NCBI GenBank assembly: GCA_009192285.1 | Contig: WBVU01000003.1 | Location: 3,069,973 to 3,133,972 of the forward strand | DNA length: 64,000 nt | Reading direction: 5' to 3' | From: Morchella semilibera | Lineage: Eukaryota; Ascomycota; Pezizomycetes; Pezizales; Morchellaceae | Part shown: positions 1-64,000 of the stretch, one piece after another | Numbering within the stretch: the first letter of the stretch is position 1 | Layout of the letters: the number at the start of each line of letters is the position of its first letter | Position numbers and translations under genes: made by a program | The notes under the pieces: model-generated | The model's database searches: none | What the model saw: the letters and a program-made list of their open reading frames with translations, nothing else | What the model was told of the DNA's origin: nothing

Positions 1-1166
1 GCCTTCCAACCCACTGGGTTCAAACAATCCGCAAAATGACGTGCGTGGAATCTACCTACTTCAGCCTCAAGATTTAAATCAACATTCCCAAGACCGATAA
101 AATTCTTTGGGCAAACAGAAGACACCACAGGGGAAAAAGAAAAAAGGGGTAAAATACATGTACGTGTATGCAATAAGTATCCCTCCGACAAGCGACGTCA
201 CAGGTTTAGCGCCACAATTGTTTTCACACGATGCTTTCAGGTTCTTGAGATTTTGATTCACAGGCATCACTACTTTTACACATATACTCTACCTACCCGT
301 GGTTGGGAGACTCTTAGCACCTGGTTTAGATACATGTATGTTTAAGTCAGCTATGTTGCACCGCATATCATTTTAGGGAGGGTAGGTGACCCACCTACAT
401 GTATGTAGGTACACCTGCGCCGAGCCAATGCATGCAGGTGCATTAGCACTAAAATTTATGCATTTGTCGTCAAGGAATTATTCATGCCAAGAACTCGTGG
501 ATGATTGCGCATCATGAGGTATCATTCGGTCATGTGGATTCACGTGGGCTACACAACACCCCAAACCATCTACAAAAATAGTAGATTATGAAGATTTGAA
601 GACATGATTGCATGATCGATTCCACGCGCGCAATTATAGAGGCCAAGTATGAAGGTGGGAGGGCGCCAGCCTACCCGCCGGCGCAAGAATGCTAGAGAAA
701 GTATCAAGAGAAGATAATTTCGCATTCCTGTGATCCTTTTGATTATTCCGCGTTTTTCATGACTCTGATCACCAGGGTGTTTAACTAAGGAAGGCAAAAT
801 GCGTGGACACAAACGAACGACGGATTAACTGTGTAGAGATAGGCACGGCGCTGGATACAGCTAAAGGGATAGCTCGACACCTGTAGCTTGTTTGGCGATA
901 ACACCTAACAAAATGATTGGCTCGTGATATGAGGGGGTTTCCAGCTCATTTTAAGGCCTTGGTGATAGTGTGGGATTCATCGAGTGAGATATTATGAATA
1001 AATATTAGCCCAGGGCTAGGGCTATCAGGACTCTGATTCAAGAGCCTCACTGCCAAGCACAACATGGTCCGTGCACCATAAATTTTCAACTTCAAAAAAA
1101 AAAAAAAAAGCTATTGCACGACTCGCGACGACACTTCCCCACCCTACGTTCACCAGCGACAAAACA
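1..1166. other. Intergenic region upstream of DBP3
   Basis: No supportable gene is seen. The stretch is AT-rich and holds three copies of the palindrome TACATGTA (155-162, 331-338, 396-403). A 16-base A run lies at about 1092-1108, within 80 bp of the DBP3 start codon, as a likely poly(dA:dT) promoter or leader element. Open frames here are short and lack family features. Confidence 0.6.
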
Positions 1167-3142
1167 ATGGCAAAACGCACAATTGAAGACGTTGAGACCG
1201 AGGTGCTTCCTGTTGGAACCAGTCTCATCTCCAAGAAGAAAAAGAAGGATAAGAGCGAGAAGAAATCCAAGTCTAAGAAGGACGCCATTCCCGAGACTGT
1301 CGTCGAAGATACCGCGCCAACACCCGGAGGTAAGAAGGGAGAGACTGATGCTGTGAGTACTGAGTCAGAAGAGAAGGAGAAAAAGGATAAGAAAGAAAAG
1401 AAAGAAAAGAAAGAAAAGAAAGAAAAGAGAAAGAAGGCGAAAAAGACCGAAGAGGCGGGCGAACCAACAGATGAACCGGAAGCCGATTCCCTAACTAAAG
1501 AGGTGGGGGAACCTCAAAAATTATCGAAAGAAGAGCGAAAAGCTGCAAAAAAGGCGGCAAAAGAAGCACGAAAAGCTATAGAATCAAACGGCACTTCTAA
1601 TGGCGTTGAATCCTCAAAGAAAAAGGTTACGGAAGACAAATACAACGGTTCCACTGGAGCTCCGGTCGCAACCTCTGGGTACACCCAGAGCTCTGAGTTG
1701 TCGAGTCTTCCGAAGGCTACAGTTGACGAATACCTTAACAAACATTCCATCTCAATTAATGACCCACATTCATCCAACCTTCGCCCAATAACCTCGTTCT
1801 CTTACCTCCCTTCTCACACATTCGATTTCTCAGCCTTCTCAACACCCCACTCCAATTCAGGCTGCTACATGGCCATACACGCTTTCTGGTTATGACTGTA
1901 TTGGTGTTGCTGAGACAGGCTCCGGAAAGACGCTAGCATTCTCTGTTCCGGCAATTCGTCACATCGCCTCCTTGAAAACCTCAGCTAAGGGTTCAAAGGG
2001 TGTTAAAGTTGTAGTTGTGTCACCTACCAGAGAGCTGGCAATGCAGATTTATGAGACGATGGAGAAATTCTCAAAAGCCGCAAAGCTAACTGCTGTCTGT
2101 ATTTACGGTGGTGTGCCAAAAGACGAGCAGAGGCAGAAATTAAAGCGTGCGGACATCATTGTAGCGACACCCGGGAGATTACAGGACCTCATCGATGAAG
2201 GGTGCGCAGACTTAAGCCAAGTCTCATACCTGGTCCTCGACGAGGCCGACAGGATGCTTGACAAAGGTTTTGAGGATGCAATCCGTAGAATCATCTCTGT
2301 CACACCTACCGCTTCTCGCCAAACTCTCATGTTCACAGCTACATGGCCAACATCTGTTCGTGAACTGGCAGCTACGTTCATGAAAAACCCTGTTAAGATT
2401 ACAATCGGTGATCGCGACGATCTCCGCGCGAATATCCGTATCAAACAGACCGTCGAAGTTATTGACCCACGCGCCAAAGAGCAGCGTCTCCTCGCTCTTA
2501 TCAGGCAACATCAGTCCGGTGCCATGAAAGATGACCGTATTCTTGTTTTTTGTCTATACAAGAAGGAGGCGACAAGAGTAGAAATGTTCCTTCGTAACCA
2601 GGGTGGTTTCAGAGTTGCTGGTATTCATGGCGATTTGAGTCAAGAGCAAAGAACTCGAGCACTTGGACAATTTAAAGATGGCAGTTGCCCGTTATTGATT
2701 GCGACTGATGTCGCAGCGAGAGGACTTGATATTCCAAAGGTGAAATTGGTTATCAACGTTACTTTCCCGTTGACAATCGAGGACTATGTTCATCGTATCG
2801 GACGGACTGGAAGGGCTGGAGCTGATGGGATGGCTTACACTTTCTTCACTGAGCACGATAAGGTAAATAATGGCTAACTTCAAGGATTTGCAAATTAATT
2901 TCTAACGTTTCGTCTAGGCACACTCAGGTGCTCTCGTTAATGTACTCAAGGCGGCGGGGCAGCCCGTGCCAGAGAGTTTGTTGAAGTTCGGAACTACAGT
3001 CAAGAAGAAGGAGCACTCTGCATATGGCGCCTTCTATAAAGAAACGGATGGGTAAGTAAGATTTGGTTCCATACCCAACTACCTGATTGGCTAATTAGTC
3101 TACAGTGCGAAAGCAGCGACAAAAATTAAGTTCGATGATTAA
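1167..3142 (+). CDS. DBP3: DEAD-box ATP-dependent RNA helicase Dbp3 (apparent 1-nt frame break)
   Basis: Nucleolar DEAD-box helicase; Dbp3 proteins act in 60S ribosomal subunit assembly (family knowledge). Proposed exons are 1167-2862, 2918-3051 and 3106-3142, giving about 621 aa once one base is discounted. Residues 1-190 are very Lys/Glu-rich, as in fungal Dbp3. The Q motif TPTPIQ lies near residue 227, Walker A AETGSGKT near 247, DEAD at 358-361, FTATWP (motif III) near 395, and [10 protein letters not shown] near 542. The 55- and 54-nt introns have GTAAAT and GTAAGT donors, the first with a CTAAC branch. The start is the ATG giving MAKRTIED. A frame break occurs in the CCCC run at about 1845-1848: upstream protein reads frame 3 and the helicase core reads frame 1, and three Cs would restore the conserved [13 protein letters not shown]. 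Whether the break is real or a sequence error cannot be told here. Family assignment is secure. Confidence 0.93.
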
Positions 3143-4086
3143 TCTTGTTTGATACCCACAAATTTCTTGTAAGGACTGCTGGCAATTGTATGCTTAGATA
3201 AAGAAGTTCGAGGCTGCGGATAAATTGATAGAGTAAATTTTGGAATTAAAGCCTGTTATCAGACGTGATGATCAGAGATATGTGGGATTATGTGTTGGGC
3301 TATAAGTACTTAATGGTGTGTAACATGAGGGTATACATTGCCTTACATGTGCCTATTAGAGTCTCCAATCTCAGAAACCCATACAGCTAGAGCCTTCTGT
3401 TTTGATTCTATAAACCTATGAATCTAGCCGCACATATCATAGATTTGCACTAACTCATAATTTATCACTCGCATAATAGGTTGTAAGATGTGATGTGTCA
3501 CATGTCATGTAACACCCTTAAGATATGCTAGGATACTCGTACTTGAACCAACCTCATTATCTGGGCTACCCGGTCTAAGGGGTATCCGCATACGATCGAA
3601 CTTGAGATAAATTGGGATGGGTTTGTTAGGCTCTACATCACCGAGTGATATATACCTGGTGTCGGTTTCGGGTTTCTTTCCGGGTGTTAACTGTAGGTTA
3701 GTTATGGCTCCTGCCCTGCTATAACCTAGATCAGCGGGAGGGGACTGAGACAAATCATAAATAACATAGTTAAGTCCGAACTGCTCCGGTTATTGTGATA
3801 TGTGATATCCCCCAGGCGGGCAGAAGTTCGGGCGGGCGAAAATGCTGCTCGGGAACTTTACGCCTTCGGAGATCTGGTTGATCCTCTTAAATCTTACTTT
3901 TATGGGCCCGGGGTTACACATTAAGAACCACTATTACGTGGAGTGCGTAGGTGGGTTGCTGCGGGGTGCGCAGTGGTTCGTGTGACCAGGAAACGGACCA
4001 AAGCATAAAGAGACCCAAGAAATCTTAAACACTCCGCACCGGACAGCTCCTTTGTGATCACAGAAAGACCTATCAAACCCATAGAG
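3143..4086. other. Intergenic region DBP3 to antiporter
   Basis: About 0.94 kb with no supportable gene. It should hold the DBP3 3' end and the promoter of the antiporter gene. One ATCACTCG word lies at 3464-3471 and its reverse complement CGAGTGAT at 3642-3649. Confidence 0.55.
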
Positions 4087-6112
4087 ATGCCTAGGCTAGA
4101 TATCAGTAACTTCAACAAGGCGTGCGGGCTAGGTGGTGGTTTCATCATCTCATTTGGCCTGGTTTCTTTGGTTGTTACTGAGAGTTTATATCTCTCCGAG
4201 TCATGTTAGTAATGTCAAACCCCCCCAATACTTTTGACTAAGGATTCATATTCGAGTAGTTATTGCTTTAAGTACAGGTGCCTTCTGGTCGAGATCAGTT
4301 GGTCCAGACCTGGCGGAACCCTGGATATACGTTGATAGTCCCTCTGAAAGCACCGAATCCTTTACAAGAAACCTTACTAGATTGGTATTGGGCATACAAC
4401 TGGTAATAGTGGGTGTTCAATTGCCGAGCAAATATATCGTTCACGAATGGAAATCCTTAGCTATGTTGCTAGGTAAGCCGTTGGGCCAAATTTGTGGATG
4501 CTGGCCATGGCTAGGATTTAACTAATTTGACTTGGTTTAGGCCCAGTGATGACCTTGATGTGGATCACAAGTAGTGTAATAATATGGTTATTTGTCCCAG
4601 AAATAACAATGGTATGTTACCTACCCACTTTGAACGCTTCATAAGCTTTGCTCATTAGTGTCTTTGCCAGCTCGGGGCTCTTGCCGTAGCCGCCTGTATT
4701 GCGCCTACAGACCCCGTTCTTGCAAACTCAATAGTAAGGGCTCTTTCTTTCACTTAGAGAAATGATTTATAATGTGTTGTAGGTGAAAGGGAGATTTGCG
4801 GAGGAGTTCATTGCACCGCACCTCCAAAACATCATTGTTGCCGAATCCGGAGCTAACGATGGCTTGGGATATCCATTCTTATTCTTGGCATTATATCTCA
4901 TTGAATATGGAGATAAGCCTTCAAGAGCACTGGGTCTGTGGTTTAGTGAGACCATGCTTTATGTTATTGGTCTTAGCGTCGTGTATGGCATTTTTGTCGG
5001 GTGGTTGGGCTTAAAGGTGTTGCGTTGGGCAATCAAGAAGTAAGTCATGCCTGTCAACTTGGCCAGTTGATTATATTTCAACGTTTCTAGTAAGATATTG
5101 TATATTCAGAGTGGGGTGGGGGCGCGTCTCGCGTTTTGGGGGCGTTTGGTTGTTTTAGATCTAACATCAAAGTTCAGGAAATGGGTCGGGCGAGAGTCAT
5201 TTCTCATATTTGCTATTGCGCTAGCGGTAAGTTCTTTTAAAACCCCGGGATTGATTTATAGTAGATAAACATAAAACTTATCAAGTATAAAGTGTTTCAT
5301 TGTCGGGACTTGCGGAATGGTTGGGGGTGATGATGTCCTTGCTTGTTTCGTGGCCGGGAACGTATTTACTCTTGAGTAAGTCCAGCCTGAAGAGAGACCT
5401 CCCTGTTGGCTTTAAAAGACTTTAACGAATAATTAGTGACTGGTACCGCCTCGAGACCAAAGACGATTTCCTTGTACCCACCGTGGATCTTCTTTTAAAC
5501 CTGGTTGCCTTTTTCTACTTTGGCCTCATAATTCCCTGGGGGCACCTCCTTCAAAATGCCATTTCCATGCCGTTCCCCAAACTTATTTGCATGGCTATAA
5601 CTATCCTTGCCCTGCGGCGTCTGCCAGCCGTTCTTTTAACATTCAAGCTCATCCCAGCGGTTCGGACCTGGCGACAGGCTGTTTTGGCGGGATACTTCGG
5701 GCCTATTGGAGTCAGTGCGGTCTTCTATCTTACAGTACTGACCGAATATACGCACATATTTCAGGGAGACGGTGTTTCGGAGGATTTTGCGGTAAGGTTG
5801 CGGGAGACGGCGACGTTAGTGGTGTGGTTTATGATAGTTTCAAGTGTTTTTTGTGCACGGGATTACGGTGCCGTTGATTATGGTTTGTACCCCCTTCCCT
5901 TTGGTACCTACAACTCCATTTTGACTCTAAGGCTTCCGCTTACGCTGGATAACAAACAGCTTGGACTTAACATTAGAGAAAGGCTACCGGCTTTATACAG
6001 ATATATTTCGGGCCATAGAGGGCCAGCAAGCTGTCAGGAGGATCTTCGTGAGGCTGGCCTCCTTGTGCCGAATGAATTTCCTGGATATGGATCTTTGCCT
6101 ATTGGTGATTAA
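4087..6112 (+). CDS. NHA1: Na+/H+ antiporter, fungal Nha1/Sod2 type (apparent 1-nt frame break)
   Basis: Plasma-membrane cation/proton antiporter of the CPA1 group; Nha1/Sod2 proteins export Na+ (and K+) for salt and pH balance (family knowledge). Exons: 4087-4204, 4257-4472, 4541-4611, 4671-4733, 4783-5039, 5178-5226, 5293-5375, 5437 onward. Motifs: APTDPVLANSIVKGRFAE, SGANDGLGYPFLFLA (the ND pair expected in TM5), RESFLIFA, GGDDVLACFVAGN, FFYFGLIIPW, LRRLPAV, GYFGPIGVSAVF. The 138-nt fifth intron is supported because joining 5039 to 5178 gives KKKWVGRESFL. In the T6 run at 5847-5852 the frame slips: with five Ts the family motif VHGITVPLIM appears, and an intron 5883-5959 then returns to the frame ending SLPIGD. 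Without correction the frame stays open by chance to 6112. The first TM segment looks about six residues short, so exon 1/2 joining is tentative. The long hydrophilic tail of yeast Nha1 is absent. Confidence 0.85.
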
Positions 6113-9100
6113 CCTTTAGAGTAGTTGAGAGTATAGCGAGAAGAGGACCAAAAGGGGTAGCGATTACTCCGGAAGTTTGCGTCTGTTCAACTAGCTCGTA
6201 CGATGCTCATTATGTTTCGACCCATCATAATGTTCATCGTGCTCTCAACAATGCTATTTGGAGAAAAGGGTGGAAAATGTTTCTTGTTAGGTTTGTGACC
6301 GATAGTTTTCGCTTCTTGATATATCCAGGGGCTCCATGTGGTCCTTTTGGGCTTGTGAGAGCTGTTACAATATACACTGTTATTTTGTCACATCTAAGAC
6401 CTGTCTATCCTGAGATTGCGGTGAATTAATTAGTGAATTAAACCAAGTGCGCTGTAATCACAAAATATCACTCGGCCCACCGTTACGATGCAGGGTCCAT
6501 ACTCGCCACACGGGACCCCACATTGAAAAACAAACCGCATTTTGTAAAACTGCACTTCTCCACTCGAAACTCACCGTTCAACCAAACATCCACCGACCAA
6601 AAGCCAAATATCCGAGGAGGACCCGGTGTTTTCTACACCGGTAGCGTAGATGTGCGGGGTGCCGAAGCAATTAACCATCTGTTACAGGTGGCGGCCCTCT
6701 TGCGCGGCGAGCATATTGGTGCTGGTGTTGCGGCACGATCGAATCGTATCATGATCAGGTCGGGGACTGCACGTCGAAACATTTGGGTTACCGGACATTG
6801 TCAGGCACCTAGGTTCGTGTAACGTACTTACTAAGTATGTGCTTGTAGCTTAATATTAAAGAAACCATCACTTTTAGTCAAAATTACTAGTTGTAGGGAT
6901 CTTTTTACTGGGTGGGCAAACAGCATTTCTCAAAATTGATGCTTGGCCTAAAGTCTCCAGTTCTGGTGAATGGTAGTGCATTTTTGGAACGCAGCTTGAT
7001 CATGTAGGAATCTTGCAGCGCTGCAAACCCGAAGGAAGGTGAGTATAGAGGTTAAAATAAGCTTTCAAGGCTTGTTTCATCTTTAACTACATGCATTTAT
7101 GTAAATACTTACCTCGGTTCAGAGAGATGTACTGAAGTGTATTTGACCATCGGATCCACCCAAAGATGGACATCTAGTTTTCATTCATGAGGAAGTTTAT
7201 GTTCATGTTCTCTAAGCACGTTTGGGGAATGTATATTCAGAGGCTTTGGGAGCCAGTGCGGAGGTAGGCAAACTTAGTGTGTGTCTCCATCAACAGCAGT
7301 GGACATACGGACGGTTCTTTCAATGTAATTGGGTATGTGGCAATAGAAGTTGGTTCTGCCACTGACCTCAAGTCTCTGCCCGCCGTCTAGTAGTTTGGGC
7401 GTTGAGATTCTCGCGCAGTGCCATGTCGCATAAATACTCGTTTTCGCCCGTGTCGGGGGCCCTACACTACATGATGTGTGTGTGTGTGTGTCTGAGTTCA
7501 GACTTTAGGTGTAAGTACACGAGTGTGGGCCAAGTTACACTTGGACCTGTCAGTAAGACGGGTAGTGAACTCGCTACGTATTTCGAAACCATGAATCTTT
7601 AGCCTCTCCCTTCCCTTTCCCTTCGTCCCCTCTTCTTTATTCTTTATTCTTGATACAGCAATATAACGTGCATCATCATGGTGCATGGTTCTCTTTCCCC
7701 TCTTTCTATGTCTTAGCCTCTTAGGTACTTCAGCCGCAAACAACACGGGATTGACCATGAAAGCCATTGAATTACTATGCTAACAATAACCTGAATTGAA
7801 GGTGGCTTTTTTCTCTCTTTCTTCTTTCGGGGCGGTGGCCAATGCCAATACCGACGCCGACATCGATCAAGTCAGCCTCACAAGTAATCACTCGCCGTAT
7901 CATACCGCAACATGCCAACTCTGCAGTCGGGAACACGTACATGTATGTAGGCCCTTAGTGGGATATCAGCGCGATCGAAGCAATTAATGAACAAACACGG
8001 CATGTTACTCACTACTACATAGAGGCAGCACACGATCGATGCGAACTATACACCTTAATGCTCCTCCCCCGAATACGAGTATGCATGTTAGTTACATGTA
8101 TGTCGAGTAGAGCATTCAGGAGAAAAATAAACGTCGTACACACAGGTATGCTAGTTTTTCATTAGCACGGACCCACTGTTTTATGTGTCTTCCCCATGGC
8201 TGAAGATGAGAACTGGCCGCACAGCGATCACGACATGTCTCATCAAAGTATCAAGCAATAGGCATGCTTATCTAGACATGTATTGCTATTATTACATAAC
8301 GTGTGAGTTGACCCCAAGCCAAAGGTGCTGCTAACTACAGTAGTGGCTGAAGGAATTCAGAACACATAATCTCGGGTTGAACACCCCTATTCGTGCTGTG
8401 CCGTAATACGAGGGAATGACGCTCGAAAAATCGGCTTCACCCGGTTGAAGTATTCTATCGGACGAGCCTCCGTAGGGCTAGGTAGTGAGCAAATACTCCA
8501 GTCAAGCAACTAGGGCATATGGGGCTCAGCGAGCCTCTTGAAATCAGAATGAGGCAAGTTACAAGCTTTGGGGAGAAGGTAGGGGGGGGGGTATAAATAG
8601 CCTGTACTTTGAGATACCAGGCTGGATATGCGGCGTGATAGTGGCTCAGTTTTAGCGACATGTCATATACTACCTACACGAAATGATGCCCTTCTTCGGG
8701 AATCATGGGGTACGATAAAACGTCACTGTTGCTCTTTTAAAGTTTTGCTGATCGCATTATTATAATGAGTTTCTGTGCTCAGAAAAATGTCTGCGCGTTC
8801 GCGTTTTTGGTGCTGGGGGGGGGGGGGTGGTGGGTTGAAGGTGGTTTGTGGTGTGTCTACATACATACCTCACCGGAACTGGGATCATGGGTACTATGAA
8901 ATGGATAGCATGTTGATCGCTCATTCGCATCTATTTGACTTTGACATGCCTGCGAAATAATATGTGAAGGGTTTGTAGGGCTTAAGTTCGTCTCTTCCGA
9001 AATAAATAGTGCGTCAACTAACCATTTCTAGATCATTTATTACCTCTTCAAGGCACATCTTCTCATCTTGAAGGGTCTTGGCTAAAAATAGTATCCTACC

Positions 9101-9502
9101 AATGTGGCGTATGTCTACTAAGTACTATAGAGTACCTATTAACCATGCCGCCTACGCCCCAATCATACCTCATGCTACCGGCATCCTGCAGTTGGCCCTT
9201 ATTATTTACCGGAGAGGAATAATGCTATACAATTTCTGTCCGCCCCTCACAGCACCTGCACAGGAGGAATAGATTACCGGACCGCCTCACTCGGCCTGTA
9301 AAGCATTGTCATCTGCCCTGTTAATCTCTTTGTAGACTGTCTTTCCCTTTGATCCCACGTTCCCTTTACTTATCTTCACACATTCTTGATCAACTGCATG
9401 TGAAATATATCCCTAGGTTTGGGAATCCTGAATTTTTTTTACTTTCTTTCTGCCCTTCTTCTACGAATCTTTATTTTCAAAAAGCAAAACCTTGCAACAA
9501 CC
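6113..9502. other. Long intergenic region, 3.4 kb
   Basis: No convincing gene. The stretch contains TACATGTA at 7938-7945 and 8093-8100, ATCACTCG at 6467-6474 and 7887-7894, a (GT)n run at about 7475-7490 and G runs near 8582 and 8815. The word TGAATTAAACCAA at about 6433 recurs in the small insertion at 12.85 kb. The last several hundred bases should be the promoter and leader of the glycoprotein gene at 9503. Confidence 0.5.
6523..6822 (+). other. Unassigned open frame, doubtful coding
   Basis: A 100-codon stop-free stretch 0.4 kb downstream of the antiporter. It has no ATG near its 5' end (the only Met is about 75 codons in), so it could only be an internal or terminal exon. The segment after codon 30 reads like ordinary protein (GVFYTGSVDVRGAEAIN, then HLLQVAALLRGEHIGAG) but I recognise no family. 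No donor or acceptor site clearly links it to the antiporter. It may be a chance frame. Confidence 0.15.
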
Positions 9503-11339
9503 ATGAGATTGAATATCCTGCGGCGAGGTGAAGGGTTAGGAGGAAGGGGGAGGGAGAATGGGTTTGGAGGTAGTAGGGGAGGGACCTTCATGATATGTTT
9601 GTTATGGGGGGCTACTGCGCTGGGTATGAAGATCGATACAAGGCAACAACTGGACAGGAGAGAGCCAGAACCGCAGAGAGCACGAGTAACAGAGTGGGTT
9701 ACTGTGACCTTGCAAGGTGGGTGGAGGGTAACGGAGTATTCAACGACGACAATTACGCCAACTGCTGCCAGTGCGGCGACAGCAATTGTCACGGTGACAA
9801 GTATTATCACGACTGGAACGACTGTAACGAATACTGTTACGACTACGGCGGTGCCGACAACGACGGCTACTACTACTGAATCAACCGCGCCAATAACGAC
9901 TGCGGCAGCCTCTACTGCGCTAATTACCACTACTTCTGCTTCCGCTTCCACTTCTCGGGCAATTGAAAGTACTGCTGTAAATGCGAATACAACTACAAGT
10001 ACAGACACAAACACATACACAAACACAAACATAGCACCAACATCAACGTCACCAACATCATCAATACCATCAACAGTTCCAACATCGACAATTCCACCTT
10101 CAACAATTCCAACTTCAACAGATGCAGGGGCATCGGTATCAAAACCCGAGGCAGTGGCAGTAGCAAGCGTAGAAACACCACAACCAAATAATAATGTGGT
10201 CGTAGTGACAGACATCGTCACCGGTGCCCCTCTGACTACCAGTACAGTCGTCGCAGTCGCACCCACCTCAACAAAATTGATCACTTGGGGCCAAGGTGGA
10301 CCTGTCCGGCGGCGCCAGGCTGCACAAGAGACTATAACCCTCACAGCAACCAGCTGGAACTGGCAAGATGGAATAACGACATCCATAATCACCGAATATG
10401 CAGCCCTCACAGGTTTGGTCACCGGTGTTCAGGCTAGTATGGCGATACCTACTACGGTAACAACAACAATGATATCGACTCAGATCAGCACATACACAAC
10501 CCAGCAGACAGTAACAGCAACCGCAACGCCCTCCACATCTGCGGCAACAGCGTCGCCATCGGCACTTACAGTGGACGATACGCCTACTATTGGGGGCGCC
10601 AGCCCTAAAACACCGAATGTGGAAGTCATAGTTGGCGCATGTTTTGGCGCACTCGTAGGATTTATTGGCATCTTTGTACTGGCATATCTCTGGGCCAAAA
10701 AAAGGCGAGATAAAAACCTCAGGAAAGAGTCTGTTGGATTCTCGAACGAAAGTTTCCTTAGGTCTAGTCCGGGAGCTGGCTTGGGCGTTAGAAGTAAGCC
10801 CTCCCGCGCTCTCATATAAAATACGCCATGTAATGTATCTAACCTCTTGACTACTAGGAATGATTGGATCCCTCCGACGCGGGCCCTCAACCAGATACAA
10901 TAATATTCCTAACGGCGAGTCGGTGCCTAACATGTCCCCCCTACCGGTCCCTCCGCACAGTCCTCCACCACAGCTCCCCCAGCTCCGAGTCATGCCGCCT
11001 TCAGGAGAGTTCAACTACGAATATACTTTCGGCTCCCCAGTCTCTTCGATCGGCGAAGCCCAGTTACACGCACTGACCTCTGGCGCAATCAGCCCGCCGG
11101 CTGTGGGAGAGAATCATCAGGATGAAACGTTTTTTGATCTACCACACCGAGAAAGTGAGCAGCCGCCATGGAGGTCACCTATGATGGATAGGGTGGTTGC
11201 AGAGACTGTGGTCAGCAGTGTGAGTGCACAGAGCGATGGGCCAATACCATCATCATCAGTATCAGTATCTGTGTCAGGAACACAGAGCCCCACGAGGAAG
11301 CCGGTGCCAGTTACGGCGGAATATGTGGTTTCGCCCTGA
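9503..11339 (+). CDS. Ser/Thr-rich single-pass membrane glycoprotein (Mid2/Wsc-like layout), function unknown
   Basis: Exons 9503-10793 and 10858-11339 (64-nt intron with a CTAAC-type branch) encode about 590 aa. A short hydrophobic stretch near residues 29-40 could serve as a signal or anchor, although the Gly/Arg-rich first 28 residues are unusual before a signal peptide. Residues about 60-370 are dominated by Thr, Ser, Ala and Val with many TTT, STS and TNT runs, as in O-mannosylated wall proteins. Near residue 374-398 lies one transmembrane helix (VIVGACFGALVGFIGIFVLA) followed by a stop-transfer KKRRDK. A Pro/Ser-rich cytoplasmic tail of about 190 aa follows. There is no Cys-rich WSC domain. 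The layout resembles cell-wall stress sensors or other single-pass wall glycoproteins, but this rests on composition only. An in-frame ATG is absent upstream; 9503 is the first good start. Confidence 0.7.
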
Positions 11340-13399
11340 TCTGGAGGACACCATTGTATGATTTTGCTAGGGATTTATTTATTTATTCTTTTATTTTAGG
11401 CGCTGGGTAATAGATTTGGCATGGGCTTTTGGTTTCTCTTCTTACTGTAACTATATGGCGACGGTGTTTTATTCCCCTTTCCCTTATTGCTTGATTTGGG
11501 AGTTTTTTTTTCTGTTTCTTTCGTTTAGGATATCATGACATTAATCTTAGCAACAACATCTTTGCTCTTCATTTCTCTTCCTTTTTTGTATCTATCTACC
11601 ATACCAATTCTCTAGCCGGCTCGATATAATATACCGTGCCACATTATTTCTTTTACCATACTGTCGCCTGCCCCATCTTCCCCGCTCGCTCACTCGCTCA
11701 TGCCCACCACAAGACCGGTCCGCGGAGGGGTAGAGGAGAGAGGAGGGGAAGGGGGGGGGGGGGAATTAAAAAATCTGCATACAAGGAAGGGGTAGTGCAA
11801 GTGTTTTTGTGCGACTTCTTAACCATCACAGGGTGAAGGTGTTTATCCGGCAGTTGGGACCAGGTTGCCGTTGTAACCGCCGTCATGGAATATCACTCGG
11901 TTGATTATGGGACAAGGCTTTGGAAGCCTTGGCGGGGATATGAAAACCTCCAATAGAAGGGTAGCCATCAGTAGATGGTTGTCTTGGCTTATAATGTTTG
12001 TATTGGTCCTTAAAATACTGGAAGGACCACCTGGACTTTGGATATGGGGACACATGATAGAGTGGCAAAAGGGTATATCAGTTGCTGCCCCCCCGACAGA
12101 AACCTAGTGGACTGTACTCCTGTCTCTAAGCACCTGTGTAGAGGATAAAGAGATGGGGTCAGGTATGAGTATGTAATATATGGAGTAATATGTTTAGGCG
12201 AAAGCGGGCTCTCTGTGGCGGAAGTTTCACTTGGGTGTGCGGAAATCACAGTAAATCACTCGGTCGATCAACACCCCCAGCTGTTTAAGATATTGACTGT
12301 AGTAGTGGAATAAATCCTTGTCGTGTCCAAATGCGGTACATAAGGGGGCTTAGTAGCCCTTTAGTAGTAGTATCTGCCCTCTGGCAAAAAGGAGACAGTA
12401 ATAATATAATAAGCATGGTCCATGGAGACCCCGCCACAATTACTACAGCTAGGGTATACACACCTTCCAAGGCTCACACATATTTCCGGCCACATTATTA
12501 GTCCATTGATCCAGCAACCCATGGCCACATGTAGAACGTATAATGCCACGTCACTGTCTAGGGGAGTTGCCATTCCTATAAAAATTTCACTCCAATACCA
12601 ACGTCAGCTCACACCTGCCAACATCCAAGACCTGTTGTCGAAGCTAACATCCCCAAGGACGGTAAAGGTCAACTCCAGTGGTTGGGACTAATGTTTAACG
12701 GTATTCGCTTAGCGTGCTTACTATAGCTAGTCTCAAGCAGTGGGGAATTACATGTAGTTCTTGTCACTGTTTTAGATACAAGGTTCAGGCGCCATGATAG
12801 GTAGCATAGGTTTGTCAAACTAATTGTTGTTTATGCAGCATGTCGAGTCTGGTAATTAATGAATTAAACCAAAACCCCCCCCCCCAAAAAAAAATGTCGA
12901 GTCTGTAGTATCACGTGGCGTGGGTTAGGGTTGAACCTTTCTTTGTGGGCTCAAACTTGGTTTCAATCTCCGTACATGATATCACAGATTGGATATGTTG
13001 TAGATAAAGAAGGGATCCGTTCTTTGGATGGAATATTTCCAACCCGCAGCACCATACCAGGGAGGTTGAGGTTTGAGGTATTTTGTGGGTCATGACGAAT
13101 TTGAGATATTGTAGTCTCATACTGATAGCTATATATATAGTTAATGGCTTTACTAAAAGAAATAAGGCATGTATGGGCCCCAGATCGCAAAAGGCCCGAG
13201 AAATTTGTATCTATAGGTCGTATGTGCATGTTCTCAATTAAACCAAGCAATTTAGGTCAGGCCGATTGCCCATCCTTAATTTAAGGGCATATTTAAAAAA
13301 ATCACGTAATTTTAATATAGGGGGTAGGGTCGATGGTTGCTAGTATCAAATCTACAGTTTTTAATACAATCCGCGCTCACATACAAAGTTAAACAAGCC
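11340..13399. other. Intergenic region between convergent genes
   Basis: No supportable gene. It lies between the 3' ends of the glycoprotein gene (+) and the quinone oxidoreductase (-). Contents are a G14 run at 11749-11762, two ATCACTCGGT words (11892, 12255), TACATGTA at 12749-12756 and a small insertion with flanking direct repeats at 12840-12905 (listed separately). Confidence 0.55.
12840..12905 (+). mobile_element. 42-bp A-tailed insertion with 12-bp flanking direct repeat
   Basis: The 12-mer ATGTCGAGTCTG occurs at 12840-12851 and again, identical, at 12894-12905. Between them are 42 bp: an AT-rich piece containing TGAATTAAACCAA, a C10 run and a terminal A run. Target-site duplication plus a 3' A tail is the signature of target-primed retroposition. 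The sequence shows only the repeat and the tail; that it is a retroposed fragment is inferred. A related 13-mer occurs near 6433. Confidence 0.5.
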
Positions 13400-14717
13400 T
13401 CAATCAACTGTACAAATAATCTTCCCTTGTGTCTTATTGCTTTCCATATGTTTATGCGCTGCAGCAATCTTCACACTATTGTTAGTATGCAACGAAGCTT
13501 ACATAACTAACATAGAAGGTTACTCACATCTTTCCAATTGTATGTCTTGTCAATGAAAAGTTTATACTTTCCATCCCTCAAGCCCGGCAGCCCCTCCTTC
13601 TGGAACTTATTCTTTAAAGCTTCCTGATATTCTGGCAACCTACTCCTCAATGTCGATCCCTCGATCCGCAGCCTCTTATATAAGATTGGACTCATATCAA
13701 ATTCTTTCACCATATTCCCTGAGAGTAGCGCAAGAAGAACGATTCTCCCATCCTTCGCCGCGACCTTAACATTCTTCTGAAAGTGAGACTGGCCAACGAA
13801 ATCAATCACTACGTCGACACCCTCATAGTTAGTCGCCTTTAAAACCTCCGAGGCAAAGTCTTGAGTCTTGTAGTTGAAGCCTGCCGTGGCTCCGAGGGTC
13901 TTCGTGCAGAAGTCGATCTTTTCGTCAGAACCAGCAGTTATATAGACGGCTGATGCACCATGAGAGAGGGCAAGCTGGATAGCAGCGATTCCAACACCTG
14001 ATGCACCTGCATGAATAAGCACTCTCTCGCCAGACTTAAAAGAGCCGACAATCCAGAGAGCTTGAGTAGCTGTTATCCAAGTTTCTGGAATTCCTGCTGC
14101 TTGCTCGTAAGATAGCTCGTCAGGCATGTGCATGCACATTTTCTCTGAAACGGCAATGAACTCCGCATATGCCTATTCCAGGACTGAAGATTAACCTATA
14201 GCTCTGAGTCTCTTATATATAGATAGGGGATATGAGTGAGTACTAACTCCTCCATAAGCTAGGCCAAAGACCTTCTCGCCCTCCCTGAAGTCAGTAGCAC
14301 CTTCACCCAGCTTTTCCACAATCCCCGAAAACTCAACGCCCAGTGTTTTTGGTGCCTGGGGTGGGACTGCGTACTTTCCTTCTCTCTGTGATAGGTCTAG
14401 GTTTATATAAGTATGTGTTTATCTTGTACGAGAGGCTATTATTCCTGAGGGCTTTAAAGCATACCCATCCTGTTTAACCCAAAGGCCTTATCTTCGTTAG
14501 CAATATGCCACTAAAAGCTATGCATATTTTTCCTACCTTGACCCGTACAAGGACATCTCCATTCTTTAAAATTGGTGTATCAACATTCTCATTAATGAAC
14601 AATGATTCGGCAGGACCAGTCCCGTTCTTGATATCTATTTGTGAAGCATTAGCAGAGAATTAGAAACTAATATCACAAAGCCCCTGGGAGAAAGTTAGAG
14701 ATACCAATTGCACGCAT
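13400..14717 (-). CDS. NAD(P)H quinone oxidoreductase, PIG3/zeta-crystallin type (zinc-free MDR family)
   Basis: Soluble medium-chain reductase predicted to reduce quinones with NADPH. Six exons on the minus strand, all in frame: 14717-14705 (13 nt), 14634-14537, 14486-14465 (22 nt), 14396-14248, 14172-13528, 13468-13400; product 331 aa, normal for the family. Landmarks: N-terminal MRAIDIKNG, then NRMDLSQREGKYAVPP (the family's NRxDLxQRxGxYP segment), TLGVEFSGIVE, and the Rossmann motif LIHAGASGVGIAAIQLA. DVVIDFVG and a C-terminal MESNKTQGKIICTVD follow. No zinc-ligand Cys pattern is seen, as expected for PIG3/TP53I3. The tiny exons are supported because they restore the NRMDL junction exactly. 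The start is the only ATG that gives the family N-terminus. It lies downstream of HRP1 on the same strand, as a separate unit. Confidence 0.92.
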
Positions 14718-15544
14718 ATTGTGGATTTGTGAGAGCTATTGTTTAATCGATTCCTTAGAACTTGTAGTGGGTAACCGTAACAGTTCAGTGAACGTCGTTG
14801 GGCGGGGACTTTGATTGACGTCAATTCTTGGCAATTCTCTAGAAAGACAAGTCCAAGCGTGCCACAGCTTCTCACTCTGGACACAGAATTGATCTCAACG
14901 CACATTTAACATCACTGCACGGGGGCCGCAGACAGCCCTTCCAAGGTTAGGTGGAATAAAGCGAGGAGCATGAAATAAAAGCAAATCAGAGATTAAAAGG
15001 TAAGATAAATCTTGAAATCAGCCCAACCACGTTCACAAAACATCACTCAATCAATGCAAAGACGATCATTACTATCTTTGGTATGGACATTAGTTAGTAA
15101 TACACTATCCTACTCCCTACCTACATCGGGCTGAAACCTAGCGGTTGTGTTTTTTTGGTTATACATATACAATTTAGCCATCCTCCCCCTAGCCATGAAC
15201 ACAACGTAGGCTCCGGATATATCTTATAAAAGTAGAAAGGAACAATCATTTGAAACAGAAATAAGAAAAGAATATGGGAAGAAAAAAGAAGAGAAAGAAG
15301 AGAAAGAAGAAAAAATACAATGCATTCATTAACCACCTTCCCCTAGTGCCCTAAAAAAAAAGTAGAGAGAATACTAGGCCTGATCGTAAAAACAATAAGA
15401 TCGATAGCGAAAAAGGGAGAAAGAATAGGTAAGAGAAGAAAAGGGGACAAGAAAAAACACGGAACCACCCTAATCGCCTTATCCTACGTCAGCTTGGATT
15501 ATCTTCATTTACCTCCAATTTTGAAGGCCTGTATGACAAAACCT
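14718..15544. other. Intergenic region: HRP1 3' end and oxidoreductase promoter
   Basis: No gene is seen. The half next to HRP1 is very A-rich on the plus strand (T-rich in the HRP1 transcript sense), typical of a 3' UTR and polyadenylation region. The half next to 14717 should contain the oxidoreductase promoter. Confidence 0.5.
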
Positions 15545-18500
15545 CTAGCCGTTCCTGGCGTAAGGGTGATAACCACCCCTATACCCAGCGCCATATCCAG
15601 CACCGCCCCTATCATTGGCCCTTGATGCAGTTGCACCTCTTCCTCCTCCTCTATAGTTACTTCCAGAACCCTTTGCATTTCGTGGCCCCGTAGGCGCATT
15701 GGGAGGGGGTCCATCAGAACCCTGTCCATTCTGTCTGTAGGGTGTGCCACCTCCTGGAGAAGAGTATCCATGGTCAACTTCGCAAGATTTAGTGAAAGAC
15801 AAATGGGCCTGAGAGTTGGAAATGGGGGAGAGAGAAAAGTGCGAAGAAGAGGTAAAGGGTATATTATTATATGAATTACCAAATGAACCAGAAAAAGAGT
15901 TTTCTTTGTCGTTAGGATAAACCTCCGGTGGGTTGGAAACAGGGCCAGGAAAATGGGGGAAATAGTTCATACCAATTCGACCCTGCTGCATCATCTGCTG
16001 CTGCGGAGGCACATCATCGTACATCCCCTCCCACGAACTAGGCTGTGGTTGTGGTGGTTGGTAATCCCTTTGCGATGGGTGGTGCTGGAAATTTCTCTGC
16101 TGCCTATACTGATTCTGTTGTTGCTGTTGCTGTTGCTGCTGCTGCTGCTGCTGCTGTTGCATTTCATGGTAACTAGCACCGCTGTTATCATAGTTCCCAC
16201 CGCCTTGCTGTTGACCTTGAGGTCCCTGTGGTCCACCATATCCCATTTGTGGTTGCGGGGACCCATATCCTCCCTGTGGGCCTGACTGAGGGGGACCAGG
16301 TGAACCAACACTGGCCATGGGACCTTGTTGACCTTGTTGGGCTTGCATTTGCTGCATTTGCTGCATTTGCTGCATCATTGCTGGGTTCATAGCAGCTCCT
16401 CTGCCAAGCGCTTGCATTATTGCCGGATTCGCAATAGGCATTGGCCCAGCTGCACCTCGGCCCATAGCTTGCATTGCTTGCATGTATCTCTGGACATTCT
16501 GATAATATTGTGCCATTACCTGTGGTGGGATCCCGCCATAAATTCCCTGTTGGCCACCTTGTGCGGGTTGGTTCGGGGGAACACCGCCATTATTATAATT
16601 GTTAAGGGCAATTGCGGAACCATCGCGGTTTTCAAAACGGTCACGGCGGTCTGTACGGTCACGGAAAGACCCACCACCACCTCCTCCTCCTCTGTGGTCG
16701 TCACGTTCATCAAAGTTGGCGTTCATGCGCTCGCGGATATTGCCACGGGGCTGGGCTTTCTTAACTTCGATCTATATACAAGGAGTAAAGTTAATAAAGC
16801 AATAAATAATGGAGTCGTGTTTAGATATTCGTGAAGTGGTTTACAAACCGGCTTGCCCAAAATTTCCAATGTCTTACAGTCCAATGCATTTTCGACCGCA
16901 CCCTCACTATCAAACGTCACGAAGCCGAACCCTCTAGGCCTACCCGTGTCCTTATCCATCATCAAAGTAGCATCGAGAACTCTACCAAATTGTGTAAAGA
17001 ATTCCCTGAAATCCCCTTCTGAAGCTTCTTGACTTACACCCCCAACAAAGATCTTAGATGTTTTTTCTTGCTCATCCCGGGGAATAGCGCGCTTTGGATC
17101 AATCTAAACATTGCATTATTAGTAAGGAAGAGGAAGAAAAAAAACCGGGCTAGAAGTATAAGACTACTGTGGCTAGGGAAGAGGTAGGGGCACACACTAT
17201 TTTGCCGTCAAGGTAATGTTCCTTCACCATGACGATATTCACGGTTTTAGGGTCCTTGAAGGTCAAGAACCCGAATCCTCTGGATCGCCCGGTTGGGCCA
17301 TCGCGCATGACAGTACACTCGATAACCTCGCCATATTGACTGAAATACTCTTTGAGTGATTCTATATTGATCATAAGATACGCTTAGCAATTGATCAAAT
17401 ACAACGCGGCGGACTTATCGGGATTGGGTAAGAGTGATAGATAATGTCTCGTGTGGCCATACCATCGGTTGTTTCCCAGTTTAAGCCACCAATAAACATT
17501 TTCCTACACAGATATAAAAAAACACTAGTCAACTTCAACCCTCTATCTGCAACACAAATATAACCGAAAATTCAAGCACTCGGGTCCCCCATGAAGCGAG
17601 AGAGTAGGTTAGGTATAAGTCATTGTCACTGTTGGGATATGACAACGGTTTCCCCAAAGAGGTGGACTAGCGACCTCGAAGGTGAAAAGGTGAAAGGCAT
17701 ATTTTTCGAGGATTCTTTTTGTTGATGTAGATATTGGAAAAAAGTATCTGGAGTCCAAGCCAATCTTTGATTCCCATTTTCTTTTGCTCTCGTACACAAA
17801 CTATCCTTCGTGCATCTTAATGCTGTTCTGCTAGCTAGTTCTCGTATAGAAGTAGAGGTAGAGTAGAATAGCAGTAAGTAGTAGATGACAAAGCAGGATG
17901 CTCCCCTGTACTCCAAGGTCCTCTATCGAAATTTTCGCCGCGGTAGATATAGTAGTTATAGCTCGAGATAGTAGAGTTGTCGAAGTAGGATGTATGTACT
18001 TTCCACTCCTAATATGCCTTTATCTCATATCTACCCTATGCCTTTGACCTTCCTCTCAGAGCCCTTGTTTAACCAGCTAAATTCCATCGAAGAATACCTT
18101 GATACCAGTCCTAGCCTTTGTGTTCCCCCTCTCGCTTCATAGAATACCCTCACAGTGCAAACATAAAAAAAGAAGTTTAATATAAATACGCACCCGTCCT
18201 CCTTAATTGCTGGGCTTCCGGATACCTGTCCATCTCCATAACCCCCTGCTCCACCAGATCCATCATACCCATATCCACCGTAAGCACCATTGTCATTACC
18301 ATTAGAGCCACTCATAGCAGCATCCCATCCAGAATAGGTGTCAGCTTCTTCCTCAATAGCGTACGGGTTCTCAATTTTGACAGGCTGCTGCTGGTTAATA
18401 GGAGTGGGTTGAGAAGGGGGAGGGGCTCTAGGGTCAACCGCTTTTTGGGCAACAGCAGGGGCAGGAACAGCCTCTTGCACATATGGGGTTGCTTGCACAT

Positions 18501-18752
18501 TATTGTCAGTGATTGGGGCAGCAGCTTGGGCAGCCGCTACCGCAGGAGCTGGTGTAGATACAGGGGCCTGTGCAGGTTTCGATTGCTCTGCCTGTGTTGT
18601 CTTTGAGGGTTCATCGTCGCCGTAGCTATAAAATCAGGAGGATTAGCAATGACGCGCCTCACACGAGATAAAGCCATCAGCTCAGCTGATCAGAGAATTG
18701 ATACTCACAGATCAGCAAAGAGATCATCATCCATCAGTTCGTCGGCCTCCAT
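15545..18752 (-). CDS. HRP1: Hrp1/Nab4-type RNA-binding protein, two RRMs with Gln/Gly-rich tail
   Basis: Homologue of yeast Hrp1 (CF IB), a shuttling hnRNP that binds the polyadenylation efficiency element and acts in mRNA 3'-end cleavage and export. Six exons: 18752-18709, 18625-18194, 17503-17463 (41 nt), 17361-17198, 17103-16849, 16771-15545; about 720 aa. The N-terminus is acidic (MEADELMDDDLFADLYGDDE), then Ala/Pro/Gln-rich. RRM1 starts with KMFIGGLNW near residue 160 and has SRGFGFLTF. RRM2 has KIFVGGV near 244 and PRGFGFVTF. KRAIPRDEQEK links them, as in Hrp1/Musashi-type tandems. The tail has RGG-like and Met/Gln-rich blocks and a run of about 16 Gln encoded by CAG/CAA. Intron 2 (18193-17504) is 690 nt, about ten times its neighbours. 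A possible in-frame intron lies at 15972-15778. Every splice junction keeps frame. Confidence 0.93.
16115..16160 (-). repeat. CAG/CAA trinucleotide repeat in HRP1
   Basis: An interrupted CTG/TTG repeat on the plus strand that encodes the polyglutamine run in the C-terminal low-complexity tail of the HRP1 product. Length polymorphism is likely. Confidence 0.85.
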
Positions 18753-19536
18753 TGTGAATAGCTAAGAGTTTTTGTTAATGGGGCACTGGTTGGACAAAGG
18801 TGGTTGTAGCTATTGTGTTAGAACGTCGACACAAGGGTGGTGGTGGTGGAAGAGAGACGGAAGGGGAGTTGTTGATTTAAGTGGGATCAAGGAGGCTCCG
18901 AAGGAGTGTGGGCGTATTATAGATGCGATGGACCGAAGAAGAACGCGGGTTAGGTCTGCAAGGCACACAGAATAAAGTCGGCTAGCAGAGCAGGGGACGA
19001 GGTTCAATATTATGAAATCGGCCAATAGATTAATATGGGTGTGCAAATATTCCTTTTCGCACAGATTTCTTATATGTCGTTCGCGCAGACAAACCAAGTT
19101 CCAAAGGGGTTGGGGGAGGAAGTTGTGAGACTCTTCCGTGAATGGCGATGAGTGAACGTTTTGTATGGAGAGGTCTCCACAGTCTTGGCACGGATAAACT
19201 TCGTGATACTGACAAGACAAGACACCCATTGAAAGTAGAAGTGCCATACATACATACCTGAACGCATGGAGTAGATTTAATTGACATGGGCCTATGAAAC
19301 AGCATTCACCTAAACCTATCAGTCCAGTGATACAAATACACATAACTAACGCTTTTTTTTTTGAGAGGGAGCACTATCAGGCGTTCCCGCTTGACGATCT
19401 GCTTGGTAGCATTACATACATGCGATACAGACAGTAACTCTTGCTCTCGCTTCATTCTATCATCTTGCCGCCCCGCCTGTACACCCCTCTCCCCCACACG
19501 CCCACCGCCGCCGACTTCCCCGGCTTATTTCTCACG
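18753..19536. promoter_or_regulatory. Divergent upstream region of HRP1 and GYP1
   Basis: About 0.78 kb separates the HRP1 start (18752, minus) from the earliest candidate start of GYP1 (19537, plus). It contains no supportable gene and must carry the HRP1 promoter. The final 100 bp before 19537 is strongly pyrimidine-rich, as in fungal core promoters and leaders. No specific operator was identified. Confidence 0.45.
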
Positions 19537-21999
19537 ATGCGCGGAATATGGTCTCAGTCAAAGCAAGATCCACAGCAACAGGTATGCACTTGCTCCTTCT
19601 CTCGTCATGTTTGCTTTGGTGGGCAATGCAGCTACTCTCTGGAGTCTCGACTTCTACCTACTGTACCATCGTCATCTACCACTCAAGTACATGTACATGC
19701 TACAAGCGCATAAACATCCTCGCCCTCATGTTTTCCTCAATATTACTCTTCTTTGTCTATGCTTCTCGCTTACATCCAAGCGAATCCGCTAACACCCCGC
19801 CTTGCATTGAACTGCGTAGGAAATGGTACAAGTTGGCATGTAGTCCATCTCCCTCATCCGCTCACGCTCTTTCACCCAAAATATAAATATCTCGGAGCTT
19901 ACCAAAAGTTCAATATGCTAATGCAATGTCCCGTATTGTTATCCTGGGTGTAGATCGTTCAGAGTAATTCCCCCAATGATGTGCTTCTTGTTGCTGTGGC
20001 AGCACGATATTTACACCTTCCGTATGTGTTTCTAACACTACGAGTAAACTAGTTCACCCTCGCCCTTCTGGAGAGGTCGTTCGAGTAACTCAACTTCTGC
20101 CCCTCAGCGTGACAGCTCGCAGTTGGTACCCCCGTGCTCTTTTCCCAAGGGCCTCCTCCCCGCTGACATGGAAGGATGGCTGTAGGACTCGAGACCCCTC
20201 CAAAATTGTTGGGGCTGCTTATTCCCATGCAGATATGTTGAAATTTGAGTCACTGTAATGCTTTCCCTCCGTTAACCACCTTAAAAGCATCACATATCTC
20301 ACTACTATAGTAGCTCTGTGCGGCCCAAAACCCCACCACCTTCTATACCTTCTCCCCCACTTCCTACCCCAACCCATCGGCCTGGGAGAAATTTCACAGA
20401 CTTCATGTCTCAAACGGATGATGATTGGGATGCGGACGTGAAAGATGAGACCGCAGATGATTTTCTTCAACAGAAAATAAAGCCCCCGCGGTCCATCGAG
20501 CACCGACCAGCCGTCAGTTCTAAGCTCAGTGGCAATGGTAGCTCTACAGATCTTTCCCGAGCACCAACATATCCAAGTCCTAGGAGGAAAGACACTCAGG
20601 GACTGAAGCCGCAGTTCGAGGGCCTTGTTAGGGGTGAGTTCCTAATTTCTTTACGAAAAGTATGGATCCAATGCCTGGTACAATAAGCTGAAAGCCCTAT
20701 TTTTATTTGAATAAGCAAAGACCCTGGTAACTCCCTGCATATGATATACCACCCAACGTTATCTTCCGACACCCATACAGAGGCCGAGATTGAGAGACTC
20801 AACTCTCGTATCAAGCGTATAAATAAGTTCAAGCGTATACTCCAGTCCTCAACTGTCGATTTAAATGAATTGCGCGAGATATCTTGGAATGGCATTCCAG
20901 ATGAACTACGGCCCATGGCGTGGCAAATGTTGCTCGGATATCTGCCTGCAAATAGTGATAGAAGGATAAACACCCTGGAACGAAAGAGAAAGGAGTTTAT
21001 AGATGGCGTCAAGCAGGCTTTCGTGAGAGGTACTGCTGGTCTAGATCAGACTATTTGGCACCAAATATCCATTGATGTGCCCAGAACGAATCCACACATC
21101 CCACTTTATGGCTTTGAAACAACCCAGAGATCATTAGAACGCATATTATACGTTTGGGCGATACGGCATCCAGCTAGTGGTTATGTTCAAGGAATAAATG
21201 ATCTTGTGACCCCATTTTTCCAGGTCTTCCTTTCCGCTTATATTGGTACTGCCCATTTATCCGAGTATTTGGTAGCTCTGTCTCTAACATTTAGATAGAT
21301 GGAGAAGTGGAGACCTTTAATCCTAACTCCCTACCTAAAGAGGTCCTAGACGTTGTTGAGGCAGACTCTTTCTGGTGTCTGACTAAGCTCTTGGATGGAA
21401 TTCAGGATAATTATATACACACACAGCCCGGTATCCAGCGACAGGTTGCTGGTCTACGAGACTTGGTTCAGCGGATCGATAACTCGTTGACAAAGCATCT
21501 TGCTGAACAAGGCGTCGAGTTTATTCAATTCAGTTTTCGATGGATGAATTGCATGTTAATGAGAGAGCTTAGCGTGAAGAATACTATCAGAATGTGGGAT
21601 ACTTATATGGTAAACTTGCGGATGCTCCTGTGGATGTAACCCTATTAGATAGAGTATGACTAACAAACTCGCGAGAAATAGGCAGAAGGACAAGCAGGAT
21701 TTTCGGAGTTTCATCTCTATGTGTGCGCAGCGTTTTTGGTCAAATGGTCTGAACCGCTTCAGAAAATGGACTTTCAGGAAACAATGATGTTTCTACAGGC
21801 TCTCCCGACACAGAATTGGGGAGAAAAGGAGATGGAGATACTTCTAAGTGAAGCGTGAGCAGAACCCTATTGCCTTTAACCTACAAACCCGCCTAACTTT
21901 GGTCGCACCTCAGGTTTTTTATGGCAGAGTTTGTTTCGTAACTCGAGTGCTCACCTCCGGCAAGGTGGGGCAGCCCACGTCCCGACTATTAACTTATAG
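19537..21999 (+). CDS. GYP1: Gyp1-type TBC-domain Rab GTPase-activating protein (5' exons uncertain, apparent 1-nt frame break near the end)
   Basis: RabGAP of the Gyp1/TBC1D22 group, which inactivates Ypt1-type Rabs at the Golgi (family knowledge). Secure exons: from about 20312 to 20633, 20721-21245, 21299-21609, 21682-21854, 21914-21999. Landmarks: RPKTPPPSIP, DDDWDADV, SSTVDLNELREISWNGIP, WQMLLGYLP, then the arginine-finger block QTIWHQISIDVPRTNP and the glutamine-finger block GYVQGINDLVTPFFQVFL. ADSFWCLTKLLDGIQDNYI and FRWMNCMLMREL follow. The 5' end is inferred: a candidate first exon at 19537-19581 (MRGIWSQSKQDPQQQ) and a second at about 20109-20185 keep frame but need a 527-nt intron. 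In the last exon the T6 run at 21915-21920 should be T5 to give the expected FLWQSLF; uncorrected, translation stops at 21941. Confidence 0.85.
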
Positions 22000-24009
22000 C
22001 GGAATTGTGGGTCGTGCTCATGTATTTATGGCTATTCCCTTGGGGTTTTAGTCTTCTAGGATTTCACTCTATATTCCACACATGCACATCTCTAGATCCT
22101 GAACAAAGGACCGAGCAGTAGATATCCGCCAGGTTTATAATTTCGCTGAGTTTTTTTTTTTTTTTTTTTTTTCCTTCAATTGCGCAGTGTCTTTTTTATG
22201 TGCTATCCTGTTCTAGTAGCGGGCGTTTACACAATCCTTAAGCCTTTTAATGCATGACAAGCTTGATACGACATCTCTTATTCGGTTAATAAATTGTTCT
22301 GGAGGCTCTGTGGGAATAAATTAAGCAACCTTAACCATACCCCACGCATCTTCGGTCAAACGATACTGAGGCATAAACCAATAAAAATATATACCCGGGC
22401 GTCTAAGGAACCGTTTTTAATTTGTATTGTTGAGGAAATACACCGTAATCAGGAGCCCGGGATACTCGCCCGCAAACGGGACCAATTGGTTCATGGTTTG
22501 CATGGAGGGAAGTACCACGTAGCACTAATCCCAACCACAAGGTTCATTTCCGGGTGGTGGACTACTAGCATACACACAAATCTACCAGTGTCTAAACTAT
22601 GGGTACATTTCATTCATGTACGTACTTGGGCACCTGAGAAACATGTCGAGATCGGTACTCAAGGCAAATTGCCGGGAGTGGCACTTTTGGTGCAGCACAG
22701 AGCCACGAGTGACTAACTGTGACCCGGGACATTCCGTTTTCTTATATTAGAGCTTACGCTGCATGGCCCAGGCACAAAAGTGCTGCTCCTGGAGCGCAGT
22801 CCTAGGTAATCCTGAATAGAATATCAACACCATTGATATTAGTCAACTCTTTAGCAAGTGGGCGTACGATAATGATGACTATGATATAAGCTGGGTCTCA
22901 GCCCAGGACTTTCTATATGACTCTCGATCTCCTGATACACAACCCCCTCCGCCTCGCGGGCCACACGTCCCATGATCTGAGGTCTCAGATAGGCCCACAA
23001 GTCAAAGTAGGTACATGTAGGTAGCTGAGATTCCCGCATCCATCCAGGTCCCCTGGATTGCCTTTTTTTTCTTTTTTTTTTTTGACTTTTTGTGAGAGAT
23101 GTCCCGGTTGGTTGGGTCTGTGTGACTGGGTGATCCATGGCCCCTACCCTGTCCAGGCTGTCCCTTGGGTAATACACCCCGAAATAGTTTGAGAAACTAT
23201 AACTTTACGCCGTGCCTTGCAGCGCTGCGGACATGGTCGGCCCAGGTACGAGTCATGGCATTGAGGTTGGTCTGCAAAAAAAGAACGGTTTCGATTGTGA
23301 TATTTCTTTCTTGATTCTCAAACAATAACATACACCACACTCACAAATTACACTATGTCTTGTACGCGCTCAGTAAGTAGTAAGAGGCAGAGAATAAAGT
23401 GAAGGTTATGAAACTCATAGAGAAACTAAAGAACCTAAAGTATAGAAAGGCGAAAGGATGCTCCTTTCTCGTGCTAGTACACATGAACCGTCGACCAGAT
23501 TACAAACAATCCAGCTACGACGTACACAAAAAAAAATGGAACACCAGAGTAAATAAAAAGGGTATGATAAGAACCATCGAACGACATTGGAGGAAGAAAA
23601 ACGTAAAATGTAGCCATAAAAAAGACTAAAAACACACTCCAAATCACCTCTAACGAAGAAACAGGACAAAAAAAAAATACACATACAAAACCCTCTTTTC
23701 TTTTCTTCAAATAGCGATCGAACAGCTGTTTTTCCCGACAGTCGTTGCCGATTAATTCCATCTCAGCGGTCTGATTTACCATGCTATGACGAATAAACCA
23801 ATCTCAATTCGCGTATTGTTCGTTCTTTTTTTCAATGAAAAGTAGGAGATTTAGAAATAGAAATACGTATAAGGGAGCAAAGACGAAAGAAACCAATCCA
23901 GCACCAGAGAGAAAATAATAATAAACAGAAACAGAAAGAATACCCACTTATTCAAATCACCACCCCCACAGACCAAGCCATAGAAATAAAAGAAAGAACA
24001 CCCCCATAC
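22000..24009. other. Intergenic region between convergent GYP1 and VAC7
   Basis: Two kilobases with no supportable gene. It carries both 3' ends, a T22 run at about 22150-22172, TACATGTA at 23012-23019 and an A-rich stretch from 23390 to 24000 that is probably the VAC7 3' UTR. Lys-rich open frames near 23.4-23.6 kb reflect that A-richness only. Confidence 0.5.
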
Positions 24010-26870
24010 CTATTTATCCAGTCGTTTATCGTCATCGTGAAATTCATTATTGTTCTTTAAATTCGTCTTCAGCAATCCATCCGGATGAACAATCACGGAA
24101 GCCCCGATTGGTGCTGTCCTAACCCTTCCACTCAACGGCAGCTGATATCTCAACACACCCCTAACAATCAATTCAAAAGGGTGTTGCAGGACCCTTTCCC
24201 ATCTCTCTGTTCCGCCTTCTTCGGTTTTATTTCCGGGCTTAGCTAGCCTCAATTCGCCAACAGAAATTGATGTTTTGTGCCGGAGTGGAGAGGGTTCGAA
24301 GGTGAGGGCCGAGTCGAAGCTATATATCCGTCCAAGAAGCATGGTTTGCCGGTCCCCTCCTTCAGGGAGATCTTCGGGGGGGTCTGTTCCTTCGTCGACG
24401 TTACCGTTCGAGTGTGCTCTGATCGAGAGCTGGGAACCATATGCTGTCTGTGAAATGACGGTTTCTTCTGCCTTGCCCTTCCTTCCTCTTCCTCCCCACC
24501 AGCTCCACTTGCCATCATCCACATCACCATCGCGATTATCCCCATCCCCATCCCCATCCCCATCCCCATCCCCATCCCCTCCCCCTTCACCAGGGTCCTC
24601 TCCATCCTTCCCCTTCCTATCACCCACATAAGAACTTTTCGCAAATAAGTTGACGTCCATATTCCCAACGGTAACTGGAATCGCGTTGGGGTTGACAGCC
24701 TCAACAACCAAATCGAGCATGATTTCCTGTTTAGATACTAGTACTCCTGTCACGTTAAGAACCCTTACTTCCAACAGTGCCTTTGTAGTTGCAAACAGGA
24801 ATCCCCCAACGCCAGTCATAATCAAAATCACGGCGGCCACGGCAACAATACATCCAATATAAGTCTTGAGACAGCCTCTCGTACGGTGTTGTTGATTATA
24901 ATCCTGTTGTAGAAGTGATCCGCTACCAGGTCTGTGGGGACGATCCCTGTCACGGCGACGGCCCGACCTTCCAGTAGGTGACATAAGCGGTGCCCTTTCA
25001 TCAAAGCCTGCCTCTATATCTGCCTCATAAGATTGTAAGGCGCGAGGAATCCTCTTTTGGGCGTTGCTGTTTCTATATGCGGAACCATTTAGCGGGCTAG
25101 TAGAATGCAGTGATGTTTTTGATGAATTGTGTTGTCCAGCAAGAGAGTGTCGTGATCCTTTGCGGGATGGATGGTGATGAAACGGAGACTCCTCAGCTAG
25201 TATTGACCTGTGTCCATTTTGATTCCTGATATTCCCATTCTCCCTGTCCTTTCCGCCCATCACCCCTTCGCCAGCCCTTGAACTGCCGCTCCCTGCGCTT
25301 CTTTCATTCCCGGCCCCGTCCCCGACAGGAACTTCGTTCCCTAGGTTACTATTGTTGGTAGAAGTATTGGCAAATTTCATCCCCTTCCCTCGAGTACTCT
25401 GATTACCATCGATAGACGATAGCAGTGACCCTCTTTGCCCTCTAGGGTCCATCCCTTGTATCGATGTGGCACTCGGTGTTCGGGAGTGGTGGAATCCCCT
25501 TGGGCGATGATGAGAAGTTGGTGGTTCTGGAGGGTTAGATTCGTAAACGAAGGTTTCCTCCGAATCGGAGGAGTTTGCTTCATCAACAGCCTCAGCAATC
25601 TTTGCAGCAAATATATCAGCCTTGCTAGTCACTGTGAGAGTTGAAGATATTAGTGATGATCTTGCCCAGATATAGGAAGTACAGGGAATAACATACGGTT
25701 ACTATTTCCTGCTCCTCCTGGCTTTCTCAATAACTTTTTGTCTTTCTTTTTCGGCTGTCGGATAGTGTCAGTGCTTTTCTTGCTCCTGATGCTAGCCCCG
25801 CCCGGCATCACTCCAGCACCAAGAGAAACTTGAGGCACGGAGGTGACGGTCTCCGTCTCCACCGTCATCCTCCCCGAGAAGTTATCGGAACCCATCACTG
25901 TCGGCCGCCGATTGAATGTTTTTGATGGAGGAGGTGCCCTGGAATTCCCATGGATGGATCTATCCTCACTCTTGTATCCGGACTCAGATTCGGATTCTGC
26001 CAGCGAGTGGGCTATTGATGAGGCTATTGATGGAGCTATTGATGGAGCTCTGGAGCCACGCCCCTTGACTGTTTCGACAGAAACTTCTGATTCGCTTTCC
26101 TCATGAATTGTGTGGGTATTGCTTGATTGGCGGGCAACCAGGGCTGCCACCTGTTCTGACAACGATTTACTGACCCCTTGGTTTGGATTGTTGGGCAAAA
26201 CGCTCTCCACAACCGTCGCCAATGAGGGGCTGGCATTACTTCTGGGAGTCCTCATGCCGGATGGTAGATTAGAACCTTCAGTATCCTCAACTGCAACCTC
26301 CTTCTCTCGCAGAGATGCTGTGGGTGGTGGGAGAGAAGCTGGGGTGATAGCGGGTTCGTTCCTCTTGAGGGGTGACGGGGCAGGTGACAGTGAACCTGGG
26401 GGAGGCGATCTTGACAGACCTAAACGCGATGTGCTAGGCCAATGGGATGTGTTCGGTAGTGGCCGTTGCGGACGTGGTTGCTGGAGGTCCGGCTGTTGGG
26501 AATTTCTCAACACAGCCGCAGCCGCAGCAGAGATTGAACGTATTGGAGAGGTTTCTCGTGAAGCTGCGGCGGACCTTACAGACCTTACAGAGCCTGGTCT
26601 CCTCTTATTCTTGAAGTTATGTAGTGGGGGAGCCAGATTATTGTCTATGGGACCAGCAGCTGAGGGATTCCTGCGTATGGGTGAGGAGTCTCTTGAGGGT
26701 TTCTCGAGGTTCGCCAACAAATCGGCGGAGTTCCTCTCGTGGGTCCTTCCCTCTCCACTAGTGGTGTTACTGGTCCTCCTGCTGTCACCTCCGCCTACAA
26801 CCTCACCTCCACCTCCCCCGACGCCTGCAGGGAGCTCTTTGTTATTTACTGCTAACCTTGTGGCCGACAT
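24010..26870 (-). CDS. VAC7: Vac7-like vacuolar segregation / PI(3,5)P2-regulating protein
   Basis: Vac7 is a vacuolar membrane activator of the Fab1 PI3P 5-kinase complex, setting PI(3,5)P2 levels and vacuole size (family knowledge). Exons 26870-25697 and 25631-24010, 65-nt intron; about 931 aa from the ATG at 26870. The junction produces LTSKADIFAAKIAEAVDEA followed by SSDSEETFVYESNPPEP, the conserved Vac7 core. One transmembrane helix follows (CIVAVAAVILIMTGVGGFLF) with an Arg-rich cytosolic flank. The C-terminal luminal domain has NVTGVLVSKQEIMLDLVVEA and ends near 24010. A (GD)n acidic insert from a 6-bp DNA repeat interrupts that domain. The long Ser/Pro/Arg-rich N-terminus is normal for the family. 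The true start is uncertain: the frame is open upstream to about 26990, and a Ser/Thr/Ala-rich open frame runs on in another frame to 27159, so a missed exon or frame error there is possible. Confidence 0.88.
24540..24579 (-). repeat. 6-bp minisatellite (CCCCAT)n inside VAC7
   Basis: Six to seven perfect head-to-tail copies of CCCCAT on the plus strand, translated on the minus strand as repeated Gly-Asp dipeptides. It is an in-frame expansion in the luminal part of the protein. Confidence 0.9.
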
Positions 26871-29800
26871 GACCCGTGTAGGTATCGCGCGGGAGGGACG
26901 GGGATCGGATTCAGTATTCGCTCTCGAAAAGGTCCGCCGGAACTCCTGTCCAGTCTGAGTGTTCGTTCGTTGTCGGGGCGGCGGACGCAAGGGAGGTCAG
27001 CGTGGCGGATGCAGGTGAGGTAGCTTGCGGAACGCCAGAGTTACTTGGGTCGGTCGAGTTCGGTCGCAGACAGCAAATCTGACGAAAGGGCTCGAGAGAA
27101 GTGCTCTGACAGATAGCGTGGGGGCTGTAATTTGTGTGTATATGTACGTGTGCAATCACCTGAGGGACTGAATTCTTTACTTTGATTTCCTTAATTTTGG
27201 ATGGAAGAGTGAACGGTCAGTAAGGAACAATTTTGGGATTCTTTCTCTGTGTCTCGCGGCTGTTTGTCGTGCTTCGGGTATGTAACCAGTCAAATCCTTG
27301 CGTATTGACGAATTAGGGAGAGTCCTTTTTCTTCTTTCTTTTTTTTTTTTCCTGCTACTTTCTGAGGAGAGAAAAAAAAATTGGTTTCAAAATCAAAGTT
27401 TAGAATAATCCCCGCTCCTTTCCCCCCCTTCTTCCAACACTTGAAACCCTTGAACCTGTTTCTTTTCCCGTTTCAATGTAGAAGGGTCTTTTTCTTTCCT
27501 TTTCTTCCTCTCCAGGTGTTTTTTTTTTTTTGTTTTACCTGCGGGCTGTCGAGTTGCAGGCGGCCAGGTGGAGATAAAACAACCCTGAAAGAATAAATGT
27601 ACGATGTAGGCAGATAGGTGGTGATACACGTAGCGGTGACCGAAAACGTGAGCACAACTAGTCGGACGGAGGGATAAGAAGTGATGGGATTGGCCAGTGG
27701 GTGAGTAGAAAGATGATTACACGGATAACATGGCATGAACAGTGGTCTACTGGAATAGTGGGGGGGGGGGGGGTGGGAATAAGAGGCGGAAGGTGCTGTA
27801 TGTGGATGATGATGATGTGTTTTCAGGGCTTGGGAATTGGTTAAACACGAAGGGGCGAGTGGGTGAATCAAGATTAAGATGTGTATCATAAGGAACAAGT
27901 CTCTACTCTAAAGGTACATACTATACATCTTTGGATATGGCCATGTGAAAAGCTACATCTTATGCAATTTTCCCAAGGAACCCGTTGTTTGATACATGTA
28001 TTTATTTACCTTTACGCAGGTCCGTTTAGTTAATAAATCAAAGTTCCAACATGTATTCAGGTATTGGGCACCTCGGTTTTCTCAACGATGGTCGTCTCCG
28101 ATGAATACCGGTATCTCAACCATGTCTAAGAATCTCGGTTTTCGATGTTCCGTTACTGATATTTCTGTTACGTGTTTCTGCTCCAGGTAAGAAAGGAAAA
28201 AAAAAAAAAAAAAAAATCATTTCTTTCCCACCCTCCCTCTCATGATCCAGGCCATCTGAATGGACAACGCAGAAGTTAGTATCACATTGATCTTATCATT
28301 TGCTTCCCTTTCCCCTCTTCTCTGGCGCTGTTGCTGCTACTGCCGTTCTAAATGATGCCGGCTTTTTCTTTCGTTCTGAGCTGGCGAGTTTCTTTCATCT
28401 GGTTGGCTGCACGCTCTGACACCTTTCGTCAACGGGTTTTTTGTTTGGCCCGGTTGTTTAGCTGGGATCCCGCGACGTATTTCCTGATCTTGGCGAGTGT
28501 AGCTAGTGTAGTCTCCTCTGGCCTTGCTCACCAACCGTTCTTCTGTCTGTGCTTGGTTGCCCTTCCTCATCACCTCTCATCACTCCATCTCTTCTTCATC
28601 GCTCCACAGGATCCGTGCCGGGTTGTCAGTAACTCACCCCGCGAATATTGAGTAATCCAGGGCATACATGAGGTCCCCAAAAGTTACTGCTCTGTTCTCA
28701 TTTTCCAGCACTCCAATCCTCTGGGCTCCCGATCTTCTGGGTCGGGGGTGATTGGCTGATCATAATCCGATTTCTTGCCTTAGCCCGAAGGAAAAAGAAG
28801 TTCGGATACATACATTTGACACTGCGTGCACATGTCATGTAGGCATGTATGTACCTAACGCCCCCAGGATCTCGATGGTGGCTCCTCAATGCCTGGTTAA
28901 AAGAAATGCCTATGTATGTAAGTCAAAATCAAAAAGAAAGGGTGGCAAATATTTTCTTCTTCGCCCCTATAACAAGGGGGTTCTCTCTCGCCTGAGTGTA
29001 TGAATACAAACATCTACATCTGTAGATGCTTAAGAACCCCAATCCCAGTGTGTATCAGGCACCCTATACATAACGCGTGCCGCAGAGAACTTTCTGCGCG
29101 CACATACCATTGTGACTGTCTTTAGCCTTGCGGTGCTGCTCATCGCGGTTCTCGCTCGCCACTGCTTAGGGCATCCTTGGCTCCAGGCACTCGGTGCCTG
29201 TTCGTTCATTCCTGCCAAGCTATCACGATCCGGATCCGAGATGACGGGTACCGTGGAATGTGCATAGTGGAAAGAAGGGGTATGATTATAAACAAGGAAT
29301 TCACCTGATTTGTGATTATCAATAAAGAATTTTGATGTGACGATGTGGTGGGGCGCGGACGAATAATTTAATGGTACTATTATAGCTAGAAGAGCACATA
29401 TATGTGGTGTATCGCCGAGCAATGATCGAAAAGGCAACTATTCGGGATCGCCTCATTGCTTATTGGAGGACATACAGGGCTTGGACCGGATGGTGAGGTT
29501 TATTCCATAATAAAGCCACAGAATTTCTCTGCAATTTGCACATTATATAATCGCAAAATGGCGATATCAATCGTTTGGTATCATCAGTGGGAACATTCCG
29601 GTAGATTCCCAACGTGATCAATTGCAGCATATTAGGTCAACGGCCCGAATTCTTGTTTCCCCACAGAACTCGTTAATCGTAAGGCAGATTACCCCGCGCC
29701 TACAGTAGGGTGCAGGGGTGTATTTTTGTCTTTTTTTTTTTTTTCCTTTAAGAATGATAAAAACGATGAACTACGGCTAGTATCGTCACGCTGGAAATAT

Positions 29801-32218
29801 TTCTGCACCTTTGTAGGAAAAGAAGCAATGCCATCCCGCAGTGCAGTCTGTCTTTAGGGATCAGAGCCAGTAATCTGTCACACGTTATCGTATGTGAGCT
29901 CAGCTTAGGTTAAGTCGCGGCAGCAGCAGCTCAGGCAGTGCCGCCTCCATTCCCATAATGCTTTGTATACGCCCCATCGTCTACGAGAAGTTGAAACCCT
30001 AACTCCCGCAATACAATACTTCCTCTTGAATTGTATGCCTCATAAGTGTTTGCAAGCCCAATTTAATTCTCCGATATTAGCTTAGTACTTCTTATAACCC
30101 TTGAAGCGCGCGGAGTATATATGAGAGTAGATAAATGTAGCTGCAGCGTTAGGCAACAGCAACGGCAGCATTCATAGTTGTTTCAGAGACTCTGTTTTTC
30201 TCTCTCTATTCCTGCCTGTCTGCCGAAGCCTGCACTTAAGCGCGATCATCACAGCTCGTTCTCGAGTCTCCGTCCATCCTCAGTCTCGATTGCAAGGTTC
30301 CTTACTTCCTGCATTCCAGCTTTTTCCAATCCACACCATGAAAGTGTGTGATTGGAGGGGGAGAATGGCGATACCTCCGTCACTCTGAGAGAACGACTAC
30401 ATCTACTACTACTTATTTGACTCCTCGCTCTAATTCCTCGGCCCACACCTCCTCGTTCCCTCTTCTCTTCCCTCCCGGCTCTCGGGCTCCTCACTTTTCT
30501 TTCCCCTTCTTATTCCTCCTCCGCTATTATTATCGTGTTATACCTTTTGGAGCTTATCTGTTGCTGTGCAGCATTCGAGATCCCACCTATTCCTGTTCGA
30601 AACACTCATTTTTGAACCTCATCAGCATCATCATCTCACCTTTGACAGGGCTGGAATAGTGACAGCAGCGTGGAGCGCCGTCTGTTTGATTTTATTCTTT
30701 GTTTGGTTCCGTCTAGATTCGGGGTTTTTTTTTTTTATATCGCCATTATTCGAAGATCCCCAGTTCGGATGAAGTCACCTTGACTCGATCGTTATCACCA
30801 TACGGTTATTACCAAAACGGCTTCTTCTTCTTTTTTTTTTTTTCCAAGTCCGATTTTCAAAACCAATTCCACTGCATAAATTGTTATAAAGAGCCGGTGA
30901 GCATTATATATTTTTTTTTGGTTGTGAGGGAGAAATTTTTCAAATATCCCCGTTTCCCCCAGTCGGTTGTGGTTGTTGAAGCATTGGTGGGGGAGGGGGA
31001 ATTGAAACGAAACGGGAAACGGGAAACGAAACGGCGTTTTTTGTTGTGAAGCAGAGTTTCCTTCACGTGGTCAGGTGAGCTTGTTGTGAGTCCCGCGCGC
31101 GTTGTCGTTTGTTGTTGTGGGGAGCGTTCGTGGTTCGTGTTCGTGAGTGGCAGGTACTGGGCTGGTCTTGGTCTGGTTTGGTACTGGAGAGAGTCAAGTG
31201 GATAGACGGACCTGGTGGGTTGTTGTGGCTGGCGAGTGGTTTGGGTAGGGGCCTGCCTGCAGTTAGAAGCAGAAGAAGAGAGTTTAAGAAGAAGAAGAAG
31301 AGGAATAGCATCTGCACAAGGGCTGCATAAGGTAGCACAAGGAAGGACGGTGATTGGATCACGGACCAGTGTTCTTGCATGGTCTATTTTTCCTCTTCTT
31401 CTTTTCTTTCTCGGGGTTGGGTTTGGGCGGTGATGCAGCAGCTGTGGCAGCGGTTGTTTCCTGTCTGAACCGATCGCCAGTTTTTCTGCTTTTCTCAGTT
31501 TCTCTCCACACTTGCACATACACACACACACACACATACACGCTCACATCACATCACCACCACCACTCCCCGCCCCTGAAAGGGCAAAGGACGAAAAGAA
31601 AGAAAAAAAAAGAAAAAAAAGAAAAGAAAAAAGCAGTAGACAATAGCAGCTAACGCGTTCTCCCTCAATAGTAGACCTTCAGTCAAAACACGATTATATA
31701 TAATTAAGTAGCGAATCTTAGTGGTCGCCGCTCCAAGCATTTTTTATAAAGCAAGCAGAGACATAACGTAACGTAACGGGTGCAACCCTGTTGTTGCTGC
31801 TGCTGCTTCTGCTTCTGCTTGCTGCTTGCTGCTTCCCGCTCGCCCTCTTACATCGCGCCCCTTCTCTTCCCTTCACCTTACCCTCAAATCTACTACCACC
31901 ACCACCAAATCGCCCGCTCGGTGGGCCGCGCCTTATCAACGTTTTAAACTTCCGCCGCATCACAACAGGCTAGCTAACCCTCCTCTACCCCTCCCTTACT
32001 CACAACCACCCACCAACCACCTCCTACCCTTCAATCAATACCCCCCCCACACACCACCACACCACCACCACCACCCCCGACCCTTATTTGTAAACATTAC
32101 ATCGTCATCCATCAGCCTCCTCTACCCACAACAATACCGACAGTACATCTAATAGCCGCATCATACGCCGTTGACCTCTAATCGCAGGCGCTGCTGCGAT
32201 TTGAACAGACGCTGTATC
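26871..32218. promoter_or_regulatory. Long divergent region between VAC7 and WEE1
   Basis: A 5.3-kb gap between two divergent genes with no recognisable gene. The VAC7 side (to about 27.6 kb) and the WEE1 side (from about 30.2 kb) are rich in homopolymer T/A, CT and GA tracts typical of long fungal leaders. Inside are a G14 run at 27759-27772, an A20 run at 28198-28217, TACATGTA at 27993-28000, a CGAAAC/GGAAAC cluster at 31003-31035, a CA repeat at 31515-31536 and a TAACG triplet repeat at about 31764-31778. The roughly 2 kb before WEE1 suggests a long 5' leader or complex promoter; which bases act is not visible. Confidence 0.45.
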
Positions 32219-35201
32219 ATGGTCGCGTCTTGTTCACCCCATCGCCAGCACGGCGATATTGCAAGTTTATTCCCGCGCGCACACTCTCAATCACCACTCA
32301 TCTCCCCCACGCCACCTGATTTGCCCGTTTTGTCAGCTTTACCCACATTCTCTGCACCTTTCACTCTCGCACTTGCAAATACTGCTGCTGCACGAACTAG
32401 GAGTGCAACTCGTCGTCAGAGCTCCACACTTGCAAATTGCCGGGGGTCTCCTTTGCTTCCGGAAAGCCCTTCAAAACTTCAGCCACTCACAACTACCACC
32501 CACAACAACATGAATTCAAGCGGAATGACATTGCGATCTAGCTCATCGAGCCCAGCTCGCTCCGCCAATCCACGTGATAAGCTTGCTGCTCAGAGACAGA
32601 ACCGCGCAGGGATTGGTGTCGAGAATAAGGAACAACTTCACAAGCCAGCTACCGGAAGTCCTCTCAAACGCAGCGATGGTGCAATGAATCTCAACGAGAT
32701 CAGTCGAGGGTCGCCCGCTGCGAAGGGGAGATCTGTGTCTGGGCCTCTCAGAATTACGAAGCCTGTCTTCGGTAACTCGTCGTTTGGCTCCACAAAGTCG
32801 CCGTCACCAAAGCGCTACGCTACCAGAAAAAGCATGGGTAGCAGTGGCTTGTTCACTGAGAAACCAAACTTTGCGAAAACGAGACCCCAGGCGAGAAACC
32901 AGGACTTTCTTCCTCCATCCGAAGCTTCGAAGCTACGTCGTACTGGTTCGGTTGAGAATTTCTCGAATGCCGCGAGAGATTCGCCGTTTGGAAACAACCC
33001 CGATCCATTGCCCAGTGCCTCCAGTCATCCCTACAATGGGAATACAGCTCAACAGTCTCATGCGCTGCCCCAACCTAGCTCCGAGGAGCCATCTGCAAAC
33101 CAGGAAAGTATGGGTCTCTGCACCCCGCAGAACTATAAGCTTGCCAAGCCATTTCTCGCTGCGTTCCATTCAACTGGTTTCGTTCCAAAACGTGGACGTC
33201 TCGACACCGTAGGGAAGGTACATGGACCTCAGCCAGATACACCGTGCAAGAAGCCGACTGCTCCTTTCTTTTCCCAGTCTACAGTCCAGTCCAAGGGAAC
33301 TACGGGTAAAGGCCGGTTGTCCATGACCATGACCGATTTTGCTTCGAGCTCTTCGACCCCCGCAGAGTATATTAAGGGAAGGAAATTAGCAAGAAAGAAT
33401 AGCACCATGAGCAACGATGACGGGGATGATCTTGGCGAATACGAACTGCCCCCAACTCCTACAAAAAAGACGCATGGCAACCTGAGCGTGTTTTTTACTG
33501 CAAATAAACGCTTACGGACTGATACTAGCTGTGAGTATAATAGCTATTCTCGTCCACAAGACGATAGTGAGCTCCCACATAAAGTCACTAATAAACCCAT
33601 CACAGCTGACGGGTTACATGGACGCTACGTAACCACTTCGTCTTCCCCGCATACGCCGAAAGATAATATAGTCCCACCCGACCCCAGTAACTTGTCGATT
33701 TCTGGGCGTGCCAACAACGCGAGTAAAACCATTTCCCCAGCTACTCCTAGTCCAATTAAAGATTTTTTTTCCAATTCTTCGCCAGGTGCTGGTTTTGGCT
33801 CCTCCCCTCTTACCCACTCAGTACAGTCCATAGATGGCAAAACTATTCAAGTGTCTGATGATTTCGTCCAGCGATTTTCCGAAGTGAAACATATCGGATC
33901 GGGAGAGTTTTCGGAGGTCTATCAAGTCGTGGAGAGAGAAGGGGACGGTCATAGAAGACATCCATTTATCGATTCGCTGGATCCACCGCTTACGCCTCAA
34001 TTGGCCACACCTAGTCGCTCTTCTGCCTTTGGGTCATCACCCCTAAGGGCTACTGGTCCTGTACCAAAAATGTATGCCGTTAAAAAATCAAAGTCAGCGG
34101 TTCTTAGCACCCAAGGAAGGGCAAGACGTATGGAGGAGGTCGAGATCCTAAGGGAACTTGGGGAGAATGATCACGTGATCAGATTTGTGGAAGCTTGGGA
34201 GGAAAACGGACACCTTTATATTCAGACTGAATACTGTGAAAATGGGGGTTTGGACAAGTTTTTGTCTCAACATGGACATAAGGGAAGGTTGGATGAATTC
34301 CGTGTCTGGAAAATACTTGTGGAACTCTGCTTGGTGAGTTTAGGTACTGACATGACCCTAAAATGCGCTTTGCTGACAAGTATGTATAATAGGGCCTCCA
34401 ACACATTCACAATTCTGGATTTATGCACTTAGATCTCAAGCCTGCCAATGTTCTGATCGCCTTCGACGGAAGCCTTAAAATCAGTGATTTTGGAATGGCC
34501 GCGAGGTACCCAGCAATTCAAGGATTGGAGCGCGAAGGAGATCGTGGTTACATCGCACCGGAGGTCATTAACTCAGCTAAATACGATAAACCTGTTGATA
34601 TCTTTGCCCTTGGCCTTACAATGATTGAGGTTGCTGGGAACGAGAATCTTCCGCCCAATGGGCCTGATTGGCGAAGGCTCAGGGAAGGAGATATCAGTGT
34701 AGCCCCAAAGCTGTCTACCAGCTCTTCCGGAGAGTTTGTGCATCGCGACGCCCGAGGAAACCCAGTATCCACCGAACTACTTGGGGTTGAAGATGACGAT
34801 AAAGTTAATGATTCTTCTTCGACCACACAGTACCTCCGCTCTAGGAAGTCATCCGGACAACAGTCTAAAGCATCCGGAAAGTCTCGCAGCAGATCTCTCC
34901 TCCACAACCCAAGGAACGGAGATCTTGTTCATCCACCCCAGTTCATGGCGGATGGCGGCCTCGAGAAGATTGTTGCCTGGATGATAAGCGCTAAGCCAAA
35001 TGATCGACCAACGGTTTCCAATCTCTTGGCAAGAAGCGAATTGCGCTGGATTATCGATAGAAAGAGAGCGGCAGCGACGATATTTGAAGGTCTGTGGGCC
35101 CGGATGATTCGTCTCTCGCTACGGAGGATGAAGATATGGGGGTTTGCAACACTGCTGAAGCTGAAAACTACCAGGAGGATTGGATGGAGGAGGTGTTATG
35201 A
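32219..35201 (+). CDS. WEE1: Wee1-family cell-cycle inhibitory kinase (apparent 1-nt frame break near the C-terminus)
   Basis: Dual-specificity kinase that phosphorylates the inhibitory Tyr of Cdk1 to delay mitosis (family knowledge). Exons 32219-34333 and 34393-35201 (59-nt intron, donor GTGAGT), about 974 aa. The first 555 residues are Ser/Pro-rich with many SP/TP sites, including SPLKR and PPTPTKK, as expected for a regulated N-terminus. The kinase domain has the glycine loop IGSGEFSEVY (~559), YAVKKSK (~619), FVEAWEENGHLYIQTEYC, the catalytic loop HLDLKPANVLI (~716), DFGMAARYP and YIAPEVI. HLDLKP is the Wee1-type variant of HRDLKP. Near 35089-35092 one base appears missing: adding one gives EGSVGPDDSS and a short acidic tail ending WMEEVL at 35201, whereas the uncorrected frame runs to 35397 through UTR-like, Phe/Arg-rich sequence. 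The start is the first in-frame ATG; 32519 is a weaker alternative. Confidence 0.92.
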
Positions 35202-38200
35202 GGGGTCTTTTGGTTCAGCTTCTTGGAGAAACGGAGAAATTTCTGGGCGGATTCCAGGTCCTGCTTGCCGTCAAAGTTCCTTTTGTTTTGGAAGGATGAA
35301 GAGTTGCGTTAGAGGATTTTTTTTTACCTCATGCTTTTCTTTTCCTTTTTCCTTTTGTTTCAACTCGGGGCCAAAAAAAAATGAGGGGTGTACTTGATTT
35401 TTTTTTTTCTTTCAAATAAGGGTGCATATTCCTGGGATTTACCTCCCCTCTGCCCCTCTACTAGGGGTTTATTATTTCTTTTTCTGAATAGGTGTTTTTC
35501 TTTCCGGTTTTACTACTTTTTAACGGGACTTTTTTTTTTCCTTTTTACATAAGATTTGTCCTAGGGGTATTATTTTTGTTAAGCGGAGTTCACCCATTTG
35601 GAGATTATTTTCATTACTTTCAGCATTGACTACTCAACAAGTTTGATATATCATTACTTTGCTTGGGTTGAGGGTTACGTCTGTCTTTTCTGTATTTCTG
35701 TCTGGGTCCGGGTTGGGTTTGGTTGGTTTGGTTGGCTGTATTGTTTTTTTTATGAACTATCCCCTTCTTTTCTAACGTTAACTTTTTATTTCTTTACTAC
35801 CATAAACCTGCCTCCTCCCCTCCCTTCCCATACTTTCTCTTCTTATGATAAATATTCCCCTACGTTTTTTCCCTTTATTTCTTTCCCCTAAATTGTTGAG
35901 AAGCCCCTTCAGGATAAGGGCAGGTAGTGTCAGGCGCAGGCACTAGGGAGTCGATAGTCTGGTTGCTAAGTGTCAAATGGTTATGATCTGATGTGATGAA
36001 TATTTTTTTTTCTTTTCTTTTTTTTTCGTTTCTTCCGACCCTTTCTGTTTCCAACTAAAAAAAGACCCGGGGACTGTAAAAGTAGGTAGGGTAGATGATA
36101 CATATACAGAGCAAGAGGGGGGGGGGGGGGAGGGGGTAAGGGGGAGAGTATGTAGGGGAGGTGGCGTGAAGATCATGATCGTCTTAATGGTTTCTCCTTT
36201 TCATTCTTCCTTTTTTTTTTTCTCTCTCCCCTCTCTCTCTCTCTTTCCTTTCTAGCTCTTTTTCATATCTGCGATGCGCGGGAATAGCGGGCGCTTTGTA
36301 CAGGGTCTATCGGGATTTGTGCTTGTTGGGGTACAGTAATGATATAACTTGGTCCGCTGGCTGCTTCTACACCCCGGCCGTACGTTCAATGCTCAGAGTT
36401 ATTGCGAGTGATGTGCTGTGATCAATGATGGCTGGTACGCGGGGTACATATACATACATGTATGTAATGTATGTAGGTAGGTCTGTGGCGCTTGTCATTG
36501 AGCGTTTCAATCGCTGGGTGCCTTTGCATGCACGTAAGTGTGCGCAATGCACAGGTGTATGTACATACGTGGCTGAGCATGTGGCTGACTCGGGGGAAAG
36601 TTAGGACCCATGGTACGGACAGTTTGGGACAGGACCGGGAGGGCGGCATACGCGTATAAACCAAGGATACATGTAGTTATAATATGCGAGAGGACACTAG
36701 CTTCTCTTGAGTAAGAGTCATAACCTGCACTTGGGAGTCATCACGAGCTACTGTCAGTTCCATCAGGCCATGCTGCTGACGGCCGAAAAGGTATGGTACA
36801 GGTTACGTGAGGGCTGACAAGCGATGTTGATTCATGGTACAAAAGGTAAAGAGGTGCCTGACACTCGGTCAAGTGACTGAGGAACAGGAATATTAGTAGG
36901 GAGGAGTTTTTTTTATGTCAAAATCTGGGTCTAGGGTTTACTAACTCAAGCGAGAATGAGTCTCGCGTTTGTGAAGTACTATCTTTGACCAACTGGTAAA
37001 AGTTTGAAGGGAAACTCTGTATGTATTTGACCTGACACTGTCCTTTAATTATGGTACGAATCGAACCTCGCTGATAGTATTAGGTATATATTGTACATCA
37101 GGTTAGCCACCGATGATGCATCCAACCCAAGCAAGCATCATACATCCATGTACTTTAGGCGGGGGATAAGGCTGTCCATTCTCAAAGCATTTATGCGCAC
37201 CGCCGAGGCATCACCTGGTTTACTCTGGATGTGCAGTCACGTCATGAACCATCACTCGCATAAACTTCTGCCTGCAGGTCAGCTCTTGCGTTCGCTCCCC
37301 CACGGGTACATGTGCCGTAACTAAGACACTGGATAGGAGCAAGCCAAATCTTTCAATCACCTTCTGTCCCTTCAAGTGAAACCGCAGGATCCATGGAAAT
37401 ATAAGTCCGACACCTCTTTCCCAGCGCCTCATAGGACCGGTGCGGTGTCCAATGAGCATAAGAGGGTTGGTCTTACACAACCCCTCCTCTGAGTCTTCAC
37501 CATACTATGGCCAATCACTAGCACCAATCACCTCGCCGTTCGTCACATCTCATGTACTCGGGCCCTCCCGCAGAATATGAGTCCTGTCGGAGTATCCAGC
37601 AGCAGCAGATCCACATATATTCACCAATTATCACTCGAGCTATTGGGGGGGGGGGGTCCGCCATAGAATGACTGCATAAGGCCACGTTCATCCCCTCTTC
37701 CTACCCCCCTCCCCCCACACCTACAAATCCTGCCAATGTAAACTTGTTTGTTGCGTACGGCTGATTGAACTAGGTGCCTTTCCTATTTTATGTGCTCGCC
37801 CGGAATGACGGCGAATAATAAGTTGGATGATGGGAAAGGGTCCTCGAGCATAAATACTGAAGAAGGGATAATATCCGGGTATACCCCGCAGTATTTTTGT
37901 TATTGCTTATCCCGTGCAGGAGAAGAGACCCCGTGCCATTCTTGAGACGGTGGATGGATGTTGATGGAAGATGTAGAAGGGGGGGAAAAAAAAGGGACAA
38001 CTACCGGCGTATAACAATTTTATAGCACATTATCAAAACAAAAATGAAATTAACAACGACTGCGCGTTAATGTGTTGTTATGGGTTGTAGTAAATTAATA
38101 CTTGTGCTCTCTCTTTTTGGGCAATAATTCTAAAAGGGGGTAGAAGGGGCTTTTTTTTTTTTTTTTTTTTTAGGTCACGATAATATTATTATACTGCTGC

Positions 38201-38475
38201 TACTGCTGTTGCTTCTGCTGGGTTTGTCATGGGGGGGGGGGTTTTTTTATGTGTCTCGGAATTTTGCCCGCCGCCGACACCTTGGTGGCTAGCCGCCGCG
38301 GCAGGCTGTTTATTTGCAGCTGCTGTAGTTGGTTGAATTTACGGTACGCTAGCCCTAGCGGTTTCGCAGGGATTGCTGCATGTTGCACAGAGCCGCATGT
38401 GTCACATGAAAAAAAAAAAGTTTTTGGAACCCTACGATTACAACTTCACCGAATTCGTGATATCGAAAAAAAAAT
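35202..38475. other. Intergenic region WEE1 to MRM2
   Basis: About 3.3 kb without a supportable gene. From 35.3 to 35.9 kb it is T-rich (WEE1 3' region). Other contents are a G15 run at about 36117-36131, a CT repeat near 36225-36245, TACATGTA at 36455 and 36668, ATCACTCG words at 36405 (reverse), 37251 and 37630, a G11 run at about 37645 and a T21 run at about 38152-38172. The last 100 bp before 38476 has two A runs close to the MRM2 start. Confidence 0.5.
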
Positions 38476-39738
38476 ATGAGATCTCAACGAACCCTACGAA
38501 ACATATGTTCTGCCGTTATACCTAGCCTACGATGGCATGTTACTGGACGTGTGCCTGCTGTTTCAATCGCTACAAGTACATCGATATCACCGCTGGGAGT
38601 CCGGTATGGCTCGTCCTCAAAACAATGGCTGATTCGACAAATGAACGACGCTGCAAGGAGGGAGGCAGAGTTGAGAGGGTTAAAAAGTAGGGCTGGTATC
38701 AAACTTCTAGATATCCACAAGAAATATGAAATATTCCGGAGTGGCCAAACAGTGGTCGATTTAGTATGCCCCCCCCGTGAGATGTGGAGTAGAGAAGAGA
38801 CTAATTGAACGTAGGGATATGCCCCAGGGGCTTGGTCACAGGTAAATATATATCATCCTCTGGGCCGAGGGATTGAGGGCTCAGTTGCTCTTCTAGGTCG
38901 CAGTAGATTTGACTGCCCCATTTGGCCGTGTTCTCGGTATTGATATCATTCCCCTGATGCCCCCCAGGGGTGCCTCCGCTATGCAGGGTGACTTTACCAG
39001 CGAGCGGGTCCAGCAAGAGATGAAGAGGTTTCTTTCAAATCCCAAGCGTGGGCGGCCATTGAGGCCACAAGTCAGCGCAAGTGATGCGGCGAAGGGGGAA
39101 GTGGAGGCAGCGAATCAGGCGTATATTGAGCATGAACGGGCATTGATGAAAGAACAGGAGGAATGGGCGAAAGCCGGGGCCACAGAGGGTGGGGAGAATT
39201 CTGTCGACGTAGTGTTGAGCGATATGTTAGAGCCCTTTCCAATGCATGGTGGAATGACCAAGACGAGCTTAAGACTACCCCACAGGTTAATGTCAACCTC
39301 TGGACATACGTTGAGGGATCAAGTGGGGAGTATTGTTTGTTTCTCTCACCTAATTTTTGCACTTTTGAAGTTGGTAACATCTATTAACGGGTTCCACGTG
39401 ATTGCACAGAGACTCTGCAATAAGGCGCTTGCCTTTAGCATTGATGTGCTTAAACCGGGTGGGTCTTTTGTGTGCAAGTTTTACCAGAGCGGGGATACCA
39501 AGCTCTTGAGGGAAAAGTTTAGACAGGTATACGATAAGGTTTATATAACTAAGCCAGAGGCCTCGAGACCGGTATGTTACCTCAATGCTATTTTTTCTCT
39601 TCTATCCTGAACCGCATTTTGGGGGTGGTGGTGTTAAACAGATATGTGTAGGAATCGAAGGAAGCTTACCTAATTGCGCGGGAGAAGAAGTCAAAGGTGA
39701 ATAAAGAGGAAGTAATGTTAATGGAGCCTACAGATTAA
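38476..39738 (+). CDS. MRM2: Mitochondrial rRNA 2'-O-methyltransferase Mrm2 (FtsJ/RrmJ family)
   Basis: SAM-dependent ribose methylase predicted to modify a uridine of the mitochondrial large-subunit rRNA (yeast Mrm2 methylates U2791 of 21S rRNA). Five exons: 38476-38763, 38815-38841 (27 nt), 38897-39334, 39410-39571, 39652-39738; 333 aa. The N-terminus is basic and Ser-rich, fitting a mitochondrial presequence. SSSKQWLIRQMND opens the fold with its catalytic Lys. VVDL joined to the microexon GYAPGAWSQ forms the SAM-binding loop. GIDIIPLMPPRG, DVVLSDMLEPFP, MSTSGHTLRDQVGS, LKPGGSFVCKFYQ (catalytic Lys) and ESKEAYLIA complete the family pattern. The microexon is essential, since without it the SAM motif is lost. 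Intron 3 is 75 nt with no stop, so its retention would add 25 residues. Confidence 0.93.
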
Positions 39739-41319
39739 TTTAATTAAATTGGACTTCTCCTCTGTACCTGGAACTGGGTTAAGGATTTTCGGAGACGTTG
39801 GTTACACTTGATTGGGCGGGCGTTGGCATTTAAGATGTGCAAAAAGCTTTGCTTGCGGGACGGTACGGGGATTTGTTTTATTTTTTAGACAGTGTGAGTG
39901 CCAGTGGTAGGTACGGGGTTGAATGTGCCGTCGTCGCCGCACACACAAGCTGCATGACATGGGAAACCCTACTACCATTACCAGGTCCAGGAGTGAGATC
40001 TGAAAATGCCACACCTGTTGCTTGATTGTGCGCGACTTTTTATCCATTCGATGTCTCTAGCGATGAAATTCCTAAACAAATTTCTTTCTTTCTTTGAATG
40101 GTCTCATGTGAGGGGTGAGAGGGGGGGGGGGGGGAATTTAACCGCGTATATTGTTTTTTTCTTCCCCCCTTCTTGCTTCCTTCTTCTTCTCGTTGACCCC
40201 CGTTATTTCGTGAGTAGAGCAAAGCAAATATGTACCTAATGAGTGAATTGAAGGGTTTACAGAGAGTCATCACTTCCTCGCGAGCGACTGCCAGCTCGGG
40301 AATTGTACATATAACTACCGCTTGAGTGCTTTGGTTGAGTGGTTGAGTTGTTGGTCTTTCTCATCTCAATCCTCTCGTAGGTCTCTGGTCTCTGAACGTG
40401 GTCCCACACCCGGCGAGTATGTACGGCGAGGATTCGGTAGAGCGTAGAAGATTTATTATTATATTATGTATGTATTATGTATATTATATATGTAATAGGG
40501 AGGAATAATAAATAAACATCCGAGGGAGGGTGGTGGAATGAGTAAGTGGAAAGGAGAATAAATACTGGAAAGAGAGAATACATTAGTAGCAGCTAAGAGC
40601 TCAGCTCTTTTTTTTTTTTTTTTCCCCTTCCCCCTTAACCGATCGTTTTTTTTTTTTTTTTAAAAACAGCTCATCGATTCGTCTGTCTGCTTTTTAGTTT
40701 TCTCTCCGGATCCCTTTTGGAATTTTTTTTTTTTTTTTTTTTTTTTTTTATATTTTTTTTTTTTTTACCTTTTCACTGTCTCCCTTCCCTCTCAATTCGG
40801 GGGGGGTTCTTATTGATACATGTACCTGTCTCGGTATACGTCTCCATATTAATATCGAACGCACGACATCGTCCATCTTCTTCGTCGCCAGTGCTCACTC
40901 ACTCGGATCTGATTCCATCATCATCATCATCGTCATCATCAATCTACTCAATCTACTCAATCTACTCAATCTACTCAATCTACTACTACTACAGTAGTAG
41001 ATATATATCACTCCATCACCTTCAATCATCAACCCAACAACTAAATAAAGAACGGAAAAGAGAAACCCCAACCCACATCCACATACAACTAACTAACCTT
41101 GACACCTCACATTTCATCTTTCCACCCCCCAGCTTTCCACCCAACGTACCACAGACGATCTTCACACAGCAGCAGCAGCAGCAGCGCACAGCTTCGAATC
41201 CCCACACCTTCCACACTCGTTTTCCCTCTTCTGCAGCAGGCAGCAAGCAGCAGCGGGCCAGACAAGCCAACAGCTCCCAAGAAAATATATAAAAAAAAAG
41301 AAAATAAAAAAATACAAAC
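39739..41319. other. Intergenic region MRM2 to LAMTOR2
   Basis: No gene supported. It holds a G13 run at about 40122, extensive T runs at about 40611, 40647 and 40721-40766, TACATGTA at 40817-40824, a 9-bp repeat at 40941-40978 and a CA/CT-rich run to the LAMTOR2 ATG. The last 500 bp has the pyrimidine- and A-rich makeup of a fungal leader. Confidence 0.5.
40941..40978 (+). repeat. 9-bp tandem repeat (AATCTACTC)n
   Basis: Four perfect copies of AATCTACTC followed by a CTA-rich partial copy, located in the leader or promoter region about 350 bp upstream of the LAMTOR2 start. Confidence 0.9.
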
Positions 41320-42038
41320 ATGCTTAAAACCAAGCCTCTCAACCAGCTCCTCTCCCAGTCAATCTCCCCAAACGTCTCCTCCGCCCTGTAAGTCAAGTCT
41401 TTCCCCTCTCCCACATATTACTCTCTCTCATCCCCAACAATTTCGCAAACTCATATACTAACCCATCTACCACTACTAAACACAGACTCTTCACACCCAC
41501 CGGCTCTCTTCTCGCAACCGGCACCTCCCCGACTGCCCCCGACGCCCGCAAATCGCGAACCTACTCCGCCCTCGCCGCAAACATCTGGAGCGCCTATGAC
41601 CGTGTCGCCGTCCAGGGCGTGATCGAGCAATCGCTCCCCGCCAGCGACGATGAAGCTCCTCCTCCTCCCACCACTACCACCCCCGCCGCAGGTTCTGCAG
41701 CGGCGCAGGGCCTGAAATCGCTGACGCTCGAGCTGTCGGACTACAATCTGCACATCCAGGTTGTGGTTCCCGGTGTGCTGCTGTGTCTGATTGGGCCCAA
41801 GCAGCCGACGAGGCACAACAGCAGCTCGTCAAGCCTGCATTCGCAGGAAGGGGAGGCTACGGGGACAGGGGCTACGGGGACAGGCAGCGTGCCGAGGAGT
41901 GGCGGCGCGGGGAGCACGAGCGTCGGGAGCAGTGTTGCTGGGAGCGGGAGTTTGGGGATATTGAAGACGCAGGCGCAGGCGTTGGTGGCGTATTTAGAGA
42001 GCGAGCTGATGGGCTTTGAGCTGCCCGAGGGGATATAG
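41320..42038 (+). CDS. LAMTOR2: Roadblock/LC7 protein, LAMTOR2 (p14) type Ragulator/EGO subunit
   Basis: Small roadblock-fold scaffold predicted to sit in the lysosomal/vacuolar Ragulator (EGO) complex that anchors Rag GTPases for TORC1 signalling. Exons 41320-41387 and 41486-42038 (98-nt intron with CTAAAC branch); 206 aa. It matches animal LAMTOR2 along its length: MLKTKPLNQLLSQS, LLFTPTGSLLATG, ANIWSAYDR, VVPGVLLCLIGPKQ and GILKTQAQALVAYLESEL. Animal p14 is about 125 aa; the extra length is two low-complexity inserts, one Pro/Thr/Ala-rich near residue 85-105 and one Ser/Gly/Thr-rich near 140-180, which fall between conserved strands. Filamentous fungi commonly annotate this gene only as a roadblock-domain protein, so the orthology call is mine from sequence. 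Confidence 0.85.
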
Positions 42039-42957
42039 CTGTCGAGCTCGTCCTCTTTTTTTTTTAATTTTAATTTTCCTTTTTTTATTTTTAGTTTTTT
42101 TTTTTTTTTTTTATGAGATGATTGCTACCTTTTTTTTATTTTTTATTTTTGAAGGGTATAGCGATGGTAGGTGCAATTGGAATGTGCGGTGTTAATGGTC
42201 GCTTTTGGCTATGGATCAGGGCTGGCTGCTTATAATACTTGCAGCCCTTTTCCTTTATACTTTTATCTACCTACTACTTTATTCAATCCTATAGAATCAT
42301 CTTGTCTTTTTTTCTTTCTTTCTCACAGTTCAATGGGTAGTCTGGGTCTTTTTTCTTTTTATCATTAACTCTTATGAGACTTGGTTTGGCTTTCTGGAAT
42401 TCCCGGCTCTGTTACTCTGTTGCTACCGTATTCTACGCCTTGCAATGACATCTCTCTTGAACTCTTGAACACCTTCCGGGCTGCCTCCGTATGTCAAGTA
42501 TGGATATAGGGAAATACATGCACCTGCCCAATTGCAATTGGACTGTGCAATGGCACCCTTCGTGGTGTTTGGTTGCTGCAGTCAATTACATCATGTTGAC
42601 CCGCAGCCAACACGCAGGTTTGGCACACCGCCGAATCATGCCCTGTGACGCTGTTTTGCACCGTGTGATTTCGCATGACGGCGGTTGTGGATTAACGTAG
42701 TTTTTATCGCCGTTCCGGTTCTGTTTGGGGGGAGGTGAAGTTGTGATGTCTCTGCGGCGGGGGAGGGGTCGATTCGATTCGACTCGATGCAATGCAGAAT
42801 GTCGATATCTCACAATTAGAAACAACACTCACAGAGCAGAACAGAGCAGAACAGAACAGAGTCTACAAACTACAAACTACAAACTACATACATACAAACT
42901 ACATAAAAACCCATCTACAGACCCCCCACCCCGATACCGATATCGGGGACCCAAGAA
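42039..42957. other. Intergenic region LAMTOR2 to CIA84-like gene
   Basis: No gene is supported. T runs just after 42038 suggest the LAMTOR2 3' UTR. The last 150 bp before 42958 is rich in ACAAACTAC and CAGAACAGAG short repeats, with the CIA84-like promoter presumably between 42.4 and 42.9 kb. Confidence 0.5.
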
Positions 42958-45388
42958 ATGCGCCCCACCCTCCTCCACCACCTCCTCCGGCAGCGCCGAC
43001 CGCCACCGCTCCCCCGCCGTCTCCTCCCCCACTTCCTCCCACCGCAGCAGCAGCAGCAAAGAACCCTCCTAGGCCTCAGCCGCCGCGCGCCCCCGGCAGC
43101 GGCGGCACCAGGGCCAGGGATCAACACGATCGAGAAGCTAGTGGGCACGCTGAGCACGCACGAGGGGCGGCCGCCGGCGGCAGAGACGCTGGTGTGTGCG
43201 TTCCGCGACGTGGTGCACGGCCCGGGCGCAATCACGGACGAGCACGCGCACGGGCTGGCGCGCACGTACCAGCACCTCAAGGGCGGGATACCGGCCGAGG
43301 ATGTGCGGGCTGCGCTGCGGGCGCTGCGCCGTCGGGGAGGAGGGGGGAGCCTGCATGTGGCGGGGTTGGCGAGGTTGCTGTTTTCGGGGCTGGAGGAGCT
43401 GGCGGCGGGGGATGTGGAGGTGTTTGTGGGTGTTCTTGCGGGGTGCGCGGGGGGGGCGTGGGAGGCGGCGGAGGTGGTGAGGAGGTTTTCGGGGGAGGGG
43501 GCGGTGTTGAGGGGGGAGGAGGGGGAGGGGGCGGTGCAGAGGTGCTGGGAGATGGTGATGAGGGGGTTGGAGGGGGAGGGGGAGGGCGGCGGCGGGGGGA
43601 CGGAGAGGGAGGTGCTCGAGATGTGGGAGGATGTCAGGGAGAGTGTGGCCGTGGTCACCGCCGGGATGATGGGCCCCGTCGTCAGGTTCTATTGCAGGCG
43701 CGGGGAGGTGGAGAAGGCGCGGCAATGGTATGGGAAGCTGGTGGACGAGGAGGGACTGACGCCGGAGCTCGAGACATATGTCGAGATACTGCGACTGTGT
43801 GCGGAGAAGGGCGAGAACGTATGGGCCCAAGAGATCATCAACTCGATCCTCAACGGCGGCGACGACAGAGGAATAGTCTCCAGAGAGGCCTGGGACATCG
43901 TTCTCCAATGGGCGGACGTCATTACAAAAGACAGTAATGAAATCTCCCGGCTCCTCACAATCATGGTGAGGAGGGCAGCCACGACAAACATCTACCCAAC
44001 AATCGAGACCTTCAACGAGCTGATCCGCTTCGCAATCTCCAGAGCCGACTACAGGGCCGCCCGGAAGCACCACAAGCTCGCCATCCACCGAAAGTTCGCG
44101 CCGAACCGCAGAACCCTCGAGCTCCAGATCGAGTACCTGGTCCTCTCGGGCAAGATCAAGATCGCGCAGGACGTCTACGACCAGCTGCGCGCCGAAGAGC
44201 TGCCCCCCTCGTACCCAGCGCACTCCGTCCAGCTCCTGCTGCAGGCCCTGTGCAGAGACCCAACCCCCGACAAGGAGCTGATAAACCGCATCCACGTGGA
44301 CCTCGGCGAGTGGAACAGCCCGCTGGAGATTGGGACCACCACCGCGCTCCTCACCCGCTTCCTGACCGACTGCGACTTCAGCGCCGTCATCGCGCTGCTC
44401 AGCGGCGCCTCGTGCGCAGCATACCCGGCGGGCGACCGCCGCAAGATCATCCACGAGATGGGCGAGCACATTGGGCGCAGCACAACCCCGATCGAGGCGG
44501 CCTGGGACACGTACCAGATCCTGTACCAGGTGTTCCCGGAGCTGTCCGTGCGGCAGCGCACCGACATCATGCGCCTCTTCTTCGCGCAGGACCGCAGCGA
44601 CATGGGCACCATGGTGTTCAAGCACATGCGCGGCACGCCCGGGCGGCGTCCGGGCCGGCAGGGCTACATCGCGGCGCTCAACGGCGTGGCCTACGCCCGC
44701 GACATCGACGCGCTCAAGGTCGTGCACAACGCGCTCAAGCTGGACCAGGGCCTCGACCTGGACACGGCGCTCACAAACGCCCTCATGAACGCGTACAACC
44801 GGTGCGGCGTGCCGTCGCGCGTGCTGCGCTTCTGGGAGGACGTCAAGCGCAGCGCAGAGGGCCCAAACTACCAGAGCATCAGCGTGGTGTTTGAGGCGTG
44901 CGGGAACCTGTGGGACGGCACGCCCCGCGCAAAGATACTGTGGGGGCAGCTGAGGTCCATGGGCGTCAAGCCCACGGTGGAGAACTACAGGGCCTACATC
45001 GAGGCCCTGGGGAAGGGCGAGCACTTTGAGGAGGCCTTCAGGCTGGCCAGGGACATGGAGCTGAGTGATGGGGTGAAGCCCGATGTGAAACTGTGAGTTT
45101 CTGCCCCCCCCCCTTACTCATTATCACAAACTAGCAGAATGTTAAAAAGGGAAAAAAAAACCTCCCCTTTATTACAGGCTTGGAACGGTATATGCAACCT
45201 CACCCCACGACATGAGGGAAAAGGTCGCCGAGTGGGCCAACGACGCATATCCCGCCGAGTGGAGCGAGGTCGAGGCGCGCATAGCGCAGCTGCCCAGGGA
45301 AATACTCCAGCCGGACGCCCTGGAGGAGCTCGGGGGCAGCCAGCTGCGGAATCTGCTGCAGGGTGAGCCGTCGGTGTTGGGCGATTGA
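42958..45388 (+). CDS. cia84: Mitochondrial PPR protein, CIA84-like (complex I assembly)
   Basis: Predicted mitochondrial pentatricopeptide-repeat-type helical protein. CIA84 in Neurospora associates with a complex I assembly intermediate (established). Exons 42958-45092 and 45178-45388 (85-nt intron); 781 aa. The N-terminus is Arg/Leu/Pro-rich and lacks acidic residues for over 60 positions, a good presequence. Helical PPR-like pairs recur from residue 240 on: VVRFYCRRGEVEKARQWYG, TFNELIRFAISRADYRAAR, LQIEYLVLSGKIKIAQDVYD, ALMNAYNRCGVPSRVLRFW. The last exon, GTVYATSPHDMREKVAEWA, resembles what I recall of CIA84 C-termini, which is the main basis for the symbol. The gene is much more GC-rich than the left third of the window, and residues 120-220 are encoded by G-runs. 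A 628-codon antisense open frame is a by-product of this composition. Confidence 0.72.
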
Positions 45389-47177
45389 GGAGGGTGAGGC
45401 CTCAGCTCTTGACTAGGGGCTGTTGAAAATATATATATTATATATAAATAAAATAAATAGCAAAAAAAAAGGATAGTACAGTATATTAGTGTAAATAATA
45501 TAGGGGGTGATAAATACCCCGAACATGGGCGCTGCGAGTGATAGATAATGACCCAGCACCACCACGCCACCCACAGCTCCTCTCCAGCTCACAGAAGCTA
45601 TCAAGGCCCCAGCAGTCATCATTACTATGGCCTGTGTGCCAGAAGTCATAACACAGACTAAACTATTGCGTCGTGGGAGAAGACGGATCACCAGAAATCA
45701 CTCGGTTGTCAATTCCGTCATGTGACCGAGCTGCCACCGACCCGGTGCCGCCCTGCCACCCTCTGCACATAGGGGAGGGTGGGCGGGAGCTACGCACAAA
45801 TCTCACCTCCACTCCCGCTCCCCGAAAGTAAAGTAGGACGGGCGATCCATCTGTAGCAGCTGAGGGAGAAAAACAAAACGTCCCGGTGCATGTGCCTGCT
45901 CCCCCAAACATCCCTTCTTCTTACATGTATAGTTATGTAGTTATGTAAGCCGCAGTGCTATAGAGAGCCGAGCATCCGTTTTACACCTCGCCGCATCCCG
46001 CCCCGCGGGGCGTGTTGAGTGTGCGGGCTGGCTGACCTATCCGTAACCGACATCTCACCTCTTCAAAAAGAGGTGAGGTAACCCCCCGCCAATCTAGGGG
46101 GGTATGGCTGCCGGTGGTGCGGTTGTGGCTGTAGAGTGCATACATACATACTAGGGGTTACCACCTCGCGACTGCGGGTTGTGTAAGTTTTGATCCTCTA
46201 GCTCTCTCTATGGTAGGTACATACATGTATACATGTACTCTAGTGCCAGTTCGATATTCCACATGGCGGCCTTCGGCCTCCCCCACAATCCCCATTCAGT
46301 TGATGCATTGCCAAGGAAAGGATCTTTCCACCCCACCCATAAGCCACAACGGCACAAACAAGAGCATCGTGGCGTGGCCTAGTGGTAATACACTGGGCTT
46401 CGTCATATGACCACGACAGGTTCAAACCCTGGTGGGAGCAGTGATGAGAATGCCCAATATGGTAGCGACGCTCTTGAGGGATGAGTACTCACTCACGTAA
46501 GTCTTTTATTGCCGGCTTTTTTTTATTTTTATTTTTAGCTTTGGGTGTACGTGCTCTGTATTGTATGGCTTCGGTGGATGATGTGCCAGAGACTCTTTGA
46601 AGTATGGATATCAAGTTCTCCTGGGCTTCTAGTGCAGCTGTTATTGGGTGCTTAGTTAGATACCTTAGTCGTGCTTGATTAATCATATTACAGAAACTTT
46701 CAAAACGGATGTAATCCAGTACATAATAGATACATGTAGACATGTAGTACTACCCCGTCCCGCAAAGCAGAGAGAAAGAGATACGACAGAGAAGGTGCAC
46801 GCCAGAGGTGGTGCAATGCAATATTTTCTATCCGCCCGCGATGGCCATGGACTGTCGTAGTATATCAATACATATTGAAATCAATGACTTGACTGCTTAG
46901 GGCGGATCGAGTGACATCCCATGACCGCAAACCACATGCTGCAAACCACATCACATACTGCTATTGATTCACTATGTACCTACACGAGTAAATAGAACAC
47001 CAAAACCAAATCGCTTGTCCACCGACAGCCTTTACAATCTCTACTCTGTAGCATCATCATCACCAAATTCATACAAAAACTAATTATCATAGGCCCCCAA
47101 ACTACAAAGAACCACCCACCTAGCTACAAAAACAAATAGACAAAAGAAAAACCTATACACCTACAAAACTCCCACCG
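45389..47177. other. Intergenic region between convergent CIA84-like and coiled-coil genes
   Basis: No protein gene is supported. It holds a possible short inverted-repeat pair (CGAGTGAT at 45535, ATCACTCG at 45697), TACATGTA at 45922, 46222, 46230 and 46731, and a Pol III-type unit at about 46365-46525. The final 250 bp is A/C-rich (3' region of the minus-strand gene). Confidence 0.5.
46365..46525 (+). ncRNA. tRNA-derived Pol III unit (SINE-like)
   Basis: TGGCCTAGTGG at 46375-46385 matches the Pol III A box and GGTTCAAACCC at 46419-46429 matches the B box, 33 nt apart as in tRNA genes. The first T run after them is TTTT at about 46504, with a longer one from 46517, so a transcript of about 140-160 nt is plausible. 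It is not a functional tRNA: the expected 7-bp acceptor stem and a regular anticodon arm do not pair. A tRNA head plus an unrelated 75-nt body before a T tract is the layout of a tRNA-derived SINE. I see no second copy in the window and no clear target-site duplication, so mobility is inferred. Confidence 0.5.
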
Positions 47178-49420
47178 CTACTTCTTCTTCCCCGCAAATA
47201 GCTTCTTCAGCGCATCAGGCCGCTTCTTCGCCGGACTGATGTCGCGATTAAACGCGCTGACCACCGGTACCAGCATCAACCCCGAATCCCCACCCACCGC
47301 AGGCATCACCTTCTTGCTCGCACCGCCGCCGCCGCCAGCCGCCGCCGCCGGACCTCCCAGGGGGGGCTGGTCCTGCGTGCCAAAGTTCATGACGAGGCGT
47401 CCTGTGCCGTCGTCCTCGTCAAAGACGGTGGGCATGATCCCCTTGCCCTTGCCCTTGCCCTTGCCGGGTTTCTGTCCTCTGCTGCTGCTTTCTTTTCTGT
47501 GGCAGCGGGGGCCTTTTCTGGTGCTTTTTCCTTCTCTGGCGCCTTCTCCTTTTCCGATACTTTCTCCTTCTTCTCAGCAGCAGTCTTTTTCGGCTTCGCG
47601 GCAGCAACAGGCTTAGCCGGCACCGGGATCGAACTCGGCGAATCAAAGATGCCCAACTCCTTCTCCACCACCTTCTCCACCACCTTCCCGGCCGCCTTCT
47701 TCCCCTTTGCCTTCGGCCTCACCCTCACCAGCTCCGGCTCGGGGCTCTGCGCCTCTTCCTCTTCCTCCTCCACCGCCGGCTCAGCAGCAATCCTCCTCTT
47801 CCTCGCTGCGCCGGCCAGTAGCAGCCTCGTCGGCTCCTTACTCTCCACCACAGCGGGCAAGAGCACGCTCTGTTCAGTCGCGTCCATCTCCGCGATCGTG
47901 TCTGCGCCCGCCATGGTCGGCGTCGCCGGATCTTCACTCCCGCTCGCCGCAGCGCCAACGACAGGCACGGTCTTGCGCAGGAACGGCGTGATGCTAAAGT
48001 CGCTGACCTTGGGGCCCTCCTTGCGGACGCGCTTCGTCGACTGCTCAAGGTCCTCCATAGTGAAGCCAGGGCGCTTCTTGTTGTCTGTTTCCGGCAGCGT
48101 TACCTTCTTCGTCTTTGTGGCTGCGAGTTTTGCACGTGTGGACTCTAGCAGTGAGGTTGCTGATGTTAGTTTAGCCGTGAGGGCCGTGTATTGCCCCGAG
48201 AGCTCCGCGAGCTCTGACTCTGCTTTTTCGCGCAGCTTTGTTTCACGCTTAAGGGCGGCTACGGTGTCTTTATCTTTAGCTGCTGGTGGTGGTGGGGCCT
48301 TGCGAGCGGCGTCAAGGTCGGTACGGAGGGAGGCGAGCTGCTTTTCGAGGGAGGCAATCTCCTTCTTTGCGGCACGGGTGGCATCGTCGACGGCCTTTTG
48401 GATGGTAGATTGGGCATCGTCTAGCTCGAGGCGGAGGGTTGCGAGCTCGGACTCGAGGGCGGCCTTTGTGGCGGCCTTGGAGGTGAGGGATTTGGCGAGG
48501 CGGTCGACATGGTCTTGAAGTTTTACTTTGAGGGTTTGGAGCTCGTCTTTGAGGGTTTCAATGGTCGCGCGGGCTTCTATGAGTTCCTCGGGGGAGGCGG
48601 CAGCCTTGAGGGTGGCGGCGTGGGTGCTCTTGAGTTTTTTGATGGCTTGCTCGTGCTCGGTGGTGAGCGCCCCGATGGTGTCCTTGTTGGTCTCATTCTC
48701 CTGGTTCAGGGAGTCCACGGCGGCGGTCTGGGTCTTGAGCTCACGCTCCACATCCTTCACGGAGGCCCGTAGCTTCTTGTGCTCGTCCTTGAGCTTCTTA
48801 TAATCCTCTACGACCTCCACCGCCTTCTCCGCCTTCTTTAGCGCGGCCTCCCTGAGCTCTGCATTCTCCTTATCCAGCTCCGCACACTTCCCCTTCAGCT
48901 CCTCGACCTCAGCCGCTAGCGCGCCCTGCGCCGTCCCCTCCTCCAGCAGACGCCCCTTCAGCCGCTCCTCCAATTCCTTGCTGCGCTCCAGCACACCATT
49001 ATGCATATCCTCCAGCGCCTTGTTGCGGGCAGACGACTCCCGCAGCTTCTCCTCAAGTCTGGTGACGCGCGCGGTCCCGCGGGCGGCGGCAGACTCGTAC
49101 CAGGTCATGCGTTTCGTGGTGGCCGCGAGGGCATCCTCGAGCTCTGTGGTGTAGGTGAGGTGGCTGTTGTAGTCGGCGAGGAGGAGCTTGTACTCGGGTT
49201 CTAGGTGGAGGAGGCGCACGCGGAGTTGTCGCTGCTCCTCGGCGCCTTCAAGGCGCGTACTTGTGTGGTTGGTTTTCTCGTATGAGAGGAGGGACTGGGC
49301 CGTTGCGAGTTGACGCCGGAGCTGGAGGGGGGGGGGGGTCAGCTAGGGGTTTTTGTGAGGGGAGGAAGATGGGGGAAGTACGTCGGCGAGCTCGAAGGCA
49401 GTGTCGCGGTCGATTGCCAT
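47178..49420 (-). CDS. Long coiled-coil protein with basic nuclear-type tail (apparent 1-nt frame break)
   Basis: Function not recognised with confidence. Exons 49420-49382 and 49321-47178 (60-nt intron) encode about 727 aa if one base is restored. Residues about 14-400 form an almost unbroken heptad coiled coil (repeated EELK, LEKQL, KAEKAVEVVEDYKKLKDE). Then come a conserved-looking block DFSITPFLRKT, a basic KRRI stretch, Lys/Pro/Ala/Glu repeats, FDEDDGTG and a basic end KKLFAGKKK. Fungal nuclear or chromosome proteins with a TPFL block and a C-terminal FDEDD element exist, but I cannot name the family safely. The frame break is at the T3 run 47469-47471 (A3 in the transcript): four As would join the Lys/Glu-rich part to KPGKGKGKGKGIMPTVFDE, while the uncorrected frame ends in Arg-Ala repeats at 47387. 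The antisense open frame at 47499-48518 is a composition shadow. Confidence 0.75.
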
Positions 49421-50119
49421 TGGGACGCGCTGTGCTGTGTACTGTGCAATAATATAGGTACTGTGTAAGAGCAAGTGATGTGGGGAATAGGTTAGAGCAG
49501 AGTGGAGAGGGTGTGGGGGGTGAGATTGGTTGAGGGGGAAAGAGGCGGGAAGGAAGAGAAGAGGGGAGGGGAGAGAGGGGCAGGGTCGTGATAGTTGATA
49601 TCGATTGATTTATTGGAATTGATGATGATTGAGGCTGTTGACGGAGGTCTAGCTGTCCATCCACCTACATAGCAATGATAATAAACAACAAAACATATGC
49701 CCCCTCCCCGTGCGTGTCTTTGTTGACCTGAAGACAAACGAGAGGGACAGAAGAGAAGAGAGACAAAGAGAGACAAAAGAGAAGAAAGAAGAAAGAAGAG
49801 AAGAAGAGAAGAAGAAGAGAAGAAGAGAAGAAGAAGAGAAGAAGAGAAGAAGACCCCTGCAGCAACAACAGAACTCTCGGTTATGTAACAACGCGAATCG
49901 AATCGCGGCTGACGTTGCGTCGACCCCCAAAGTGACCACATTGCGTTTACACACACACTTCTTCTTCGACGTCTTCGTCTTCGTCTTCTGTTACAACAAA
50001 AAAAAAAGATAACATTAATCCCCCAATTAACAACAATTGAAAAATCAACACTACAGAAATATTCAATTACAGCTCCTTCAGCTATCTATCTACTAGATAG
50101 CACCACCACCACCACCACA
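49421..50119. promoter_or_regulatory. Divergent promoter between the coiled-coil gene and OST3
   Basis: A 0.7-kb interval between two divergent starts. Its centre is a strand-asymmetric purine tract at about 49739-49853 made of GAA, GAGAA and GAAGA steps, followed by T/C-rich sequence and a (CCA)n run directly before the OST3 ATG. Such homopurine tracts are common nucleosome-depleted promoter elements in fungi; here that role is inferred. Confidence 0.5.
49739..49853 (+). repeat. Polypurine GA/GAA tract
   Basis: About 115 bp of almost pure A/G with irregular 9- and 12-bp internal periodicity (GAAGAGAAGAA units), lying in the divergent promoter. It could form H-DNA; length variation is likely. 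Confidence 0.9.
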
Positions 50120-51285
50120 ATGCATATCCTCACGCCCCTCTCCCTCCTCCTCGCCTCAGCAGCTTCACTTCTCCCCACCGCCCTCGCTGTACAGTCCACC
50201 ACCAGTGCCACCGACGCCATTGTATCAAAGAAATTCAACAAGTTTAGTACACTCCTTAACACAAAGCACAAGGGTGGCCACCTGCAGCTCACAGATGCCC
50301 TCTACGATGACCTCACCACCGGCCCGCGCAACTACACCGCCGTTGTCCTCTTGACGGCCCTCGAGTCACGCATCGGCTGCCAGCTCTGCCGTGAGTTCGG
50401 TCCCGAGTACGACCTGCTCGCAAAGAGCTGGGCTGTCGATCATACTCCTACAGATGGCCTCTTCTTCGCCGAGCTAGACTTTGCCAACGCGCGCACCACG
50501 TTCCAGAAGGTATACCCCCCCCCCTCTCCCCCACTTCCCATTAAAAATGCGCTCCTCTGACACCACCACCAGCTACAACTCACCACCGCTCCCGTCCTCT
50601 TCCTCTTCCCGCCCAGCGTCGGCCCCAATGCCGACCCCGAACACATTGACACCCCCTACCGCTTCGAGTTCAACAAGATGCAGACCAAAGCCGAGGCCGT
50701 CGCTCGCTTCATTAGCGTCCACTCGTCGCATTCGCCCGTCGTCCAGCGCCCCTTCAACTACGCAAAACTTGGTGTCACCGTCGGCGCCTTCCTGTTTGGC
50801 ATCACCGCGCTCAAGCTCGCCTTCCCGTTCTTCAAGCCTATGCTCTACAGCCGTAACCTCTGGGCCGCAGTCTCCCTCATTGCCATCCTCCTCTTCACTA
50901 GCGGCCACATGTTTAACCACATTCGCCGTGTCCCCTACGTCGCCAACAATGGCCGTGGAGGCGTCAGCTATATCGCCGGAGGGTTCAGTAACCAGTTTGG
51001 TCTGGAGACGCAGATTGTTGCTGTTATTTGTGAGTTCTTCTCTTTGGTGGTGGTGGTAGGGTATGGGTAGGATGGGGCTGACGGCTAACTGCGAGTGTAG
51101 ACGCAATCTTAAGCTTCGCGACCATCTCGCTAGCCATGAAGACCCCGCGTATCGTAGACCCTGCCAGGCAGAAGACCGCCATCGTCATCTGGAACATTGT
51201 TCTTCTCATCGCCTTCAGCTTCCTCATGAACCTGTTTAAGCAGAAGAACGGCAGCTATCCGTTCTTCCTGCCGCCGCTAATGTAA
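50120..51285 (+). CDS. OST3: Oligosaccharyltransferase gamma subunit Ost3/Ost6 (thioredoxin-like)
   Basis: ER membrane subunit of the oligosaccharyltransferase, whose luminal thioredoxin-like domain helps N-glycosylation of disulphide-prone sites. Exons 50120-50509, 50573-51029 and 51101-51285 (63- and 71-nt introns); 343 aa, the usual length. A cleavable signal peptide spans residues 1-23. The luminal domain carries the redox motif CQLC (Cys87 and Cys90) in ESRIGCQLCREFGPEYDLL. Four C-terminal transmembrane helices follow: LGVTVGAFLFGITALKLAF, LWAAVSLIAILLFTSGHMF, the segment around YAILSFATISLAM and IVIWNIVLLIAFSFLMNLF. GGFSNQFGLETQIVA, RRVPYVA and a C-terminal NGSYPFFLPPLM match the family. 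Splice junctions are clean and there are no anomalies. Confidence 0.95.
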
Positions 51286-54200
51286 AACAGTAGTTGTAGT
51301 TGTAGTAGGTTGCTTTTTCAGGTTACGAGAAAAAGAGAGAGGGGAGGGGGGGGTGTACTTCTAGGCTGGCGGGTTTGGGTTTAGATGTGATTCACGTGTG
51401 TATGCCAACGGTGAAGGGCTAGGTGTATGTGGGTACATGTAGGGATTGATAAGATCAGTCAGTGTGATATCAGGATTGCAAGGAATTGGACTGCAAAAAA
51501 AATTGAATATGTTTCTATCTCTCTTTGGAAATGTGTATGTGGTTGTGATCACGGGGGATCACTCGCGCGCCAAGGATGGCCGGGTAATCGTGGTTCTTTT
51601 AAAGCCCCCCCCCCCCACTTGCAGTCTCCCACTCTTCTACTCATCCACCAGCACCCAACCATGATCAGGGGGTCAATCAAAGACCCCCGGAAAGAAAGGG
51701 TCAATTCTACAACATTCAACAAACAAACCAGCCCAAACACCACTATCTCCGTAAGTCCCCCCCCCAGCCCCGCTCTCCATTTCCACACCCATACCCAACC
51801 GCGCCCTCTTTGCATCTGCCGCTGTATTTCTTCCCATTGAAAGGCACGATTCACTCTTGGCGCGGAGAATAAACGCCGTGTAACGTTTGCTCGGTGGAGC
51901 ACGTCTTGTCCCTCCCCCCCCGCCGTCTCTGTGCGGTGTCGTGCGGGTGTGGGGGGTGTGTGTGGCGTACATTTTTATCTTTCGTTGCTTTTGTTCTTGT
52001 GGAGTTGGGCTAATGGTGGGGTTTAGGTTATAGGATAGGTATGCGTTCTGGTAACTAGGGAAGGAAAGGTAAAAGAGAAAAAGGAGGGGTACACGCACCG
52101 CGTTGCTGCGTTCTACGGGGCGGGGTGTTTCTCTGGGGGGGGGGTCAACTAACTAGCCAGCCAGCCAGCGGCCCGTGATAGAGGATTCCTGACGTGGATT
52201 GCTGCAATGTCCAGCTTAGCAGGGACCGGCCCGGTGCTGGTTTTTTTTTTCCTTTCTTCTTGGGCCCGGCTGTCGTTGTGGGTAGGTGCCACCGGTATGG
52301 ATATGGGTGTGCTAACTTGTAGGTATGGTATGCGGCCGAGATTTTGGAGCCGTGGGGGGTTTTTTTTTTATATTTTTTTTTTATATCTGCCTTGCTCCTC
52401 TGGCTTGGCCCTTGTGGTGTGCCGGCTTGGAGCCCGAAACAGCATCTCCGGGTTTGTTGTTGTCTTGCGACAGCATGGTAATGTAGATGGGCTGAATTGA
52501 GAGCCGGTTGTAGGTCTGGCCGCGGATCGTCCTATCTTCTGGAGCGGGTGGTAACTAGAGTAGGTAGTCTAAGAATAGTCCTCTGAACCGATTAGGCTAT
52601 GGTCTCGACTTTGGGGCTGGCTGTGCCCGCGTAATAGGGTGTTGGTTTGTGGCGTTTGTCACCTCGGCCTCCATGGGCCAGTTATGATAGCTATGGTGCT
52701 GTTAGCATGGCATGAATGGGGGGAGTTGTGGCCCGTTAAACATAAGTTCTGTGAGTGGAGAAATACGTCTTTTGCGAAAGACAGAGCACATAATACGGAA
52801 ATAAGTATTCTTGAATGACGACAAACGGATTGTCCAAATAGCGGATCTGACCAAGAATTCAGTTGCGGTATCAATAAAAAGCATAACGGACTTTTTTTCT
52901 GGCTACATCATGGGTTATCACTCGGTAACATTCATCCCACATGCGGGAAATCTTATCTCTTCCGCCGGCGATTAAGCTTTTGGGAGGCCACCTCCGCCAT
53001 CGTGAAAACTATAAACTAGTTCTCAGAAATACAGACGGCGTGTTTCCGAGGGAATTTTCGGTGCACGATGCACTCTGCGGCCTCCTAAAATGTTGGCAGT
53101 TTCATATATGATGGTATTACATCCAAATCCACCTAGCCATATGTAACTTAGAGTGAAAAGACGAAAAAGCTTTGAATACCTCCCCGGCCAGAAAAAGAAA
53201 TAAGCATAGCATTATTTACATCGTCTCGTCCTGCGACAACCACACTCCTTTAATTTTTGATCTGGTAGGGCATCCGATAACGACGAGCGTGTTAAAGGCC
53301 CGTACGTACAGCCGTGGCCCCCCTATGCGGCCCCGGAAGCTATTCATCTATACTTAGATAGCCAGCCATTTTTTATTATGGAAGCTAGACTTGTCCGCTT
53401 GAAACAGATATCAAGGTAAGAATTCGGGGGCTCGAGTAGGTGGCCTGTTTCGTCCAGCCACTTGCGATAACATATATCCCTAGTACTGTTCACATACCAT
53501 TCACGGAGGGGGAAACTGTTCATATGCCACTCACGGAGGGGGAAACCCCTTCAGGTGATGGGCTGAGAAACATCATCTTTCGATCGATTTCTAGTCATTA
53601 AGCTTAGTCAGCTAGGGTTTGTGTATTTGATAGTTGGAGTAGTAAGTTGTAATTAAGGAAAAAGAGATTGGTCTTGAAAGTGATACTTATTGACGTGAGG
53701 GTAATGGTTAAAGGTTACCAATGGAACTGCGTATGGTAGTACTACTAGAGTAACTAAATCTGGTAAGACATTACTAGCTGATGTCTCACAATATTAAAAA
53801 CATCTAGAAGCTCATGCTTTGATAGGAGAAGGAGGGTTGGGCTTACTGCCCTGGCCATAGTAATTGTGCTACAAGCTAAAAGAAGTGAATATTTGGGTCA
53901 GAGGTCACAATCCAGGCACCTAGCTGAGCATAACTGGTCGGTGTCAAGCCTATCCTTCTTGAAGCAAGCAAATTCCTCTCCAGGTAATCGGGATGACGAA
54001 ATGCGCGATGGGCTGAAAGCTGGAGAACTCTGCATTGGCATGTTTATGTACCTGTACTCTATATCGCGCCACCGCCGTGCGCTATTTCCCTTGCTCGCGT
54101 AAAATATGCACTTTTATCCCGTCGGGGGCTACAAAGATAGTGCGTTTCCAAGGTGGGAGCAGCGTTGAAGTATAGAAGTCTGTTTATCGCCGTGGATCCC

Positions 54201-56203
54201 CCTTTTTGTTGTCCATTGTGCTGGCAAACAGGTGATTGGGTTGGGAGGAGATATCGGTATAGTGATTGTCTGCGGCCCTTTGTTGAGACCAGAGACATGG
54301 ACTAGAGTGAGAGATTGTTCTAGGCCACGGGTAGAATGGGGAGAGGGGCTTCTGAGTATGTGGTTGAGCGGTTCGCTTGAATTAAACATAAATATACGGG
54401 TGGGCTTCTCAATACAGGGACGCAGAGTGCAACTAAGGATAGATCGAGAGTCGCCCTCGCCATATAGAGTCGTCCGATACTTTGGGAAACTGTGGAGTTT
54501 GCCATTACTTTCTGGGTTCCAATATAAACTATCAAAAGTTATTATCATAATATGTAATAACCCATAGCTCAATTTAAAGGAAATGGTGTAAGTAGATGGT
54601 TTGTCTCCTAGATTCAAGGCTGAGTTTGGGATTCGGTTTTTGGTGTTAAGAGGATACATATGCAACAGTACTTTCGGCGTTGGGGATGAGTGTAACTGCA
54701 CCCTATCATACTTTACAATCCAAACTCGCCTATGGCCATGACATACGGATCTATGCACAAGGCCTCAGAACTGTATGACCGAACGGGTATATGTACTCTG
54801 GTCTAACTGTAGAATGTGCTTGATTCTATAGCTAAACACACTGCCATATATCAATCGCGGTACCGGTAATTACATGTAGTACCGTGTGAGGGGACGATGT
54901 TCGCCAAAGGCTAATAAATAAAGCCACTTCTCGGGGCAGATTGAGTAAGATTCTCCAGGTAAGCCACTTGCATCACAAAGGAAGGGCTTATAGTCAGGAA
55001 CGTGGTCCAGGGGGCTGAGATTATGTAGAGTAGGGATTAAAATTCCCGATTTGGAGTTGCCTAATATTAATGCCCCCACAAAATACACAGGCGTTGATTG
55101 GCGGGCCCATAATTATCAATCTAATCCCACACCCCAACTAACCTACATAGAATAAATTAGAAGTGAAACTATCGAAGATAAATACCGGTACTTATCTTTT
55201 CCAACAGCATATGATAGAACAATCGGAAGTTTTCTGCCCTTCCACTTTCACAAGTGTGACACGAGATGGAAGATGACAGATACATAGGAGGTGGGGCGGA
55301 AAATATCAGTTTTATTCTATTTTGGTGGCGGATACTTACATGGGGGGGATCCAAGGGTCAGATATTTGCGTGTAGGTGGAAGATCCGGGCCCTGTCCCTT
55401 CCTGTTAGTACAGCTAAGTGCGTTACCCCCAGAAATCTCGAGAAGCAATGGGGGTAGAGGAGATATGAGTGAATGTAGTAGAAGCTGGGGAAAAAAAAAA
55501 AAAAAAAAAAGAGGCTGTAGAGAGTTCTTACGAGTACTGCCCAAAGATCCTGCCTACCCACCTCTTGGATTGCAATTAATTTCTTTACTGTCAGCAGTAC
55601 CAGACCGTTCTCTACTAGATACATGTATGTACATGTAGATAGACATGGGTTCAGGACTCAATATACTGAAGTCCTTAATCTACACGTTTGCTCTTAGATG
55701 TGACCCTTTTATTGGAAGGCGCGAAAAGAAAGTTTAGCTTCCCGAAGTTGGCTTGACGGGACATCGTTTGTATTCGGTAACCGTAGGCCTTTATGTAGGT
55801 CCCGTGAGGCTGTTCCAGGTCCTGACTCCCCTACTATCAACTATACTCCCAAACCAGAGAGTGTCCCGCTCTTTTTTTCTCAGCTTCCTTTTCAACCCTT
55901 CCACATCCCCATCGTTGGGGACCTTTATGCAAGACCGATATTACCTTACATCTTCTTTTACCTCCCTCCCTTTGACGTAATCTTCCGTTGTTGTCTGCAA
56001 TTGAGTAATCGAGCCCGCGGTCCACTCTAGCGCGCCCCTCCGCTCAGACTTCAACTTAATCATCCCCTCCTTCTTTCTTGAGATCTCATCCCCAGAAATA
56101 AAATTTCAATATCATATCAACCTCAGCCTAAGCTACAGCCGTGCACAGACAGCTTAACAGTACCAAAAGAGTAAGAGATATCAACTGATATCTTCAAGAC
56201 GGC
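51286..56203. other. Long intergenic region, 4.9 kb
   Basis: No supportable gene. It contains C and G runs near 51.60, 51.77, 51.92 and 52.13 kb, ATCACTCG at 51558 and 52917, TACATGTA at 51434, 54871, 55620 and 55630, a 30-bp tandem duplication at 53485-53544 and an A20-like run at about 55491-55510. The last 250 bp before 56204 is CT-rich and then A-rich, like a leader of the GH16 gene. Confidence 0.5.
53485..53544 (+). repeat. 30-bp tandem duplication
   Basis: Two head-to-tail 30-bp units (53485-53514 and 53515-53544) that differ at three positions, each ending in TCACGGAGGGGGAA. All three differences are transitions. Confidence 0.92.
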
Positions 56204-57660
56204 ATGGAGGGAATCCGCACCCTTTCCGAACCGGCAGTAACTGTCACTCACCGCTTGGGAGGAGCGGGGGAAATCCCATCTCAATCTCAAGATTCCATCA
56301 ATCCAGTTCTAGACACAAGGGCCTCATATTCATATGAATCCCATCCGCTCCCCGTGCCAGTGTCACAACGAGGCTCCACAGCTGGGTTCTCGTCATCAAC
56401 TGGTTTAAATGTACCACCGAGGTACTTCCACTCTCGTCGTGTAAAGAAGGGTGAAGTATCACAACCATGGCTGGCAAAGAAGGACCCACGCGAGAAATGG
56501 GTCACGATTATTCCGTGTGTGGGACTATTCATCGGACTGGGAATTGCGGGGATCTTGATCTGGCACGGGGTTTCGAGTGTGGTTAATCATAAGTACTGTC
56601 CGGTGTTGATTGAAGATTGGAGCAATGGCTTCAGAGAGGATATCTGGTCCAGAGAAGTGCAGGTCGGTGGTTATGGGTGAGTTTACGTATTCCCTAATAT
56701 ATATATAAAGCTCCTAATATGCTTTCTTCTTCTTTTAGAAATGGGTTGTTTGACTATACTACGAACAATCCCGAGAATTCATTTGTCGGAGATGACGGTC
56801 GTCTTCATATACGTCCAACACTCCAGGACGAAAAACTCATCACCACTGACAATGTACTCAACCTCACTGCCATGGGTATCTGCACATCTGCTGTCCTAAA
56901 GGACTGCGTTGCAGGGACAAACACAACCAACGGTACCATCATTAACCCTGTTAAGTCCGCACGGATTCACACAAAAAACAGTGCTTCCATCAGATATGGC
57001 CGCGTCGAAGTTCGTGCTAAGCTCCCTAAGGGCAAGTGGCTCTGGCCCGCCATCTGGATGATGCCCGTCGACAACATATATGGCGCTTGGCCGAGGTCTG
57101 GCGAGATTGATATCGCCGAGTCCCGTGGTAACGACTGGCGGTATGCTCAGGGTGGCAATGATATTGTATCCTCCACGCTGCATTGGGGGCCTGATCCCGC
57201 CAACAATGGATGGTGGAGGACGAATGTTAAGCATAGGGCGCTCCACACAACTTATGCCGACAAGTACCATACGTTTGGGCTCGAGTGGAGTGAGAAGTAT
57301 ATCTTCACATATGTCGACTCGAGGCTTTTGCAGGTCCTCTATACAAACTTCCAAGAACCCCTTTGGAAGCGTGGGAACTTCCCAGTTGCTAGCCAGAATG
57401 GCTCTAGATATATTGATCCTTGGTCACAAACAGGTCGTCCTAGCACCCCGTTCGATCAGAAATTCTATCTTATCCTCAATGTAGCTGTTGGTGGCACCAA
57501 TGGATGGTTTGAGAACGGAAAAGACTTGAAGCCATGGGTTGACGGCAGCCCAAATGCAAAGAAGGATTTTTGGGATGCCAGGGCAGAATGGCTTCCTACA
57601 TGGAAAAATAACGGTGATATGATTGTTGACACCGTGAAGATGTGGCAACAATGCGGCTGA
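56204..57660 (+). CDS. Membrane-anchored glycoside hydrolase family 16 protein (beta-glucanase/transglycosylase type)
   Basis: Type II membrane protein with an extracytoplasmic GH16 domain, likely acting on beta-1,3-type glucan of the cell wall. Exons 56204-56676 and 56739-57660 (62-nt intron); 464 aa. Residues 1-98 are a Ser/Pro-rich cytoplasmic segment, then one signal-anchor helix IIPCVGLFIGLGIAGILIW (~101-119). The GH16 domain spans roughly 130-464. The catalytic motif SGEIDIAESRGN contains the nucleophile and acid/base Glu in the E-I-D-I-A-E pattern. Substrate-cleft residues are seen in KGKWLWPAIWMMP, HWGPDP, YHTFGLEWS and LILNVAVGGTNGW. N-glycosylation sequons NLT and NTT/NGT occur. It looks complete and intact. 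Substrate specificity cannot be read from the sequence; Kre6-like function is possible but those proteins are longer. Confidence 0.9.
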
Positions 57661-59303
57661 AAAAACCACATAAGTGGTGCCTCGGACTTATGGAGCTTAA
57701 CTACTAGCTGCTTTATATATGATGGATGAGTCTTTTCTTCTTTTCTATCAAGGGGTCGTCTAATATCTAGTTCTTCTCTTTCCTTTCCTACCGGCATAGA
57801 GGTTTCTAGGTGCTTCTTTCATCCCTTATTTCTTTTTTGCATCATATCGAGTTTGCACTTTTACATAACTTAGATACAATCGGGCATGAATATCTGGGAA
57901 GATCCTGTTGAGGAACATATGTGTCTTGCTATCTCGTTTTTCTTGTATCACAAATACTTTGAATTTGAACACGCTTGAACTCTACGTGTAATCTTTGAGC
58001 CTATTCTCCTTTGTTCGGGGGATTCTATACTTATAATGGCCCTTGATCGCTATCGATACCAAACCAATATAGCACCAATTGAGCTCCCTGTCTTATGGGA
58101 GCATGGTATTTCAATTTTTTGTACCGTTCTATAATCGTGCTATGTTTTGCGCAGGGCTAGAGCGGATATTAAAACAATCAACAGATATTAAGCAATGATA
58201 ATTTGAGAGTAGGCTCTAGATCTGGTAGAGTACACCGTAGTGGTGTTCACCCTAAAGCAATTTGAAATCCTCCTAGATGAGAATTGTATAAAACATTTGT
58301 GGTGTGTTTTGCTGCAGAAAGACCGTTTTTGATCATTTAGGCGACTTAACTATAATGATATGCGTTCGTATTGTATATGAGTAATATCAGCTCTGGATAC
58401 ACAAGGGAAGATTAAGTTTGTTTGGTACAGCTATGGCTACAGGCAGGTTTGGCGAGAGATGTTGTATGACTAGGTATGCCAAGAGCAAATGAATATGAAT
58501 CTGTATCTGCCCTAACTAACCCTAACTAACTCCCCCAGCTAGGGCACATGGCTTTCACTCCCCCAAAAGGATAATGCCAACAACCAGTAATTGTCTAATT
58601 CGTTATCCGAGTTCTCAGCTGGATTATGGCACAGTCTAGGTGCTAAAAATGTCAGATTTATGGACATACCGACTCTGCTTCAAACAGACAGATCCTGAAA
58701 ATTCGTTCAGTAATCAGGTCACATACTCAAAATCCCAAAGCATAATGATATTTCCTTTCGTTCTCTGTTATGCCGATGTCGCGGGTACTGGCCGGCTGAC
58801 CGAGTATTGATGTCGCCATGGCATAGCATCCGTAATTGCACTGTCTTACATTGTTGGTCGGTAGAGCCGGAGAATGGCATATGTCAACTCGTATATCGAG
58901 TACCTGTTAACAAGAATGGCCTTGTTACACTTATGCTTGCTTTTTGCCGTGTTACTGGTCCTACTACGTTGATACATATCATCAGCTTGGGTTGGTGATT
59001 ATGAATGATACATGTGGTGATATTCGAGGAAACGCACATGGAAATATGAGGCCGGAGTCGACTCCCAACCTAGGGATACCTAGACTTGGAATTGCACTTC
59101 GAAAAGCTTGTAGTTGCATGTACTTCGCTGGGCCTGATGCCCATTGGTGATCATTATGATGCCCGAAAGTGAAAGATAGGGAACAATTTCGGTAGAGTTC
59201 AGTTGGGAGCACCTGGTAATCAATAGATAGGATAGGCACTTCGGGAAGTTTGGATGTTGCTCTACTTTTACGGAGTCGTAAAATTTAAGACCTCCACCAA
59301 CAC

Positions 59304-60102
59304 TACATGTATCTATGCAACCTATGCAGCCACTGACTGATTGCTCTACATGTACTTACATGTAGCTATGACGTTCTAGGCTAGCTGACTTCAATTTTCT
59401 TTTGCTTCAATCATTACATGTACATATATTCGCGATAAACTCAACGCAGCCAATGCAAACACGTACGACGTTGGTGTAATCGGAGATTTGATAGCCATAT
59501 AAAAGAGCACGATGCACCTACATAAGCTCTTTGGTCACCCGAACACGACCAAGAAAGCATATTCATAACGCATGAGACACATCATTACCATTGATCCAGA
59601 ATTCCGGTAGATACATGCACCAATATCCTATCAAAGATAGAAAACACGTTTTACATGTATGTAGTGCTTGATTCTCTACACTTATGAGATGCACAAAACC
59701 TTATCGAAACAAGATATACATGAACAATACACCAATTTACGTACTTATATGTCTTCATCGACAACAAATCACATTTCTCAGGAATCTACTTCATGTAGAC
59801 CATGCACTAAACCTAGTGTCTTGTATACCAAGATACTGGGAGACATGCATTTAAAACCCAAAGATCACTACATATAATATAAATATAGGCGATCGACCTG
59901 GATTCCGGGTATCTTCGCTGTGACCGCCAATCTATAATCGAGCACAATATCTTTAGCTCTTGGAGAATATATGCCTTCTATGACCTTGTCTCGAGCGAGG
60001 CACATTGAATTCGGACCCATGGCATGGGGACGCCATGCCTTGTCCCCGCTGAGAGCATGCCTCAACCCCGTGGTAGTTACATACATGTACTACATACATG
60101 TA
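59304..60102 (+). repeat. Cluster of seven TACATGTA palindromes
   Basis: Copies start at 59304, 59347, 59357, 59415, 59652, 60082 and 60095 within 800 bp. Several are extended by ACATAC or ATGTAG. The cluster is non-coding. Function is unknown; see findings for the window-wide count. Confidence 0.9.
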
Positions 60103-61162
60103 GTATACTACCTCAACAGTACAGGCCTAAGTTTTTATATGTATACGCCTACTGATAGCTACAGTCAAGAGTTGTTAGGGAGAACAAGGTTTATCCTATT
60201 AGGGTTTTACACTTCTTTTGTATTGAGAATTACACTTTTAATTTTATATTGTAACGTATCTTAATTAACCAATTACTTAAACTCCGACCCTTACTTGGTT
60301 AAACCACGCGTTTATGGTGCCAGTGAGCCTTGCAAAGGAGTACTCTAAAAGTGACAATGAAAGAACGCCTTTACCTCATAACTCATAAACATGGATCGTG
60401 CCAGGAACTCCCGTTGCCTTCTGTGCTGCTTGCTCGCGGTTAATACATATATATATGAATACCTTGCAGACTCGTGGGCCGGGCAGCCCTGTCCACAGAC
60501 GTGCAGCCACCAGCATGAAATCTATATCTAAATTATAAAGTTACTACATGTTGAATAACTTACTGAGGGAGAAAAAACAAAAATCGCTAAATACCATCGA
60601 CAATCTACTCTACGTATACCATATAGCTGCGTGGGTCAGACTGGGCTGATAAATTCAAACTTTTATTTTATTTCCTTCACGTATATCTGTTCGCTCCTCT
60701 CGGCCTGTAAAGTATGTAGGCCTAGGCCTTAGCTGGGTCACTATTTGATACTTCCCATATCAGCCTGTGTATTCCTGGCGGAGCACACTACCACGAATCT
60801 AGTAGCCCACAACTAAACGTCAGGATAAGATTGGAATACCTGGTTGGGATGCTGTCTTAATTTAGAAGCTCTCTACGGTGCCCGGCCGTCAACAGAGAGT
60901 GTTTACTAAGTGATAATTGACACTTTGAAAGTGACGGTTGCGGGAGGCAAAGTTGACTGTTCCCCTCAGTCACCTAATTAACCACACATGGAAGGCATGA
61001 TAGGAGAAACCCCATAGGTAAGCAGTTCTTCATGCTTATTGTGAAATACCCTGGCCTGATATGAACTGCACATAGTATAGTAAATTTAAACATATCTGGG
61101 CGTATCATACATCCCCGCTTCAGAAAATTGGTTAAAATTGACGGTTTCGGCAACCACCTTTT

Positions 61163-61258
61163 AATGTGGCGAAGTGTAAATTGTCGGTTTTGACACTTAG
61201 TAAGTACTCTAATGTGGCGAAGTGTAAATTGTCGGTCTTGACACTTGGTAAATACTCT
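61163..61258 (+). repeat. 48-bp tandem duplication with hairpin-forming units
   Basis: Two head-to-tail 48-bp units, 61163-61210 and 61211-61258, differ at three positions (all transitions). Each unit contains AAGTGTAAA and, about ten bases later, TTGACACTT, which pair with one mismatch, so each unit can fold into a 9-bp stem with a GTCGG-containing loop. A related TTGACACTTTGAAAGTG lies at about 60918. Confidence 0.9.
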
Positions 61259-62705
61259 CTAGCTCTGTGCGCTCTAAAAGTGCACCGCATGCCAAAAAGA
61301 CCGCGGAGCCTAGCTAGCTAAGTAGCTATAGGCTGAAGAATCGGTGTTAACATTCTCGGAGAAAAATATCATTTAATTGCAGCTAGTGATTACCTGAAAA
61401 ACAATAGGTCTTGCCTTATATAATTAATCACTATTGTTTATCACTCCTTCAAACTTCTCTCAGGGACCAACGATGGGTAATATACGAGAAGATCATATCG
61501 TAGGGACACAAACTCTTCGCCCTCGGGTCACGTTAGTTGAAGTCGCACAATTTGGTGATCTCTCTTTTTTATTTCAGCATAAACCATAAAATAGGTGTGT
61601 ATAGATCCTATCATGTCATGGAGAGATGACGCTGCTGCTGGCCGTCTTGTTGCCATGTTGCCACTCTAAAAGTATTCGCTTCCGTGGCACAATGATTCTA
61701 ATATTCCTAATGCATTTTGTCGGCTTTCTGTTTGTCTTAGTTTCTCGGGGTCGGGGAGGCCTCGGGGGAGACAAACATCGTGTATGTGTTAAACTGGAAG
61801 TTTGTGTTACAGCGCCTTATTAACGTGAAGGGTCAGGACTACTTTACATGTAAGCTCAGGAGAGCGACATCTGAGAAAGGCACTGGACAGATACATGTAT
61901 ATCATGGGCCATAGACACTTGACCTCAATCTGGGGTGATTTAGTCTTGTGAGCAGTTGACAAAATATCGTTAGTTCGATTGTGACCCGCTGACCAGTTAT
62001 TACACAACTAACAAATAAGGTAATTGTGCAACAGATCATATTTTGAATAGAATTGCTTTAGCACTAGTAGCTAAGTACATATGAGTCCAAGGCTGAGAAT
62101 TCTGGCCTGTATGATCTATATACAGCGGCACATACATTTGTAAAGTTTATGTTCCCGGGTCTAATAAACTCATCATGCAGCACGCCGTGACCTAAACAAT
62201 ATGTAAGCAAAAAAGAACCAAGAAATGAATAACCACCTGTCTCTAACTCTATACCTGCTTCTCTTCCTCTTCATCCTCATCTCTCGGCCATCAAACCACC
62301 ACTCTCGTTAACTTTCTTGAATTTGATGAGGTATATTTGAGGTAACTTCCATCGTTTGGCTGTCGTCCATCCTCGACAAACTATCTGATCTTACCCTCTT
62401 CTGCTGCTGTTCTTCAGGGTAGAGGGGAAATAAGATAGATAGACCTGATTCATCTCTTAAGCTCCGTAATTCTCTCATTAAGACGTTTCCATCTCCGTTG
62501 GCTCAATTCCTCACTATAACGACCATCTCTCAAATATCTAACCTACGAGGTTTGCCGGGATTTTGCTTCATAGCACAATCGTTACTGGTCTTTCATCCAT
62601 CACTCGTTTCCTAAGACAAATCTCTCTCTTTACATATCAGTCGAAAACATCGACTTAACTTGAACTTTCTCCCAAAAATAATCCTCTTGAGGCTTCACCT
62701 GTACA

Positions 62706-64000
62706 ATGAGTTTCAAGGACTACTTCCGTGCCAAACCGCCAGCCGAGCCTTCTGCAGTTGTTCCCGCCACTCACCAACAGCCTTTAGACGCTTTCGAGCT
62801 TCGGCCACCATTCATGCCTGGCTCTGGGTCTGAGTCTACCTCCAGGGTGGGGTCTTCCAGGTCTTCAGCTTTTATAATTGACGATATAAAGCATGAAGTT
62901 ATGGTAAACTATTTGCACCAGCAACAATGCAGCAGTCTCTGGGTTAATACCAGCCCTGTTTCCGGAGCGAGCAGCAGTGATGAGGGAGTAGTTCTGAGGA
63001 AAAGTAAAGGTCACTATATAGCTTGTCCCGAGACTTTAAATAACAGCCTATTTTCAGAAGCTTGTGCAGCACTGAATGTCCATGTTTGTACTTCCCTATT
63101 GTTATCATATATACAACTATGCTTGTTGCTTAACTTCTTTGCTAACAACATTCACAATTACTTTCTAGGTTGCTATGACTGTTAACTCTCGTATTATCAA
63201 AACATTCTTGCAGTGGTCACCAGATGCTGTAGATGTGCCGCTCATGAACGGTTTACGAATTCAAATTATCCCCACGATATCTGATCTTCCCCGTGCAAGG
63301 AAGCACCAATTCGCTGCTTTCGTCGCCAAGGACGCCATATTAATCGTTTGGGATGATGACCCACTCAATATCATCACCAGAGCAAAATACATTGAGAATG
63401 AGCTCATGGCTTTGGTATGGAGAACCCCTGAGGCGCTTGAGGAGGAAGCGGCAAAAGAAGGAAGGCAGTTGGGTGTGCAAATTGAAGAAATTATCGATGA
63501 AGAGTCCGGTCAAGTATCCGGATACCGCGAAAGAAGGCCGACAAATCTTTTAAACACCATCTTGGTTGCCTTCACTCTGGCCCTTGTCATTACAACCTTA
63601 GGTGCTGGATACAGACAGATAGGCATAGAGGTTGCGGTAGATGGCAACATGCTGAGACTAGCATTTATTGCGTTGTCACCTGTCCAAGTTTTCTTCACTT
63701 TAGTAGGCCCCCCATTCATTGATAATATGTTCCATCTCGTTTTTGAGATGAGCTTTGCTGATACGTGAAAACCAAAGTTCTTCGCTCAAGTAATTATCGG
63801 TTGTCTTGCCCAATGCTTTGGCCCTGTTTCCCAATTGACAGAGAACTCCAAATATTATTCAGCGAAGCCCCCACAGCGTATTAGAACCGGGGCCCTTCCC
63901 CATATTACCATCCAGTGTCCGGTATATAAAGAGGGTCTTCAGGGTGTTATCGCGCCAACAATAAAGTCTATCAAGCAGGCAATCAGCACCTACGAGCTTC
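62706..64000 (+). CDS. Fungal family 2 glycosyltransferase, N-terminal part (cut by window end)
   Basis: N-terminal part of a large multi-pass membrane GT2 protein conserved in filamentous ascomycetes; as I recall, it is the family of Zymoseptoria GT2, needed for hyphal growth on solid surfaces. Exons 62706-63083, 63169-63702, and 63778 to the end of the window (85- and 75-nt introns). Landmarks: FELRPPFMPG, the cytosolic block DDIKHEVMVNYLHQQQ, VVLRKSKGHYIACP, SRIIKTFLQWSPDAVDVPLM, RKHQFAAFVAKDAILIVWDD, then two membrane helices (LNTILVAFTLALVITTLGAG; LAFIALSPVQVFFTL joined to FFAQVIIGCLAQ). The GT2 catalytic domain begins at LPHITIQCPVYKEGL. The second intron is required: without it the frame ends at 63768 and the helix is broken. 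The DxD and QxxRW motifs would lie beyond the window. Confidence 0.9.

Follow-up and report, generated by a model that had tools for sequence, protein, structure and literature searches.

The window analysed here, a stretch of 64,000 nucleotides from Morchella semilibera, corresponds to C19:3069973-3133972 of an intron-bearing genome of 56.8 Mb assembled in 23 contigs. About 15-18 candidate genes were counted in it by eye, with introns and with domains known from fungi. Searches of the window with Rfam (gathering threshold) and ARAGORN gave no matches. G+C content is 55-57% at positions 44001-52000 and 43-52% in the remaining window. At 62691-63768, DUF7928 is matched by two open reading frames in neighbouring exons, which an ordinary intron appears to link.

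As seen in Table 1, five genes are each interrupted by a change of reading frame: the putative DBP3, NHA1 and WEE1 (names taken over from the first reading), GYP1, and a coiled-coil gene at 47 kb. Each site was translated in three frames, and long reading frames flank every break on both sides. The earlier note had described five frame-broken genes. For DBP3, NHA1 and GYP1 this holds in or beside a conserved stretch, and for WEE1 and the coiled-coil gene it is codon statistics that indicate the break. The further statement that all breaks lie at mononucleotide runs is only loosely true, since at the WEE1 site there is just one T, and since break positions derived from codon statistics are precise to only about 15 bases.

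Table 1. Positions of the five frame changes in the window
Feature	Position	Strand	Basis and precision
C-run at DBP3 frame change	1845..1848	+	Three-frame reading, DEAD-box match, codon gain
T-run at NHA1 frame change	5843..5853	+	End of PF00999 match and continuation in other frame; place approximate to a few bases
T-run directly after 3' splice site, GYP1 frame change	21914..21921	+	Sequence and yeast Gyp1 alignment on both sides; place approximate
WEE1 frame change, C-terminal tail	35085..35095	+	Codon model only; single T, no run; place approximate
Frame change in basic tail of coiled-coil gene	47460..47475	-	Codon model only, both frames read; place approximate

The codon model was our own Viterbi script with a break penalty of 9 nats, and raw gains are quoted before this penalty. 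It called 9 frame breaks across the window as a whole, 5 on the forward and 4 on the reverse strand. Three of these fall in accepted genes, namely DBP3, WEE1 and the coiled-coil gene; the other six lie antisense to the coiled-coil and PPR genes and were dropped as shadows of them. No gene was placed by the model on NHA1 or GYP1, and it is therefore silent on both.

The N-terminal frame of DBP3 is open from 1167 up to the C-run, and the DEAD-box match starts just 3' of this run in another frame, with a raw codon gain of 17.9 nats for the break. The helicase part is followed by an ordinary intron, past which the protein continues. The stretch before the break gave no meaningful match in the PDB. 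In WEE1 the break near 35090 brings a raw gain of 19.3 nats. The Pfam kinase match extends only to residue 213 of the reading frame at 34393 (about 35031), upstream of this point, and therefore even a real break would spare the kinase domain. The break of the coiled-coil gene, near 47463, has a raw gain of 21.7 nats, and the family matches of this gene are coiled-coil-like only.

In NHA1, Na+/H+ antiporter matches were found on two pieces. On the second, the reading frame 5426-6112, the PF00999 exchanger match reaches only to the T-run, its last residue being 141 (about 5848); 3' of the run a conserved-looking segment, VHGITVPL, follows in another frame. The first frame stays open beyond the run to 6112, so that the break is shown by loss of homology and not by a stop, and gene finders may therefore miss it. 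This open frame also crosses an apparent intron, as judged by eye. A piece 3' of the break (5960-6109) had no match in Pfam, and NHA1 had no meaningful one in the PDB. GYP1 pieces span much of the TBC domain. The segment ending in EILLSEA aligns to yeast Gyp1 (1FKM, 2G77) without gaps, and the yeast protein continues directly with FIWQSL. The corresponding FLWQSL sits 3' of an intron, and splicing from the better-looking donor would not bring it into frame; when GYP1 is read on past the T-run, LLSEAFLWQSL is obtained, again gap-free against yeast Gyp1. The 28-residue tail of GYP1 alone had no meaningful match in the PDB.

Some of these breaks could be misread introns, in which case unusual splice sites would restore the frame and no break would exist. 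A break-free model does find introns in three genes, at 1722-1833 in DBP3, at 35090-35133 (44 nt) in WEE1 and at 47540-47485 in the coiled-coil gene, and a weaker donor in GYP1 would likewise restore the frame. However, these three introns are 17.9, 19.3 and 21.7 nats worse, respectively, than the break before the 9-nat penalty is applied, and the weaker GYP1 donor loses two residues that are kept by yeast Gyp1. For NHA1, a frame-restoring intron was looked for by eye and none was found. This explanation is thus considered improbable.

The remaining genes of the window had been described as clean, and six of them were tested with the codon model. Five of these six are free of breaks (PPR, 9.5 kb, 16 kb, OST3/6 and GH16). 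In the sixth, Vac7, the only break placed is negligible (net 0.4 nats) and lies before the gene start; otherwise the model reads this gene through a 65-nt intron. Of the two window flanks, one (L027) shows a single weak break of net 0.9 nats and the other (L028) shows none. The five breaks of the window, set against 19,165 nt of counted exon from which some NHA1 and GYP1 exons are omitted, amount to about 0.26 per kb.

The breaks go both ways, as had been noted earlier: DBP3, NHA1 and GYP1 need a shift in one direction, and WEE1 and the coiled-coil gene need the opposite shift. This bears on the idea that the proteins are restored at the runs, either by programmed ribosomal frameshifting or by editing of transcripts. 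The first three genes would suit it, since their shifts share a direction and occur on C- or T-runs, and programmed frameshifting in fungi resembles the present case in that the frame changes within coding sequence. To our knowledge, however, the known fungal sites have a fixed short signal and a single direction, unlike the five window sites, which shift both ways while like runs nearby remain unshifted. In the same counted exon, 65 C-runs of at least four, 5 T-runs of at least six and 184 runs of three A are read without any shift. The mixed directions and the many clean runs of like kind therefore argue against recoding, which is regarded as extremely improbable. Scarcely any credence is given to the related view that the run lengths are correct and that the fungus rescues several ordinary genes by slippage of transcription or translation at short runs in both directions. 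The frameshifting, editing or relict nucleus that had been raised for the case of genuine breaks thus gains no support.

An internal control for the accuracy of the assembly is available elsewhere in the genome. Kinase matches occur at nearly equal coordinates on C9 and C10, C12 and C13, and C21 and C22, and these are pairs of near-duplicate contigs (loci L002-L025), which may represent either haplotypes that were partly resolved or copies produced by the assembly. Among twelve 10-kb pairs compared, 8 are identical and 4 differ, figures that give no rate because two pairs (L022/L023 and L024/L025) were picked beside a differing pair. The identical pairs probably represent one assembled path repeated, and would hence be uninformative on accuracy. 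In the three differing C9/C10 pairs, 67 indels stand against 5 substitutions; 4 of the latter are adjacent to one another and probably reflect the alignment. One-base events make up 63 of the 67; 59 of these 63 lie in runs of at least two and 36 in runs of at least three. The 67 indels, shared between the two copies, fall in about 14 kb of differing spans (on C9 at about 1604600-1610800 and 1621550-1629450) and are denser than the window breaks. The differing C21/C22 pair is mixed, with 35 indels, of which 28 are one-base changes, all in runs of at least two, and with 40 substitutions, many of which fall in a repeat that aligns badly. At about 3600-4530 of this pair (L020/L021) lies an array that is ankyrin-like by translation, with units of about 204 bases that are composed differently on the two contigs, in contrast to the simple one-base changes seen elsewhere.

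The four differing pairs together have 91 one-base indels, and 87 of them fall in runs of at least two, compared with about 46% of bases (P ~1e-24 under a rough null). The density of one-base indels is about equal within predicted coding regions (8 in 2,588 bases) and outside them (83 in 20,021), unlike tolerated variation; coding sequence is probably under-called in bad patches. The clearest case is an exon of F-actin capping protein alpha. On C9 (L024) it is a single frame covering profile positions 101-262. On C10 (L025), direct translation, and not the codon model, reveals three breaks and four frame pieces, of which three were scanned and two matched the family. Over about 900 bases of this region the two copies differ by six one-base indels, three of them within the exon, and by no substitution. 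With the codon model each copy received one weak break, that of C9 lying at the edge of the exon (net 1.3 nats, against 0.5 for C10). In a gene with a P21-Rho-binding domain, the codon model reads the C9 copy unbroken and places a break of net 6.1 nats in the C10 copy; this case is weaker, as a shorter start also leaves the C10 frame open. Codon-model breaks in L006, L012, L018 and L022 were discounted, since intron alternatives were nearly equal (net 1.1-4.0 nats).

Because C9 and C10 differ by indels and the capping exon is broken on C10 only, it can be seen that one-base indel errors remain uncorrected in patches of the assembly. The homopolymer-length error that had been suggested as the cause is thus observed directly between C9 and C10, and is extended to the window by inference. 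Other parts of the assembly are cleaner. Reading of 30 chaperonin and 20 HSP70 rows, not every one of which was checked, revealed no breaks. Profile positions 146-265 are absent from one chaperonin gene on C19, and stops in some HSP70 rows were taken for introns. A suspected chaperonin break on C23 proved to be a 47-nt intron. The clean chaperonin and HSP70 rows therefore suggest that the error is patchy and that the window is worse than average.

The breaks could also be real, the genes being recent pseudogenes in this strain. A second copy of DBP3, WEE1 and the coiled-coil gene was searched for in the assembly and none was found, so that the broken frames stand in genes without a known duplicate. 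This favours real loss and counts, together with the cleaner chaperonin and HSP70 genes and the mixed C21/C22 pair, against assembly error. However, the coding signal is otherwise kept in each broken gene, it is unlikely that about 15 ordinary genes in one neighbourhood would have suffered five separate losses, and identical-looking damage elsewhere in the assembly, in the capping exon, is artefact. Recent pseudogenization is accordingly held to be very improbable.

The breaks of the window are therefore very probably errors of a long-read assembly, one-base indels left uncorrected in working genes. The observation, which is real in the sequence, most likely does not hold for the organism. The sequencing would have been of the long-read type, the window would lie within an indel-error patch, and all five genes would be intact in the organism. 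Long-read-only bacterial assemblies usually retain homopolymer-length errors, as stated in PMC8812927, and long-read errors can introduce frameshifts that pseudogenize genes, as stated in PMC12007338. Such residual errors, by which genes are fragmented, resemble those seen here in that runs change by one base in both directions and conserved genes are frame-broken, a pattern observed here between C9 and C10; they differ in that the reports concern bacterial or small genomes and not an intron-bearing genome of 56.8 Mb.

These findings imply a warning to users of the assembly: where a patch is rich in errors, its gene calls will be split or shortened, and gene loss or recoding could then be claimed falsely. 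Near-duplicate contigs within one assembly provide a cheap error meter where reads are lacking.
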